Of a DNA stretch of 64,000 nt, positions 1-64,000 are shown piece by piece. Location of the stretch: the NCBI RefSeq assembly GCF_020171625.1, contig NZ_JAIUZY010000001.1, forward strand, positions 248,001 through 312,000, given 5' to 3'. The notes beneath the pieces are model-generated. The model did not search any database, was not told the origin of the DNA, and saw only the letters and a list, made by a program, of their open reading frames with translations. How positions within the stretch are numbered: the first letter of the stretch is position 1; every line of letters begins with the position of its first letter. Both the position numbers and the translations under genes were made by a program. This stretch comes from Salipiger bermudensis. GTDB lineage: Bacteria; Pseudomonadota; Alphaproteobacteria; Rhodobacterales; Rhodobacteraceae.

Positions 1-1
1 C

Positions 2-2233
2 AGCGGCCTTGCGGCGCTGCTGAGCGCGCAGCCAGTGTTGCGGACCGGGATGCTCGCCGCCGCCGCCGCCTTTGCCACCACCGCCGGGCTGGCGCTGGTG
101 AGCTATGCGCTCGGTCGGCGGCGCGATGCGCGCAGCTTCGCCGCGGTCTGCGCCTTCGCCGAAGGCGATCCGGCGCCCATTCTGGTGACCGACCCGGCGC
201 TGCACCTGCTCTATGCCAATCCAAGCGCCCGGCGCGATTTCGAGGCCAGCCGCGGCGATGCCCTGCCGGAGGTCCTTGCGCGGCAGGTGGCCGGGGCCGA
301 AGGGGTCAGCCGCCGGCTCTGGCTGCAGGCGTATGAGCGCGGTCACGCGCGGGAAGAGGTCGCGGCGCGTGGCGGTCGGCGGGTGCTGGCGCTGCGCGTG
401 CTCGACAGCGCGCGCTGGGTGTGGCGGCTTGACCGGCTCCCGGACCGCGCCGACGATGCGGGCGCTGGCAAGGCCGGTCCCGGGGCCGGGCAGGACCCGC
501 CGGTGCTGACGCTCGGGCGCAGCGGCGCCGTCCTCTACATGAATTCCCGCGCCCGCGCGCTGCTCGGACGTCGGGTGAGGCGCATCGAGGACGCGCTCGA
601 AGAGCCGCCGCTGCGTCCCGGCGCGGTCCAGCGGCTGCTCACGCCCGAGGGACCGGAAAGCTTCGAGGTGCGCTGCATCGATGCGGGCATCGGGCGGCGC
701 GAAGTCGTGCTGCACCCGGTCGAGGATGGCGATCTGTCCGAGGGGGGCGTGCCCGACGGTGTCGACGATCTCCCGGTGCCCTTGCTGCGGCTCGCGCCCG
801 ACGGTCGGATCCTGCGCGCCAATGTCTCGGCCTGCGACCTGCTCGACACCGAGCACGCGGATGGCCGCAACCTTGCCGAGTTCATGGAAGGGCTCGGGCG
901 GTCTGTCCGGTTGTGGATCAGCGAAGCGGCGGCCGGCCGCGGCTTGCACCGCTCGGAGTTTCTGCGCCTGATCCGCCCCGACCGCGAGATCTTCGTGCAG
1001 GTCACGCTCAACCGGGTGCGCGTCGCCGGGGCGACCGAGCTGGTCGCGGTGCTCAACGACGCGACCGAGCTCAAGACGCTCGAGGCGCAGTTCGTGCAGA
1101 GTCAGAAGATGCAGGCCATCGGCCAACTCGCCGGTGGCGTCGCGCATGATTTCAACAACCTGCTGACCGCGATCTCCGGCCATTGCGACCTTCTGATGCT
1201 GCGCCACGATCAGGGCGATCCCGAGTACAGCGATCTCGTCCAGATCAGCCAGAACGCCAACCGCGCGGCGGCGCTGGTCAGCCAGCTACTGGCCTTCTCG
1301 CGCAAGCAGACCCTGAGACCCGAGCTGCTCGACCTGCGCGAGACGCTGTCGGACCTGACCCATCTTCTGAACCGGCTGGTGGGAGAGCGGGTGGAGCTTG
1401 TGCTGCAATACGACCCGGTGCTGCCGAAGATCCGTGGCGACCGGCGCCAGCTCGAGCAGGTGATGATGAACCTCGTGGTCAATGCCCGCGATGCCATGCC
1501 GGAGGGCGGCGAGATCCGGATCGAGACCGAGCGCATTGCCCTGATGGAGCCGCTCCAGCGCGAGCGCGCGCTGGTCGAGCCGGGAGAATACGCCGCGGTC
1601 CGGGTCAGGGACCGCGGCCGGGGCATTCCATCGGACAAGCTGCAGAAGGTGTTCGAGCCGTTCTTCACCACCAAGCGCACGGGCGAGGGGACCGGGCTTG
1701 GCCTCTCCACCGTTTATGGCATCGTCAAGCAGACCGGCGGCTTCATCTTCGTCGACAGCGTTCAGGGCGAGGGCAGTTGCTTCACCCTGATGTTCCCGGC
1801 CCACGAGGCGCCCGAACCCGCCTCGACAGGTCTGACCGATGCCCCGGCGCGGGCGTTGCCGGATGGCGGCTCAGGCAAGGTGCTTCTGGTCGAGGACGAG
1901 GCGCCGGTGCGGGCGTTCGCGGCGCGGGCGCTGGAGATGCGAGGCTACTCCGTCACCGAGGCCGCCAACGCCGAAGAGGCGCTCGCGCTGCTGGCGGATG
2001 AGGCGATGGAGGTCGACCTCATCGTCACCGATGTCGTGATGCCGGGGATGGACGGCCCGAGCTGGGTGCGCGAGGCGCGCCGCGCGCGCCCCGACACCCC
2101 GGTGATCTTCGTCTCTGGCTATGCCGAGGACGTGTTCGCCGAAGACGGGGAGGACGTGCCGAACTCGGTGTTCCTGCCCAAGCCGTTTTCGCTGACCGAA
2201 CTCACCGAGACGGTGAGCCGGCAACTGTCCTAG
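2..2233 (+). CDS. cckA: Cell-cycle hybrid histidine kinase CckA (5' end outside window)
   Basis: Membrane-anchored PAS hybrid histidine kinase that feeds phosphate to the ChpT-CtrA phosphorelay in alphaproteobacteria. The frame is open from base 2, so the true start lies upstream; a GTG at 35 is only an internal possibility. The visible start is the end of a hydrophobic N-terminal segment followed by GRRR. PAS-like regions follow (about residues 40-340 counted from 35), then a HisKA domain with the H-box [15 protein letters not shown] (His about 371). The HATPase has the N-box [11 protein letters not shown] and the G-box [13 protein letters not shown]. The C-terminal receiver has the phospho-acceptor Asp in [11 protein letters not shown] (about 666) and the Lys in FLPKPF. 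The HisKA and ATPase sequence looks like CckA rather than a generic hybrid kinase. It converges on the sulfotransferase gene with a 19-bp gap. Confidence 0.88.
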
Positions 2234-2252
2234 CGGCCGGCTCAGCCCTGCG

Positions 2253-2849
2253 TCAGCCCTGCGCGCGTTCCCAGATGTCGAAATCGGCGGCGCATTTGCG
2301 GCGCAGCTTCGCCTCGAGCTCGGGCGAGAGGACAAGGTCGCCACGGGGCGAGACATTCTCGCGCGGCAGATCGAGCGTCACGCCGAGCCGGTCCTCGAGA
2401 AAGGCGATGATGCTGGCCTGGTTCTCGTACCGGAAGAGCTGGCTCACCCCGGTGCCGTTGGGCCGCGGCTCCACGAACTTGGCCTGGCTGCCGACATTGG
2501 CGAAGGGCGGGCGCTCGCCGCGCGTGTAGGCCTCGACGAAGTCGTCGAAACTGATCCCGCGGGTCGAGGTTGGCTTGCCGTCGAGAAAGCCGCGCTGGCG
2601 GTAACGGTACCACGATCCCAGCCACGACACTGGTTCGCGGATCACCGCCATCAGCTCCATGTCCGGCGTGCCCATCTTCTCGAACATCGGGCGGAAGAAG
2701 CGGTTGTAGCGGTAGACCGGCGCGTGTTTGAGCTCTGGCGGATCGAGCACCGTCATCGAGGCGTGCGGCGCCAGCGCGGATTCGTAAGCCGAGCTGCCCG
2801 TCTTGGGAACCGCCAGCAGCACCAATCGCGCCTTCCAGAATACCAGCAT
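2253..2849 (-). CDS. Sulfotransferase family protein
   Basis: Probable PAPS-dependent sulfotransferase of 198 aa; acceptor unknown. Near the N-terminus a beta strand leads into LLAVPKTGSSAYESAL (residues 11-26), which resembles the 5'-phosphosulfate-binding loop. VIREPVSWLGSWYRY later resembles the 3'-phosphate-binding RxP segment. I chose the ATG at 2849 because GGGAGG sits 8 bases upstream; an in-frame start at 2885 would add 12 residues without a better ribosome site. It is divergent from recA and shares a 180-bp intergenic region with it. Sulfotransferases of this short type in roseobacters often modify surface sugars, but nothing here identifies the substrate. Confidence 0.72.
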   Translation of the reverse strand: MLVFWKARLVLLAVPKTGSSAYESALAPHASMTVLDPPELKHAPVYRYNRFFRPMFEKMGTPDMELMAVIREPVSWLGSWYRYRQRGFLDGKPTSTRGISFDDFVEAYTRGERPPFANVGSQAKFVEPRPNGTGVSQLFRYENQASIIAFLEDRLGVTLDLPRENVSPRGDLVLSPELEAKLRRKCAADFDIWERAQG

Positions 2850-2926
2850 CGGTGAAACCTCCCGGATCTTCCGCCTGTAAACCACTCTTTAACCTTGAGA
2901 GAGAAGAGTGGTCCACGGAAAAGATC

Positions 2927-2955
2927 TTGAAATGTTCTTCTTTTGGTCCCATAAC
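2927..2955 (+). promoter_or_regulatory. recA promoter (-35 TTGAAA, -10 CATAAC)
   Basis: TTGAAA at 2927-2932 and CATAAC at 2950-2955 are separated by 17 bases, as expected for a vegetative sigma-70 promoter. An 8-bp inverted repeat (CCACTCTT 2882-2889, AAGAGTGG 2904-2911) lies just upstream and would also fall in the 5' leader of the divergent sulfotransferase gene. Confidence 0.6.
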
Positions 2956-2962
2956 GGTATGA

Positions 2963-2977
2963 GAACAAGAGGCGAAC
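2963..2977 (+). promoter_or_regulatory. LexA (SOS) operator of recA
   Basis: The sequence reads GAAC, seven bases, GAAC. This is exactly the direct-repeat SOS box known for alphaproteobacterial LexA (GAAC-N7-GAAC or GTTC-N7-GTTC). It begins 8 bases after the inferred -10 hexamer, so bound LexA would cover the transcription start. Confidence 0.85.
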
Positions 2978-3027
2978 AAAGCAGCGATTGCCGCCCTCGC
3001 ACGGGTGTGGAATAAGGACTGAAACGC

Positions 3028-4101
3028 ATGGCAACGGCAGATCTTCTGACTATGGACAGCAAGAAAGACGCAAACCGGCAGAAAGCCCTCGATTCCGCGC
3101 TGGCGCAGATCGAACGGCAGTTCGGCAAGGGCTCGATCATGAAGCTCGGTGGCGACAACGTCTTGAAGGACATCGAGGCGACCTCGACCGGCTCGCTCGG
3201 TCTGGATATCGCGCTCGGCATCGGCGGCCTGCCCAAGGGCCGCATCATCGAGGTCTACGGCCCCGAGAGCTCGGGCAAGACGACGCTCACGCTGCACGTG
3301 GTGGCGGAAGAGCAGAAAAAGGGCGGCGTCTGCGCTTTCGTCGATGCCGAGCACGCGCTCGATCCGCAATACGCCAAGAAGCTGGGCGTCGATCTGGACG
3401 AGCTGCTGATCTCGCAGCCCGACACCGGCGAACAGGCGCTCGAGATCACCGACACGCTGGTGCGGTCCGGCGCGGTCAGCCTCGTGGTTGTCGACTCGGT
3501 GGCGGCGCTGACGCCGAAATCCGAGCTCGAGGGCGACATGGGCGATTCGAGTGTCGGCGTGCAGGCCCGCCTGATGAGCCAGGCGATGCGCAAGCTCACC
3601 GGCTCGATCAGCCGCTCGAACTGCATGGTGATCTTCATCAACCAGATCCGGATGAAGATCGGCGTGATGTTCGGCTCGCCGGAAACCACCACCGGCGGCA
3701 ACGCGCTGAAGTTCTACAGCTCGGTGCGTCTTGATATCCGCCGCATCGGTGCGATCAAGGACCGCGACGAGGTGGTCGGCAACCAGACCCGCGTGAAGGT
3801 GGTGAAGAACAAGGTGGCGCCGCCGTTCAAGCAGGTCGAGTTCGACATCATGTATGGCGAGGGCATCTCGAAGATGGGCGAACTGCTCGACCTCGGGGTG
3901 AAGGCCGGCGTGGTCGACAAATCCGGCGCCTGGTATTCCTATGGCGACGAGCGCATCGGCCAGGGCCGCGAGAACGCCAAGACCTTCCTGCGCGAGAACA
4001 GCCGGATCTCGCTCGAGATCGAGGACAAGATCCGCGCCGCCCACGGACTGGATTTCCACATGTCCGAAGAGGACGGTGGCGACGACGTGATGGAAAGCTG
4101 A
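3028..4101 (+). CDS. recA: Recombinase RecA
   Basis: DNA strand-exchange ATPase and coprotease for LexA, 357 aa, full length for the family. Walker A is GPESSGKT at residues 78-85 and Walker B is [11 protein letters not shown] around 151-161. [14 protein letters not shown] (the L2 DNA-binding loop region follows) and an acidic C-terminus ([11 protein letters not shown]) are present. The ATG at 3028 has AAGGA about 10 bases upstream; an in-frame ATG eight codons later is less likely. It stands alone between an SOS-regulated promoter and a strong terminator, so it is probably monocistronic. Confidence 0.98.
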
Positions 4102-4141
4102 GATCCGTTTCGTGCCCTCGGGCAGTCGGTTTTCAAACGGG

Positions 4142-4169
4142 GGCGCTCCTGTGGGAGCGCCTCTTTTTT
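4142..4169 (+). terminator. Rho-independent terminator of recA
   Basis: A perfect 8-bp stem (GGCGCTCC 4142-4149, GGAGCGCC 4154-4161) with a TGTG loop is followed directly by TCTTTTTT. It lies 40 bases after the recA stop. Confidence 0.9.
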
Positions 4170-4175
4170 GTTTGC

Positions 4176-4250
4176 GGGGAGGGGCGCTGCCCCTCTGCCG
4201 CGCGGGCGCGCGGCATTCACCCCGAGGTATTTGTCGAACCAGAGAAGAGG
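4176..4250 (+). repeat. Dispersed intergenic element, copy 1 (A-type core)
   Basis: Within the 323-bp recA-alaS gap. A GC hairpin (GAGGGGC 4179-4185, GCCCCTC 4189-4195) is followed by the core ATTCACCCCGAGGTATTT and GAACCAGAGAAG (4215-4246). Near-identical cores occur at 19122-19155 and 42687-42721. The rest of this gap (4251-4424) shows no gene; alaS has AAGGA shortly before its ATG. Confidence 0.7.
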
Positions 4251-4424
4251 GGGCGCGGCGCGAGAGAGAAGCGGCGTGCCCGGGACGGGAGGCGGTGGCC
4301 GGCGCGGGGCGGAAGGCGATGGTCGGGGCGGGTGGCGGCTTTTCTGTCGCGGCTTATGGACAGGGGGCGGGCGTGGCGATACACCTGCGCGAACCTCTGA
4401 GATGCCAGCCAGACAAGGACGACC

Positions 4425-7100
4425 ATGCCGAGCCTGAACGATATCCGCTCAACCTTTCTGGGCTATTTCGAGAAGCAGGGACACCAGGTGGTGCCCTCGA
4501 GCCCGCTCGTGCCGCGCAACGACCCCACGCTCATGTTTACCAACTCGGGCATGGTGCAGTTCAAGAACCTCTTCACCGGGGTCGAGACGCGCGATTACCA
4601 GCGCGCCACCTCGGCGCAGAAATGCGTGCGTGCGGGCGGCAAGCACAACGATCTCGACAACGTGGGCTACACCGCCCGCCACCACACCTTCTTCGAGATG
4701 ATGGGGAACTTCTCCTTCGGGGACTATTTCAAGAAGGAAGCCATCCCCTTCGCCTGGGAGCTGGTGACGCGCGAGCTCGACATCCCCGCCGAGCGGCTTC
4801 TGGTGACGGTCTACCACACCGATGACGAGGCGGCCGAGATCTGGAAAAAGGTCGGCGTTCCGGACGACCGGATCATCCGCATCGACACCACCGACAATTT
4901 CTGGATGATGGGGCCGACCGGGCCCTGCGGCCCGTGCACCGAGATCTTCTTCGATCACGGCGACAAGTACTGGGGTGGCCCTCCGGGCTCTCCCGAAGAG
5001 GATGGCGACCGCTTCGTCGAGATCTGGAACCTCGTCTTCATGCAGAACGAGCAGTTCGAGGACGGCTCGATGCGGGCGCTCGACATGCAGTCGATCGACA
5101 CCGGCATGGGCATCGAGCGGGTCGCGGCGCTGCTGCAGGGCACCAACGACAACTATGCGACCGACCTGATCCGGGCGCTGATCGAGGCCTCGGCGGACGC
5201 CACCTCGAGCGATCCCGACGGCCCGGGCAAGACCCATCACCGGGTCATCGCCGATCACCTGCGCTCGACCTCGTTCCTGATCGCCGACGGCGTGATGCCC
5301 TCGAACGATGGCCGCGGCTACGTGCTGCGCCGGATCATGCGCCGCGCCATGCGCCATGCCCACATGCTGGGCGCCAAGGACCCGGTCATGTACCGGCTGG
5401 TGCCGGCGCTGGTGCGCCAGATGGGGCAGGCCTACCCGGAACTCGTGCGCGCCCAGCCGCTGATCGAGGAGACGCTGAAGCTCGAGGAGACGCGCTTCAA
5501 GCAGACCCTCGACCGCGGCCTAAAGCTGCTCGACGACGAGCTGGTGGGGCTGGGCGAGGGCGCCAAGCTGCCCGGCCAGGCGGCGTTCAAGCTCTACGAC
5601 ACCTACGGCTTCCCGCTCGACCTGACGCAGGACGCGCTGCGCGAGCGTGGCCGCGAGGTCGACACCGGCGGCTTCGACGAAGCCATGGCTGAGCAGAAGG
5701 CCAAGGCGCGCGCCGCGTGGTCGGGCTCGGGCGAGGCGGCGGATCTCGCGATCTGGTTCGAGATCGCAGATGCCAAGGGCGCCACGGATTTCCTCGGCTA
5801 CGACACCGAGACCGCCGAGGGCCAGATGCTGGCGCTGGTCAAGGACGGCGCGGAGGTCGACGCGCTCGAGGCCGGCGAGAGCGGCTGGGTGGTGCTGAAC
5901 CAGACGCCGTTCTACGGCGAGAGCGGTGGCCAGGTCGGCGACAGCGGCTGGATGCGCCGGCTCGAGGACGAGGACGACGTCGCCGAGGTCACCGACACCC
6001 AGAAAATGGGCGGCGGCAAGGTCTTCGCGCATCAGGTGACGATCAAGCAGGGCCGCTTTGCCAAGGGTGAGGCGGTGGCGCTCGAGGTCGATCACGCACG
6101 CCGCGGCAAGATCCGCGCCAACCACTCGGCCACGCACCTGCTGCACGAGGCCCTGCGCCGGGCGCTTGGCGATCACGTGGCGCAGCGCGGCTCGCTGAAC
6201 GCACCGGAGCGGCTGCGCTTCGACTTCAGCCACGCCAAGGCGCTGACGCCCGAGGAGATCTCGCAGGTCGAGCGTGAGGTAAACGCCTTCATCCGGCAGA
6301 ACTCGGCGGTGAACACCCGCATCATGACGCCCGACGATGCCCGCGGCCTCGGCGCGCAGGCGCTCTTCGGCGAGAAGTACGGCGATGAGGTGCGCGTGGT
6401 GTCGATGGGCACCGAGCTGGGCTCCGGCAAAGGCACCGATGGCGAGACCTACTCGATCGAGCTCTGCGGCGGCACCCACGTGGCGCAGACCGGCGATATC
6501 GGCACCTTCGTGCTGACCTCCGAGACCGCCTCGGCGGCGGGAGTGCGGCGCATCGAGGCGCTGACCGGCGAGGCCGCGATGGCCGAACTACGTGGGCGCG
6601 ACAAGGCGCTTGGCGAAATCGAGGGTCTGCTCAAGGCGCATGGCAGCGACGCTGTCGCGCGCGTGGGTGCGCTGCTCGACGAGCGCCGCAAGCTCGAGAA
6701 CGAGGTGGCGCAGCTGCGCCGCGATCTCGCCATGGCCGGCGGCGCCGGACAGGGCGGCGGCGCCGAGGCGCGCGAGGTGGGCGGTGTCCCGTTCGTGGCG
6801 CAGGTGCTGAGCGGCGTGTCGGGCAAGGACCTGCCGCCGCTGATCGACGAGCACAAGGCGCGGCTGGGATCGGGCGCGGTGCTGCTGATTGCCGATACCG
6901 GCGGCAAGGTCGCCGTGGCGGCGGGCGTCACCGAGGACCTCACCGGCAGCCACTCGGCGGTCGATCTGGTGAAGGCGGCGGTCGAGGCGCTTGGCGGCAA
7001 GGGCGGCGGTGGACGGCCCGACATGGCGCAGGGCGGGGCAAAGGACGCCTCCGAGGCCGACGCGGCGATCAAGGCGGCGGAAGCCGTGCTGGCGGGGTGA
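4425..7100 (+). CDS. alaS: Alanine--tRNA ligase
   Basis: Class II synthetase charging tRNA-Ala, 891 aa, close to the usual 870-890. The N-terminal aminoacylation domain has [15 protein letters not shown] and [17 protein letters not shown]. The editing domain carries [13 protein letters not shown] and the zinc-ligand [13 protein letters not shown] motif. The C-Ala oligomerisation domain is glycine-rich at the end ([15 protein letters not shown]). The ATG at 4425 follows AAGGACGACC. It is followed after 4 bases by two small DUF1330 genes, which may be co-transcribed; no terminator separates them. Confidence 0.98.
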
Positions 7101-7104
7101 TCGG

Positions 7105-7389
7105 ATGACGGCCTACATGATCGCCCGCATCGACGTCACCGATCCCGAGGAATACGCGATCTATGCGGGCCAGACCGTGGCGCTCGCCGAGAAGTTCGGC
7201 GGGCGGTACCTGGTCAAGGGCGGCCCGCAGCAGGTGGTCGAGGGCGCGGCCCCGACCCGCCACGTGATCGTCGAGTTTCCGAGCCGCGCTGCCGCGGAGC
7301 GCTGGTTCAATTCCCCGGAATATCAGCGCATCCTGCCGATCGCCCTGCGGGCGTCGACGCGGGATGTGGTCATCGTCGAAGGAGTCTGA
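7105..7389 (+). CDS. DUF1330 family protein (first of two)
   Basis: 94-aa single-domain protein with the dimeric alpha/beta-barrel (ferredoxin-like) DUF1330 fold. Typical features seen are an N-terminal strand MIARIDVTDPEEY, a central GGRYLVKGG, and the C-terminal helix-strand pair with RWFNSPEYQRILPIALRAST. Biochemical role unknown for the family. The ATG at 7105 lies 4 bases after the alaS stop; an alternative in-frame ATG is four codons later. The second copy starts one base after its stop codon, so the two are probably translated together. They are diverged paralogs (GG-Y/F and SP-YQ positions shared). Confidence 0.8.
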   Translation: MTAYMIARIDVTDPEEYAIYAGQTVALAEKFGGRYLVKGGPQQVVEGAAPTRHVIVEFPSRAAAERWFNSPEYQRILPIALRASTRDVVIVEGV

Positions 7390-7390
7390 G

Positions 7391-7678
7391 ATGCCTGCAC
7401 TGTGGATCGCGCATGTGACGGTCACCGATGAAGAGGCCTATGGCCGCTACGCCACGCTGGCCGGCCCGGCCATCGCCAAGCATGGCGGGGAGTTCATCGC
7501 CCGGGCCGGGCGCTACGTCCAGCTCGAGGGCAAGGAGCGCCCGCGCAATGTGGTGGCGCGGTTCGACAGCGTCGAGGCCGCCGAGGCATGCTACCACTCG
7601 CCGGATTACCAGGAGGCGCTGAGCCATGCGCGCGGCGCCTCGGAGCGCGAGCTGCTGATCGTGGAGACCAGCGCGTAA
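7391..7678 (+). CDS. DUF1330 family protein (second of two)
   Basis: 95-aa paralog of the preceding gene. It keeps the DUF1330 pattern: IAHVTVTDEEAY at the start, HGGEFIARAGRY in the middle, and CYHSPDYQEALSHARGASERELLIVE at the end. The ATG overlaps nothing but follows the upstream stop by one base. A terminator hairpin follows 16 bases after the stop. The function is unknown; the tandem arrangement suggests a heteromer or simple duplication. Confidence 0.8.
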   Translation: MPALWIAHVTVTDEEAYGRYATLAGPAIAKHGGEFIARAGRYVQLEGKERPRNVVARFDSVEAAEACYHSPDYQEALSHARGASERELLIVETSA

Positions 7679-7694
7679 CCATCACACGAGTCAG

Positions 7695-7723
7695 GCGCGC
7701 CTTTCCGGAGGCGCGCTTTCTCT
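7695..7723 (+). terminator. Terminator after the alaS-DUF1330 group
   Basis: An 8-bp stem (GCGCGCCT 7695-7702, AGGCGCGC 7709-7716) with loop TTCCGG is followed by TTTCTCT. Confidence 0.7.
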
Positions 7724-7799
7724 GTTCGGCCGGGCGATGTGCAGCTAGGCGCTGTCACGTTTTGGCGAGGTCGTTCGTCGCGAATGCTCGTGAGAGGGG

Positions 7800-7885
7800 T
7801 GGTACGGGCGGTGGGGCTCGAACCCACACTTCCTCTCGGAAATCGGATTTTGAATCCGACGCGTCTACCATTCCGCCACGCCCGC
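7800..7885 (-). tRNA. tRNA-Leu (anticodon CAA)
   Basis: Read on the minus strand, the acceptor stem GCGGGCG (7885-7879) pairs with CGCCCGT (7810-7804; G-U at the end pair). Discriminator A and an encoded CCA follow at 7802-7800. The anticodon stem-loop is TCGGA TTCAAAA TCCGA, giving anticodon CAA (reads UUG). The T-arm contains GGTTCGAGCCC. The long variable arm fits a class II leucine tRNA; 86 nt with CCA. It is transcribed away from lipA. Confidence 0.95.
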
Positions 7886-8087
7886 ACTGGGATCCGATCT
7901 ATCCAAGGCCGCGAAGCCCGTCCAGCCCGAAATCGCGCAGAGCCGGCGCCGCGCGCGGACAGGTGCAGGGGGAACACTCGGGACCAAGGGGATACGCGAC
8001 CGGCGCCTGACGCCGGCTGCACTGGCAACTCCCCCTGCAGTGCTGTATGTTGCGGGGCAAGTCTTAAGATATTGCGGGGAAGAACCG

Positions 8088-9038
8088 TTGCGCGACATCA
8101 AGATCCCGACCGAGCGTCACCCGGAAAAGGCGCACCGCAAGGACAATCCGCAGCCCAAGAAGCCGGACTGGATCCGCGTCAAGGCGCCCACCGGCAAGGG
8201 CTACCAGGAGACCCATCGCATCATGCGCGAGCACAAGCTCGTCACGGTCTGCGAAGAGGCGGGATGTCCGAATGCCGGCGAATGCTGGAACCAGGGCCAC
8301 GCCACCATGATGATCATGGGCGATATCTGCACGCGCGGCTGCTCGTTCTGCAACATCGCCACCGGCCGGCCCAATGCGCTCGACGTGTTCGAGCCCGGAC
8401 GGGTGGCGGACGCGGTGCAGAAGCTGGGGCTGAATCACGTGGTGATCACGTCGGTCGACCGCGACGATCTCGAGGATGGCGGGGCGGAGCATTTCGCCCA
8501 GACCATCCGCGCCGTCCGTCATCGCTCGCCGTCGACCACGATCGAAATCCTGACGCCGGATTTCCTGAAATGCGCTCCCGAGGTGCTCGAGACGGTGGTG
8601 CGCGCCAAGCCGGACGTGTTCAACCACAACCTCGAAACCGTCCCGGGGCTCTACCCCGAGGTGCGCCCGGGCGCGCGCTATTTCCATTCGCTGCGCCTGT
8701 TGCAGCGGGTGAAAGAGATGGACCCGTCCATCTTCACCAAGTCGGGCATCATGGTGGGCCTTGGCGAGGACGCGCAGGCAGTGCGGCAGGTGATGGACGA
8801 CATGCGCGCGGCGGATGTCGATTTCCTGACCATCGGCCAATACCTGCAGCCGACGCCGAAGCACCACGCGGTCGATCGCTTCGTCACGCCGGACGAGTTC
8901 GCGACCTACGAGAAGAACGCCTATGGCAAGGGCTTCCTGATGGTTTCGGCCACGCCGCTGACCCGCTCGAGCTACCACGCCGGCGACGACTTCGCGCGGC
9001 TGCGCGAGGCCCGCGAGCGCAAGCTGGCCGAGGCCTGA
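8088..9038 (+). CDS. lipA: Lipoyl synthase
   Basis: Radical SAM enzyme that inserts two sulfurs into octanoyl groups on lipoyl domains, 316 aa. The radical-SAM cluster motif is CTRGCSFC (Cys 81, 85, 88). The auxiliary sacrificial cluster uses Cys 55, 60 and 66 in [12 protein letters not shown]. The C-terminal serine ligand lies in [11 protein letters not shown] choose the TTG at 8088 because family members begin with xRDxKIPxxRHPEKAH and GGGGAAGA lies just upstream. An upstream ATG at 8040 would add 16 unrelated residues. It stands alone and ends in a clear terminator. Confidence 0.95.
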
Positions 9039-9064
9039 GGAGCGCACACCGAGCGCGGAAATAC

Positions 9065-9096
9065 AAAGGGCGCCCCGATCCGGAGCGCCCTTTTTC
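9065..9096 (+). terminator. Terminator of lipA
   Basis: AAAGGGCGC (9065-9073) pairs with GCGCCCTTT (9085-9093), and the T-run continues to 9095. It lies 27 bases after the lipA stop. Confidence 0.85.
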
Positions 9097-9124
9097 GTGT
9101 GTCGCGGCGAAGGAGCCGCCCGTG

Positions 9125-9149
9125 GAAATTTCTTATTCTAAGAAATTTC
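9125..9149. repeat. AT-rich perfect inverted repeat
   Basis: GAAATTTCTTA (9125-9135) and its exact complement (9139-9149) are separated by TTC. This 11-bp stem is strikingly AT-rich for the neighbourhood. It lies 7 bases beyond the stop of the ribbon-helix-helix gene, so it could end that transcript or be a protein-binding site. Confidence 0.75.
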
Positions 9150-9156
9150 TCACCGC

Positions 9157-9384
9157 TCAGCCGTTGGCGCGGGCTTTGACGTGTTTCAGCACGTAGACCC
9201 GGATTGCCGAGGCCAGCCCGGCCTCCAACCCGCGGGTCTCGTCGATCTCCGCGGCGAGCGCATTGAGCGCCTTGCCCTCGGCCTTGGCGATGGCGCGGAA
9301 CTCGTGCCAGAACGCCTCTTCGAGAGAGACCGAGGTGCGGTGACCGCGCAGGCTGAGCGAATGCTTGATGGGGCGCCCAGTCAT
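9157..9384 (-). CDS. Ribbon-helix-helix domain protein (RHH_4 type)
   Basis: 75-aa probable DNA-binding protein. The N-terminal half has RPIKHSLSLRGHRTSVSLEEAFWHEFRAIA, split here between a strand that would form the DNA-contacting ribbon (SVSLE) and the two following helices. The end, GLASAIRVYVLKHVKA, matches the RHH_4 family of alphaproteobacteria. Its ATG overlaps the stop of the upstream DUF4169 gene (ATGA), so the two are translationally coupled. Target DNA is unknown. AT-rich palindromes flank the gene pair and are candidate operators. Confidence 0.8.
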   Translation of the reverse strand: MTGRPIKHSLSLRGHRTSVSLEEAFWHEFRAIAKAEGKALNALAAEIDETRGLEAGLASAIRVYVLKHVKARANG

Positions 9385-9557
9385 TCGTCCCGCCTGTGCC
9401 CGTCGAGATCGCGCTCGGCTCTCTCCGTCACGCTCTTGTCGCGCCCCTTGTCGGCCTTGCTGCGACCGTGCACGGCTGCATTGCGCTCCGCCGTCGTGCG
9501 CTTGTCGGCCTTGTCGCGGGCCTTACGAGCCTTGTTCAGGTTGATCACTTTGCTCAT
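9381..9557 (-). CDS. DUF4169 family protein
   Basis: 58-aa, very basic and helical small protein: MSKVINLNKARKARDKADK at the start and DLDGHRRDE at the end. This matches the short DUF4169 proteins found next to fumC and an RHH protein in Rhodobacteraceae. Function unknown. The ATG at 9557 was preferred to far upstream in-frame codons because only this part looks like protein; the ribosome site (AGG) is weak. Confidence 0.75.
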   Translation of the reverse strand: MSKVINLNKARKARDKADKRTTAERNAAVHGRSKADKGRDKSVTERAERDLDGHRRDE

Positions 9558-9744
9558 GCTGCGAAACCTAGCGCGGCCCATACGTTTCGCAACGGGCGAT
9601 CCGGCGGCCCGAGAGGAAATTTGCGGGGCGGGAGTCTGGCCGTTCGTGGCGGCTGAAGCGCGGCGTTTCGAGTACGGCGCAGGGGCGGCGCAACCGCCGC
9701 CACGGGCGAGGCGCGGGGGCGTGCGCGTGTCCGTGCCCAAGGGC

Positions 9745-9768
9745 CAAAAATTTTAGCTAAAATTTTTG
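9745..9768. repeat. Perfect 24-bp AT-rich palindrome
   Basis: The half-site CAAAAATTTTAG is followed immediately by its exact reverse complement. It lies between the fumC terminator and the DUF4169 gene, in a 294-bp gap (9558-9851) that otherwise shows no gene. Such a long A/T palindrome is conspicuous in this GC-rich region. Confidence 0.8.
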
Positions 9769-9796
9769 CGCCTCTGGCCGCGCAGTGGTGCCAAAA

Positions 9797-9820
9797 GAAA
9801 AAACGGGCCCGAAGGCCCGC
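9797..9820 (-). terminator. Terminator of fumC
   Basis: On the minus strand CGGGCC-TTCG-GGCCCG (9819-9804) is followed by a run of six Ts and TCTTTT. The UUCG tetraloop and U-run make a classic intrinsic terminator 32 bases after the fumC stop. Confidence 0.92.
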
Positions 9821-9851
9821 TTTCGATAGTCGTCGTCGTGGGAAGCGCAGA

Positions 9852-11246
9852 TCAGTCCTTCGGGCCGATCATCTGCTCGGGCCGCACCACGCGGTCGAAG
9901 GTCTCTTCGTCGACGAAGCCGAGGTTGATCGCCTCTTCGCGCAGCGTGGTACCGTTCTTGTGCGCGGTCTTGGCGACCTTGGTGGCGTTGTCGTAGCCGA
10001 TGGTCGGCGCCAGCGCCGTCACCAGCATCAGCGATTCCTTCATCAGCTTCTCGATCCGGGCTTCGTTGGCCTGGATGCCGACCACCATGTTGTCGGTGAA
10101 GGCCGAGGCGCTGTCGCCCAGCAGCTGCATCGATTGCAGCACGTTGTAGCTCATCATCGGATTGTAGACGTTGAGCTCGAAATGACCCTGCGATCCGGCC
10201 ATGCCGACGGCGGCGTCGTTGCCCATCACATGGGCGCAGACCATGGTCAGCGCCTCGGCCTGGGTCGGGTTCACCTTGCCGGGCATAATCGACGAGCCGG
10301 GCTCGTTCTCCGGCAGGATCAGCTCGCCGAGGCCCGAGCGCGGGCCCGAGCCCAGCAGGCGGATGTCGTTGGCGATCTTGAAGAGCGACGCGGCCACGGT
10401 CTTGAGCGCGCCGGAGAACATCACCATGGCGTCATGCGCCGCAAGCGCCTCGAACTTGTTCGGCGCGGTGACAAAGGGCAGGCCGGTGATCTCGGCCATG
10501 TTCGCGGCCACGGCCTCGCCCCAGCCCTTCTTGGTGTTGAGCCCGGTGCCCACGGCGGTGCCGCCCTGTGCCAGCTCGTAGATGTCGGGCAGGCAGGCCT
10601 CGACGCGGGCGATGCCCTTGCGGACCTGATGCGCGTAGCCCGAGAACTCCTGGCCCAGCGTCAGCGGGGTGGCGTCCTGGGTGTGGGTGCGGCCGATCTT
10701 GATGATGTCGCTGAATTCGTCACGCTTGGCTTCGAGTGCCGCTGCGAGCTTTTCCAGCCCCGGCAGCAGAACGTCGCGCGCCTGCATGGCGATGCCCACA
10801 TGCATGGCGGTGGGGAAGGTGTCGTTCGAGGACTGGCCCATGTTGCAGTGATCGTTCGGGTGGACGGGCTTTTTCGAGCCCATCTCGCCGCCCAGCATCT
10901 CGATGGCACGGTTCGAGATCACCTCGTTGGCGTTCATGTTCGACTGGGTGCCCGAGCCGGTCTGCCAGACCACCAGCGGGAAGTTGTCGTCGAACTTGCC
11001 CTCGATCACCTCGCCGGCGGCGGCGATGATCGCGTCGGCGATCTCGGCCTCCATCGCGCCGTTGGCCTTGTTGGCCATGGCGCAGGCCTTCTTCACCACG
11101 CCGAGCGCACGGATGATCGGCACCGGCTGCTTTTCCCAGCCGATCGGGAAGTTCATTATCGAGCGCTGGGTCTGCGCGCCCCAGTACTTGTCTGCGGGAA
11201 CCTCGAGCGGGCCGAAGCTGTCGGTTTCGGTGCGGGTCTGGGTCAC
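9852..11246 (-). CDS. fumC: Fumarate hydratase, class II
   Basis: TCA-cycle enzyme that interconverts fumarate and malate; iron-independent tetramer. 464 aa, the normal length. The signature [11 protein letters not shown] is near residue 318 (catalytic Ser). [19 protein letters not shown] and [18 protein letters not shown] form the substrate site. The GTG at 11246 is chosen because AAAGGAGG sits 7 bases upstream; a start at 11318 would add 24 non-family residues. Upstream on the same strand is sspB; downstream, past a terminator, the DUF4169-RHH pair. Confidence 0.97.
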
Positions 11247-11364
11247 GGGAACCTCCTTTGGTACGCGGTCGCGCAATCTCTTACCCCGTGGCTCGGGAAA
11301 GGCAAGGCTGCATACCAAGGGATACCGTTAACAGCCGGGTCTTAGGCTGCGCCGGCTGCCGGGA

Positions 11365-11841
11365 TCACGGCTTGCGGAATGCGTCGAGGCGCACGACCTC
11401 CGCGTCGTGCTGCCCGTCCGAGGGGCGCTCCGGTCCGCCATCGGGCGGGGTCGGATCGTCCTCATCCTCGTCCTCCTCCTCCGAATCCTCCTGGGTTTCG
11501 AAGCGCAGGCCGAACTCGACCGAGGGATCCACGAAGGTCTTGATCGCGTGATAGGGGATATAGAGTCGTTCGGGCGCCTCGCCGAAGCTGAGCGTCACCG
11601 CAAAGCCATCCTCACCGACCTCGAGATCGTCGAAGCGGTGCTGCAGCACCACGGTCATCTCGCCGGGATAGCGGTCGGAGAGCCAGTCGGCCAGTTCGAC
11701 ATCCGGGTACTGCGTGTCGAAGGTGATGAAGAAATGGTGGTCGCCGGGAAGCCCTCGCTCGGCGACATCCGTGAGAACGTCGTGAATCAGGCCGCGCATG
11801 GCGCGATGCATGAGATTGCCGTAGTCGATGCCGCCGGACAT
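11365..11841 (-). CDS. sspB: ClpXP adaptor SspB (alphaproteobacterial type)
   Basis: 158-aa adaptor that delivers ssrA-tagged proteins to ClpXP. The folded N-terminal domain contains HHFFITFDTQYPDVELADWL and the substrate-groove strand MTVVLQHRFDDLEV. A flexible acidic linker (EEEDEDEDD) follows. The C-terminal peptide VVRLDAFRKP is the ClpX-docking (XB) motif. The matching tmRNA gene ssrA lies about 2.3 kb away in this window, so both halves of the ribosome-rescue degradation pathway are present. The ATG at 11841 is the only sensible start for this fold. Confidence 0.9.
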   Translation of the reverse strand: MSGGIDYGNLMHRAMRGLIHDVLTDVAERGLPGDHHFFITFDTQYPDVELADWLSDRYPGEMTVVLQHRFDDLEVGEDGFAVTLSFGEAPERLYIPYHAIKTFVDPSVEFGLRFETQEDSEEEDEDEDDPTPPDGGPERPSDGQHDAEVVRLDAFRKP

Positions 11842-11972
11842 GGCACTATTCCTTGTGGTCTTTGGGTGTACCTTATTCGATCTGGCAGCGAGGAAAAGCC
11901 TCTGCGGCAGGAAAATGCAAGCAGGTGTACCGAGGCGTCGTGCCTGCGCGCGTCCGGACGCGGCGCTTCCCC

Positions 11973-13223
11973 TCACGGCAGGACCTGGCCCATCGCCCAA
12001 CCGGCAAGCGCCGTCAGCGCCAGCGTCAGCGGGACGGAGCGCTTGAATGTCACCAGCAGGAGCGCGGCAAACGCGACGAGGACCACCGCGTTCGGGTGCA
12101 GGCTCGAGGGCACCGGCAGTGTCGCCGCAAGCGGTGCGTGCGCGGTGATGGTTTCGGCAAACAGCACGTGCAGGGCGAACCACAGCGACAGGTTGGCGAT
12201 GACGCCGAGCACCGCCGCGGTGATCGCCGACAGCGCGCCCTGCAGCCGCGGGCGGGCGAGCAGCCTCTCGAGATGCGGCGCGAAGGCGAAGATCCACAGG
12301 AAGCAGGGCAGGAAGGTCATCCACAGCGTCAGCAGGGAAGCCGCCAGCGCCAGCCCCCAGCCGCCCGCCTCGTGGCCGATGAGCTGGCCGGTGAACTGGG
12401 TGACGAGGATCAGCGGCCCCGGGGTGGTCTCGGCCAGCCCCAGCGCATCGACCATCTGCTCCGGCGTCAGCCAGCCGCGAATCTGCACCACCTCCTGCGC
12501 CATCCACGCCAGCACCGCATAGGCCCCGCCGAACGAGACCACCGCGAGCTTGGCGAAGAACAGCCCCAGATCGAAGAGCAGCGTCTCGCCCGAGAACCAC
12601 AGCAGCGGCAGCGGCAGCAACCAGAGCGCGCCCCAAAGCGCGATTCGGGGCAGGGTGGGAGCACCATGTGCGGGTGACGGGGCGGTGTGCTCCACCGTGG
12701 CCCCGCCCGTGACCCAGCCCCAGAGACCGGCGATGGCAATCACCAGTGGGAAGGGGGCGGCAAAGAGGTAGAGCGCGGCGAAGGCGAGCGCGGCGAGCAC
12801 CATGGCGGCGCGCCCCGAGAGCGCCTTGGCCCAGAGCCGCATCAGCGCCTGCACCACGATCACGATCACCGTGGCCTTCACACCGAGCAACAGTGCCTCG
12901 GTCTGCGGCGCGGTGCCGAAGGCCGCGTAGAGCGCCGCAAGGGCTGCGATCACCACCGCGCCGGGCAGCACGAAGAGCGCCCCCGCCAGAAGCCCGCCCG
13001 GCGTGCCGCGCAGGCGCCAGCCCGCGTAGGTGGCAAGCTGCATCGCTTCCGGCCCCGGCAGCAACATGCAAAAGCTCAGCGCCGAGAGGAACTGCTTCTC
13101 GGTGAGCCAGCCGCGCTCGTCGACGAGCACGCGGTGCATCAGGCCGATCTGCGCCGCGGGACCGCCGAAGCTGAGCAGGCCGATCCGGCCGAAGGCATGG
13201 AAAAGAGAGGAGAACGTGGGCAT
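11973..13223 (-). CDS. chrA: Chromate transporter (CHR family, two-domain)
   Basis: About 416-aa integral membrane protein, predicted to export chromate. Two CHR halves are visible. The first has FGRIGLLSFGGPAAQIGLM and GPEAMQLATYAGWRLRGTPG; the second has KLAVVSFGGAYAVLAWMAQE and GPLILVTQFTGQLIGHEAGG. Each half holds about five hydrophobic segments. The start is uncertain: 13223 gives the usual N-terminus, and 13265 is 15 bases after the stop of the vWA gene and could be coupled to it. Neither has a good ribosome site. Many annotated ChrA proteins are untested for chromate. Confidence 0.85.
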   Translation of the reverse strand: MPTFSSLFHAFGRIGLLSFGGPAAQIGLMHRVLVDERGWLTEKQFLSALSFCMLLPGPEAMQLATYAGWRLRGTPGGLLAGALFVLPGAVVIAALAALYAAFGTAPQTEALLLGVKATVIVIVVQALMRLWAKALSGRAAMVLAALAFAALYLFAAPFPLVIAIAGLWGWVTGGATVEHTAPSPAHGAPTLPRIALWGALWLLPLPLLWFSGETLLFDLGLFFAKLAVVSFGGAYAVLAWMAQEVVQIRGWLTPEQMVDALGLAETTPGPLILVTQFTGQLIGHEAGGWGLALAASLLTLWMTFLPCFLWIFAFAPHLERLLARPRLQGALSAITAAVLGVIANLSLWFALHVLFAETITAHAPLAATLPVPSSLHPNAVVLVAFAALLLVTFKRSVPLTLALTALAGWAMGQVLP

Positions 13224-13279
13224 GGGTCCGCTTTGACCGGGCTCTGTAACGGCGTCATGACGCATCGGAGGGGGTCATC

Positions 13280-13936
13280 TCAGCCGGTCACGCGCGCGAT
13301 CTCGCGCAGGATCTTGCGGCGCAGGGTCTCGGTATAGGCGCGGTGGCCGCGCGCGGTCATCACGAACCCGTCGCGGGTGATCAGTGCGCGGCGGAAGAAG
13401 TTGCTCACCGCGAGCCCGTGGCCCGGCGCCTCGATGGCGAGCGCGTTGACGGTGATTCCGGCGCGCTCGGCACGTTGGCGCGCGGCGGCGGGCGCGCCAC
13501 CGGAATTGGGCGTGCCGTCGCCGGAGACGTCGATCACCCTGCGGCGGCAGTCGGGCGCGCTTGCGAAGGCGTCGACGGCGGCGTGCAGCGCCGGCCCGGG
13601 GGCGGTGTCGGAGAGCATGAAGGCGCGCTCCATCGCCATCGCCCGCGCCGAGAGGCCCGCCACGGCGGCGGGGCCGGTCATCCGGGTCCAGCCGATGCTA
13701 AGCTGCTGATGCGCCTCGCCGGCCCACTGCATCACCGCGATGGCGACCTGATCCTGCACGAGGGTCTCGGCGATCACCGGATCGGTCAGCGCGATGGCAA
13801 GGCCCTCCGCCTGAATGCGGTACTCGGCCAGATCGACCGAGTTCGACACATCCATCGCCAACAGCAGCGCCGTCTCGCAGGCCGGGGCCGCGCAGGGAGC
13901 GAGAAGCGAAAGGCAAAGGGGCAGGGCGCGCAGCAT
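13280..13936 (-). CDS. Exported DUF1194 (vWA-like) protein
   Basis: 218-aa protein with a signal peptide (MLRALPLCLSLLAPCAAPAC) and a von Willebrand factor A-like domain. The metal-ion site motif DVSNSVD fits the DxSxS MIDAS pattern, and VIDVSGDGTPNSGG supplies the later motif. This matches DUF1194. It is likely periplasmic; the role is unknown. The ATG at 13936 was chosen because the signal peptide begins there; the upstream extension has no protein-like character. Confidence 0.8.
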   Translation of the reverse strand: MLRALPLCLSLLAPCAAPACETALLLAMDVSNSVDLAEYRIQAEGLAIALTDPVIAETLVQDQVAIAVMQWAGEAHQQLSIGWTRMTGPAAVAGLSARAMAMERAFMLSDTAPGPALHAAVDAFASAPDCRRRVIDVSGDGTPNSGGAPAAARQRAERAGITVNALAIEAPGHGLAVSNFFRRALITRDGFVMTARGHRAYTETLRRKILREIARVTG

Positions 13937-14044
13937 GGCGCGATGCTGGCAGCAGGCCGGTGCCCGGTCAATCGCGGTGAGCGTTGCTCCCGCGCGAAGA
14001 TCGGTGAAGATCGGTGCAGGCGATGCGCGACCAGCCAAACCTGA

Positions 14045-14375
14045 GCCTGGGAATGTGGGGAAGTGCAGGCTTCTGTTGCCAGGTGCCTGCGAACCCCGCC
14101 TTACGCTGCAAGGCGCAAGGGCTTAGATTTCGGTCTTTCGGACTGCTTACGCAGCCAGAGCGACCGGAGCACGATTGTCGTTGGCAATTATGCAATGTGA
14201 ACCGATAACGGTGGTATCTCACCGGGACAAAGCCACATCTTTACACGTTCGTCGATCCTGTTTCGGCCCCATGCCTCCCCCCAACGAAGGGTGATTTGGT
14301 GGAGCCGCCGGGTACCGCCCCCGGGTCCGATCCGCTTATTACATGCGCGTTTATGCCCATAGTCCCCGAAGGAAC
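14045..14375 (-). ncRNA. ssrA: tmRNA gene, circularly permuted two-piece type
   Basis: Rescues stalled ribosomes and tags nascent chains for ClpXP. The gene is permuted. The acceptor piece comes first on the minus strand and ends in the T-arm and GGCTCCACCA (CCA end at 14297). After a short spacer the coding piece begins GGGGCCGAAACAGGATCGACG (5' end at 14270). GGGGCCG pairs with CGGCTCC of the acceptor piece to form the tRNA-like acceptor stem. A tag reading frame lies inside the coding piece. This is the alphaproteobacterial two-piece arrangement known from Caulobacter. The outer ends are estimated: 5' from the promoter, 3' only approximate. Confidence 0.9.
14147..14185 (-). other. tmRNA tag reading frame (ANDNRAPVALAA-stop)
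   Basis: GCC AAC GAC AAT CGT GCT CCG GTC GCT CTG GCT GCG TAA encodes ANDNRAPVALAA. The AND start and the LAA end are the hallmarks of SspB-binding and ClpX-recognised proteolysis tags. The resume codon could be the GCC at 14185. Confidence 0.9.
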
Positions 14376-14381
14376 GAGTTG

Positions 14382-14409
14382 AATATAGGCAGGTTGCGTG
14401 CGGATTCAA
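14382..14409 (-). promoter_or_regulatory. Promoter of ssrA
   Basis: On the minus strand TTGAAT (14409-14404) and TATATT (14387-14382) are 16 bases apart. This predicts a transcript start near 14375, just ahead of the acceptor piece. Confidence 0.65.
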
Positions 14410-14471
14410 AGGGGGTCTGGCGGGGGTGGAGCGAATTTCTTTGGCGGGTTTCCCTGTGGCGAGGGCGTGAC

Positions 14472-14530
14472 GCCTCCGGCGGGAGTATTTTTGACGAAGA
14501 GAAGCAGGGGCGCTGCGCGTGGGGCCCCGG
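14472..14530 (+). repeat. Dispersed intergenic element, copy 2 (B-type core)
   Basis: The core GCCTCCGGCGGGAGTATTT then TTGACGAAGAGAAG (14472-14504) is followed by CAGGGGCGCTGCGCG. The same core in the opposite orientation is at 19179-19208 and 42745-42773. It lies between ssrA and purM. Confidence 0.65.
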
Positions 14531-14679
14531 GGGTGCGCGGGATGCCTTCGGCGGGCGGGGCGTGGCAAGCAGGAGAGGCGGGTGATCCGGAGGGGCGTGG
14601 CGTGCGGGCGCTGCTGCTTGGCGCTTTTCTTCGCGGCGCGCTTGCGCTAAGCCCGCGCCCAACGAACCCGGAGGGCGAT

Positions 14680-15722
<1,043 letters not shown>

Positions 15723-15726
<4 letters not shown>

Positions 15727-16319
15727 AACGCGTCGCCATCTTCATCTCGGGCGGCGGCTCGAACATGGTGAAGCTGGTCGAGAGCATGACCGGCGATCAC
15801 CCGGCGCGCCCGGTGCTGGTGCTGTCAAACCGCGCCGATGCCGGGGGTCTCGCGAAGGCCGCCGAGATGGGGGTGCCGACGGCGGTGGTCGACCACCGGC
15901 CCTTCAAGGGTGACCGCGAGGCCTTCCAGGAGGCGCTGCAGGCGGAACTGCTGAAGGCCGCGCCGGACATTCTCTGCCTCGCGGGCTTCATGCGGGTGCT
16001 GACGGCGAGCTTCGTGCAGAACTGGCAGGGGCGGATGCTCAACATCCACCCCTCGCTCCTGCCCAAGTATCGCGGGTTGCACACCCATGCGCGCGCCCTC
16101 GAGGCGGGCGACACGGAGCATGGCTGCACCGTGCACGAGGTGACCCCGGAACTCGACGAGGGGCCGATCCTCGGGCAGGCGGTGGTTCCGGTGCGGCCGG
16201 GCGACACGCCCGACGATCTGGCAGACCGCGTGCTGGTGCAGGAGCATCGGCTCTACCCGGCGGTGCTGCGGCGCTTTGCCGAGGGCAACCGCGAGACGCT
16301 GAGGCTCAGCGCCGGGTGA
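15723..16319 (+). CDS. purN: Phosphoribosylglycinamide formyltransferase
   Basis: Transfers formyl from 10-formyl-THF to GAR in purine synthesis. 198 aa. FISGGGSNM binds phosphate. [20 protein letters not shown] contains the catalytic Asn-His pair, and [18 protein letters not shown] contains the catalytic Asp. The start is TTG at 15723, overlapping the purM stop (TTGA). The N-terminus [14 protein letters not shown] needs this start; the next Met is inside the first motif. Confidence 0.95.
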
Positions 16320-16491
16320 CCAGCGACGGCGCGGCATTGCCGTGCCAGTCGCCCGGGTCGAGCGTCGCCGGCGGTGCCATCAGCGCCGGAACGCCCATTC
16401 CCAGAAGCAGGACGAGCGCCGTGAGGAGCGGGGCCAGCGGGATCCGGTCGGTGCGGCGCGCGGGCATGGGGGCTGTGTCGAGGCAGGTCAT
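16306..16491 (-). CDS. Small single-pass membrane protein, hypothetical
   Basis: 61-aa reading frame with a basic N-terminal stretch (PARRTDR) followed by a hydrophobic segment of about 20 residues (PLAPLLTALVLLLGMGVPAL). Its 3' end overlaps the purN end by 14 bases on the other strand. The ribosome site is weak (CCGAG). I do not recognise it; it could be a spurious frame. Confidence 0.35.
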   Translation of the reverse strand: MTCLDTAPMPARRTDRIPLAPLLTALVLLLGMGVPALMAPPATLDPGDWHGNAAPSLVTRR

Positions 16492-16730
16492 CTCGGGAAC
16501 TCCGGTTTGGTGTCGGGATGCCCCAGAGATAGTCGCAGCGCCTCCATCTTTAAAATGAATGTTCGGCAGGTTCCACGTCACGAAACGTGATGGAATGATG
16601 CAGCGCGGACGCGGGCCGGGCGCGGCGGCGTCGCTTTCTGGTGCGGGGGCTTTGCTCTGCGCCGTGGCGGGTGTAGGACAGGCCGAACCGCAAGAGCGAC
16701 ACAACAAGATCACAAGCGCCCGGAGCCCGC

Positions 16731-17888
16731 ATGAAGACCATCACCTCGACCGAAGATCTCGCCGCCTTCTGCCGCGAGGCTGCCACGGCACCCTATGTCA
16801 CGGTCGACACGGAATTCCTGCGCGAGCGCACCTATTACTCGAAGCTCTGCCTGATCCAGCTGGCCTATCCGGGCCAGGGCGACGAGAACGCGGTGCTGGT
16901 CGATCCGCTGGCTGGCGATCTGTCGCTCGAGCCACTGCTCGAGCTCTTCCGCAACACCAGCGTGGTCAAGGTCTTCCACGCCGCGCGGCAGGATCTCGAG
17001 ATCTTCTACATCGATCATGGCGTGATCCCCGACCCGCTGTTCGACACCCAGGTCGCGGCGATGGTCTGCGGCTTTGGCGAGCAAGTGGGCTACGAAACGC
17101 TGGTCAAGCGCATCGCCAAGCAGGGGCTCGACAAGTCGTCGCGCTTCACCGACTGGTCGCGCCGCCCGCTGACCGACGCGCAGAAGAAATACGCGCTCGC
17201 CGACGTGACCCACCTGCGGGTGATCTACGAATACCTCGCCGCCGAGCTCGAGCGCACCGGGCGCGCCCGCTGGGTCGCCGAGGAACTGGGCGTGCTGACC
17301 GATCCCGAGACCTACATCACCCGGCCCGAAGACGCCTGGCAACGGGTCAAGACGCGCTCGTCCAGCCCGCGCTTCCTCGCCATCGTGCGCGAGCTGGCTG
17401 CGTTCCGGGAGGACTACGCCCAGTCGCGCAACATCCCGCGCAACCGGGTGTTCAAGGACGACGCGCTGACCGAGCTGGCCTCGACCAAGCCGGCGACGAT
17501 GGAGGATCTGGGACGCTCGCGGCTGCTGCTGCGCGAGGCCCGCAAGGGCGCGATCGCCGATGGCATCCTCGCGGCCATCAAGGCCGGCCTGGAATGCCCG
17601 AAGGAGGCGCTGCCCAAGCCGGACATCAGCAAGGATCAGCTGCAGGTGAACCCGGCGCTGGCGGATCTTCTGAGGGTGCTTCTGAAGGCGCGCACCGAGG
17701 CCTCTGGCGTGGCGGCGCGGCTGATCGCACCGGCGGCGGATCTCGATGCGATGGCGGCGGGGCTGCGCGACGTGAAGGCGCTGACCGGCTGGCGCCGAGA
17801 AGTGTTTGGAGAGGACGCTCTGCGCCTCTGCGAGGGCCGCATCGGCCTCGCGGTCAAGGGGCGCGACGTCGAGGTGATCGAGATCTGA
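16731..17888 (+). CDS. rnd: Ribonuclease D
   Basis: 3'-5' exoribonuclease for tRNA 3'-end trimming and stable-RNA turnover, 385 aa. The DEDD exonuclease domain begins with TVDTEFLRERTYYSKL (Asp 26, Glu 28), continues with VFHAARQDLEIF, and ends with QKKYALADVTHL. An HRDC domain follows at about 210-290 (FREDYAQSRNIPRNRVFKDD). The ATG at 16731 follows GGAG. A strong terminator lies 34 bases after the stop. Confidence 0.95.
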   Translation: MKTITSTEDLAAFCREAATAPYVTVDTEFLRERTYYSKLCLIQLAYPGQGDENAVLVDPLAGDLSLEPLLELFRNTSVVKVFHAARQDLEIFYIDHGVIPDPLFDTQVAAMVCGFGEQVGYETLVKRIAKQGLDKSSRFTDWSRRPLTDAQKKYALADVTHLRVIYEYLAAELERTGRARWVAEELGVLTDPETYITRPEDAWQRVKTRSSSPRFLAIVRELAAFREDYAQSRNIPRNRVFKDDALTELASTKPATMEDLGRSRLLLREARKGAIADGILAAIKAGLECPKEALPKPDISKDQLQVNPALADLLRVLLKARTEASGVAARLIAPAADLDAMAAGLRDVKALTGWRREVFGEDALRLCEGRIGLAVKGRDVEVIEI

Positions 17889-17922
17889 GCGCCGCGCTCG
17901 AGCCGCGCTTCAGGTGGAACTG

Positions 17923-17952
17923 CAACGCCCCGCGAGGGGCGTTGTCGCGTTT
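17923..17952 (+). terminator. Terminator of rnd
   Basis: A 9-bp perfect stem (CAACGCCCC 17923-17931, GGGGCGTTG 17936-17944) with a GCGA loop is followed by TCGCGTTTT. The stem is symmetrical and could also serve the convergent lipoprotein gene. Confidence 0.8.
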
Positions 17953-17978
17953 TGGGGGCTTTGATGGGGCGTGGCGCC

Positions 17979-18485
17979 TCAGCGGCGCGACACCAGCACG
18001 TTGCTGCGCCCGGCCACGCGGACCTCGCGGATGCCGAAAAGCTCCTGATCGGTGAGCCAGACCGCCGCGGTGGCGCTGCGCGCCGCGGGGCGGACATTCG
18101 CCGGGCCCGCGGATTGCAGGGCGTTCATGGTGTAGGCGAGGGTGTCGCCATCGGTCTGCGTTTCGTCGGGGATCAGGCGCACCTCGAACGGGCCGGCGCG
18201 GTTGGCGGTGCCGGTGACGCGGATGATCGCACCGCCGGGACGGCGCTCGATCAGCAGCTCGGAGATCGTCTCGATCGGGCTGCCGAGATAGGTCTCGGCG
18301 GCGTTCCTGCGGAAGATCGACGCGCGCCGGGCCGGGATCAGGGGATTCGCGCTGCCGGTGGCACTGGCGTCGACGGCGACGGGCGCGGGTTCGCTCTGCC
18401 CGAACCAGTTGACCGGGTTCCAGGAGCTGCTGCACCCTGTCAGCACAACGCCGGCGACGATCACAACGGAAAGAGTTTTCTTCAT
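17979..18485 (-). CDS. Putative lipoprotein, unknown function
   Basis: 168 aa. The signal peptide MKKTLSVVIVAGVVLTGC ends in a clear lipobox (VLTGC), so Cys 18 is probably lipidated. The rest is a soluble domain with no motif I can name. The ATG at 18485 has AGGGGCAG upstream; ten more residues up to 18515 would spoil the signal peptide. Location is probably the outer membrane or periplasm. Confidence 0.75.
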   Translation of the reverse strand: MKKTLSVVIVAGVVLTGCSSSWNPVNWFGQSEPAPVAVDASATGSANPLIPARRASIFRRNAAETYLGSPIETISELLIERRPGGAIIRVTGTANRAGPFEVRLIPDETQTDGDTLAYTMNALQSAGPANVRPAARSATAAVWLTDQELFGIREVRVAGRSNVLVSRR

Positions 18486-18616
18486 GGCGTTTCTGCCCCT
18501 TGCCTGCCTCGCCAATGGGGTTAGCGCATCGCGCGGACCTTGAAAAGCACCGCGTTCCGGGGCTGGACCTTTGCGCGCGTGCTGCCTACCTGTGGGGCGA
18601 CAGCAGGAGATGGTTC

Positions 18617-19024
18617 ATGGCACAGGCAGCATTCGAAGAGGTGGTCGAGGATTTCGAGTTTCTCGAGGACTGGGAGGACCGCTACCGGATGGTGATCGAG
18701 ATGGGCAAGGCGATGCCGGCGCTGCCCGAGGCGCTGAAGGTGCCCGCCACCAAGGTGGAGGGCTGCGCCAGCCAGGTCTGGCTGCATCCGAAGATCGAGG
18801 CGGGCGTGTTCCATTTCGACGGCGACAGCGACGCGATGATCGTGCGTGGCCTGATCGCGGTGCTGCACAAGCTCTATGACGGGCTGCCCGTGGGCGAGGT
18901 CGCGAAGCTCGATGCCCGCGCAGAGTTGGGCCGGTTGGGCCTGAATGAGCATCTGTCGGCGCAGCGGTCGAACGGGCTGCGCGCCATGGTCGAGCGTATC
19001 CAGACCACGGCTGCTGCGGCCTGA
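18617..19024 (+). CDS. sufE: Cysteine desulfuration protein SufE
   Basis: 135-aa sulfur acceptor for the SufS cysteine desulfurase in Fe-S cluster assembly. The acceptor cysteine is Cys 50 in KVEGCASQVWLHP. FHFDGDSDAMIVRGLIAVL and the C-terminal LSAQRSNGLRAMVERI are typical. The ATG at 18617 has AGGAGA 8 bases upstream. The other suf genes are not in this window. Confidence 0.93.
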   Translation: MAQAAFEEVVEDFEFLEDWEDRYRMVIEMGKAMPALPEALKVPATKVEGCASQVWLHPKIEAGVFHFDGDSDAMIVRGLIAVLHKLYDGLPVGEVAKLDARAELGRLGLNEHLSAQRSNGLRAMVERIQTTAAAA

Positions 19025-19087
19025 TTGATATTATATCCAAACCCTTACGATTCGGTCTTCGTGTCAGGCCTGAGGTCTTAAGGAGAG

Positions 19088-19209
19088 GAAGGGGGCGCTG
19101 CCCCCTCTTGGCCTTTGGCCAATTCACCCCCGAGGTATTTTTGAACCAGAGAAGCCATGAGCGCGGCGCCCCTGGCGTCTCTTCGTCGAAAATACTCCCG
19201 CCGGAGGCA
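19088..19209 (+). repeat. Dispersed intergenic element, copy 3 (paired A and B cores)
   Basis: A hairpin AGGGGGCGCTGCCCCCT (19090-19106) is followed by a second hairpin (TTGGCC 19108-19113, GGCCAA 19117-19122). Then come an A-type core (19122-19155, ending GAACCAGAGAAGCC) and, 24 bases on and inverted, a B-type core (19179-19208). The paired layout recurs at 42661-42773. Confidence 0.75.
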
Positions 19210-19235
19210 GCCGGGCATCGCGGCCGGGCGCGGGG

Positions 19236-20201
19236 TCAGACGTGCCCGTTGCGGCGCAGCCAGCCATGCGCGAAGGCGAGCTTGTCGCGCACCCCCTGGG
19301 CCAGGACGAACGGGTAGAGATCGGGCAGATCCATGGCGCGGTTGACGTGGTTCATCGCGATGGAGAGGTCGACCGCCACGGTGATCTCGGCCTCGGTATC
19401 GGTGGCGGCGTAGGCATCGTGGCCTGCGGGCGGGCCGTCGGGCAGGGCCAGTCCGGAGGCCGCGGCGCTGTCGACGAGGTCGATCAGATGCAGCAGGTGC
19501 GCGATGGTCTCGGCCCAGTCCTCGTGCGGGTGGGCGGTGGCGTAGCTGGTGATGTGGGTCTCGTCCGCCGGCTGGGGATCGGCATAGTGACGCCCGAGCG
19601 CGGCACCGTAATCGGCGCGCTCGTCGCCGAACAGGGCACGGAACTGCTCGAGGAAGTCGGGGTTCTCGGACAGGCGCAGGTGCAGGAAATGCGCCGTCTC
19701 GTGGCGCATGTGACCCAGCATGGTGCGGTAGAGCTCGCCAAGATCCTCCTGCCGTTGCGCCAGCACCGCGTCGCTGGCTTCGGACACGTTGATGGTGATC
19801 ACCCCGTTGGCATGGCCCATGGTGATGTTCCGCTGCCCGGCGGCGGTCTGCTCGGAGAGCAGCTTGAACACCGGGCGGTCGCCGGGATCCGTCGGAGTGA
19901 ACCAGCCCCACCGCGCAAGGTTGGCGAGCATCCAGCGTTTGGACCGTTCGGAGGTCTGCCAGAGCGGACGGTTGCCGTCCTCGCGCAGGTCGGGAAGCAC
20001 CTCGGTCATCGCGCAGGAGCGGCAAAGCTCGCCTGAATCGGCCGTCCAGTTGCAGGCGATGAGATCGCGATTCGCGCAGGGCTCGCTCAGCGGCACCATG
20101 CGCTGCGCGTCGGGGTCGAAGCACACCTGCTCGCCGCAGGTGCAGCTGGTGTTGTGGAAATAGAGCGGGGCCCCGCAGCTGGGGCACTGAAAGATCTGCA
20201 T
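19236..20201 (-). CDS. Zinc-binding metallopeptidase (DUF2248 type)
   Basis: 321-aa predicted metalloprotease. The N-terminus has zinc-ribbon-like cysteine pairs (CPSC at 6-9, CTC at 20-22, CRSC at 60-63). The catalytic motif is MRHETAHFLHL, with HETAH at 167-171. A likely third ligand lies in the later HPHEDWAETIAHLLHL segment. This fits the DUF2248 zinc-peptidase family. It has no signal peptide, so it is presumably cytoplasmic. Substrate is unknown. Confidence 0.8.
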   Translation of the reverse strand: MQIFQCPSCGAPLYFHNTSCTCGEQVCFDPDAQRMVPLSEPCANRDLIACNWTADSGELCRSCAMTEVLPDLREDGNRPLWQTSERSKRWMLANLARWGWFTPTDPGDRPVFKLLSEQTAAGQRNITMGHANGVITINVSEASDAVLAQRQEDLGELYRTMLGHMRHETAHFLHLRLSENPDFLEQFRALFGDERADYGAALGRHYADPQPADETHITSYATAHPHEDWAETIAHLLHLIDLVDSAAASGLALPDGPPAGHDAYAATDTEAEITVAVDLSIAMNHVNRAMDLPDLYPFVLAQGVRDKLAFAHGWLRRNGHV

Positions 20202-20331
20202 CTGGGGGTCCTGACCCGGAAGGTTCCGTCTGCAGGTAACGGCCGCGGGTGCGCGCGGGTTCCGCCGCGCGACACAATCAGGAGGGCGGCTTGGCGCGTC
20301 TCAGGTCACGGTGAGCGCGAGGCGGCGCGCC

Positions 20332-21033
20332 TCACTCGGTGTCGGTGCCGCGCAGCGCCAGAATGCCGAAGATGCCGACCACCGAGAGCCCCACCACGGC
20401 GATGTTGAGCGGCGCGGAGTTCGCGACGATCACCCCTACCAGCGCCCAGATCACCGTGATGCCGTAGAGCGGCGCGCGGTGCAGGCGGTATTGCACCACC
20501 AGCGCGATCACCAGCGCGATAACCAGCGCCACCAGCGCCGCGGGCGTGGGCCCGAGCAGCCCGTAGCCTGCCAGAAGCAGCCCGATCGAGACCGAGGAGG
20601 CTGCGGTCAGCCAGCCGGCATACACCGCCAGCGGCGAGACCTGCAGCCAGCGGTCCATGTCGCCGGTGCGGAACAGCGCCAGCAGCGCGGTGACCAGCAT
20701 CACCCAGATCATCGCGGTGGCGGCGATCGGCGAGATTTGCGCCACCGGCAGCCAGACCACGCCCACGGCGAGGCTGATGAAGAGAGGCTGGCGGTGTGGT
20801 TGCCAGTCGGGATCATCGGCGCGGCGGAACAGGCCGAACCCGGTGCCGGCGATGAGCCAGAGATAGATCAGGCCCCAGATCGCAAAGGCATAGCCCGCCG
20901 GCTGCACCGGCGGGTTGTCCTGCGGGATCGGGAAGGCGCTCGGGTCGAACCCGTTGAAGCCGGGAAACAGCACCGGCCCGGCGGCGAAGACCACCGCGGC
21001 CAGGAACACCAAGATCGCCCAGAGCACCTGCAT
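20332..21033 (-). CDS. TspO/MBR-like multi-pass membrane protein
   Basis: 233 aa, mostly hydrophobic with about seven predicted membrane segments. The N-terminal part, with FNGFDPSAFPIPQDNPPVQPAGYAFAIWG shortened here to its key PAGYAFAIWGLIYLWL element, resembles the tryptophan-rich sensory protein group but is longer than classic TspO (about 150 aa). The ATG at 21033 lies 2 bases after the serS stop, so it is probably co-transcribed with serS. Ligand and role unknown. Confidence 0.65.
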   Translation of the reverse strand: MQVLWAILVFLAAVVFAAGPVLFPGFNGFDPSAFPIPQDNPPVQPAGYAFAIWGLIYLWLIAGTGFGLFRRADDPDWQPHRQPLFISLAVGVVWLPVAQISPIAATAMIWVMLVTALLALFRTGDMDRWLQVSPLAVYAGWLTAASSVSIGLLLAGYGLLGPTPAALVALVIALVIALVVQYRLHRAPLYGITVIWALVGVIVANSAPLNIAVVGLSVVGIFGILALRGTDTE

Positions 21034-21035
21034 GG

Positions 21036-22328
21036 TCACACCAGCTCGCCGTCGGCGGTGAGGGTGGTCTTGCCGCCGAGCCACGGGTGCAGCGCCTCGG
21101 GCAGCTTGACCGAGCCGTCTTCCTGCTGGCCATTCTCGAGCACCGCGATCAGGCAGCGCCCGACGGCGAGGCCCGAGCCGTTCAGCGTGTGCACGTACTC
21201 CGGCTTGCCGCCGCCGGCGGGCTTGAAGCGGGCGTTCATCCGGCGGGCCTGGAAATCGCCGCAGACCGAGACCGAGGAGATCTCGCGGTAGGTATTCTGC
21301 CCCGGCAGCCAGACCTCGATGTCATGCGTGCGCTGCGCGCCGAAGCCCATGTCGCCGGTACAGAGCGCCACGGTGCGGTAGGGCAGGCCGAGCTTCTCGA
21401 GAATGCCCTGCGCGCAGGCAGTCATGCGGTCGAGTTCGTCGCGGGATTTCTCCGGGTGCGTGACCGAGACCATCTCGACCTTCTCGAACTGGTGCTGGCG
21501 CAGCATGCCCGACGTGTCGCGCCCGGCAGAGCCCGCCTCGGAGCGGAAACACTGGGTGTGGGCCACGTAGCGGCGCGGCAGGTAGCTTTCCTCGACGGTC
21601 TCGCCGTTGACGATGTTGGTCAGCGTCACCTCGGCGGTGGGCACCAGCCACCAGCCATCGCGGGTCTGGTAGCTGTCCTCGCCGAATTTCGGCAGCTGGC
21701 CGGTGCCGTACATCATCTCTTCGCGCACCAAGACCGGGGTCCAGGTCTCGGTCAGGCCGTTCTCCTCGACATGGGTGTCGAGCATGAACTGCGCCAGCGC
21801 CCGGTGGATGCGCACCACGCCGCCCGAGAGCACCACGAAGCGCGAGCCGGAGAGCTTAGCCGCGGTCTCGAAATCCATGCCCTTCTGCACGGCAGCGAGC
21901 TGGTAGTGCTCCTTCGGCGCGAAATCGAATTCGGCCGGCGTGCCCCAGCGGTGGATCTCGACATTGTCGTCCTCGTCGGTGCCGTCGGGCACATCGTCGA
22001 AGGGCAGGTTGGGCAGGCCCATGAGCAGCTCGTCGAGCTGCGCGTCGAGCTCCTTGGCCCGGTCCTGCATCTCGGAGACCTCGGCCTTCTTTGCCCCCAC
22101 GAGGGCGCGCAGCCGCTCGAACTCGGCCTCGTTGCCGGAGGCCTTGGCGGCGCCCACGTCCTTGGCGGCTTTCTTCTGCTCGGCCTGCGCGGTTTCGGCG
22201 GCGTGGATCGCGGCGCGGCGCGCTTCGTCGATCTTCAGGATCGAGGGCGATTGCGGCTCCATCCCGCGGCGAGACAGCGCCGCGTCGAATGCGGCGGGGT
22301 TTTCTCGGATGGCGCGGATGTCGTGCAT
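21036..22328 (-). CDS. serS: Serine--tRNA ligase
   Basis: Class II synthetase charging tRNA-Ser and tRNA-Sec, 430 aa. The N-terminal coiled-coil arm (about 30-100, rich in Ala, Glu and Lys) grips the long variable arm of the tRNA. Motif 2 is [22 protein letters not shown] and ATP/serine-site elements include [11 protein letters not shown] and [20 protein letters not shown] (motif 3). The ATG at 22328 starts [11 protein letters not shown], typical of the family. Confidence 0.97.
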
Positions 22329-22379
22329 CGTCCCTTGTCCTTCTTTTCGGGTGCGAGTCGGGGCGGTTATGCCCTCTTT

Positions 22380-23123
22380 TCACTCGAAGGTGTAGGGGGC
22401 GCCCTGCAACAGCCGCTTGCGCACCCACTCGTCGACCGGGACCACCAGCGCCTTGCCTCCTGCCGAGGCCGAGACCACGCCGATCACCTGCCAGTCCGGG
22501 CCGCCGCTGAGCACCGGGCCACCGGAATTGCCCGGGCGCACCGGGCAGTCGACGAAGAGCAGCCGGTGGACCGGCCTTCCGTCGCAATCGAACCGGCCCG
22601 AGAGCCGATGCGGGCGGTGATCGTGGTAGCCCGCCAGCGCGTAGCGCGGGGCGACCGAGCTGCCGATCCGGAGCGGGGCCACGGCGGCGATCGGCGCGGC
22701 GAGGTAGACCAGCGCGATGTCGTGCTCCACGTCGAGCTGCACCTGCGCATAGGCCTTCGGGTGGACCTCGTAGCCGGCGACGGGGCTGTCGCCGGCATCG
22801 TCGCCGCCGTACCAGCCAGCGGCAAAATGCAGCAGGTCGGGCGCGGTGGGGTGGCCGTCCGGGCCGGCCACGCAATGGGCGGCCGTCAGCAGCGTGTCGG
22901 GGGCGACCAGCGCCGCGCTGCACATCCCGAGCCGGCTGACGCCGCGGGTGTTGAGCCTCCCGACCGCTTCCCAGTCCGAAAGCCGGTCGCGGGCCATGGC
23001 GGGCAGCTCTCCTGCGCGTGGGGTCATCATACGGGCCTCGGGATCCTGCGCGGGAAGACGGCCGGGCAGGGCGAGGGCCAGCAGCAGGACGAATGCCCGC
23101 GTGGTGGTGCGGCCAAGAGTCAT
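22380..23123 (-). CDS. Exported trypsin-like serine protease
   Basis: 247-aa S1-type protease. A signal peptide (MTLGRTTTRAFVLLLALALP) precedes the domain. The catalytic triad is His 83 in LLTAAHC, Asp 135 in VEHDIALVYL and Ser 200 in RPGNSGGPVL. It lacks a PDZ domain, so it is not DegP-like. The ATG at 23123 overlaps the stop of the tiny lipoprotein gene upstream (TGATG), so the two are translationally coupled. Confidence 0.85.
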   Translation of the reverse strand: MTLGRTTTRAFVLLLALALPGRLPAQDPEARMMTPRAGELPAMARDRLSDWEAVGRLNTRGVSRLGMCSAALVAPDTLLTAAHCVAGPDGHPTAPDLLHFAAGWYGGDDAGDSPVAGYEVHPKAYAQVQLDVEHDIALVYLAAPIAAVAPLRIGSSVAPRYALAGYHDHRPHRLSGRFDCDGRPVHRLLFVDCPVRPGNSGGPVLSGGPDWQVIGVVSASAGGKALVVPVDEWVRKRLLQGAPYTFE

Positions 23124-23317
23124 CACCAGCTCGGGTGGTAGAACTCCCCGGCATTCATGCCGATATAGAGCGGTCCGCAGCTCTGCCCGACATTGACGCC
23201 GGTGCGCACGCCGCCGGTGCCGACGCCGACATTCACGTTGGCGCTGGGTCTGGGACTGCAGCGCTCGCATCCGGCGAGCGCACTGCCCGCAACGGCGAGG
23301 ATCAGGAACAAACGCAT
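23123..23317 (-). CDS. Small lipoprotein, unknown function
   Basis: 64 aa. The signal peptide MRLFLILAVAGSALAGC ends in an LAGC lipobox. The mature part is a glycine/valine-rich stretch (NVNVGVGTGGVRTGVNVG) with alternating residues that suggests beta strands, then CGPLYIGMNAGEFYHPSW. Its stop overlaps the start of the serine protease gene. The coupling suggests a shared envelope role, for example protease anchor or inhibitor, but this is inference only. Confidence 0.65.
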   Translation of the reverse strand: MRLFLILAVAGSALAGCERCSPRPSANVNVGVGTGGVRTGVNVGQSCGPLYIGMNAGEFYHPSW

Positions 23318-23622
23318 CTGGCTCAACCTTGTCTTGCGCCCGGGTTCGGGCATTCTCCTCAGCCTAGGCGCCGGGAGGGCGTTGCGGCAAGGGCGCAGGC
23401 GTGCGCGATGGGTCGTGAGCCATGGCAGAGCGCCGGTCTGGTGCGGGGGAGGCAGCCACCGGTCCCGTGCCGGCGCGCCCCCGATGGCATTCCCCAGTGG
23501 CATCCCACCTCCCGGGCAATGCCTCCCGAGGCTTCTTGCATCCCTTGCCGTTCGCACATAGGTTCCGCGCGACCTGACCGGGGGCTTCCCCCGCATTCAT
23601 TCCATTCTGAGGAGCCCCGCCC
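23318..23622. other. Intergenic stretch with no recognised feature
   Basis: About 305 bases between the divergent lipoprotein and yajC genes. It should hold both promoters. I see no gene, RNA or clear repeat in it. Confidence 0.5.
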
Positions 23623-23910
23623 ATGGACCCAGCCGCGCTTGGACAATTCCTTCCGCTCATCCTGATCTTCGCGATCATGTACTTCCTGCTCATCCGCCCG
23701 CAGCAGAAGAAGATGAAGGAGCACCAGAAGATGGTGGCGGCGCTGCGCCGGGGCGATCAGGTCGTCACGCAGGGCGGCATCATCGGCAAGGTGGCCAAGG
23801 TCAAGGACAACAACGAGATCGACGTCGAGATCGCCGAGGGCGTGAAGGTCCGCGTGGTGCAGAACACCGTCACGCAGGTCCTGTCCAAGACCGAGCCGGC
23901 CGAGAGCTGA
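23623..23910 (+). CDS. yajC: Preprotein translocase subunit YajC
   Basis: 95-aa inner-membrane protein of the SecDF-YajC complex. One membrane segment (residues 10-27, FLPLILIFAIMYFLLIRP) is followed by QQKKMKEHQKMVAALRRGDQ, seen here as separate motif pieces, and a cytoplasmic domain with GGIIGKVAKV. The ATG at 23623 follows GAGGAGCCCC. secD begins 16 bases downstream. Confidence 0.95.
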   Translation: MDPAALGQFLPLILIFAIMYFLLIRPQQKKMKEHQKMVAALRRGDQVVTQGGIIGKVAKVKDNNEIDVEIAEGVKVRVVQNTVTQVLSKTEPAES

Positions 23911-23926
23911 GCCCCTAGGCGCCGAC

Positions 23927-25588
23927 ATGCTACAGATCGATACCTGGAAACGCGTCCTCATCTGGGCGCTAGTGGTGGCGGGGCTGGTGCTGGCGGCGCC
24001 GAACCTCTTCTATAATCGCGTTGAATCGCACAATGATGCCGTGAAGGCCATCGAGGCGCAGGGCAGCACGCCCGAGCGCGAGGCGCAGGCCGCGGCCTGG
24101 CCGACCTGGCTGCCCTCGGACCTCGTGAACCTCGGCCTCGACCTGCGCGGCGGCGCGCATCTGCTGGCCGAGGTTCGGCTGTCGGATGTCTATGCCGCGC
24201 GCATGGAGTCGCTCTGGCCCGAGGTGCGCGACGCGCTCCGCGGCGCCCGCGACGAGGTCGGCACGATCCGGCTTCAGCCCTCCGATCCCGGCACCCTCCG
24301 GGTGCGGATCTCCAACCCCGACGGCATGGCGCGCGCGCTCGAACTGGTGCGCGGACTGGCGCAGCCGGTGGTCTCGCTCACCGGGGCCGGCGCCACCGAC
24401 CTGCAGGTCGCGGGCGACGGCAGCGACATCGTCGTGTCTCTCTCGGAGGCCGAACAGCGCGCCACCGACGAGCGCACCATGCAGCAGTCGCTCGAGATCA
24501 TCCGCCGCCGCATCGACGAGGTCGGCACCCGCGAGCCGACGATCCAGCGCCAGGGCTCCGACCGGATCCTGATCCAGGTGCCGGGCATCGGCTCCGCCGC
24601 CGAGCTCAAGGAAATCATCGGCACCACCGCGCAGCTGACCTTCCAGCCGGTCGTCGGCCGTGCCTCCAGCGCCAGCGAAAACCCCGGTGTCGGCAACGAG
24701 GTGCTGCCCTCCCTGAACGAAGAAGGCGTCTACTATATCCTCGAGACCGCCCCGGTGGTCACCGGCGAAGAGCTGGTCGACGCGCAGCCGAGCTACGACC
24801 AGAACGGTCGTCCGGCGGTGAACTTCCGCTTCAACCCGAGCGGTGCGCGCAAGTTCGGTGACTACACCGCCGAGAACATCGGCTCGCCCTTCGCCATCGT
24901 GCTCGACGACGAGGTGATCTCGGCCCCGGTGATCCAGAGCCACATTCCCGGCGGCTCGGGCATCATCACCGGCAATTTCGACATCGCCGAATCCACCAAC
25001 CTCGCGGTGCTTCTCCGTGCGGGCGCGCTGCCCGCCGGGATGGAGTTCCTCGAAGAGCGCACCATCGGCCCCGAGCTCGGGCAGGACAGCATCGATGCGG
25101 GCAAGCTCGCCACCGGCGTGGCCTTCGCCGGTGTGCTGATCTTCATGTTCCTGAGCTATGGCCTGTTCGGGCTGTTCGCCAACGTGGCGCTGATCCTGAA
25201 TATCGGGTTGATCGTCGGCGTGCTGTCGATGATCGGCGCGACGCTGACGCTGCCGGGCATCGCCGGCATCGTGCTGACCGTCGGTATGGCGGTCGACGCC
25301 AACGTGCTGATCTTCGAGCGCATCCGCGAAGAGATCAAATCGTCCCGCGGCCCGGCCCGCGCGATCGAGCTTGGCTATTCGAAGGCTCTGTCGGCCATCG
25401 TCGACGCCAACATCACCACGGTGATGACCGCCATCATCCTGTATGTCATGGGCTCGGGCCCGGTGCGCGGCTTCGCCATCACGCTCGGCATCGGCATCGT
25501 GACCTCGGTGTTCACCGCGATCTGGGTGACCCGCCTGCTGATCGTGATCTGGTTCGAACGCCGCCGCCCCAAGACGCTGGAGATCTGA
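23927..25588 (+). CDS. secD: Protein translocase subunit SecD
   Basis: 553-aa RND-type membrane protein that uses the proton motive force to help pull proteins through SecYEG. N-terminal membrane segment, then NLGLDLRGGAHLLAEV (the D1 motif), a large periplasmic P1 domain and five C-terminal membrane helices with AGVLIFMFLSYGLFGL and VGMAVDANVLIFERIREE (the D4 and D5 regions). secF starts one base after the stop. Same operon as yajC. Confidence 0.96.
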   Translation: MLQIDTWKRVLIWALVVAGLVLAAPNLFYNRVESHNDAVKAIEAQGSTPEREAQAAAWPTWLPSDLVNLGLDLRGGAHLLAEVRLSDVYAARMESLWPEVRDALRGARDEVGTIRLQPSDPGTLRVRISNPDGMARALELVRGLAQPVVSLTGAGATDLQVAGDGSDIVVSLSEAEQRATDERTMQQSLEIIRRRIDEVGTREPTIQRQGSDRILIQVPGIGSAAELKEIIGTTAQLTFQPVVGRASSASENPGVGNEVLPSLNEEGVYYILETAPVVTGEELVDAQPSYDQNGRPAVNFRFNPSGARKFGDYTAENIGSPFAIVLDDEVISAPVIQSHIPGGSGIITGNFDIAESTNLAVLLRAGALPAGMEFLEERTIGPELGQDSIDAGKLATGVAFAGVLIFMFLSYGLFGLFANVALILNIGLIVGVLSMIGATLTLPGIAGIVLTVGMAVDANVLIFERIREEIKSSRGPARAIELGYSKALSAIVDANITTVMTAIILYVMGSGPVRGFAITLGIGIVTSVFTAIWVTRLLIVIWFERRRPKTLEI

Positions 25589-25589
25589 C

Positions 25590-26567
25590 ATGCGCCTTCT
25601 GAGACTGGTGAAGGATGAAACCTCCTTCGATTTCTTCAAGCACTGGAAAATCTGGCTCGGCATCTCGGGCTTCATGATCGTGCTGGCGATGGTCAGCTTC
25701 GGCGTGCGCGGCCTGAACTACGGCATCGACTTCCGCGGCGGCACCACCATCCGCACCGAGAGCGCGCAGCCCGTCGACGTGGGCGCCTACCGCGATGCGA
25801 TCAGCGCGCTGGGGCTGGGCGACAGCACCATCTCCGAGGTGTTCGACCCCACCTTCGGGCCGGACGAGAACGTCGCCATGGTCCGCATCTCCGCGCAGGA
25901 CGGTCAGGAGGCGGTCACCGCCGATACCATCGCCGCGGTGGAGGGAGCGCTGCAGGAGGTCGCCCCCGACATCCGCTTCGTCTCGGTCGAGAGCGTCGGG
26001 CCCAAGGTGTCGGGCGAGCTCATCCAGACCGCGTTCGTCGCCGTGGGCCTCGCCATCGGGGCGGTGCTGATCTACATCTGGCTTCGGTTCGAATGGCAGT
26101 TCGCCGTCGGCGCGGTGATCGCGCTGGTGCACGACGTGTTGCTGACCATCGGGGTGTTCTCGGAGGTGGGCATCAAGTTCGACCTCGCCATCATCGCGGC
26201 GCTCCTGACCATCGTCGGCTACTCTCTCAACGACACCGTGGTGGTGTTCGACCGGGTCCGCGAAAACCTGATCAAGTACAAGAAGCGCCCGCTGAAAGAG
26301 GTGCTGGGGCTGTCGATCAACGAGACGCTGAGCCGGACCCTGATGACCTCGCTCACCACGCTGCTGGCGCTCTTCGCGCTGTTCGCGCTTGGCGGTGACG
26401 TGATCCGCGGCTTCGTCTTCGCAATGATCTGGGGCGTCTTCGTCGGCACCTACTCGTCGATCTTCGTGGCCTCCGCCATTCTGCTCTGGCTCGGCGTCAA
26501 ACGCGACTGGACGGACCCGGAAGCCGAGGCCGAGACCAAGAAGACGGCCGACGGCGCCAGTGTCTGA
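25590..26567 (+). CDS. secF: Protein translocase subunit SecF
   Basis: 325-aa partner of SecD. Six membrane segments, LNYGIDFRGGTTIRTE near the N-terminus, and SLNDTVVVFDRVRENL (the conserved D/R motif of helix 4). The 3' end overlaps the GTG of the next gene by 8 bases. Confidence 0.96.
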   Translation: MRLLRLVKDETSFDFFKHWKIWLGISGFMIVLAMVSFGVRGLNYGIDFRGGTTIRTESAQPVDVGAYRDAISALGLGDSTISEVFDPTFGPDENVAMVRISAQDGQEAVTADTIAAVEGALQEVAPDIRFVSVESVGPKVSGELIQTAFVAVGLAIGAVLIYIWLRFEWQFAVGAVIALVHDVLLTIGVFSEVGIKFDLAIIAALLTIVGYSLNDTVVVFDRVRENLIKYKKRPLKEVLGLSINETLSRTLMTSLTTLLALFALFALGGDVIRGFVFAMIWGVFVGTYSSIFVASAILLWLGVKRDWTDPEAEAETKKTADGASV

Positions 26568-27312
26568 GATCCTCGCCCAGAGCCTCGCCACGCCGGGGCT
26601 CTGGGCCATGCTGGCCACCTGCTTCGTGGCCGGCCTCGTCTACGGGTTCGCCGGCTTCGGCGCGGCGCTCGTGTTCATGCCGGTGGGCACGATCTTCCTG
26701 CCGGTCGAGGACGCCATCGCCGCGTTCAACCTTGCCAACATCGTTTCCATTTTCACGGTCCTGCCGCGCGCCCTGCCGCAGGTCGACCGGCGCGGCACCG
26801 CGACGATGGTGCTCTGCGCCGTGCCGACGGTGGCGCTTGGCATCTGGGTGCTGAAGCTGGCCGATGTGACGCTTCTTCGCTGGGCGGTGATCGCGGTGGC
26901 GGGGATCACCCTCGTGGCGCTGGTCGGCGGCCTGCGGTATCGCACGACGCCCGGGCCGGCCGCCCGCGCCGCGGTGGCTGGCGCCACCGGATTCATCGGC
27001 GGTGCGACCGGGCTGCTGGGGCCGGTGCTGATCCTGTTCCAGCTCGCCGGGCAGGACAGCGTGGCCCGCTCGCGCGCCACCATCCTCGTTTTTCTCAGCT
27101 GCACCTCGATCCTGCTTCTGGCCCTGATGGCGCTGCAGGGCGCGATGACGGCCTCGGCCATCCCGCTTGGTTTTCTCATGTTTTTGCCATATGGTCTGGG
27201 CACGAAGGTGGGTCAGGCCTTGTTCGATCCGGCGCGGGAAGGGGAATACCGCATCGTATCCTACCTGATCATCGCAGCGGCGATCCTTCTTGGGCTGCCG
27301 GTATGGGACTAG
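26560..27312 (+). CDS. Sulfite exporter TauE/SafE family permease
   Basis: 250-aa membrane protein with about eight hydrophobic helices. It has VYGFAGFGAALVFMPVG near the N-terminus and GGATGLLGPVLILFQLAGQ as the second repeat, the internal duplication seen in TauE/SafE proteins. The start is GTG at 26560, inside the secF 3' end. The substrate is likely an organosulfur or sulfur oxyanion, but only the fold is evident. It is in the sec operon by overlap. Confidence 0.85.
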   Translation: MSEILAQSLATPGLWAMLATCFVAGLVYGFAGFGAALVFMPVGTIFLPVEDAIAAFNLANIVSIFTVLPRALPQVDRRGTATMVLCAVPTVALGIWVLKLADVTLLRWAVIAVAGITLVALVGGLRYRTTPGPAARAAVAGATGFIGGATGLLGPVLILFQLAGQDSVARSRATILVFLSCTSILLLALMALQGAMTASAIPLGFLMFLPYGLGTKVGQALFDPAREGEYRIVSYLIIAAAILLGLPVWD

Positions 27313-27322
27313 GGGAAATACC

Positions 27323-27676
27323 ATGCAGATGAATGACGTGAGCTTCGGCTCTGCGACGCCGGTTGATGGCTACGGGCCGGGTTTCTTCCGCATCGGCGGC
27401 CAGCCGCTCGACGGGGCGCTCTGCATCTCGATCTCGGGCGCGCGCAGCTGGGGCGGGCTCGAGGACGAGGCGGCGCTGTTCGATCTGGTCGCCGATGTCG
27501 ACGTGCTCTTCGTCGGCACCGGGCCAGAGCTGGCGCCGCTGCCAGAGGCGCTGAGGGCGCGGCTCGAGGCCGCGGGTGTCGGCGTCGAGGTGATGAGCAC
27601 GCCCTCCGCCTGCCGCACCTACAACGTGCTGCTGGGCGAGGGGCGCCGCGTCGCGCTGGCGGTGCTGCCGGTCTGA
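27323..27676 (+). CDS. Mth938-like domain protein
   Basis: 117-aa single-domain protein of the DUF498/Mth938 (NDUFAF3-like) family. Landmarks are the N-terminal VDGYGPGFFRIGG, VDVLFVGTGPELAPLP and the C-terminal MSTPSACRTYNVLLGEGRRV. The ATG at 27323 has AGGGGAA 7 bases upstream and lies 10 bases after the permease stop. Relatives assist respiratory complex I assembly in mitochondria; the bacterial role is unsettled. Confidence 0.85.
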   Translation: MQMNDVSFGSATPVDGYGPGFFRIGGQPLDGALCISISGARSWGGLEDEAALFDLVADVDVLFVGTGPELAPLPEALRARLEAAGVGVEVMSTPSACRTYNVLLGEGRRVALAVLPV

Positions 27677-27768
27677 GCACTCCCCTGCGAGGGCTGCCGC
27701 CGCACAGGCATCGGCCCGCGCGGTTTTGACGCTTCCGCTCCGCCGATCCCTGCGCTACTCCCGGTCTC

Positions 27769-28383
27769 ATGATACTGAGCGTGACCGATCTTGCGGTGTC
27801 CCGTGGCGGGGTGCCGGTGCTCGAGGGGATGAGCTTTGCGCTGGCCCCGGGCCGCGCGGTGGTGCTGCGCGGGCCGAACGGGTCGGGCAAGACCACGCTT
27901 CTGCGCACCATCGCCGGCCTGCAGCCGGCCTATGCCGGCACCATCGAGGGGGCCGGCGAGCGCATCGCCTATGCCGCCCATTCCGACGGTCTCAAGGCGA
28001 TGCTGAGTGTCACCGAGAACCTGCGCTTCTGGGCGCAGGTGTTTGGCACGAAAGACATTTCCGCCGCGCTGCATGATTTCGACCTCGACCGCCTCAAGGA
28101 CCGTCTGGCGGGCAACCTGTCGGCCGGGCAGAAGCGCCGGCTCGGGCTGGCGCGGATGATGGTCACCGGTCGCCCGGTCTGGGTGCTGGACGAACCCACC
28201 GTGTCGCTCGACACCGCCTCGGTGGCGCTCTTCGCGCAGGCGGTACGGCGGCATCTAGAGGGCGGCGGCGCGGCCCTGATGGCCACCCATATTGACCTTG
28301 GCATTCCCGAGGCGGAGGTGTTCGACGTGACTCCGTACAAGGCCAGCCAGCGGGCCGCCCTGCAGGACGAGGCCTTCCTGTGA
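27769..28383 (+). CDS. ccmA: Heme exporter ATP-binding protein CcmA
   Basis: 204-aa ABC ATPase of the CcmABCD complex, which releases holo-CcmE for cytochrome c maturation. Walker A GPNGSGKT is at 35-42. The ABC signature is [14 protein letters not shown], and Walker B is [12 protein letters not shown]. The gap from the Mth938 gene is 92 bases. The stop overlaps the ccmB GTG. Confidence 0.95.
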
Positions 28384-29036
28384 TCGCGCTGCTGACACGG
28401 GATCTGCGGCTCGCGGTGCGGGCCGGCGGCGGCTTCGGGCTTGGGCTGGCCTTCTTCCTTATCGTCACGGTGCTGGTGCCCTTCGGGGTCGGGCCCGAGA
28501 CCGGTCTGCTCGCGCGCATCGCGCCGGGCGTGCTGTGGATCGGCGCCCTGTTGGCCTGCTTGCTGTCGCTCGACCGGATCTTCGCGCTCGACTGGGAGGA
28601 CGGCTCGCTCGATCTGCTGGCCACCGCGCCGCTGCCGATGGAGGGAATCGTCTCGGTCAAGGCGCTGGCGCACTGGCTCACCACCGGCTTGCCGCTGGTG
28701 CTGGCGGCGCCGGTGCTGGGGGTTCTGCTGAGCCTGCCGCTCGAGGGCTATTTCTGGGTGCTGGTGTCGCTGGCCGCCGGCACGCCGGCGCTGTCGGTGA
28801 TCGGCACCTTCGGCGCGGCGCTGACGGTGGGGCTGAAGCGCGGCGGGCTGCTGCTGTCGCTCTTGGTGCTGCCGCTCTACGTGCCGACGCTGATCTTCGG
28901 CGCCGAGGTCGCCCGGCGCGGGGCCGAGGGGCTGGCGGTGCAGACGCCCCTGCTGATGCTGGCGGGGATCAGCGCGGGCGTGATCGCGCTGCTGCCCTTC
29001 GCCAGCGCGGCGGTGCTGCGGATCAATCTGCGCTGA
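28380..29036 (+). CDS. ccmB: Heme exporter membrane protein CcmB
   Basis: 218-aa permease partner of CcmA with six predicted helices. It has [17 protein letters not shown] at the start, and [13 protein letters not shown] plus [11 protein letters not shown] further on, as in CcmB proteins. Start GTG at 28380 overlaps the ccmA stop. The next cytochrome c gene, ccmC, begins 490 bases later. Confidence 0.93.
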
Positions 29037-29110
29037 AAGCTAGCGGTCAAATACTCTCCCCGCGATATCGGAGCAATGCCAGCGCGGAATCAAGGCGAAG
29101 CCGCCTCTCA

Positions 29111-29205
29111 CACATCGCATTCTGCGATGTGTTGCCGGCAGGCGTTTGCAAGCAAACGCCGAGAGGCGCGCCATCGTCATGCTGGAAGCATGCCTCCGGC
29201 ATGAC
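29111..29205. repeat. Three consecutive inverted repeats between ccmB and ccmC
   Basis: First: CACATCGCA (29111-29119) and TGCGATGTG (29123-29131). Second: GGCGTTTGC (29141-29149) and GCAAACGCC (29152-29160). Third: GTCATGC (29176-29182) and GCATGAC (29199-29205), with a further GCATGC inside. No T-run follows any of them. The remaining part of the 29037-29526 gap shows no gene and presumably holds the ccmC promoter. Confidence 0.7.
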
Positions 29206-29526
29206 CCGCCCCGACGGGCTGGCGATTTGGCTGGTCTCGGTGACACGTGTCGAGGTCCTTCGGATTTGGCAGGGATAAATCAATAGGATCGACGTTCCGT
29301 GCGGCACCCCGCGGGCCGGCGACGGCGCGGCGGCGCCGGGCGTTTCGAGAGCGAGGGCGGGTCCTGTACTCAAAAATATCCCAATTCTTGGATCAACACG
29401 TGAGGGCTTTCCCCGCGAGAGTCTTGCCCACGCCGACGCCCCCGACACCCCCTGCGGCGCCACGGCCCTTGCCCCTGACGGAAAATTCAGGTGAAACACG
29501 CCGACACCTGCGCTACGGAAAGAGCC

Positions 29527-30255
29527 ATGTCGATCTGGGAATACGCCAACCCTGTCAAATTCATCCGCACCACCGACAAGATCCTGCCATGGGTTTCGGT
29601 CGGGGCGGTGCTGTGTCTGGTGACCGGGCTGGTCTGGGGCTTCTTTTTCACCCCGGATGACTTCCGGCAGGGCTCGACGGTCAAGATCTTCTACCTGCAC
29701 GTGCCCGCCGCGATGATGGCGATCAATGCGTGGGTGATGATGCTCGTGGCCTCGCTGGTCTGGATCATCCGCCGTCACCACGTCTCGGCGCTTGCCGCCC
29801 GCGCGGCGGCGCCCGTTGGGGCCACCTTCACCCTCATCGCCCTGGCCACCGGTGCGTTCTGGGGCCAGCCCATGTGGGGCACGTGGTGGGCGTGGGACCC
29901 GCGGCTGACCTCGTTCCTCGTGCTGTTCCTGTTCTACCTCGGCTACATGGCGCTGTGGTCGGCGATCGAGAACGACGACACCGCCGCCGATCTGACCTCC
30001 ATCCTCTGCCTCGTGGGCTCGGTCTTTGCCGTGCTGTCGCGCTACGCGGTGCTGTTTTGGAACCAGGGCCTGCACCAGGGCGCGTCGCTGTCGCTCGACA
30101 AGGAAGAGAACGTGGCAGACGTGTTCTGGTACCCGGCGCTGGTCTGCATCGCGGGCTTCATCCTGCTGTTCATCGCGCTGGTCTTCCTGCGCACCCAAAC
30201 GGAAATCCGCGCGCGCCGCGCCCGCGCGCTCATGGCACGGGAGCGGCAGGCATGA
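29527..30255 (+). CDS. ccmC: Heme exporter protein CcmC
   Basis: 242-aa six-helix membrane protein that loads heme on CcmE. The periplasmic tryptophan-rich motif WGTWWAWDPRLTS is complete, and flanking heme-ligand histidines lie in YLHVPAA and GLHQGASL. The ATG at 29527 has GGAAAGA upstream; a start at 29491 would add 12 residues not found in the family. It overlaps ccmD by ATGA. Confidence 0.95.
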   Translation: MSIWEYANPVKFIRTTDKILPWVSVGAVLCLVTGLVWGFFFTPDDFRQGSTVKIFYLHVPAAMMAINAWVMMLVASLVWIIRRHHVSALAARAAAPVGATFTLIALATGAFWGQPMWGTWWAWDPRLTSFLVLFLFYLGYMALWSAIENDDTAADLTSILCLVGSVFAVLSRYAVLFWNQGLHQGASLSLDKEENVADVFWYPALVCIAGFILLFIALVFLRTQTEIRARRARALMARERQA

Positions 30256-30413
30256 TGCCCGAGCTTGGAAAATACGCCTTCGCGGTGATTGCCTCCTACG
30301 GCGTGGGGCTCGGGCTTCTGGCCGCGCTGGTGATCGCCAGCATCGCCCGGTCGCGCCGCGTGCGCGCCGAGCTGGAGCAGATCGAAGAGCGGAGCAAACG
30401 CCCCCATGTCTGA
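30252..30413 (+). CDS. ccmD: Heme exporter protein CcmD
   Basis: 53-aa single-pass protein that stabilises CcmABC. It has MMPELGKYAFAVIASYGVG, one hydrophobic helix, then a basic tail (SRRVRAELEQIEERSKRP). It overlaps the ccmC stop (ATGATG, two possible starts) and its 3' end overlaps ccmG by 8 bases. Confidence 0.9.
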   Translation: MMPELGKYAFAVIASYGVGLGLLAALVIASIARSRRVRAELEQIEERSKRPHV

Positions 30414-30972
30414 GACCAACCCCGACACCCGCAAGCGGCGCATCTCGCCGCTGATGATCCTGCCGCCGCTGATCTTCGCGGCCTTCGTGGTGATGGCCTA
30501 TTTCGGAATGCAGCGCGGCGACACGACGACGCTGCCCTCGACCTTCATCGGCAAGCCCGCTCCGGCCCTGCCGGAAACCACGCTCGAGGGGTTTCCGGGC
30601 GTGCGCGATGCGGATCTGCGCGCGGGCGATGTGACGGTGGTGAACTTCTGGGCCTCGTGGTGTCCGCCGTGCCGGGCCGAGCATCCGCGCCTGCTGGAGC
30701 TGCAGGAGGAGGGCGTGCGCATCGTCGGCGTCAACTTCAAGGACAAGGCAGGGGCGGCCGCGGGGTACCTCACGGAAGAGCACTCGCCCTTCATCGGCGT
30801 GCCCTTCGATCCGCAGGGGCGTGCGGCGATCAACTGGGGGGTCACCGGCCCGCCCGAGACCTTCATCGTGGCAGGCGACGGCACGGTGCTGCACAAGCAC
30901 GTCGGGCCGCTGGCCGGGACGCTTTACAACGATGTCTTCCTGCCGAAGCTCTACGAGGCGCTTGGTCGCTGA
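30406..30972 (+). CDS. ccmG: Thiol:disulfide interchange protein CcmG (DsbE)
   Basis: 188-aa membrane-anchored thioredoxin that reduces apocytochrome c for heme ligation. One N-terminal membrane segment (about 14-34) precedes the thioredoxin domain. The redox site is WASWCPPC (Cys 86 and 89), and the cis-Pro region is WGVTGPPETFIV. ccmE, ccmF and ccmH are not in this window. Confidence 0.94.
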   Translation: MSETNPDTRKRRISPLMILPPLIFAAFVVMAYFGMQRGDTTTLPSTFIGKPAPALPETTLEGFPGVRDADLRAGDVTVVNFWASWCPPCRAEHPRLLELQEEGVRIVGVNFKDKAGAAAGYLTEEHSPFIGVPFDPQGRAAINWGVTGPPETFIVAGDGTVLHKHVGPLAGTLYNDVFLPKLYEALGR

Positions 30973-30983
30973 GCGGGGCGTGG

Positions 30984-31005
30984 GGGCGCGGCCGGAACCG
31001 CGCCC
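30984..31005 (+). repeat. GC hairpin after ccmG
   Basis: GGGCGCGG (30984-30991) and CCGCGCCC (30998-31005) with a CCGGAA loop. No T-run follows, so it is a possible mRNA-stabilising hairpin or weak terminator. Confidence 0.45.
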
Positions 31006-31026
31006 TGATCGAGCGAGGCCCGGCGA

Positions 31027-31182
31027 TCAAAGATCGCAGGGCGTGCTCATGTCGAGGCTGCTGCAGCTCGGCTGGATGGGCTGCGGCTGGCCCTGCGCCG
31101 CGAAGGCGCCGAAGATGGCCAGCAGCGCAAGCGCCCCGGCCTGAATGATCGTGATTGTCCTGACTTTCCTGCTCTTGTTCAT
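31027..31182 (-). CDS. Small exported or membrane protein, hypothetical
   Basis: 51-aa frame. A basic start (MNKSRKVR) and a hydrophobic core (IIQAGALALLAIFGAFAA) look like a signal peptide. The tail QPIQPSCSSLDMSTPCDL has two cysteines. The ribosome site is poor. It lies between ccmG and a plus-strand terminator. I do not recognise it. Confidence 0.45.
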   Translation of the reverse strand: MNKSRKVRTITIIQAGALALLAIFGAFAAQGQPQPIQPSCSSLDMSTPCDL

Positions 31183-31183
31183 G

Positions 31184-31207
31184 AAACTGCCTGCGGTTTG
31201 TTTTTTT
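31184..31207 (+). terminator. Terminator, probably ending the ccm transcript
   Basis: AAACTG (31184-31189) pairs with CGGTTT (31194-31199, one G-U) around a CCTG loop and is followed by GTTTTTTT. It would stop plus-strand transcription about 210 bases after ccmG. Confidence 0.7.
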
Positions 31208-31447
31208 ATTGTAGGTAAATAAGAAAGCGCAGACGGGATTGTTTTCAAGCGCGCTGTTTCACGCCGTGGCCGGAGGGCTTGCCGAAATGGCAAGCTTTCG
31301 CTGGTTTCGCGCAAAGATCGACGCGAAAGCGCCGAGCGCCGCGGTAGATCGTAATGTTTCGTGAAAGTGAATTGCCTAGGGATGAGGCAGGTCGCGCGCG
31401 CTCAGGGCGCTCTTTAAGACCCGGAGCGCAGCCGATTCAGGGCCGCG

Positions 31448-31747
31448 TCAGCGGACGACGATCTCGTCCGAGCGCATCACGCCAAGGATGTCACGGGCCT
31501 GCTGGTCGAGCAGGTCGAGATCGAGATATTCGTCCGACAGGCGGTGCGTGAGGTTCTCCATCCGGGCGACATCGCTCTCGAGAGACGTCAACTCTGCGGC
31601 GAGCCGTTCGCCCTCGACCTCGATCTCGGCGCGGCGGAACAGCCCGAAATCGCCCTGCACGGCGGCAAAGACGAAGTAGCCCGAGAGGCTCAGGGTGATG
31701 GCGGTGTAGATCACGACACCGAATGCGGGTTTGCGCCTTGCGCTCAT
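31448..31747 (-). CDS. ftsB: Septum formation initiator FtsB/DivIC
   Basis: 99-aa bitopic division protein. The N-terminus is short and basic, one membrane helix follows (GVVIYTAITLSLSGYFVFAA), then a coiled coil (EIEVEGERLAAELTSLESDV region) and DEYLDLDLLDQQARDILG. This is the usual FtsB pattern, which forms a complex with FtsL and FtsQ. The 265-bp stretch 31183-31447 downstream shows no gene except the terminator above. Confidence 0.85.
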   Translation of the reverse strand: MSARRKPAFGVVIYTAITLSLSGYFVFAAVQGDFGLFRRAEIEVEGERLAAELTSLESDVARMENLTHRLSDEYLDLDLLDQQARDILGVMRSDEIVVR

Positions 31748-31838
31748 GTCTGCGCTCTTGCTCTGCCTTGGGAGGCACCTCTGGCGGGTGCGTTGCACGC
31801 AGTATGGCACAGGCGATTCTGGATGGGAATCCCTCCTG

Positions 31839-32606
31839 TCAGGCGTGGGACATATTTCCGCGCGTTCTCTCCGGTGGGGACACCGCGCGGGCCGCGCGGA
31901 AGCGGGCGGTGAGGATGCCCTTGGCCTCGAACACCGCGCGCTCCATGTCGATACCTTGGGCAAGGCCGCCCGCGACGGCCGAGGCGAGCTGACAGCCGGT
32001 GCCGCGCAGGGCGGCGTCGAGGCGCGGGGCGTGGAACTCGACCACCGGTGACGCGCGGTGGTAGAGGCGGTCCGTGGCGTCCTGCGGCGTCAAATCATGG
32101 CCGCCCTTGACCAGCACCGCGCCGCAGCCGCTGTCCTGTAGCCGCCAGATTGCCTGCGCGGGGGAGCAGCCAAGCGCCGCCGCGAGGGCGTCGAGTTCCG
32201 GCAGGTTCGGGGTGAGCAGCGTGGCGCGTGGTACGAGGTGGGCGAGCAACGCGGCGATGCCGTCTTCGTCGAGCAGCGCCCGGCCAGAGCTTGAGACCAG
32301 CACGGGGTCGAGCACCACGGGCCGGTCGGGCAGGGCGCGCGCGATGGCGTCGACAAGGGCGGCGCTGCCCAGCATCCCGATCTTGACCGCATCCACCGGT
32401 CCTTCGCAGGCCGCGGCGATCTGGCTGGCGACCAGCGCGGGCGGCATGAGCTGCACCTCGCGGACCGCGGCGTCGCTCTGCGCGGTGACGGCGGTGACGG
32501 CGGCGCAGCACTCCAGACCCATCGCGGCCAAGGTGGCGGCATCGCGCAAGAGTCCTGCGCCGCCGCTGGAATCAATGCCGCCGATGCAGAGGACGCGCGC
32601 GCTCAT
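31839..32606 (-). CDS. thiD: Hydroxymethylpyrimidine/phosphomethylpyrimidine kinase
   Basis: 255-aa ribokinase-fold enzyme that phosphorylates HMP and HMP-P for thiamine synthesis. CIGGIDSSGGAGLLRD is at the N-terminus. VLDPVLVSSSGRALLDED and LLTPNLPELDALA are central, and the anion hole and catalytic residue lie near ALRGTGCQLASAVAGGLAQG, where the usual GTGC motif is visible. It is the last gene of the thiamine operon; its ATG overlaps the thiF stop. Confidence 0.93.
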   Translation of the reverse strand: MSARVLCIGGIDSSGGAGLLRDAATLAAMGLECCAAVTAVTAQSDAAVREVQLMPPALVASQIAAACEGPVDAVKIGMLGSAALVDAIARALPDRPVVLDPVLVSSSGRALLDEDGIAALLAHLVPRATLLTPNLPELDALAAALGCSPAQAIWRLQDSGCGAVLVKGGHDLTPQDATDRLYHRASPVVEFHAPRLDAALRGTGCQLASAVAGGLAQGIDMERAVFEAKGILTARFRAARAVSPPERTRGNMSHA

Positions 32607-33559
32607 GTGGCGAGCACCGCTGTTAGCCGGCCCGCCGCCCGTACCTTCTCTGCCGCGCGCCACGCCCGGAGACCGGTGGCGCAGGCGAAGACCACGCGCT
32701 GGCCGGGCGCGCCTTGCAATTCGGAAAGCCCACCCTCGGGCAGTCGCTGCGCCCGAGGCGACGCCGGCACGGGCGCCTCGTCGCAAGATCGCAGGTCGAT
32801 GACGAGATCCGAAGGCAGCAGTTGCGAGGCGGCGAGGATCTCGGGGCCAGCCGTGTCCGGCTCGGGGGCCGTGTCGAAGCGGAAGCCACCGATGCGCCAG
32901 CTTGCGAGATCCAGCGTCAGCATCTGCCCCAGCGGCGAGGGCGCCAGCCCGAGCAGCACCGTAAGCGCCATCTGCGCCTGCAACGCGCCCAGCGTTGCGA
33001 CGACGGGGCCCATCACCCCGGCGGCATCGCAGCTCGTGAGCACCGGCGGCAGCTCGGGGAACACGGCGCGATAGCTCGGCGCGCCACCGCAGAACCCGCC
33101 GACATGGCCCGCGCGACCGGTCACCGCGGCGCTGATGAACGGGGTGTTCGCGGTAAGGCAAAGGTCCGAGAGCACGTAGGTCGCGGTGACCCTGTCGGCG
33201 GCGTCGATCACCAGATCGGCCTCGGCAAGGGCGGCGGCCGCGCTGTCGGACAGGAGCGGCGCGCAACGCGGGACGATCCGGCACTCGGGGTTCAGCGCCG
33301 CCAGCGTCTCGGCGGCGACCTGCGCCTTGGGGCGGCCGAGATCCGACATCCGGTAGAGGGTCTGCCGGTGCAGGTTGCTCTCGTCCACGGTGTCGGGGTC
33401 GTAGAGCGTGATGCGCCCGACCCCCGCGCCTGCGAGCAGTGGCAGCAGGGCCGCGCCGAGGCCGCCCGCGCCGGCCACCAGCACCCGGGCGCGCGCCAGA
33501 CGCGCCTGACCCTCGGGGCCAATCTCGGGCAGGCGCATCTGTCGGTCGTAGCGGCTCAT
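32603..33559 (-). CDS. thiF: ThiF-type adenylyltransferase with C-terminal rhodanese-like domain
   Basis: 318-aa enzyme that activates the C-terminus of ThiS. The E1-like domain starts RYDRQMRLPEIGPEGQ, has nucleotide loop VLVAGAGGLGAALLPLLAGAG, here seen as GAGGLG around residue 31-36, then DTVDESNLHRQ. The C-terminal 60 residues (DLVIDLRSCDEAP then VVFACATGLRAWRAAEKV) look like a rhodanese domain with active Cys in FACATG. This would supply sulfur directly. E1-domain zinc cysteines common in MoeB are not obvious. Overlaps thiE and thiD by ATGA. Confidence 0.85.
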   Translation of the reverse strand: MSRYDRQMRLPEIGPEGQARLARARVLVAGAGGLGAALLPLLAGAGVGRITLYDPDTVDESNLHRQTLYRMSDLGRPKAQVAAETLAALNPECRIVPRCAPLLSDSAAAALAEADLVIDAADRVTATYVLSDLCLTANTPFISAAVTGRAGHVGGFCGGAPSYRAVFPELPPVLTSCDAAGVMGPVVATLGALQAQMALTVLLGLAPSPLGQMLTLDLASWRIGGFRFDTAPEPDTAGPEILAASQLLPSDLVIDLRSCDEAPVPASPRAQRLPEGGLSELQGAPGQRVVFACATGLRAWRAAEKVRAAGRLTAVLAT

Positions 33560-34167
33560 GCGTGCACCCGTGTCGCCGCGATCCACTCGCGGCAGCGGGC
33601 CTCGGGGCTTTGCGCCTGCTGGATGTCGGTCACCACCGCCGCGCTGTCGGCGCCAGCCTCGAAGAGACCGGGCAGGCGCTCGGGCGTCAGCCCGCCGATG
33701 CCGACCAGAGGCGTGTCTCCCACCAGTTGCTTCCAGCGCCTGACCTTGTCCAGCCCCTGCGGCGCCCATTTCATCTTTTTCAGAAGCGTCGGATAGACCG
33801 GCCCCAGCGCCACGTAGTCCGGGGCGCAGGCCAGCGCGCGGTCGAGCTCGGCTTCGTCATGGGTCGAGAGGCCGATGCGCACGCCAGCCCGGCGCAGGGC
33901 GTCGAAATCGGCGTCGTCCATATCCTCCTGTCCGAGATGGACGAAGGTGCAATTCAGATCCAGCGCCAGCCGCCAGTGATCGTTGACCACGAGCTGCGCG
34001 CCATGCACCGCGCAGATGTCGCGGGCGCGGGCGATCTGACGGCGCAGCTCGGCTTCGGGCAGATCCTTGAGGCGAAGCTGCACCAGCCGCACGCCCTGCG
34101 GCACCAAAAGCTCAAGACGGCCGACATGGCCGGTGATGAGGTAGAAGCGATCGAGCCAGCCCATCAT
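33556..34167 (-). CDS. thiE: Thiamine-phosphate synthase
   Basis: 203-aa TIM-barrel enzyme that joins HMP-PP and thiazole phosphate. [59 protein letters not shown] and [11 protein letters not shown] follow the family order. The strand motif KMKWAPQGL is slightly divergent from the usual TxTK loop. Start at 34167 or 34164 (ATGATG), overlapping the thiG stop. Confidence 0.92.
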
Positions 34168-34922
34168 GCCAACTCCGCCATGCCGAAGAGCGGGGTCGAG
34201 GCGGTGGCCATGTCGCGGCAGGGCATCAGCCCAGCGTCATGCGCGGCGCGTCCCGCCGCCACCGCCGCGCCGAAGGCACGGGCCATGGCGACTGGGTCGA
34301 GCGCCTTGGCCACCGCGGTGTTGAGCAGCACCGCGTCGAACCCCATCTCCATCGCCGCCATCGCCTGCGACGGCGCACCGATCCCGGCGTCGATCACCAG
34401 CGGCACGTCGGGGAAATGCGCGCGCATGCTGCGCAGCGCCTCGCGGTGGCGCAGCCCCTGACCGGAGCCGATCGGCGCCCCCCAGGGCATCAGCACCCGG
34501 CAGCCCGCCTCGATGAGCCGCTCTCCCACGATCAAGTCCTCGGTGGTGTAGGGGAACACGTCGAAGCCCTCCTCGGTGAGGATGCGCGCCGCCTCGACCA
34601 GCGCGAACGGGTCGGGCTGCAGCGTGTCCGCGTGGCCGATCACCTCGAGCTTGATCCAGTTGGTGCCGAAGAGCTCGCGCGCCATCTGCGCCGTGGTCAC
34701 CGCCTCGCGCACCGAGTGGCACCCGGCGGTGTTGGGCAGGATGCGGCAGCCGCTCTGGCGCAGGATCTCGCGGAAGGCGTCGCCCGCGCTGCCCTCGCGC
34801 CGCAGCGACACGGTGATGACCTCGGCGCCGGAGGCGGCGATGGCCTCGCGCAGCACTTGCGGCGAGGGATATTGCGCGGTGCCCAGCATCAGGCGGCTAT
34901 TGAGTTGGGTTCCGTAAAACAT
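34164..34922 (-). CDS. thiG: Thiazole synthase
   Basis: 252-aa TIM-barrel enzyme that builds the thiazole ring from DXP, dehydroglycine and ThiS thiocarboxylate. The Schiff-base lysine lies in [40 protein letters not shown] and [19 protein letters not shown] are the classic segments. The ATG at 34922 is 4 bases after the thiS stop. Confidence 0.96.
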
Positions 34923-34926
34923 CGTC

Positions 34927-35113
34927 TCAGCCTCCCTGCATCGGCGAGAGCACCTCGACCCGCGCGCCCTCGGTCAGCGCTGCGGCCGCGCGTGCGGTGC
35001 GGGGGATGAAGCTGCCGTCAAGCGCGGTGGCGACGGCAGTGGCGGCAAAGCCCTGCTCCTCGATCAGGTCGTGCAGGGTGCGGGCGCGGGTCTCGACCGG
35101 CGCGCCGTTGAGG

Positions 35114-35124
<11 letters not shown>
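34927..35124 (-). CDS. thiS: Sulfur carrier protein ThiS
   Basis: 65-aa ubiquitin-like protein ending in the obligatory Gly-Gly (SPMQGG). The start MRIDLNGAP and [12 protein letters not shown] are typical. Its C-terminus is adenylated by ThiF and then thiocarboxylated. The ATG at 35124 overlaps the thiO stop by 11 bases. Confidence 0.95.
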
Positions 35125-38089
<2,965 letters not shown>

Positions 38090-38222
38090 TGCTGGCAGGA
38101 TAGGAACTCACGCTCGGCGGTCAAGCGGCGAAATCGGCTGCGCCGGAGATTTCGGTTTAGAGATTCTGAAAATTACTTTTTTACATTGAATTAGGCGTGA
38201 AGCTTAAATCTGTACATGAGCT

Positions 38223-38471
38223 CTAGATGCGCTCGATCAGCAAACGCGGGGCGCCGCTCGTCCCCATCTCCTGCCAGCGCTCGCGCTCCTCTCGCCCGAG
38301 CGGATTTAGCTGGCGGACTGCAAACGCTTCCGACAGCCTCGTCTCTGACAGCGCCGCGCGCGCGCCGGGGAGGCGCCCAGCCACCTTCGCTTCGCTCGTT
38401 AGGGAGAGCGTCTTCTCGTGGCGTCGCCGTTCTACGCGTCGCCTAGCGCGACCGCGTTCGGGACGCCCCAG
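38223..38471 (-). pseudogene. Coding-like fragment without a usual start codon
   Basis: In the 600-bp gap 38090-38694. This minus-strand frame is open for 82 codons between a TGA at 38474-38472 and a TAG at 38225-38223. It has protein-like composition, high GC at third positions and segments such as SEAFAVRQLNPLGREERERW and GTSGAPRLLIERI. No ATG begins it; a GTG after about 30 codons is the first usable start. It may be a broken gene end. I do not recognise the family. The rest of the gap (38480-38694) shows nothing else I can name. Confidence 0.4.
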
Positions 38472-38694
38472 TCAGCCCCGCTAGCAATCATCGGGGAAAG
38501 GGCCGCGCACAGCCGACCGGCGTGCGATCGGCGTCATCGCGCGGCCCCCTGCCGACGCCTGAGATTCGGCAGGCCGGTCAACAGATTTCATATCGAAGCG
38601 ATAGTCGGCGGGCGAACAAAAATCGCACCGGCATGAATGGCCCGGACCGAGAGGGGAGTTTCTCACGCCGAAAACTTCGGCGCAGCCCTCACGG

Positions 38695-39003
38695 TCAGAG
38701 CGATTGCGCGGTGGCGCCCAGCCTGTAGACCTTGGTCTTGTGGTTCGGCGAATGCTCGATATAGCCAAGCTCGATCAGACGCTTCATGGCGCGATGGAAG
38801 GTGGCGTGCTTCATCTCTTCAACCGCCGTTGCGTTACGCACCTGATCGGAGGAAATGTCGCTCGTGCCGTCATTTTGGGCCGCAACGGCGTGAAACGCAT
38901 AGAGCAGGTCGCGCTCATTGCGGTTCAGATCCTCGAGCCCGAGGTCCTTCTCCATCTGCCACAGGGCAGCTCTCAGCTTCGCGATGCCGGATAGCGCACT
39001 CAT
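38695..39003 (-). CDS. Winged-helix DNA-binding protein
   Basis: 102-aa protein with a MarR-like winged helix. ERDLLYAFHAVAAQ is followed by ISSDQVRNATAVEEMKHATFHRAMKRL (recognition helix region, noted by MKHATFHRAMKRLIELGYI) and a wing (HSPNHKTKVYRLG). The start is MSAL at 39003 or the preceding Met at 39006. It sits in a less GC-rich patch next to a membrane protein gene 100 bases upstream on the same strand. Target genes unknown. Confidence 0.65.
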   Translation of the reverse strand: MSALSGIAKLRAALWQMEKDLGLEDLNRNERDLLYAFHAVAAQNDGTSDISSDQVRNATAVEEMKHATFHRAMKRLIELGYIEHSPNHKTKVYRLGATAQSL

Positions 39004-39103
39004 CATTTGCGTCCAAATAGTATTAAAGTATCCGCATGATAAATTTTCATGGCACCGGGTGCAATACCGGTTTGTGCAAAGGCAGAATTGTGATTGTGAC
39101 AAC

Positions 39104-39709
39104 CTATTCAGATTGCTGAATAAGTTTAAAAATTCCTATCAGAATGAGCATGAAGAGCGCCAAGCCGGCAATATCGCTGAGGACTGTGGGGTAGGCGATC
39201 GAGAACGAGATCGCGTAGGTTGGAAAGAGATCCCAGAGCAGGCTGCGCAGGACGAGCGCGAATGCCGAGGCCATGATCCCCGCAAGCAGGATGAGCCTCC
39301 AGACCCGGCGGCAGCCACTGAGGTCGATCTCTGTGTCGATGCCGGCCCACCGCATCGTGGTAAAGGCGAACGGCGCGCAGATCGTCACGAGAAGGACGTG
39401 GCCATCGGCAGAGCTCATCATCTCGCTCGGGCTATATCCTTCCATCGCCGCCTGAAGCAGGATGCCCGGTAGAAAATAGGCCAGAGATTTCCAGCCATAG
39501 AGCCAGGCCGACAGCACGATCAGGCCGAAGCCAAGGATGACATAATCACGATTGCAGTCGAAGGCGCTGCAGATCGCCTCGTGTGATTGCAGCAGGAAGA
39601 TCAGGATGCCCGAGAGGGTCGCGGCCCGGAGGACGTGGGTTCTTGCAGGATTCGGTGCGACGGTATCGTCGTCGGTCTTCCAATTCGGCCCCAAGGGGTT
39701 GCTCCTCAA
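39104..39709 (-). CDS. Multi-pass membrane protein, unknown function
   Basis: 201 aa with about five or six hydrophobic segments, for example VILGFGLIVLSAWLYGW, HVLLVTICAPFAFTTM and ALFMLILIGIFKLIQ. The N-terminus is a polar tail (NPLGPNWKTDDD). The layout recalls small sensory-type membrane domains, but no signalling domain follows. Composition is less GC-rich than the neighbours. It may form an operon with the winged-helix gene downstream. Confidence 0.6.
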   Translation of the reverse strand: MRSNPLGPNWKTDDDTVAPNPARTHVLRAATLSGILIFLLQSHEAICSAFDCNRDYVILGFGLIVLSAWLYGWKSLAYFLPGILLQAAMEGYSPSEMMSSADGHVLLVTICAPFAFTTMRWAGIDTEIDLSGCRRVWRLILLAGIMASAFALVLRSLLWDLFPTYAISFSIAYPTVLSDIAGLALFMLILIGIFKLIQQSE

Positions 39710-40192
39710 TTCTCGGGAAAGACCAAAATCTCGGCGCCATCAATTCCAAGTTGGTATTTTGGTCGGAATGCTCGCATTGCGTGTTAAGCTTAGGTCCAGT
39801 TCCTCTCGAAAAACGATATTTCAGCGGCTGACTTGCACATCAGGGAGCGTCCCGGGGTCCCCAAGCGCCGACCAACATGCAGGTAAGCCTATCGAAAAGA
39901 TACACCGTTTGGGTGTTCAGTTCTATCGGAAAACACCCTCTCCGGTCAACGGGACCCGACGGAACGTGCTGTCTCGCGGTTTCAGCGACGTTCAGCGGCG
40001 GGCCAGGATGTATGAAGAATGGACGTTTTCAACGTCATGCTCTTCGCCGCTTTGTTCGTGCGCAAATGTCGCTCTTCGCGACGCTCTGCCCGATACGACA
40101 CTCGCGACGCCTGATGCCGCTTTCCGTCGCACACGCGCACGGAGAATAACCGGACGGACGGCCGTGCTTGATCCGGGACGGGCGCGGTGCCC
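39710..40192. other. Intergenic stretch with no recognised gene
   Basis: About 480 bases between the membrane protein and the LysR gene. Two open frames here (plus 39877-40149, minus 39982-40212) lack protein-like composition and ribosome sites. The composition is mixed and less GC-rich. Nothing identifiable is seen. Confidence 0.5.
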
Positions 40193-41083
40193 TCAGCGGC
40201 CGATCTCGTCAAGCAGCCAGTCGCGAAAGCGGTGAACGTGGGGGCTGTTCAGCGCCGGCTCGGGCAGGATCAGCGCATAGTGCTCTCCGGTGGCGAACCG
40301 CCGTGGCGCGGCCAGCGCCAGCGCACCGCGCTCGAGCGCGGGCCGGGCGACGATCTCGGGCACGATGCCCACGCCGAGTCCGGCGATGGCGGCGTCGACG
40401 ATCATGTCGAAATGATCGAGCCGCGCGCCCCGGAGAATGCGGCGGGGATCGGTGTCGGAGCCGCGGAACCAGTCGAGCCAAAGCGTCGGTCGGGTCGATT
40501 GCTGCAGGAGCGGCAGCTCCAGAAGGTCGGCATCGCTGAGCGCATCCTGACCCGCAAGCAGCGCGGGGGCGGCCACGATCACCATGGTTTCGGGGATCAC
40601 CGGTTCGGTGGTGACGCCGGGGATATCATGTCGGCTGCGCATAATGGCGAGGTCGAAAGGCTCGCGCCCGAAATCCACCGGCAGGAGCCGCGCCGAGAGG
40701 TCGAGGCTGATCTCTGGGGCGACCTGCGCAAAGCGCGCAAGGCGCGGGATCAGCCAGATCCGCGCCAGGCTCGGCAGGACCGCCATGCGGAGCACAGCGT
40801 CGCGTCCGCCGAAGGCCATCACCCCCATGGCCGCCGCGTCGAGCTCGGCCAGCAGCTCCTCCGCGCGATCGAGAAACGCATGGCCTGCGGGCGACAGGAC
40901 CAGTCTTTGCCGCACGCGGTTGAACAACGCGACGCCAAGCCGGTCCTCGAGCGAGGCCAGCGAGCGGGAAATCGCGCTCTGTGTCAGACCAAGGCTGTCG
41001 GCGGCCATGGTGGTGGTGCCGCGGCGGGCGCAGGCGGTGAACGCCTCGAGCTCGGCGACGGAGGGAATATAGGCTTTGCGCAT
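40193..41083 (-). CDS. LysR-family transcriptional regulator
   Basis: 296 aa. The N-terminal HTH spans about residues 1-65 (SVAELEAFTACARRGTTTMA then LGLTQSAISRSLASLEDRLG). The C-terminal effector domain is standard. It is divergent from gcdH with a 129-bp gap, the usual position for a regulator of its neighbour, so it probably responds to a glutaryl-CoA or lysine/aromatic breakdown signal. This resembles GcdR-type regulators by context only. Confidence 0.88.
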   Translation of the reverse strand: MRKAYIPSVAELEAFTACARRGTTTMAADSLGLTQSAISRSLASLEDRLGVALFNRVRQRLVLSPAGHAFLDRAEELLAELDAAAMGVMAFGGRDAVLRMAVLPSLARIWLIPRLARFAQVAPEISLDLSARLLPVDFGREPFDLAIMRSRHDIPGVTTEPVIPETMVIVAAPALLAGQDALSDADLLELPLLQQSTRPTLWLDWFRGSDTDPRRILRGARLDHFDMIVDAAIAGLGVGIVPEIVARPALERGALALAAPRRFATGEHYALILPEPALNSPHVHRFRDWLLDEIGR

Positions 41084-41212
41084 CGCGGCTCCGGCGAAAG
41101 AGTTGATGGTGGGGTTTATGAGAAATCCTCATTGCTTGCGCAAATTAAATCGTTTCCATCCCGGCACGCGCGGGCGTAGGGTTCGCGTCGAAACGCGAAA
41201 AGGATCCCGACC

Positions 41213-42433
<1,221 letters not shown>

Positions 42434-42457
42434 TCCCTGAAACGCTGCGGATCTAGG

Positions 42458-42481
42458 GGGCGGTGCCGGAAGGTGCCGCCC
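42458..42481 (+). terminator. Probable terminator of gcdH
   Basis: GGGCGG (42458-42463) pairs with CCGCCC (42476-42481), with an inner CC-GG pairing, followed by only TTG. Confidence 0.45.
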
Positions 42482-42502
42482 TTGTGCGTTTGGCCGGGCA
42501 AG

Positions 42503-42660
42503 GGAGGGGCGCTGCGCCCCTGTCGCACCAAAAGTGCGCCTCTCAGGAGGAAAGAGGGAGCGCTGCACCCTGTCGCACCGGAGGTGCGCAATTCAAGGAG
42601 AAGGAGGGGGCTCTGCCCCCTGTCGCACCAAAGGTGCGCCACCAAGAAAGAACAAGGGGG
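42503..42660 (+). repeat. 50-bp tandem array of double hairpins
   Basis: Three units with an exact 50-bp period: TGTCGCACC occurs at 42521, 42571 and 42621. Each unit has a hairpin like GAGGGGCGCTGCGCCCC followed by TCGCACC-AAA-GGTGCG. A fourth half-unit (AGGGGGCTCTGCCCCCT, 42655-42671) leads into the paired A/B cores. Part of the 413-bp gcdH-hlyIII gap. Confidence 0.8.
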
Positions 42661-42777
42661 CTCTGCCCCCTCTTAGCCTGTGGCCAATTCACCCCCGAGG
42701 TATTTCCGAACCAAAGAAGCCTGGAGCACTGCGCCCGCATCTTCTCTTCGTCAAAAATACTCCCGCCGGAGGCAGGC
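42661..42777 (+). repeat. Dispersed intergenic element, copy 4 (paired A and B cores)
   Basis: The A-type core ATTCACCCCCGAGGTATTT with GAACCAAAGAAGCC (42687-42721) is followed 23 bases on by the inverted B-type core (TCTTCGTCAAAAATAC then TCCCGCCGGAGGC, 42745-42773). It is the same arrangement as at 19122-19208. Confidence 0.75.
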
Positions 42778-42846
42778 CGGACCGGGCCGCCCGTAGCAAT
42801 GCTCGACAGGCGCGCAGCGGAGATGTCGCGTCTTTGGCAGCGCGTG

Positions 42847-43488
42847 TCATCGTGCGACTAGGATGATCGCCGCGTAATGGCTGGCGGCGGCGGCAAGCAC
42901 ATGGCCGTGCCAGATGGCGCGTGCATAGGGGATGCGGTTGGAGTGGTGGAAGATCGTGCCGACCGTGTAGACGAGGCCGCCTGCGATCAGCAGGATCAGG
43001 GCCTCGAAGGGCAGCGCCTTCAGGAACGGCCACGCGGCGATGCCACCGAGCCAGCCCTGCGCGAGATAGAGCGCGAAGCCGAGCCGCGCCCAGCGGTGGA
43101 TCGAGCGCAGCTTCAGCGTGATGCCGACGGCGGAGATCGCCCAGGATGCCGCGGTCAGCGCTAGCCCCTCGGCGCCGCCGATGCCAAGCAGCGCCATCGG
43201 CGTGTAGGTGCCCGAGATCAGCAGGTAGATTGCCGCGTGATCGAAGCGGCGCAGTACCGCGCGGGTGGGGGCGTGGAGCGTGAGATTGTAGGCCGCCGAG
43301 AAGCCGAAGCTCGCGATCAGCCCGAGCGCGTAGGGCAGCAGCGCCCAGGTCGCGCCGGGTGCGCCTTCGAGCGTGGCCCAGACGAACAGCGCCGAGACCG
43401 CCGCGACCGCGAAACACACGCCAAGCACCAGCACGACACCGTCTGCAATCTGTTCGGCCAGCGTGTGGGGAAGGGTGTATCGGGTCAT
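42847..43488 (-). CDS. Hemolysin III / PAQR family membrane protein
   Basis: 213 aa with seven hydrophobic helices. The family metal-site residues are visible in FSAAYNLTLH, RRFDHAAIYLLISGTYTP and the C-terminal IWHGHVLAAAASHYAAI. HlyIII relatives are often annotated as hemolysins, but the bacterial role is unclear; a lipid hydrolase activity is suspected for the wider PAQR group. The 250 bases upstream (43489-43738) show no gene. Confidence 0.88.
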   Translation of the reverse strand: MTRYTLPHTLAEQIADGVVLVLGVCFAVAAVSALFVWATLEGAPGATWALLPYALGLIASFGFSAAYNLTLHAPTRAVLRRFDHAAIYLLISGTYTPMALLGIGGAEGLALTAASWAISAVGITLKLRSIHRWARLGFALYLAQGWLGGIAAWPFLKALPFEALILLIAGGLVYTVGTIFHHSNRIPYARAIWHGHVLAAAASHYAAIILVAR

Positions 43489-43738
43489 GGATCTCGTCTC
43501 GGACGTCTTTCCGGCTTTCGTGTTCTTACGACCGTGGCGATGGTCCCGGGGCAGGGCGCCGAGACCCGCTGGCCGCTATGGGTGGGCGCATAAAGCGGGG
43601 GAAGAACAAGTTGATACGGCAATGAGGCAAAAATGTGTCCCGGCGCCGGCATCCCGCGGGCGCGCGACGCTGGCCGCCCCGCGGCATTTGCGCCGCTAGG
43701 GTTGGACGAGGCCCGCCGCCGGGGCCTCGGCGCGTCTG

Positions 43739-44026
43739 TCAGGCGAGGCGCGCAAGCGGTGTCACCGTGGCCCCGCTGCCCTCGGCGATGCGCTCGAGCG
43801 CCTTGCGGAAGGCTTCGGTGTGGGGCGCGTGCATGTGGGCGTCGTAGGCCTCCGGGGTGTCGTATTCGGCCATCAGAACGATGCTGCCGCCTTTCTCGCT
43901 CAGGGCCTCGAAGCGGATATTGCCGGGCTCCCCGCGCGAGGCTTCGGCGAGACGGGCGGCAAGGGTCTTGAGTCGGGTATCCTGTCCGGGCCGGGGGATG
44001 GCGCGGACCATGACGGAACAAGTCAT
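43739..44026 (-). CDS. Putative quinol monooxygenase (ABM domain)
   Basis: 95-aa antibiotic-biosynthesis-monooxygenase fold, a ferredoxin-like dimer. Key segments are VMVRAIPRPGQDTRLKTL, EPGNIRFEALSEKGGSIVLM (shown by GNIRFEAL) and HMHAPHTEAFRKALERI. The conserved His/Asn/Trp-type site positions are partly kept. Relatives such as YgiN oxidise quinols. Alone on the minus strand; a GC hairpin (43708-43728) lies downstream without a T-run. Confidence 0.8.
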   Translation of the reverse strand: MTCSVMVRAIPRPGQDTRLKTLAARLAEASRGEPGNIRFEALSEKGGSIVLMAEYDTPEAYDAHMHAPHTEAFRKALERIAEGSGATVTPLARLA

Positions 44027-44135
44027 CAGTCACTCCGTAAATCTACTGTTGAGAAGTCTTTGCGCCGGGCAGCGGCGTGTATCGCTAACATAGGCGCGGT
44101 CGCGCGGATTTCACCGGGCTGGCATATCAAGAAAA

Positions 44136-44165
44136 CGTGTCGGGACGCCCCCTGAGGGGCGCCCC
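44136..44165 (-). terminator. Probable terminator of the fadA-fadJ transcript
   Basis: On the minus strand GGGG-CGCCCC and GGGGCG-CCC form a 9-10 bp stem (44165-44142, one mismatch) around a TCAG loop. GTTTTC follows a few bases later. Confidence 0.5.
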
Positions 44166-44180
44166 GCCATCGCCTCGCGA

Positions 44181-46382
44181 TCAGGCTGCGGCCTCCTGCG
44201 GCGCGCTGAAGCGCTCGTAGAACTCGTCGCCTTCTTCGGCCATCTCGCGCAGCAGGTCCGGACAGGCGAAGCGCGCGCCATGGGCCTCTGCGAGCTGGCC
44301 GCAGCGCTCGGCCGCGTAGGGCGCCCCGAGCATGTCGAGCCACGAGAACGGGCCGCCGGACCAGGGCGCGAAGCCCCAGCCTAGGATGGCGCCGACATCG
44401 CCTTCGCGGATGTCCTCGAGCACGCCTTCCTCGAGCGCGCGCACCGCCTCGAGCACCTGCACGAACAGCAACCGGTGCTGCACCTCGGTGAGCGAGGGCT
44501 GGTCGTCGGCGACGGGGTACTTCGCCGCGAGGCCCTCCCAGAGGAGCTGGCGCTTGCCCTTGTCGTCATAGTCGTAGAAGCCGGCATTCGCCTTGCGTCC
44601 CAGACGGCCCTCGTCGGCCATCCAGAACACCACCTCGTCGACCGCGCCGTCGGGATAGGCATCGCCCATCGCGGCCTTCGTCGCCTTGGCGATCTTCACG
44701 CCGAGATCGATCGAGGTTTCGTCGACCAGCTGCAGCGGCCCCAGTGGCATCCCCACGAGCTTGGCGGCGTTCTCGATCAACGCCGGGTCGACGCCCTCGG
44801 CCACCATGCGGATGCCCTCGTTGATATAGGGGATGATGCAGCGGTTGGCGTAGAAGAAGCGCGCGTCGTTGACCACGATCGGGGTCTTGCGGATCTGGCG
44901 CACGAAATCGAGCGCCTTGGCCACCGCGCGGGTGCCCGTCGCCTTGCCCTTGATGATCTCCACCAGCATCATCTTCTCGACCGGCGAGAAGAAATGAATG
45001 CCGATGAACTGCTCGGGGTTGCTCGAGGCCTTGGCGAGCTCGGTGATCGGCAGGGTCGAGGTGTTGGTGGCGAAGATGCAGTCCTCGCCCACGTGCTCGA
45101 GCACCTTCTGCGTGACCTCGGCCTTCACCTTCGGGTCCTCGAACACCGCCTCGACGATCAGGTCGCAGCCCGCAAGCTGGGCGTAATCGTCGGTCGCGGT
45201 GATGAGCGAGAGCGCGGCCTCCTTCTTCTCGGGCGTGGCCTTCTTCCGGGCGATGCCATTGTCCATGTAGGAGGCGGTGTAGGCGCGGCCCTTCTCTGCG
45301 GCGTCCTTCGACTGGTCGAGCAGCACCACCTCGATCCCGGCCATGGCCGAGACCAGCGTGATGCCGGCGCCCATCATGCCCGCGCCAAGCACGCCGACCT
45401 TCTTCACCTTCTGGTCCGGCACGTCGGGCCGGTTGGCGCCTTTCTCGAGCGCCTCCTTGTTGATGAAGAGCGAGCGGATCATCGCGCTCGACGACGGGTT
45501 CAGCAGCACGTTGGTGAACCAGCGCGCCTCGATCTTCAGCGCCGTATCGAAGGGTACAAGTGCCCCCTCGTAGACCGCCGAGAGCATCGCCTTGGCCGCC
45601 GGGTAGACGCCCTTGGTCTTGCCATGCACCATGGCCGAGGCGCCGACGAAGGTCATGAAGCCCGCCGGATGATAGGGCGCGCCGCCGGGCATCTTGTAGC
45701 CCTTGGCGTCCCACGGCTTGACGATGTCGGCCGGGCTTGCCGCCAGAACCCAGGCCTTGGCGTCGGCCAGCGGATCCTCTGAGACCTCGTCGATCAGCCC
45801 GGCGCTCTTGGCCTTCTTCGGGTCCGAGAGCTTGCCCTCGAGCAGGAAGGGCGAGGCCGCCATGGCGCCCAGCTTGCGTGACAGACGCGTGGTGCCACCG
45901 GCGCCGGGAAAGATGCCGACCATGATCTCGGGCAGGCCGATCTTGGCCTTGGGGTTGTCGGCGGCAAAGATCCGGTGGCAGGCCAGCGGGATCTCGAAGC
46001 CGATGCCGAGCGCGGTGCCGGGCAGGACGCAGGCGATCGGCTTGCCGCCCTGGTTCTTGTCATCCATGCCGGCGCGCTCGATCTTCCGCAGGATGGTGTG
46101 GATCTGCATGATGCCGTCGAAGATGCTCGATGCGGGATCGTCGCCGCCGTCTTCGCGCATCTTGGCGATCACGTTGAGATCCATGCCGCCGGCGAAGCTG
46201 CCCGCCTTGCCGGAGGTCAGCACGATGCCCTTCACGGCGTCGTCGGCGAGGGCCTCGTCGATCAACGCGTCGAGCTGCTGGAAGCCCTCGATGCTCATCA
46301 CGTTCATGCTCTTGCCCGGGGTGTCCCAGGTGATGGTGGCGACGCCTTCGGCGTCGGTCTGCAGGGTGAAATGCTGGCTCAT
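44181..46382 (-). CDS. fadJ: 3-Hydroxyacyl-CoA dehydrogenase / enoyl-CoA hydratase (FadJ-type)
   Basis: 733-aa bifunctional beta-oxidation enzyme. The N-terminal crotonase domain has [27 protein letters not shown] and [19 protein letters not shown]. The NAD-binding dehydrogenase domain has [21 protein letters not shown] at about 333-353, [13 protein letters not shown] and [18 protein letters not shown] with the catalytic His. A second C-terminal dehydrogenase domain follows. The ATG at 46382 has GGAGGACACC upstream. fadA ends 17 bases upstream on the same strand, so they form one operon. Confidence 0.95.
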
Positions 46383-46399
46383 GATCTGGTGTCCTCCCG

Positions 46400-47611
<1,212 letters not shown>

Positions 47612-47624
47612 TCTGCTCCTCCTC

Positions 47625-48263
47625 TCAGGCCCGGTCCGCGGGGGAACCGGGCATCAGGTCATATGGGTGTTTCCAGCCGTCGAGCGCCTCGATGTTCGAC
47701 AGCCAGCGATCGATCTCCGGCCAGTCGCTGCGGGCGAAGCCGAAGGGTTCGGGATAAAACAGGTAGCCGCAGCAGGAGAAATCGGCGTGGGTCGGGCCGT
47801 CTCCCACGACCCAGTCGCGGCCCGCGAGATGGGCGTTCAGCACCTGGTAGGCGGCCTTGAGGCGGCCTTGGGTGAAGGCGATGACCTCGGCCGGGCGCTT
47901 GTCCTCGGGCAGGAAATTCATCAGGAAACGCGTCATGCCGGCCTGGCTCGAGAGCTTGTGGTTGTCCCAGAACACCCAGCGCATCACCTCGCGCGCGTCC
48001 TCGGGGGTGGCGCCGCCGAAGCGGCCGGTCTTCTCGGTGATGTACATCTGGATCACGCCGGACTGGGTGAGCCTGACGTCGCCGTCTACGAGCACGGGGG
48101 CTTCGCCCATCTCGTTGATCTGCGCGCGGTACTCGGTGCTACGGGTCTCGCCGTTGAAGAAGTCCACCTTGACCGGCTCCCAGTCGAGCCCGGATAGCGC
48201 GAGGGGCAGGGCGGCCTTGTAGGCATTGCCGGATTCCCCGAAGCAATAGAGTTTGATGGTCAT
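47625..48263 (-). CDS. Glutathione S-transferase family protein
   Basis: 212 aa. The N-terminal thioredoxin-like domain has KLYCFGESGNAYKAALPLAL, the glutathione-binding loop NEMGEAPVLVDGDVRLTQSGVI (shown by EAPVLVDGD and TQSGVI). The helical C-terminal domain has GPTHADFSCCGYLFY. It is the first gene of the GST-fadA-fadJ group. It may detoxify reactive acyl or aldehyde products; substrate not evident. Confidence 0.88.
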   Translation of the reverse strand: MTIKLYCFGESGNAYKAALPLALSGLDWEPVKVDFFNGETRSTEYRAQINEMGEAPVLVDGDVRLTQSGVIQMYITEKTGRFGGATPEDAREVMRWVFWDNHKLSSQAGMTRFLMNFLPEDKRPAEVIAFTQGRLKAAYQVLNAHLAGRDWVVGDGPTHADFSCCGYLFYPEPFGFARSDWPEIDRWLSNIEALDGWKHPYDLMPGSPADRA

Positions 48264-48299
48264 GCGGTCGTCCTTTCGGCTGCGCTTGTGGGTCGGGCC

Positions 48300-48354
48300 G
48301 GAGCGGGGGTTTCGCACCCCCGCACCCCCGCGGAGTATTTTCGACGAAGAGAAG
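48300..48354 (-). repeat. Dispersed intergenic element, copy 5
   Basis: The hairpin GCGGGGGTTTCGCACCCCCGC (48303-48323) is followed by CCGCGGAGTATTTTCGACG and AAGAGAAG (48328-48354). It is inverted relative to copy 6, which lies in the same 488-bp gap (48264-48751). The gap holds no gene that I can see. Confidence 0.65.
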
Positions 48355-48567
48355 GGGCTGCCGCCGAAGGCGGGTAACCCGGTGTTAACTTCGAATGCAG
48401 TAGCGTTTCCGGGCGGTACAGGCTGGAGAGCCGATGACCGCACGTGGAGAAGCGCCGCCATCCCGCCGCAGCACTGGCCGGATGGCGGCGTGGACCGAGA
48501 GCTGCCCACCAAGCTGCCGCAAGGGCTCCCCGCCGCGCGGCGCCGGGCCCGATGCGCGGTCCCCCTG

Positions 48568-48619
48568 CTTCTTTACGTCCCAAATACTCCACGGGGGTCC
48601 GGGGGTGTGAAACCCCCGG
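48568..48619 (+). repeat. Dispersed intergenic element, copy 6
   Basis: CTTCTTTACGTCCCAAATAC then TCCACGGGGG (48568-48597) is followed by a hairpin (CCGGGGGT 48599-48606, ACCCCCGG about 48612-48619). The core shares the CTTC...AAATACTCC pattern with the other copies. Confidence 0.65.
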
Positions 48620-48751
48620 TCCTTCGCTCGAGATGGGCGGCGTGGTTGGAAAAATAGGCAGAACGCTGGCCACAACAGTGGCCGGATCCGTGGCGATCAT
48701 GCTGCGCATTGGCCCTCCCTGCCGCCGCGGCTCGTGTAACGTCGGTCAAAG

Positions 48752-48964
48752 CTAGCGCTTGCGCGCCTCCAGCTCGGCGGTGAACAGCTGCAGCCGGTGC
48801 GAGAGCACCTCGCTGTCGGTGACGCTGTCGAAATGCTCGAAGAGAAACGACAGTGCCTCGCCCTCGTCGAGCCCGGCTTCCTCGGCAAAGCGGCGCAGGC
48901 CGCGATAGCCGTCCTCGGTCATCGCGAGCGACAGGCGGCGGGTCAGGCGAAAGCGTTTCGGCAA
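48752..48964 (-). CDS. Conserved small protein, unknown function
   Basis: 70-aa helical protein: PKRFRLTRRLSLAMTEDGYR, then GLDEGEALSFLFEHFDSV and HRLQLFTAELEARKR. The basic start could fold as a ribbon and the rest as helices, which resembles a ribbon-helix-helix layout, but I cannot confirm that. The TTG at 48964 is chosen because GGAGAGAGACC lies directly upstream and the frame before it is not protein-like. It sits 61 bases after the acyl-CoA dehydrogenase stop, so probably same transcript. Confidence 0.65.
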   Translation of the reverse strand: MPKRFRLTRRLSLAMTEDGYRGLRRFAEEAGLDEGEALSFLFEHFDSVTDSEVLSHRLQLFTAELEARKR

Positions 48965-49025
48965 GGTCTCTCTCCTTCGGTCAGGGCGGATGGGCGGGGC
49001 GCGAGGCCCCGCCGCCACCCTCGCG

Positions 49026-50807
49026 TCAGAAGCTTTCGACGTCCAGCGCCATCACGGTCTCGGCACCGCTCTCGATCCGCGCCAGATGGGTGCGGGTCGC
49101 GGGCAGCTGGCGCGCCATGTAGTAGCGCCCGGTGGCGATCTTGGCGTTGAGGAAAGCGCGGTCGGCACCGTCCCCGTCCAGCGCGGCCTTCGCCGCCACC
49201 GCCATGCGCGCCCACATCAGGCCGAGGCAGACATGGCCGAACAGGTGCATGAAGTCATACGACCCCGACAGCGCCTCGTTCGGGTTCTTCATGCCGTTCT
49301 GCATGAAGAACATGCCGGCCTGCTGCAGGTCCTTCGAGGCGGCCTTGAGCGGCTCGAGGAACTGCGCGTCGAACGCCTCGTCCTGGCCCTTGTGCTCGGC
49401 GATGAAGCGCTTGACCATGTCGAAGAAGGCCATGACGTGCTTGCCGCCATCCTGCGCCAGCTTGCGGCCCACCAGATCCAGCGACTGGATGCCGTTGGTG
49501 CCCTCGTAGATCATCGTGATGCGCGCATCGCGGACGAACTGCTCAAGCCCCCATTCCCGTGTGAAGCCCGAGCCGCCCAGCGTCTGCTGCGCCAGCACCG
49601 CGGTCTCGAAGCCCTTGTCGGTGAGGAAGCCCTTGATCACCGGGGTCAGCAGAGAGATCAGCCCCTCGGCATCCTTGTCGCCCGAGCGATGCGCCTGATC
49701 GATCAGCGAGGCGCCCCAGAACACCAGCGCCCGCGCGCCCTCGGTCAGGGCCTTCTGGTCCATCAGGTTGCGGCGCACATCCGGGTGGACCATGATCGAA
49801 TCCGCCGGCCCCTCGGGGTTCTTGGCGCCGGTCACGTCGCGGCCCTGAAGCCGGTCCTTGGCGAAGCCGAGCGCGTTCTGGTAGGCCACGGCGCCCTGTG
49901 CATAGCCCTGCAGGCCGACGCCGAGCCGGGCTTCGTTCATCATGGTGAACATCGCCCGCATGCCCTTGTGCGCCTCGCCCACGAGGAAGCCGGTGGCGCC
50001 GTCGTAGTTCATCACGCAGGTGGCGTTGCCGTGGATGCCCATCTTGTGCTCGAGTCCGCCGCAGCTCACCGCGTTGCGATCGCCCAGCGAGCCGTCCTCG
50101 TTGACCATGAACTTGGGCACGATGAACAGCGAGATGCCCTTCACCCCCTCGGGTCCGCCGGGGATCTTGGCCAGCACGAGGTGGATGATGTTGTCGACCA
50201 TGTCGTGCTCGCCGGCCGAGATCCAGATCTTCGAGCCGGTGATCTTGTAGGTCCCGTCCTCCTGCGGCTCGGCCTTGGTCTTGATGAGACCCAGATCGGT
50301 GCCGCAATGGGGCTCGGTGAGGTTCATCGTGCCGCCCCACTCGCAGCTCACCATCTTGGGCAGATAGGTGGCCTTCTGTTCGTCGGAGCCATGCGCGTGG
50401 ATGGCATTGTAGGCGCCATGGGTCAGGCCCTGATACATGTTGAAGGCCATGTTGGCCGAGGAGAACATCTCGCCCACCGCGGTGGAGACGAGATAGGGCA
50501 GGCCCTGACCGCCATATTCGGGATCGCAATCCAGCGCCGGCCAGCCGCCCTCGCGCATCTGGTTGAAGGCATCGAGGAAGCCGTCCGGAGTGCGCACCAC
50601 GCCGTTTTCCAGCGTGCAACCCTGCGCGTCGCCCACGGGGTTCAGCGGGGCGAGCACGTTCTCGGCGAGTTTCGCCGCCTCGTCGAGGATCGCCGCGGTG
50701 GTGTCGCGGTCGAGCTCGTCATAGCCCGGAATGCCGGTGCTGCTGACATCGAGGACGTCGTGCAGCACGAACTGCATGTCCTTCACGGGGGCGGTGTAGC
50801 TCGGCAT
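49026..50807 (-). CDS. Acyl-CoA dehydrogenase, long DmdC-like type
   Basis: 593-aa FAD enzyme with the extra C-terminal domain of the DmdC/large ACAD group. [35 protein letters not shown] and [15 protein letters not shown] form the substrate/FAD site. The catalytic Glu is in [20 protein letters not shown]. DmdC acts on methylmercaptopropionyl-CoA in DMSP breakdown, but paralogs act on other acyl-CoAs, so the substrate is open. The ATG follows AAGGAGGAGAG. A MerR gene starts its group 32 bases upstream on the same strand. Confidence 0.9.
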
Positions 50808-50839
50808 ATCTCTCCTCCTTCATGCCTCCGGCCGATGGA

Positions 50840-51238
50840 TCAGCCGGCCTTTTTCTGCTGCAGCTGCTGGAGCATCCTCTCGCCCCATGCCAGCTGGTCC
50901 TTCAGATCGTTGATCGCCGCATCGAGCTCGTCGCGCTGCTTTTGCAGGTCGTCGAGCCGCTGCTGGGCGATCTCGTAGGTGCGGGCGATCTGCGTGTGCT
51001 GCTGGTCGCCCATGTCATACAGGTCGAGCAGCTGGCGGATCTCCTCGAGGCTGAAGCCGAAGCGCTTACCGCGCAGGATCAGCTTGAGCCGGGCGCGGTC
51101 GCGCCGGGTGAAGAGCCGTTTCTGACCTTCCCGCACCGGGAAGAGCAGCTCCTTCTGCTCGTAGAAACGCAGGGTCCGGGGGGTGACGTCGAACATGTCG
51201 CACATTTCCCGGATCGTCATCATCTGCTCGTCGCTCAT
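50840..51238 (-). CDS. MerR-family regulator (first of two)
   Basis: 132 aa. The N-terminal HTH reads MTIREMCDMFDVTPRTLRFY then EQKELLFPVREGQKRLFTRR. The helix pair KLILRGKRFGFSLEEIRQLL and a long C-terminal coiled coil rich in Gln follow. No cysteine metal site is present, so it is of the ligand- or acyl-CoA-responsive type. It directly precedes the acyl-CoA dehydrogenase gene and likely controls it. The ATG at 51238 has GGGGAG upstream. Confidence 0.88.
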   Translation of the reverse strand: MSDEQMMTIREMCDMFDVTPRTLRFYEQKELLFPVREGQKRLFTRRDRARLKLILRGKRFGFSLEEIRQLLDLYDMGDQQHTQIARTYEIAQQRLDDLQKQRDELDAAINDLKDQLAWGERMLQQLQQKKAG

Positions 51239-51317
51239 TGGTTCTGCTCCCCTCACGTCGCGTTAAGATGCAGCGTGAGGTGCGCCTTCACACCGAGTCT
51301 TACAATGGCAAATTTGG

Positions 51318-51404
51318 TTGACGTAACCGAGACGCCGCGTCACTTTCAAGTTGACGTAACTTCCTTTCGCGTCACCTGTTAGCGAAGGACATTTCGTTAC
51401 GTAA
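51318..51404. promoter_or_regulatory. Repeated TTGACGTAAC boxes, putative MerR operators
   Basis: TTGACGTAAC occurs at 51318-51327 and again at 51351-51360, 33 bases apart, and CGTTACGTAAG at about 51394-51404. The boxes lie in the 307-bp gap (51239-51545) upstream of the first MerR gene, where its promoter should be. ACGTNA-type dyads are known for MerR regulators of acyl-CoA catabolism such as LiuR. Binding is inference. Confidence 0.45.
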
Positions 51405-51545
51405 GCCGGGCGCTTCGCGAAACCGAATGTCGGGGACGATCAGGCGCCTCACGAGATTTTTTTCAAAGCGCTTTCAAGAACGCGTCATCCGCGCGAAATT
51501 CAACGCCCCGAAGGGCGGCAGGCGGCGAGATTCGCGCCGCGGCCC

Positions 51546-51917
51546 TCAGCCTTCCAGCGATTTCGCGGTGTCGTCCCGAAGCGCTTTGAGCTCCGCCATG
51601 GCCTCGTCGAGCTGGCGCCTCTGCTCGGCCAGTTCCAGCATCTGCCGGTCGGCCATCTCGAGCCAGGCCTGCATCTGCGCCTGGCTGCCTTCCTGCTCGC
51701 GCATCGCCAGCCACTGCCGGATGTCCTCGAGCTGGAAGCCGAAGCGGCGTCCGCGCAGGATCAGCACCATGCGCGCCACTTCGCGCGGGCCGTAATAGCG
51801 CGAGCGGCCCTCCCGGTCGGGCGAGAGCAGCTCGATATACTCGTAGTAGCGCAGGGTGCGCGGCGTCACTTCGAAGCGCTCGCACATCTCCTTAAAGCTG
51901 AGACGGGACTCGCTCAT
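51546..51917 (-). CDS. MerR-family regulator (second of two)
   Basis: 123-aa paralog of the first MerR gene. The HTH is LSFKEMCERFEVTPRTLRYY followed by EYIELLSPDREGRSRYYGPR. The dimerisation coil again lacks cysteines. Start ATG at 51917 follows AAGGAGGAGCAG. It is transcribed toward the first MerR gene and divergent from the thioesterase pair, so it could control either side. Confidence 0.88.
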   Translation of the reverse strand: MSESRLSFKEMCERFEVTPRTLRYYEYIELLSPDREGRSRYYGPREVARMVLILRGRRFGFQLEDIRQWLAMREQEGSQAQMQAWLEMADRQMLELAEQRRQLDEAMAELKALRDDTAKSLEG

Positions 51918-52042
51918 CTGCTCCTCCTTGACCATGAGGCTGAACCTAGTGCGCCCATGGCGGCGGCGCAACTCGATCGGCAGAGCCTTGCGAAGCCCTT
52001 GTCACGCCCGCATAAAGGCGGCGACAGCCACGGAGGCGCCCT

Positions 52043-52468
52043 ATGCATGTCGACAAGACCACGCTCGCGCGCGAGTTCATCAACCTTATCCCGCAGGCGC
52101 GGGCGCTGCAGCTTGAGATCACCGAGATCCGCGACGGTGTCGCGGTGATCCGAATGCCCTATGACGCGGGCCTGGTGGGTGATCCGGACACCGGGGTGAT
52201 CCATGGCGGCGCGGTCTCGACGCTGATGGACACCTGCGGCGGCGCGGCGACCATGGCACATCCGAGCAATCCCGGCGGCACCGCCACCATCAGCCTGCGC
52301 ATCGACTACCTGCGCGCGGCCACCCCCGGCCAGGCCATCGTCGCGCGGGCCGAGTGCCACCACGTCACCCGGTCAGTGGCTTTCGTGCGCGCCACCGCCC
52401 ATGACGACGACGCCGAGAACCCGGTGGCCACCGCCACCGGCACCTTCACCGTGGAGGGCGCCGCATGA
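52043..52468 (+). CDS. PaaI-type hotdog thioesterase (first)
   Basis: 141 aa, single hotdog domain. The core motif is GVIHGGAVSTLMDTCGGAAT, with HGG and the catalytic Asp/Thr helix, then ISLRIDYLRAATPGQAI. It probably hydrolyses acyl-CoA thioesters. Its stop overlaps the next start (ATGA). The pair is divergent from the second MerR regulator. Confidence 0.87.
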   Translation: MHVDKTTLAREFINLIPQARALQLEITEIRDGVAVIRMPYDAGLVGDPDTGVIHGGAVSTLMDTCGGAATMAHPSNPGGTATISLRIDYLRAATPGQAIVARAECHHVTRSVAFVRATAHDDDAENPVATATGTFTVEGAA

Positions 52469-52974
52469 GCCGCCGCCCCCCCGAGCCGGTGCAGGTGGTC
52501 AAGCAACGCCGCGACGCCGCGCTTGCCGCGCTCGCCGAGCGGGTGCCCTATATCCGCTTTCTCGACATCTCCTTCGATCGCCGCGGCGACGAGCTGACCG
52601 GCGTGATGCATTACGACGACAAGCTGATCGGCAATCCGCACCTGCCGGCCCTGCATGGCGGCGTCACCGCCGCCTTCCTCGAGGTGACCGCCATCATCAC
52701 CCTCAGCTGGGGGCTGCTCTGGGAAGACGTCGAGAGCGGCGTCCTCACCCTCGACGCGCTCGAGGCCGGAGAGCTTCCGCGCTTGCCCAAGACCATCGAC
52801 TTCACCGTCGACTACCTGCGCTCGGGCCTGCCGCGCGATGCCTATGCCCGGGCCCACGTCACCCGCTCGGGCCGCCGCTATGCCAGCGTGCGCGCCGAAG
52901 CCTGGCAGGACAATCACAGCCGCCCCATCGCCCAGGCCCACGCGCATTTCCTGATGCCCCGCAAGGAGAGCTGA
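52465..52974 (+). CDS. PaaI-type hotdog thioesterase (second)
   Basis: 169 aa. A longer N-terminal helix (VQVVKQRRDAALAALAERV) is followed by the hotdog motif LHGGVTAAFLEVTAIITLSW and IDFTVDYLRSGLPRDAYARA. It differs from the first paralog in the catalytic helix (EVT instead of DTC). The two may form a heteromer. The overlap with the first gene indicates one operon. Confidence 0.86.
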   Translation: MSRRPPEPVQVVKQRRDAALAALAERVPYIRFLDISFDRRGDELTGVMHYDDKLIGNPHLPALHGGVTAAFLEVTAIITLSWGLLWEDVESGVLTLDALEAGELPRLPKTIDFTVDYLRSGLPRDAYARAHVTRSGRRYASVRAEAWQDNHSRPIAQAHAHFLMPRKES

Positions 52975-53003
52975 CGCAGGCCGCCCGCAGCCCGCGTCCC
53001 CGG

Positions 53004-53065
53004 CTTCTCTACGTCAAAAATACTCCGGGGGAGTCCGCGCCTGCGCGGACGGGGGCAGCGCCCCC
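53004..53065 (+). repeat. Dispersed intergenic element, copy 7
   Basis: CTTCTCTACGTCAAAAATAC then TCCGGGGGAGTCC (53004-53036) is followed by two hairpins (GTCCGCGCCTGCGCGGAC 53033-53050; GGGGGCAGCGCCCCC 53051-53065). It fills most of the 119-bp gap between the thioesterases and the MATE gene. Confidence 0.7.
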
Positions 53066-53093
53066 TCCGGCGGTCCCGCACAGAGCTTGAGCC

Positions 53094-54443
53094 ATGTCCA
53101 CTACGTCAGCCGCCCCGATCACCCATTCCCGCGTCATCAAGATCGCCATCCCGATCCTGCTGTCGAACGTGACGATCCCGATCCTCGGCGCGGTCGATAC
53201 CGGCGTGGTGGGCCAGATCCCGCAGGCCGAGCCGATCGCCGCGGTGGGCATTGGCGCCATCGTGCTCTCGGCGATCTACTGGGTGTTCGGCTTCCTGCGG
53301 ATGGGCACGGTGGGGCTCGCCGCACAGGCCGCCGGGGCCGGGGACCGGGCCGAGGTGGCCGCGCTGTTGACACGGGCCCTGCTCATCGGGCTGGGCGCCG
53401 GGGTGCTCTTGATCGCGGCGCAGTGGGGCATTTTCACCGCCGCCTTTGCCGTCTCGCCGGCCTCCGCCGAGGTCGAGGCGCTCGCCCGCGGCTACATGCA
53501 GATCCGCATCTGGTCGGCGCCGGCGGCGATCGCGATCTACGGCATCACCGGCTGGCTGATCGCGCAGGAGCGCACCCGCGGCGTGTTCGTGCTGCAGCTC
53601 TGGATGAACGCGATCAACGTCGCGCTCGATCTGCTTTTCGTGCTCGGCTTCGGCTGGGGCGTCGAGGGGGTCGCTATCGCCACCTTCATCGCCGAGTGGT
53701 CCGGCCTCGCCATGGGCCTGTGGCTGTGTCGCGCCACGCTGGGCCTGCCCGCCGCGCGCGATTGGCCCCGGATCTTCGACAGGCTGCGCCTCAAGCGCAT
53801 GGCGGCGGTCAACACCGATATCCTGATCCGCTCGCTGCTGCTCGAGACGATCTTCGTCTCGTTCCTGCTGGTCGGCGGCCGTTTCGGCGATGTCACTCTG
53901 GCCGCCAACCAGGTGCTGTTGCAGTTCCTGATGATCACCGGCCACGCGCTCGACGGGTTCGCCTTCGCCGCCGAGGCGCTGGTGGGCCGGGCGTTCGGGG
54001 CGGGGCAGGTGCAGCTCCTGCGGCGCGGCGCGGTGCTCACCAGCGCCTGGGCCACCGCATCCGCCGCGCTGATGGCGCTGTGCTTCTGGCTCGCCGGCCC
54101 GCTGATCATCGACATCATGGCCACCGATCCCGGGGTGCGCGCCGAGGCGCGCAGCTACCTGCCGTGGATGGTGCTCGCGCCGCTGACCCAACTTGGGCTG
54201 ACCATGTTCGACGGCATCTTCATCGGCGCCACCCGCTCGCGTGACATGCGCAACATGATGATCATCTCGACCCTGCTTTACGGCGTGGCGCTGGCGGTGT
54301 TCATCGGTCCGCTGGAGAACCACGGGCTGTGGCTGGCGATGCAGGTGTCCTTCGTGGCGCGCGGGCTGACGCTGGCGCTGCGCTACCCGGCGCTTGAACG
54401 GGCTGCCCATGCAGCCGCCGGGCCGGTGCCGCACGCCGCCTAG
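53094..54443 (+). CDS. MATE-family multidrug exporter (DinF-like)
   Basis: 449 aa with twelve predicted helices. KIAIPILLSNVTIPILGAVD is the N-terminal MATE signature, and FGFLRMGTVGLAAQAAGAGD matches the DinF-like subgroup. A second half repeats the fold (FGDVTLAANQVLLQFLMITG). Likely a cation-coupled exporter; substrates cannot be read from sequence. The ATG at 53094 has GAGC upstream. Confidence 0.9.
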   Translation: MSTTSAAPITHSRVIKIAIPILLSNVTIPILGAVDTGVVGQIPQAEPIAAVGIGAIVLSAIYWVFGFLRMGTVGLAAQAAGAGDRAEVAALLTRALLIGLGAGVLLIAAQWGIFTAAFAVSPASAEVEALARGYMQIRIWSAPAAIAIYGITGWLIAQERTRGVFVLQLWMNAINVALDLLFVLGFGWGVEGVAIATFIAEWSGLAMGLWLCRATLGLPAARDWPRIFDRLRLKRMAAVNTDILIRSLLLETIFVSFLLVGGRFGDVTLAANQVLLQFLMITGHALDGFAFAAEALVGRAFGAGQVQLLRRGAVLTSAWATASAALMALCFWLAGPLIIDIMATDPGVRAEARSYLPWMVLAPLTQLGLTMFDGIFIGATRSRDMRNMMIISTLLYGVALAVFIGPLENHGLWLAMQVSFVARGLTLALRYPALERAAHAAAGPVPHAA

Positions 54444-54970
54444 CCTGCGCGCACAACCGCAAGTCCGCGTTAGCAGCGGTCCACGCGTAATTTCCCGCCT
54501 GCGCCGCGAGAGCGTCCCCTCGGCTTCGCGACACGACGCCGCTCAGAGGACGAACGGAGGCCGATCAATGCCCGACAATGCGCGCTGTGCCTCTTTAGGT
54601 TGCCAAACTCAGGGCCGAAGGGCTGCCAGAAACCCTTCCCGACCTGCGGGCAGGCTCTGCCGTGCGCGACCGGCTTGCGCGCGCCCTTGCGGGATTCGCT
54701 GAGCGCATCGCGACGGCCCGGCGGCGCCCGGCACACGATGACGGTTTGACGAACCCTAGTTTCATGCGGATTTAAAAAGCGGTTCCGGATCGCCGCTAAT
54801 CGCCCTTAGGTTGATATCGTCACGGCGGATTTATGCGCGTTGAGGGGCGGTCTGACCTGAGGACGGCATTTTCGGTGCGAAAGTCTCGAAATCGTATCGC
54901 GGGACTTGCGCAAAACCGGTGAGCAACACAAAAATGAGGCCATATTTTTTGATTTCAGTACGGTTTTGTT
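54444..54970. other. Intergenic stretch with no recognised gene
   Basis: About 530 bases between the MATE and RpiR genes. A minus-strand frame at 54470-54736 lacks a ribosome site and protein-like character. The last 180 bases are AT-richer and must hold the RpiR promoter. No RNA or repeat was recognised. Confidence 0.5.
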
Positions 54971-55795
54971 ATGTTTCTTTCCCGCGTGCGTGCGCAACTT
55001 CCCGATTTGCATCGCGCCGAGTACAAGCTCGGCTGCTTCCTCCTCGAGTTTCCGGGAGACCTTGCCTCCTATGACGCGCAGGAGCTGGCGCGGTTGTGCG
55101 GCGTCTCCAAGGCGACGGTGTCCCGGTTCGTGCGACGGCTGGGGTTCGAGAATTACGACTCCGCCCGGCGCGCCGCCCGCGACGAGCGCCAGCAATGCAA
55201 CGGACAGATCGATGCGCGTCCGCGCCAGAAGGCCGGACCGGCGGAGATCTCGGATGCCGTGCGCGACGAGATCGACAACCTGATCTGGACCTATCAGCAG
55301 GTCGATGCCGACGATCTCGAAAGCCTCGCGGATGCGGTGGTGTTGGCGCGGCGGGTGTGGCTGGTGGGCTTCCGGCTGTGCCGGGTGTTTGCGGACTACC
55401 TGCAGAGCCAGCTCGTGCAGGTGGTGCCGACCTGCGCCAGCATCCCGCATCGCGGCGGCAGCCTTGGCGAGTACGTCAGCGAAATCGGCCCCGAGGATCT
55501 GGTGATCTGGATCGCGCTGGGGCGCCGCGAGGGACGCACCGAGGCGCTGCTCCACGAGCTGCGCCGCAGCGCCGTGCCGATCGCCCTGATCGGGGACGAG
55601 GAGGCCGGGCTTGCCGCCGGGGTGCGCTGGCAGTTCCGCTGCCGGACCGAGACCTCCGAAGCGCAGGGAAGCCACGCCGCGGTGCTGTCGCTCTGCAACC
55701 AGATCGGCGCCCGCGCGACCCAGCGCGCCGGCGCCATCGCGCGCTCGCGACTGCGCCGGATCGACGAGGTGAACGCCCGGCTGGGGGAGGTCTGA
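54971..55795 (+). CDS. MurR/RpiR-family transcriptional regulator
   Basis: 274 aa. N-terminal HTH_6 domain with ELARLCGVSKATVSRFVRRLGF (key part LCGVSKATVSRF at about 42-53). The SIS sugar-phosphate-binding domain follows, with VWLVGFRLCRVFADYLQSQL and EDLVIWIALGRREGRTEALL. The ATG at 54971 lacks a clear ribosome site. It is convergent with the SbcC-like gene, so its own target is not obvious from position. Confidence 0.87.
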   Translation: MFLSRVRAQLPDLHRAEYKLGCFLLEFPGDLASYDAQELARLCGVSKATVSRFVRRLGFENYDSARRAARDERQQCNGQIDARPRQKAGPAEISDAVRDEIDNLIWTYQQVDADDLESLADAVVLARRVWLVGFRLCRVFADYLQSQLVQVVPTCASIPHRGGSLGEYVSEIGPEDLVIWIALGRREGRTEALLHELRRSAVPIALIGDEEAGLAAGVRWQFRCRTETSEAQGSHAAVLSLCNQIGARATQRAGAIARSRLRRIDEVNARLGEV

Positions 55796-55805
55796 GCGTC
55801 CTCGT

Positions 55806-58403
55806 TCAGGCGGTCTCGTCGAGCGGCAGCACCCGCAGCGCGCGCCCGCCCAGATCGCGGAAGGCGCGCTGACGGCAGGTGAGCACGAGGATCTGCAGGT
55901 CCGCCGCCTGCCGGTGCAGCGCGTTGAACATGCGCTCGATGCGGTCGTCGTCGGTGAACACCAGCGCATCGTCGAGGATCACCGGCGCGGCGCGGCCCGC
56001 CGCCTGCAGCATCCGCGCGAAGGCCAGCCGCACCAGCAGCGCCACCTGCTCCTGCGTGCCGCCCGAGAGGATATCCAGCGGCTCGGTCTGGCCGTGGCGC
56101 ACGAGGCCCTCGGGCAGCAGCGAGTCCTCGGCCCAGGTCAGCTCGGACTCCGGCCACAGAAGGTTGAGCAGCGGGCGCAACTCCTTGGCCACCGGCTCGA
56201 AATAGCGCTCCCTGGCCTCGGTCCGCGCCGCGGTGAGCGCCTGTTCGAGCCGCGTAAGCGCTGCGACCTCGTGGTTGATGCGGGCAAGGTCCGCCTCGGC
56301 CCCGGCGAGCGTCTCCTCGGTCTCGGCAAGGCGTTCCTCGACGGCATCCCCGGCGGCGCGGGCGATGCGCTCCTCGAGGCGGGCGAGCTCGGGGCGCAGG
56401 GTCTCGATCTCCTGCCGGGCCTGATCCTCGACCGACTGCGCCCGTGCCAGTGCCGCCTCGGCGCCGGCAAGATCCGGGGCGCTCTGCAGCTTTTCGGCAT
56501 GGGCCGCTTCGGCGAGGTGAAGCTGTTGTCGGGCGGTCTCGGCCTGCGCCGCGAGCGTCGCCTCGTCCCCCTCCGCGCCCTCGAGCGCCGCCCGAGCCCG
56601 GGCGCTGCGGTCCGAGACCTGCGCCAGAAGCGTCTCCGTGCGGGTCTTCTCGGAGAGCGCCTGCGACAGCCGGTCGGCGGCGCTGGCAAGCCGGGTGCGC
56701 GCACTCTTCTCGGCCTCGCGCGCCGCCTCGTGGGCGGCAATCGCGGTGGCGAGATCGGGCGCGTCGCCGGCCTCATCGGCCTTGGGCAGGGCCGCAAGCT
56801 GCTGTCGCAGCGCGTCGAGCCCCTCGGGCGCGAGCGAGGCGAGCACCGCGCGGGCCTCGCCAAAGGTCTGCTCGGCGCGGCTGCGGGTGGCGACCATGCT
56901 GCGGGCGCTGTCGAGATCCTCTGCGCCGATCTCGTCGAGGGCCGCGCGCAGGGCGGCGCGGGCGGTCTCGACCGGATCGCTGCCGCCGGTCTCGGGCGGG
57001 CGGATATCGAGCCGGCCGATGCCGTCGATCTCGAGCTGCGCGGCGCGGGTCAGGGGCAGGGCGTGGCCGTCCTCAAGCGAGCGGCCATCGAGCCGGACCT
57101 GCACGGTGGCGCCCTCGGCGTAGTGCATCAGGATTTGCGTGGCGCGGGCATCGCGGGCGGCTTCGGTCGCGGTGAGATCGGCGGCGCGGGCCTCGATCCG
57201 TTGGAGGGCCTTGCTGTCCGGGCCCTGTATCGCCGCCTTGGCGCGCTCCATCTCGGTGCGGGCGCGGTCGGCCTCGGCAAGGCGGGTCTCGAGATCACGG
57301 CGCCGGTCGGCGCTGTCGCGCGCTGCCTGCGCACGCTCGGCCCGGCGCCGGTCGGTCTCGGACTGGTCGAGCGCCTCGGCGGCGCCCTGCAGGGCGCTCT
57401 GGGCCTGCGCATGGGCCTCGGACGCCTCGGCATGGGTGGCGCGGGCCTGCGTGGCGGCGGCCTCGGTTTCTGCAGCGAGCGTGGTGGCCTCGGCAAGCTC
57501 CGCCAGCGCCTTGCGCAGCCCGTCGAGCCGCGCCTGCGCACTCGAGGCGGTGAGCCGGGCCATGTCGGTCTTGCGGGCTAGCGCCTCGGCCTCCTCGGCG
57601 TGGCGGGTGGCGGCCTGATGCGCCGCGCGGGCGGCCTCGAGCCGGCTGCGGCGGTTCTCGACCGCGTCGGTGCCGGTCAGCTCGGCCAGCGTGCGGCGGG
57701 CGCGGTTGCGCGCGGCGAGGGCGCCGTGCAGATCCTGCGTGAGCCCCGCCAGCCTGTCGCGTTCCGCCGTGAGTGCCTCGACCTGGTCCTGCGCCGCCTT
57801 CCAAGGGCCGCCGGTGCGCGGCCGCCCGGTGCCGGTGGCGTAGAGCCCCAGCTCCTCGCGGCAGCGCCGGAGCGCCGCATCCATGCGCCGCCCGCCGGTC
57901 ATCGCCTCGACCTCCTCGCTGACCGAGGACAGCAGGTCGCGCCGCGCCTCGAGCGCCGCGTCCTTCTCCTTCTTCGAGCCATCGGTCAGCGCGGTGAGGC
58001 CCTGCCGGACCCAGATCAGCCCCGACGGACCGCCAGCATCCTGACCGAGCGCGCGGGCGATCCACGCCTCGGCGGCGTCGGCCTGCGCGATCAGGCGGCC
58101 GTCGCGATGCACCGTCGCGGACGGCTTTTGCAGCCAGCGCTTGGCGACGGTGAAGGTTCCCTCGGGGATCTCCAGCTCGACCCGGATCTCCGGGGCGCCG
58201 CCGGCATGGGGGCGCAGCGCCTTGGTCTCCTTGTCGGCGCTGCCGTGGGGCTTGAAGAACAACGCCTGCAGCGCGTCGAACAGCGTCGACTTTCCGGCCT
58301 CGTTGGGTTCGCTCAGCACGTTCAGCCCGTCGCCGATGCCGTCGATGCGGACCGGCGAGGTGAACTGGCGGACGTTGTGCAGCTCGATGGCGCGCAGTTT
58401 CAT
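55806..58403 (-). CDS. SbcC/Rad50-like AAA ATPase without a zinc hook
   Basis: 865 aa. Walker A is SEPNEAGKST at 31-40, the ABC signature is ILSGGTQEQVALLVRLAFAR, and Walker B is APVILDDALVFTDDDR. Between them lie two long Ala/Glu/Arg-rich coiled coils. The middle has no CxxC hook; instead a beta-rich segment (VQVRLDGRSLEDGHALPL and RLDIRPP) joins the coils. This resembles YhaN-type SMC-like ATPases paired with a small nuclease. The start codon overlaps the stop of the SbcD-like gene. It probably forms a DNA end-processing complex with it. Confidence 0.85.
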   Translation of the reverse strand: MKLRAIELHNVRQFTSPVRIDGIGDGLNVLSEPNEAGKSTLFDALQALFFKPHGSADKETKALRPHAGGAPEIRVELEIPEGTFTVAKRWLQKPSATVHRDGRLIAQADAAEAWIARALGQDAGGPSGLIWVRQGLTALTDGSKKEKDAALEARRDLLSSVSEEVEAMTGGRRMDAALRRCREELGLYATGTGRPRTGGPWKAAQDQVEALTAERDRLAGLTQDLHGALAARNRARRTLAELTGTDAVENRRSRLEAARAAHQAATRHAEEAEALARKTDMARLTASSAQARLDGLRKALAELAEATTLAAETEAAATQARATHAEASEAHAQAQSALQGAAEALDQSETDRRRAERAQAARDSADRRRDLETRLAEADRARTEMERAKAAIQGPDSKALQRIEARAADLTATEAARDARATQILMHYAEGATVQVRLDGRSLEDGHALPLTRAAQLEIDGIGRLDIRPPETGGSDPVETARAALRAALDEIGAEDLDSARSMVATRSRAEQTFGEARAVLASLAPEGLDALRQQLAALPKADEAGDAPDLATAIAAHEAAREAEKSARTRLASAADRLSQALSEKTRTETLLAQVSDRSARARAALEGAEGDEATLAAQAETARQQLHLAEAAHAEKLQSAPDLAGAEAALARAQSVEDQARQEIETLRPELARLEERIARAAGDAVEERLAETEETLAGAEADLARINHEVAALTRLEQALTAARTEARERYFEPVAKELRPLLNLLWPESELTWAEDSLLPEGLVRHGQTEPLDILSGGTQEQVALLVRLAFARMLQAAGRAAPVILDDALVFTDDDRIERMFNALHRQAADLQILVLTCRQRAFRDLGGRALRVLPLDETA

Positions 58404-59539
58404 TCCGCGCCCTCCCGCACATAGGCATAGAGACGCGCCAGCGCATCGGCGGCGGCGGCGCGCTCGTCGGGGGGCAAGGTGTCGGCCTCGGCCTCGGCGT
58501 CCGCCATCAGCGCCTCGGCGGCGATGCGCAGCGCGCCGCCGCCATGGTCGATCTGGTCGAGATCGGCGGCGTCGTACTGGGTGCCGAGCGCCTCGGCGCG
58601 CAGCTCGAAATGGGCGAATTCCGGCCCCAGTCGGGCGATGGCCGCCTCAAGCTGGGCGCGGTCGGACAGCCCGGCCCAACCCGAGGCGATGACCCGCACC
58701 AGCACGTCGCGCCGTCCCGACTCTGGCAGCGCGGCGGCAAGCGCGGCGGCGGCGTCCTGACGGGGATGCAGCGGCAGGGGGATCTCGGTCCAGAGGAACT
58801 GGCCGGTCTCGACCTCCTCGACCTGCGGCACCGCCCCGGGGCCGGTGAGGCTGACGCAGAGGCACACGCCGCGGGTGCCGTGCTTGAACCGGTCCTGCTC
58901 GGGGCTGCCGGGATAGTGCACGCGGGGCGAGACCTCCATGCGCCCGTGCCAGTCGCCGAGGGCCAGATAGTCGAGCCGCGCGCTGCGGTCGCGGTCGGGC
59001 GCGATGACCTCGCCGCTCTCGGTGAAATCGGTGACGCCGCCATGGGCAAGGCCGATGCGCAGGTGGCCCTCGGGGCTGTCCATGCCCACCAGCGCCTCGG
59101 TGGGATCGCTGCCGCCGGCCCGGTAGGCGACCGGGCAGGGCAGGAGGGTGGCGTGGTCGCCGAGGGCGATGGGCGCCGCCTCGGTCAGCGCTTTGACATT
59201 CGCCGGAGCGGCCTCGCGGATGCTGTCCCAGAGCGGCTCGGCATCGCGCAGGTTGTCGTGGTTTCCGGGCAGCAGCCACCAGGTGACGCCCTCGGCCTCG
59301 CCCATGGCGGCGAGCGCCTGACGCACCACGCCCGGCGATGGCGTGGCGGTGTCGAAGGTGTCTCCGGCCAGCAGGATATGCGCGGCGCCCGTCTCTTTGG
59401 CCACCTGCGCGAGGCGGGCGATGGCGCCGTGGCGGGCCTCCATGAGCCGGCCGCGGATATTGCCGTCGGCGGGCTGGGGAATGTTGGCGAACTTGCGACC
59501 GATATGCAGGTCGGAGCTGTGCAGAAAGCGCAGGGTCAT
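58400..59539 (-). CDS. SbcD/Mre11-like metallophosphoesterase (DNA repair nuclease)
   Basis: 379 aa. The calcineurin-like motifs are complete: FLHSSDLHIG (Asp 10, His 12), LLAGDTFD, LLPGNHDN, LAHGGV and ALGDWHGR. A C-terminal region of about 130 residues follows. Upstream gene of the pair on the minus strand; its stop overlaps the ATPase start (ATGA). The ATG at 59539 begins the first motif; upstream in-frame codons add non-family sequence. Confidence 0.87.
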   Translation of the reverse strand: MTLRFLHSSDLHIGRKFANIPQPADGNIRGRLMEARHGAIARLAQVAKETGAAHILLAGDTFDTATPSPGVVRQALAAMGEAEGVTWWLLPGNHDNLRDAEPLWDSIREAAPANVKALTEAAPIALGDHATLLPCPVAYRAGGSDPTEALVGMDSPEGHLRIGLAHGGVTDFTESGEVIAPDRDRSARLDYLALGDWHGRMEVSPRVHYPGSPEQDRFKHGTRGVCLCVSLTGPGAVPQVEEVETGQFLWTEIPLPLHPRQDAAAALAAALPESGRRDVLVRVIASGWAGLSDRAQLEAAIARLGPEFAHFELRAEALGTQYDAADLDQIDHGGGALRIAAEALMADAEAEADTLPPDERAAAADALARLYAYVREGAE

Positions 59540-60077
59540 CGAGGCTCCCGGGGTCTTCGGATCGTCGGCGCCGCGCGGTGACGGGGCCGTTGCGGCGGCG
59601 GCGTGGTCTTGCCGCGACTGAACCGGGACCAACGTCGGGTTGCAAGGGCTTTCCCGCGCGGTCGTGGTGGGTTGGTGCGCGTTCGGCAGGGCGAGGGGGA
59701 GAGGGAGGGGCTCGGATGTTGGGGTATCGCCGCCCGCCGAGGCTGGTCTGGGCGGGGTTTTGTACAGAGGGTCGGCCCCTTAGGCCCGGTTGGGCCAGAC
59801 AGGTCCGTCAGGCTAGTCCGCAGGTCGAAGCCGTGCGCAGTCACCTCCCTGCGCTAACATTTCCGAAGAGGCATGTGTCAATGCGCCGACACGTCGGCTG
59901 ATTTCAATGTTCTCGGATCAACCTGAGGGAGCTAGTGTGACCATATTGATTGTCAAACTATGAAGGATCAAAACGTTTCCTTTCGCGTCTTAGTAGATCT
60001 TTTTTCATTCGGTGGGGCTGCAGATTTTTTCCCGGTCAGGGCTGCGGGTCTACCACGTTTCATCCCGACGTTGCGGG
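59540..60077. other. Intergenic stretch upstream of the leader
   Basis: Holds the promoter of the SbcD-like gene on the left. A small perfect hairpin (GCCGAC 59885-59890, GTCGGC 59893-59898) is visible. After about 59900 the composition becomes AT-richer with several T-runs. No gene recognised. Confidence 0.5.
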
Positions 60078-60246
60078 CAGGCGTCCGATTGTTCTCTGAC
60101 GCCTGTCTCTCGGGCGGCTCTCTTTCTTCGTGAAAGGAGGATCGTGATCTGCCGCGTGGCGGATGCGTCGGGGTTCAGGTGAGTGTGTTTGTGTGTCGGG
60201 CCGTCGTGGCCCTTTGGTTCGGGCGCGGTACTTTCAGGCTGCGCCC
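60078..60246 (+). promoter_or_regulatory. Structured leader of the molybdenum-hydroxylase operon
   Basis: CAGGCGTC (60078-60085) pairs with GACGCCTG (60098-60105). A strong AAAGGAGG (60133-60140) and a short open frame follow, then two further hairpins: GGGCC/GGCCC (60198-60212, followed by TTT) and GGGCGC/GCGCCC (60221-60246). The order, leader peptide then hairpins, resembles an attenuator. Function is inferred. Confidence 0.45.
60144..60182 (+). CDS. Possible 12-codon leader peptide
   Basis: GTG ATC TGC CGC GTG GCG GAT GCG TCG GGG TTC AGG TGA, encoding M-I-C-R-V-A-D-A-S-G-F-R. The perfect AAAGGAGG lies 3 bases before the GTG, the best ribosome site for hundreds of bases. It is 262 bases before the hydroxylase gene. 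It may be chance. Confidence 0.35.
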   Translation: MICRVADASGFR

Positions 60247-60329
60247 GGGCCGGTCCCCTCTCTTAAGGCAGCTTCCGGTTTTTCAGGTGCGCTGACCGCG
60301 AAAAACCTCGCCGCGCCGCGCCGCGGCAC

Positions 60330-60381
60330 TTGACCTGCGCGTTGCGTGAGGTCAACCTCGCCTCAATTATTTTGGTTTGAG
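60330..60381. promoter_or_regulatory. Two inverted repeats ahead of the molybdenum hydroxylase
   Basis: TTGACCT (60330-60336) and AGGTCAA (60349-60355) form one dyad with a 12-bp centre. CTCAA (60362-60366) and TTGAG (60377-60381) form a second, AT-rich one. They are likely regulator sites or part of the promoter. The regulator is not identified. Confidence 0.4.
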
Positions 60382-60444
60382 TCAATTACGAACGTCCTGC
60401 GGGACGGGCTCCGACCTGAAGTGTCGAGGAAGAGGGACAGGGAC

Positions 60445-63261
60445 ATGAGTGCCCCGCCGGTCAGCCGCGCCGCGCCGATGTCGCGCCGCGGCTTTCTCAG
60501 GACTGCGTCCGGTATCATTGGGCTGAGCGTGCTGGGGCTGCCGGGCCGCGGGCAGGGCGCGGATGTGGGCGTTCCCGCACCGCTGGGTCCGGTGCCCGGG
60601 GTGGCGGCTCAGCGCATCGAGGGGCTGGCCAAGGTCACCGGCGAGAAGGTCTATGCCCGCGATTTCCGCGCCCGCGACATGGCGGGCTGGCCCGATCACC
60701 AGTGGCATGCGCTGTTCCTGCGCGCGCGCACCACGCAGGAAGCCTTCCTCGGGCTCGACCTGTCGTCGCTGCCCTCCGGGGCGACGCCCACGCGGGTGGT
60801 CCTCGGCAGCGATCTCGAGCCGGGCTTTTTCGACGCGCCGGTGGAGTTCAGGCGCGATCTGCACATCGACGCCCTGCTGTCGGCGCGGGCCGAGGAGCAG
60901 AGGAAGACCGCCAAGGTTGGCAGCTTCAACCTGCCCGACGGGCTGAGCTTCGATCTTCTGGTGAGGCCGGGCACGACGCCGAACTTCCTCGGGCAGGCGG
61001 TGGCGCTCTTGCTCTTCGACAGCCTCGCCACCTATCGCGCGGCGCGACGGTTCCTTGCCGGAGATGACGGCATCGTGCAGCGCTACGGGCCCGGCGACGG
61101 GCCGGATGGCACGCCTTTGCCGGAGCAGCCCTTCGATCCGCGCACGCTCTACGTCAAGGACCCGGATTTTGATTATGCCGGCACCGACGCCGAGACCTAC
61201 GCGCGCGAGGCGCCGCAGGTTCAGGCCCGCATCCGCGAGGCGCTGGATGCGGCGACCGGGCTGATCCGCCAGCCGATCCGCGCCGAGATGCGCGCGATGG
61301 ACCCGATGTTCATGGAGCCCGAGGCCGGCCTCGCCTGGATCGACCCGGCCCGCAAGGAAATGCAGCTGGTGCTCGGCACCCAGTCGCCCGACGGCGACGT
61401 GCGCAACATCGCCAGCATGTTCGGCAGCAAGGCGTCTCCGGTCCGCGACCTCAGCCAGGTGACCCTGCACAGCTGCTATCCGGGCGGCGGTTTCGGCGGG
61501 CGCGACAGCTCGCCGTTTTCGCTGATGCTGGCGCTGGCGGTGGCCTTTGCCGAGGGCAACCCGGTGCGGCTCGCCTATGACCGGTTCGAGCAGTTCCGCG
61601 TCGGGCTCAAGCGCCATGCCACCGTGGCCCAAGGCACGCTCTATGCCCATGCCGACATGCGGCTCGAGGCGGTCCGTCTGAACATGGTGTTCGATGGCGG
61701 CGGGCGGCGCAACCTGTCGCCCTACGTGGCCTCGCTGGGGGCGCTCTGCGCGGGCGGCAGCTACCGCCTTCCGGTGGCCGACATCCACGCCGAGGCGCTG
61801 CACACCGAGAACATCTCGGGCGGCTCGCAACGCGGCTTCGGCGGTCCGCAGGCCTATTTCGCCATCGAGACCGCACTCGACGATCTTGCCGCGGCGCAGG
61901 GCTGGGATCCGATGGCGCTGCGCCGGGCCAACCTGATCGCCGAGGGCGACACCACCGTCACCGGCGGCCCCATCGAGCAGAGCCTGAACCTGTCGGAGAT
62001 GCTGGACATCGCCGAGGCCCACCCGCTCTGGGCCGAGCGCGCCGCGATCCGGGCCGGGCACGAGGCCGAGGGCCGGACCTACGGCACCGGCCTTGCCATG
62101 TCGCTGCAGGCCTACGGCACCTCTGGCGACGGCATGGTCGCGGCGGTGCATCTCGAGCGCGACGGCACGCTGACCGTGCAGTCCGACGCGGTCGACATGG
62201 GCAACGGCTCGGCCACCACGCTGGGGGTGACCATCGGTCCGATCCTCGGGGCCAATGCGGCGCGCGTTGAGATGGGCGGCTACACGCTTTTCGCGCAGAC
62301 CGGGCTGAGCGATGACAGCGCCAATCACCAGCGCTGGAGCGATCCGATGTGGACCCAGAAGGGCACCGGCTCGTCCTCGGCCTGCCTGACCGGTCTGCAT
62401 CAGGTCAACACCGTGCAACAGACGGCGCAGGCGCTGCTGCGCGGCTCGCTTCTGGTCGGGGCGGCGAAGCTCTGGGGGCGCGGGCCGCTGTCGGCAGACG
62501 AGGTGGTCTGGGAGGCCGGCGCGCTGCGGCCCGCCGGCGGGGGCGGCGCGCCGCTGACGCTGGCCACGCTCGCCCGGGCCGTGCACGAGATGGGTCTGCC
62601 GACAGGCGCGCTCGGACATGCCTATTTCCAGAACGTCTGGGCCGAGGCCGATTTCGACACCCCCGGCGGCGCGCTGCATCTGCAGCTCGACGGGCTGGCC
62701 TATTACCGCGGCAGCAAGACCGCGCCCCTGCCGATCCCGCGCCGCAACGGCCGCTACCCCGCGCCCGAGACCCAGCGCTATTCGCGCTATGTCTGGGCGC
62801 CCTGCGTCAACGTGGTCGGCCTGACGCTCGACCGCGCCAGCGGGCGGGTGCAGATCGAGAACGTGCTGAGCGTGCTCAATGCCGGACACATCCACGTGCC
62901 CGAGATGGTCTCGGGCCAGAGCCAGGGTGGGGTGGCCATGGCGATCGGCTACAGCCTGCTCGAGGATATGCCGCCGGGGATGGCGGGGCCCGCCGACGGG
63001 CGCTGGAACCTCAACCGCTACCACGTGGCGCGAGCCGGCGACGTGCCCTTGGGCGATCGCTACGTGCCGGGCGCCCGGGCGCAGGAGTTGATCACCATAC
63101 CGCAGCCGGAGGGCAGCAAGCGGGTCGGGCGCGGCATCGCCGAGGCGGTGATGTGCTCCATTCCGCCCGCGATCTCGAACGCGCTGCGCGATGCCACCGG
63201 CGTGCGCTTCGCCTCGCTGCCGATCACGCCGGAGAAGATCCTCGGGGAACTCGCGCCATGA
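60445..63261 (+). CDS. Xanthine-dehydrogenase-family molybdopterin-binding subunit, Tat-exported
   Basis: 938-aa large subunit. The twin-arginine signal SRRGFLRTASGIIGLSVLG (Arg 14-15) predicts folded export to the periplasm. The molybdopterin signatures GGGFGGRDSSPFSLML and GGSQRGFGGPQAYFAIE are intact. The likely catalytic Glu lies in GRGIAEAVMCSIPPAI, where this family usually has GxGE. It resembles the aldehyde/isoquinoline oxidoreductase (IorB-like) branch rather than xanthine dehydrogenase. The ATG at 60445 follows AGGGACAGGG. Substrate unknown. The stop overlaps the 2Fe-2S subunit start. Confidence 0.88.
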   Translation: MSAPPVSRAAPMSRRGFLRTASGIIGLSVLGLPGRGQGADVGVPAPLGPVPGVAAQRIEGLAKVTGEKVYARDFRARDMAGWPDHQWHALFLRARTTQEAFLGLDLSSLPSGATPTRVVLGSDLEPGFFDAPVEFRRDLHIDALLSARAEEQRKTAKVGSFNLPDGLSFDLLVRPGTTPNFLGQAVALLLFDSLATYRAARRFLAGDDGIVQRYGPGDGPDGTPLPEQPFDPRTLYVKDPDFDYAGTDAETYAREAPQVQARIREALDAATGLIRQPIRAEMRAMDPMFMEPEAGLAWIDPARKEMQLVLGTQSPDGDVRNIASMFGSKASPVRDLSQVTLHSCYPGGGFGGRDSSPFSLMLALAVAFAEGNPVRLAYDRFEQFRVGLKRHATVAQGTLYAHADMRLEAVRLNMVFDGGGRRNLSPYVASLGALCAGGSYRLPVADIHAEALHTENISGGSQRGFGGPQAYFAIETALDDLAAAQGWDPMALRRANLIAEGDTTVTGGPIEQSLNLSEMLDIAEAHPLWAERAAIRAGHEAEGRTYGTGLAMSLQAYGTSGDGMVAAVHLERDGTLTVQSDAVDMGNGSATTLGVTIGPILGANAARVEMGGYTLFAQTGLSDDSANHQRWSDPMWTQKGTGSSSACLTGLHQVNTVQQTAQALLRGSLLVGAAKLWGRGPLSADEVVWEAGALRPAGGGGAPLTLATLARAVHEMGLPTGALGHAYFQNVWAEADFDTPGGALHLQLDGLAYYRGSKTAPLPIPRRNGRYPAPETQRYSRYVWAPCVNVVGLTLDRASGRVQIENVLSVLNAGHIHVPEMVSGQSQGGVAMAIGYSLLEDMPPGMAGPADGRWNLNRYHVARAGDVPLGDRYVPGARAQELITIPQPEGSKRVGRGIAEAVMCSIPPAISNALRDATGVRFASLPITPEKILGELAP

Positions 63262-63779
63262 CCATCCGTTTCTCTGTCAACGGCGTCGGTTTCGAGCTGC
63301 CGGACAGCCGCGGCCAGGACACGCTGCTCGATTTCCTGCATGAGGAGCTGAACCTCACCGGCACCAAGCTCTGCTGCGGCATCGGCGTGTGCCGCGCCTG
63401 CACCGTGCAGGTGGTCAAGCCACCAAGCCCGGCGCCGGTGCCGACGATCAGCTGCTCGACCGCGCTGGCGACGCTCGACGGCACGCAGGTCTCGACCATC
63501 GAGAGCGTCGCCCGCAACGGCCGGCCCGGCCCGGTGCAGCAGGCCTTTCTCGACGGCTTCGCCTTCCAGTGCGGCTATTGCGCGCCGGGCTTCGTGATGG
63601 CGGCGCGGCTGTTCCTGAGCGGGCTGCGGGCGCAGCCGGTGCCGCCCGACCAGCTCGAGGCTGCGATGATGGACGCCATCGGCAGCCATATCTGCCGCTG
63701 CACCGGCTACGTGCGCTACTTCGACGCGCTGCGACCGCTCGCCGAGGCGGTCAATGCGGGGGAGGCGATCGAGCTATGA
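63258..63779 (+). CDS. 2Fe-2S subunit of the molybdenum hydroxylase
   Basis: 173 aa with two 2Fe-2S clusters. Cluster II (plant-type) uses Cys 40, 45, 48 and 66 (CGIGVCRAC and ISCS). Cluster I uses Cys 105, 108, 146 and 148 (CGYC and CRC). It lacks its own signal and would be carried out by the large subunit's Tat signal. ATGA overlaps link it to both neighbours. Confidence 0.92.
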   Translation: MTIRFSVNGVGFELPDSRGQDTLLDFLHEELNLTGTKLCCGIGVCRACTVQVVKPPSPAPVPTISCSTALATLDGTQVSTIESVARNGRPGPVQQAFLDGFAFQCGYCAPGFVMAARLFLSGLRAQPVPPDQLEAAMMDAIGSHICRCTGYVRYFDALRPLAEAVNAGEAIEL

Positions 63780-64000
63780 GAGCGCTCTTTCTCTTCGTCG
63801 CGCTGGCGCTGGCCGCCCTCGCGTCGCCAGCCGCCGCCGAGACCCCACACGCGGTCTACGGCGCGGCCTGCGCCGCCGCCATTGCGCCGATCCCGGGGTT
63901 CGACTGCGCCGAGGGGGTGACCGTGCCGATCACCATTGACGGCGTCGAGATCACCGACCGCGCGCCCGAGACCTGCGACCGACCGGGGCTGCTCGACAAC
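63776..64000 (+). CDS. Exported protein, 3' end outside window
   Basis: 75 codons visible. A signal peptide (MRALFLFVALALAALASPAAA) precedes GAACAAAIAPIPGFDCAEG and ITDRAPETCDRPGLLDN. Three Cys in the visible mature part could be disulfides or cofactor ligands. Overlap with the upstream stop places it in the hydroxylase operon. It may be an electron-transfer or accessory protein; not recognised. Confidence 0.7.
   Translation, partial: MRALFLFVALALAALASPAAAETPHAVYGAACAAAIAPIPGFDCAEGVTVPITIDGVEITDRAPETCDRPGLLDN

Follow-up and report, generated by a model that had tools for sequence, protein, structure and literature searches.

A dispersed intergenic element family in Salipiger bermudensis with a conserved, group-specific core that may be read at gene ends

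The genome of Salipiger bermudensis carries a dispersed, extragenic family of at least 150 short cores (85 B/D-like and 67 A-like), nine of which lie in the window, the whole stretch of 64,000 nucleotides analysed here. The conserved unit, TATTT followed by two or three free bases and a 12-mer ending in GAAG, is under strong purifying selection at fixed positions, and species groups differ in the 12-base word but can share its position and register. Strict conservation together with group-specific spelling suggests that something in the cell reads this signal, probably at gene ends. We therefore tentatively favor, at a probability of a little over one in three, REP/BIME-like 3′-end elements built on the binding site of a putative co-evolving factor, whose existence and action we infer.

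A sequence-only reading of the window had proposed seven places sharing one AAAATAC core in two flavors, and had offered no mechanism. All seven carry an element, but the cores number nine, because the elements at 19088 and 42661 are head-to-head pairs. The literal AAAATAC is present in only six of the nine cores and has two further occurrences in the window that belong to no element; the part constant in all cores is AAATAC, which follows two or three free bases. Read on the opposite strand, the core is TATTT, two or three free bases and a purine-rich 12-mer ending in GAAG, and this generic pattern fits eight cores, the ninth (19176-19194) ending in GACG. Both proposed flavors exist, but at least four types can be told apart by their endings: A (..GGTTC), B (..TTCGTC), D (..TACGTC, at 48568 and 53004) and C (..TGGCC), found elsewhere in the genome, with seven C-like cores counted in contig C1 only. 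Of the window's six B/D cores, three (14486, 19176 and 42741) have the TCCCGCCGGAGG end. The elements are as follows.

4179..4227, + strand: GC arm of the 4228 core, with hairpin GAGGGGCGCTGCCCCTC (4179-4195), a second hairpin and CACCCCGAGG
4228..4247, + strand: A-type core TATTTGTCGAACCAGAGAAG with three free bases
14470..14485, + strand: B arm ACGCCTCCGGCGGGAG
14486..14504, + strand: single B-type core TATTTTTGACGAAGAGAAG, beside the tmRNA gene
19091..19122, + strand: A arm hairpins GGGGGCGCTGCCCCC (19091-19105) and TTGGCCTTTGGCCAA (19108-19122)
19136..19154, + strand: A-type core TATTTTTGAACCAGAGAAG, left half of an A/B pair between convergent genes
19176..19194, - strand: B-type core TATTTTCGACGAAGAGACG, ending in GACG instead of GAAG, right half of the 19136 pair
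19195..19208, - strand: B arm, CTCCCGCCGGAGGC on the + strand
42656..42700, + strand: A arm with hairpin GGGGGCTCTGCCCCC (42656-42670), a second hairpin and TTCACCCCCGAGG
42701..42719, + strand: A-type core TATTTCCGAACCAAAGAAG, left half of an A/B pair between convergent genes
42741..42759, - strand: B-type core TATTTTTGACGAAGAGAAG, right half of the 42701 pair
42760..42773, - strand: B arm, CTCCCGCCGGAGGC on the + strand
48336..48354, + strand: B-type core TATTTTCGACGAAGAGAAG with a different GC arm (..CACCCCCGCGGAG)
48568..48586, - strand: D-type core TATTTGGGACGTAAAGAAG
53004..53022, - strand: D-type core TATTTTTGACGTAGAGAAG
53033..53050, - strand: D arm hairpin GTCCGCGC..GCGCGGAC

The aligned copy of the 4228..4247 core in S. 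bermudensis HTCC2601 differs by two letters, one of them in the free bases. The GAAG ends of the 42701/42741 pair are 21 bp apart, the first hairpin of its A arm recurs at 42606-42620, and the 42701..42719 core sits at a gene-order breakpoint relative to two S. bermudensis genomes. The 53004 core begins about 30 bases past the end of the predicted gene 52465-52974. Scanning the window with Rfam 15 brought only tmRNA and tRNA models to gathering score; three matches at the 42.6-kb element all fell far below it.

Pattern searches of the genome recovered 85 B/D-like matches (at most one mismatch) and 67 A-like matches, 45 full-length A-like ones being found with up to three mismatches, and the reversed patterns gave none. 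A looser pattern matched 63 times in the 729-kb contig, four times inside predicted genes, and its reverse again had no match. The family is abundant beyond the window, as anticipated, with a total of at least 150 cores; nine cores in 64 kb is denser than the genome-wide counts imply. Genes were predicted with a home-made codon-usage finder, according to which all nine window cores are intergenic and only one of 101 clusters overlaps a predicted gene, upholding the proposed intergenic placement. Neither outcome named beforehand as refuting the sequence-only reading, cores missing from the rest of the genome or equally frequent in coding regions, was observed.

The motif is almost solely intergenic, favors gene ends, avoids divergent promoters and stands singly or in head-to-head mixed pairs. 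Clusters lie in convergent gaps in 41 of 98 cases and in divergent ones in 12, compared with 132 and 198 of 792 for all regions. Among 41 head-to-head pairs, 39 show a spacing of 20-22 bp and mixed type, mostly A with B; a single pair, with 138 bp between its cores, joins two of the same class, against 17 expected under random re-pairing. In relatives only one of 54 contexts is divergent, and tandem gaps hold the motif in the stop-TATTT-GAAG sense 30 times and in the opposite sense 11 times; in 34 of the 42 cases with an upstream gene reading into the core, the distance from its stop to TATTT is 15-60 bases. Within Salipiger, a direction bias is shown only by the A-type singles.

Comparison between species revealed how unevenly the core changes. 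In the 43 contig cores, out of 58, that could be aligned, TATTT had changed at one of 215 sites (0.5%), the 12-mer at 17 of 516 (3.3%) and the free bases at 14 of 86 (16%), the last being similar to the flanks (175/1290 and 205/1107). Each aligned partner was the top-scoring match with 500-bp flanks, making orthology likely though not proved; gaps were scored as changes, and the third free base of the three-base variant was scored in the 12-mer. By pattern, 23 of 28 syntenic clusters are kept between species, and of the remaining five, three fall at runs of N and two are present with changed letters. In genome G124 the 12-mer occurs 47 times, always inside the full motif, with six more motif copies carrying one mismatch, and other relatives retain the same frame with other 12-mers.

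The change of word is seen in one gap, between genes that we take to be pdxA and rsmA (these names, like Rrf2 and cysteine desulfurase, were assigned from the protein sequences). Across Salipiger, the 12-mer in this gap varies between species groups in one register and, apart from some exceptions, tracks both the rsmA tree and the word prevailing in the genome. The local word is also the genome-wide word in G149 (22/22 pattern matches AGAAAGATGAAG), G148 (23/24), G156 (5/9) and G162 (23/27, RGAACAATGAAG), and the A word at the gap matches the genome-wide A cores of G000, G151 and G065 (67, 52 and 51 copies). In G153, by contrast, a decayed GGAAAGATGA form occupies the gap and 13 of 14 genome-wide pattern matches read RGAACAATGAAG. 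G161 has the A word yet falls outside the A genomes in the weakly supported rsmA tree and holds only four A cores; a genome-wide search for the motif pattern gave no match in G163, G152 and G157. Beyond Salipiger, inspection by eye revealed the element in opposite orientation in seven other genera, and no element or no gap in many others. These comparisons cover rsmA loci for 20 Salipiger genomes (G155 and G159 unplaced) and, among the 56 genomes outside Salipiger that matched rsmA, for 29 (G182 unplaced), the locus of G154 being set at a wrong start. The next start lies two bases after GAAG; full termination at this site would therefore silence rsmA.

A near letter-perfect word with two free central letters, whose spelling changes without loss of register, is what would be expected of a site co-evolving with its reader. 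In the mechanism we propose, the 12-base word would be read by a factor acting in trans, a protein that binds DNA or, with less likelihood, RNA, and as the factor's specificity drifted the sites would be dragged along. Bound there, the factor may contribute to closing or insulating transcription units or to defining the 3′ ends of transcripts. The GC arms would contribute RNA hairpins, the A arm offering a GGGGGCAGAGCCCCC-type hairpin and then a T-rich stretch that resembles an intrinsic terminator. The arms also form inverted repeats dispersed through the genome, so inverted copies might recombine homologously and flip the intervening DNA. Several observations speak against parts of this reading. 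The tandem cases running the other way in relatives (11 of 41) argue against a strict direction, hairpins before the core are inconsistent (mean z -0.30 in G124, n=22), and several words coexist within one genome, which a single factor would not obviously read.

It is also possible, and in our view only slightly less probable, that the family consists of REP/BIME-like repeats without a dedicated reader, which spread long ago, were kept where harmless (at 3′ ends) and act only via hairpins and recombination between copies. In the available part of Di Nocera et al. 2013 (PMC3733652), the GTAG and CGTC superfamilies of REPs are described as extragenic, often heterodimeric and near 3′ ends. The elements studied here resemble REP/BIME so described in being short, dispersed and extragenic, in forming head-to-head heterodimers, in preferring convergent and tandem (unidirectional) gaps and in having hairpin-forming arms; in the loose sense of dispersed, extragenic, paired repeats at 3′ ends, they belong with them. 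The opposite orientation at pdxA-rsmA in seven genera and the missing element or gap in many others are likewise expected of repeated gains. However, neither superfamily rule is obeyed. A set of 60 windows, each 150 nt long, some overlapping and 59 placed on a core, contained GTAG/CTAC eight times, compared with about 30 expected from the contig rate; and where the CGTC superfamily, in the same source, has an 8-9 bp stem directly after CGTC with a loop of 4-5, none of 30 B/D cores has a stem of at least 3 bp at that place. The Y1/RAYT transposase (PF01797) was found in none of 15 core-rich genomes, whereas five of 14 control genomes were positive. The present elements thus differ from REP/BIME, as far as that source describes them, in having neither the GTAG tag nor the CGTC stem nor, in the genomes searched, a RAYT, and in being built on a bipartite word of 17 letters that encloses a free dinucleotide and has group-specific spelling in one register. 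A passive repeat should neither hold 17 letters with two free in the middle nor swap its word within one register.

Ordinary intrinsic terminators that merely look alike, with a T-rich stretch (..GGAGTATTTTT) after a GC hairpin and acting bidirectionally in pairs, seem improbable. The sequence-only reading had most elements touching GC hairpins, and hairpins are indeed common companions and precede many cores, but they lie outside the invariant core and G124 cores mostly do without them. Judged by eye, most of 30 copies of the A arm end with a GC hairpin and a stretch rich in T or in pyrimidines, a textbook hairpin with a T run precedes one core of HTCC2601 as well as the corresponding copy in this genome, and the stops found 15-60 bases ahead of TATTT in relatives would suit a terminator. 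Clear hairpins, however, occur at a minority of copies, and the would-be T tract is broken by the free bases, often G or C. In the consistent class, the G124 sequence ahead of the core shows no folding advantage over shuffles, the hairpin-before-T-tract test giving the above mean z of -0.30 there and -1.16 in other genomes (n=20). Although Rho-independent terminators share the GC hairpins and the T-rich stretches near stops, and the A arm looks like one, the core can lack a hairpin and runs on for 12 fixed letters past the T stretch, which a terminator does not need, and some cores end only two bases ahead of the next start.

Serine recombinase sites consist of two half-sites flanking a central dinucleotide, and the core has this geometry of half-site, two free bases and half-site. 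Dispersed sites of such a recombinase, inverting the DNA between inverted copies, are nevertheless very unlikely. Relative to HTCC2601, the contig segments 43.0-44.9, 45.0-48.4 and 290.6-729.1 kb are inverted, with inverted elements at both ends, and breakpoints fall in five of 29 element-bearing regions against one of 205 others (p=1.2e-4; 6-kb threshold, leaving out the 44.8-45.2 kb region, a break by block order). Orientation changes at four of the five element breakpoints (p=9e-4), and the enrichment persists when doubtful breakpoints are dropped on both sides (3/27 against 0/204, p=1.4e-3). Against this, the fifth is a size difference without inversion, and the 507.7 kb breakpoint is perhaps an artefact, since it bounds a block adjoining runs of N in the HTCC2601 scaffold that is not inverted in G065. 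Only draft assemblies were compared, where false inversions can result from inverted repeats, and relative to G065 the breakpoints number only two in 29 element regions against one in 178 (p=0.05). One inversion without elements is also present, the spacer is sometimes three bases, and the length shared by copies, about 50-150 bp as judged by eye, suffices for homologous recombination. Disagreements between local and genome-wide words, together with breakpoints that are perhaps artefacts, weaken the recombinase explanation, our main reading and the widest form of that reading given below, and strengthen the passive-repeat explanation.

Watermarks for DNA uptake, short words favored in the uptake of kin DNA, are highly improbable: the DUS of Neisseriaceae, in the available part of PMC3630211, share with our words group-specific dialects, dispersed and mostly exact copies (as in G124) and inverted pairs at terminators near gene ends, but intragenic DUS are common there, whereas the cores here are almost absent from genes, number tens to about two hundred, use several words per genome and are bipartite with a free center.

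Other candidates were discarded. Small-RNA pairing has a precedent at histone 3′ ends; all 47 exact G124 12-mers sit in the motif itself, so no separate G124 gene carries the full complement of a guide RNA. Motif copies are mixed in strand (27 forward, 26 reverse), disfavoring a replichore bias; an IMG/VR search for a phage origin with two words returned 11 and 3 stretches; convergent pairs do not fit promoters; and CtrA, LexA, sigma-54 and IHF sites were weighed by consensus sequence only. Among the literature matches listed, titles and abstract openings contained no description of the motif in Rhodobacteraceae, which does not establish its absence from print. By word search, Rhodobacter, Roseobacter and Salipiger are absent from the available main text of the RepRanger paper (PMC12306157), as is Rhodobacter from PMC2267715. 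A further report, PMC5082802, places homologues of the terminator stem-loop of the Bradyrhizobium small RNA BjsR3 in many Rhizobiales and Rhodobacterales.

In its widest form, which we regard as rather unlikely, our main reading would describe Rhodobacteraceae-wide signalling at gene ends: a putative factor would read a bipartite 19-letter word at tens to about two hundred extragenic sites per genome, factor and word co-evolving into group dialects at shared positions, as a 3′-end or insulator code independent of Rho and of the hairpin plus T tract. If true, this would be an undescribed gene-end device in an important marine and soil family, and its dialects would offer a route to the reader. 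Even if passive, the elements would make up a REP-like class that extends across the family and is not covered by the published GTAG/CGTC scheme, and inversions between Salipiger genomes might arise from them.

The sequence-only reading had listed seven dispersed places in the window; all seven carry the core, but the window holds nine cores rather than seven. Read in the opposite direction to that reading, each consists of TATTT, two arbitrary bases (three once) and a 12-base purine-rich word ending in GAAG (GACG once), with GC-rich arms on the TATTT side. The main words of this genome are A (GAACCARAGAAG), B (GACGAAGAGAAG), C (RGCCAGAAGAAG) and D (GACGTARAGAAG or AACGTAGAGAAG). Cores frequently stand head-to-head, two forming one unit. 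The 41 such pairs joined A to B in 32 cases, B to C in 7, A to C in 1 and A to a three-base A variant in 1, with a GAAG-to-GAAG spacing of 21 in 34 pairs, 20 in 4, and 22, 33 and 138 in one each. Facing pairs in two other Salipiger genomes (G162 and G155) also join two slightly different words by eye (e.g. AGAACAATGAAG with GGAACAATGAAG), which looks like avoidance of identical arms.

As had been proposed, the family is dispersed, with 85 B/D-like cores (at most one mismatch) and 67 A cores by a shorter exact pattern, or 45 full-length A cores with up to three mismatches, in 4.74 Mb; every reversed pattern gave 0. On C1, a 729-kb contig of the same genome, a loose pattern gave 63 matches, 4 of them within predicted genes, and its reverse 0. 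The proposed intergenic placement was borne out in a survey of C1, 800 kb of the S. bermudensis strain HTCC2601 and 28 further loci of the window's genome, in which copies common to both species were counted twice and genes were called by our own codon-usage finder: a predicted gene was overlapped by 1 of 101 clusters. Of the 98 clusters that could be classed, 41 fell in convergent gaps and 12 in divergent ones, compared with 132 and 198 among all 792 intergenic regions 60 bases or longer. Contigs named as S. bermudensis HTCC2601 or DP6N14-6 also carry the A core, which places the window's genome near that species, and so does one metagenome-assembled Rhodobacteraceae contig (loci L101-L137). 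Several contigs stop about 154 bp past an A/B composite (the starts of C7, C13 and C15 and the end of C1), as if the elements had broken the assembly. Bases 1-17 of C1 (locus L061) read CGACGCTCTTCCGATCT, which we take to be Illumina adapter sequence and which is probably assembly contamination. In the window, 14062-14414 (- strand) is a permuted alphaproteobacterial tmRNA gene, detected by Rfam and missed by ARAGORN.

Comparison with HTCC2601, to which 43 of 58 C1 cores could be aligned through the core (15 were dropped), revealed that the two free bases drift at a flank-like rate while the letters on either side are held. Changed sites numbered 1/215 in TATTT, 14/86 in the free bases, 17/516 in the 12-mer and 5/430 in the ten bases preceding TATTT, compared with 175/1290 farther upstream and 205/1107 downstream. 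Positions are also held between species: among 28 C1 clusters whose flanks are still together in HTCC2601, the element was found by pattern at 23, its partner core sometimes gained or lost, and the other five places comprised three at runs of N and two where it is visible with changed letters.

Across 148 Rhodobacterales genomes (G numbers), the B pattern with one mismatch allowed matched in 9 and a looser frame in 49, its reversed control giving two single hits. The word GGAAAGATGAAG occurred in 10, with 65 copies in G013, 47 in G049 and 47 in G124. The 12-mers differ by genome and the free bases vary, e.g. CTTCTTCTGTTC-NN-AAATAC in G105. All 47 occurrences of the G124 12-mer lie within the full motif, which has six additional copies with one mismatch; in 30 exact copies, conservation continues beyond TATTT only through TGCA, and beyond GAAG by no more than one base. 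Of the 53 motif copies in this 3.6-Mb genome, 41 fall within 0.96-2.53 Mb of contig 1. Contig 8 of G138 (76 kb; loci L095-L096), which looks like a polysaccharide-gene replicon, has 20 cores within 40 kb; several of its gaps between convergent genes contain facing pairs, and the density exceeds that implied by the looser-frame genome-wide count.

The pdxA-rsmA gap was located in 18 of 20 Salipiger genomes, in one (G154) at a wrong start, and holds different words in one register.

Words in the pdxA-rsmA gap of Salipiger genomes
G000 (the window's genome), G151, G065: A word, then AC-ATG
G161: A word with one change, then AC-ATG
G148, G149: AGAAAGATGAAG-AC-ATG
G163: GGAAAGATGAAG-AC-ATG, TATT shortened
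G160, G164: GGAAAGATGAAA forms
G156, G162: AGAACAATGAAG-AC-ATG
G152, G153, G157, G158: decayed look
G150, G165: none

Genome-wide counts, which are matches to one pattern and leave other words uncounted, agree with this gap in G149 (22/22 AGAAAGATGAAG), G148 (23/24), G162 (23/27 RGAACAATGAAG) and G156 (5/9), and roughly in G164 (9/10 GGAAAGATGAAG). Pattern-matched non-A words numbered 0 in G000, G151, G065 and G161; G160 had AGAAAGATGAAG in 5 of 6 matches, and G155 was mixed (12 and 9). G153 disagrees: genome-wide it has 13/14 RGAACAATGAAG, yet its rsmA gap holds a decayed version of GGAAAGATGA. The searched pattern gave no match in G163, G152 or G157. A tree built from rsmA alone grouped G000, G151 and G065 (support 0.98), G148 with G149 (1.00), and the words of G156/G162 and G152/G153/G157/G164 in one clade (1.00), and placed G161, with the A word and only 4 A cores, elsewhere with weak support (0.26). 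The dialect words thus follow descent for the most part, but not strictly.

In other genera, 28 placed pdxA-rsmA loci were judged by eye. The element of G210 keeps the register (GAAG-AC-ATG), that of G024 keeps the direction and that of G168 is doubtful; G002, G027, G102, G170, G181, G189 and G204 carry a reversed element, in six of them just after a TGA, and 18 loci show no visible element. Elements are thus both newly gained and re-spelled in place. By eye, a core also lies in the gap before a cysteine desulfurase gene in both G000 and G124.

Direction was counted at 56 loci, 30 from G124 and 26 from other genomes that use the GGAAAGATGAAG word, two intragenic ones being set aside. The upstream gene reads into TATTT in 42 of 54 loci, tandem gene pairs favour this sense by 30 to 11 (binomial p=0.004), and 1 of 54 lies in a divergent gap. 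Among Salipiger singles the bias is clear for A only (12 to 2, three-base variants included); the counts are 1 to 2 for B, 3 to 3 for C and 2 to 2 for D. The 30 to 11 split and the restriction to A singles speak against a strict one-way signal. By eye, most of 30 A-arm copies show two hairpins and then a stretch rich in T or pyrimidines. Folding of the 40 bases preceding the core was no stronger than that of shuffled sequence in G124 (mean z -0.30, n=22) and somewhat stronger in the other relatives (mean z -1.16, n=20). The hairpin is an accessory and not the core itself.

C1 segments 43.0-44.9, 45.0-48.4 and 290.6-729.1 kb are inverted relative to HTCC2601, with inverted elements at both ends. 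All genomes compared for rearrangements, G065 included, are draft assemblies. Against HTCC2601, breakpoints fell in 5/29 element-bearing intergenic regions and 1/205 without an element (p=1.2e-4), with orientation changing at 4 of the 5. One orientation-changing break and the sole non-element break bound blocks that adjoin runs of N in the HTCC2601 scaffold and are uninverted in the part of G065 compared; these two may be artefacts. With the doubtful breaks and one size difference left out, the counts are 3/27 and 0/204 (p=1.4e-3). Against G065 they are 2/29 and 1/178 (p=0.05); two more junctions, outside this test, carry element pairs, and one inversion (361.7/470.2 kb) is without elements. 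Homologous recombination between copies suffices for the observed inversions, and site-specific exchange at the cores is a possible alternative.

A Y1/RAYT transposase was found in none of 15 core-rich genomes, GTAG is rare around the cores, no stem follows CGTC, no Rfam family matched the element at gathering score, and viral contigs gave few core-word hits. The elements share location and heterodimers with published REPs (PMC3733652), and dialects and inverted pairs with DUS (PMC3630211). We file them as REP/BIME-like in a loose sense, outside the GTAG and CGTC families. Their selection pattern and dialects are directly observed. We propose that a co-evolving reader, inferred together with its action, would act on them at gene ends.
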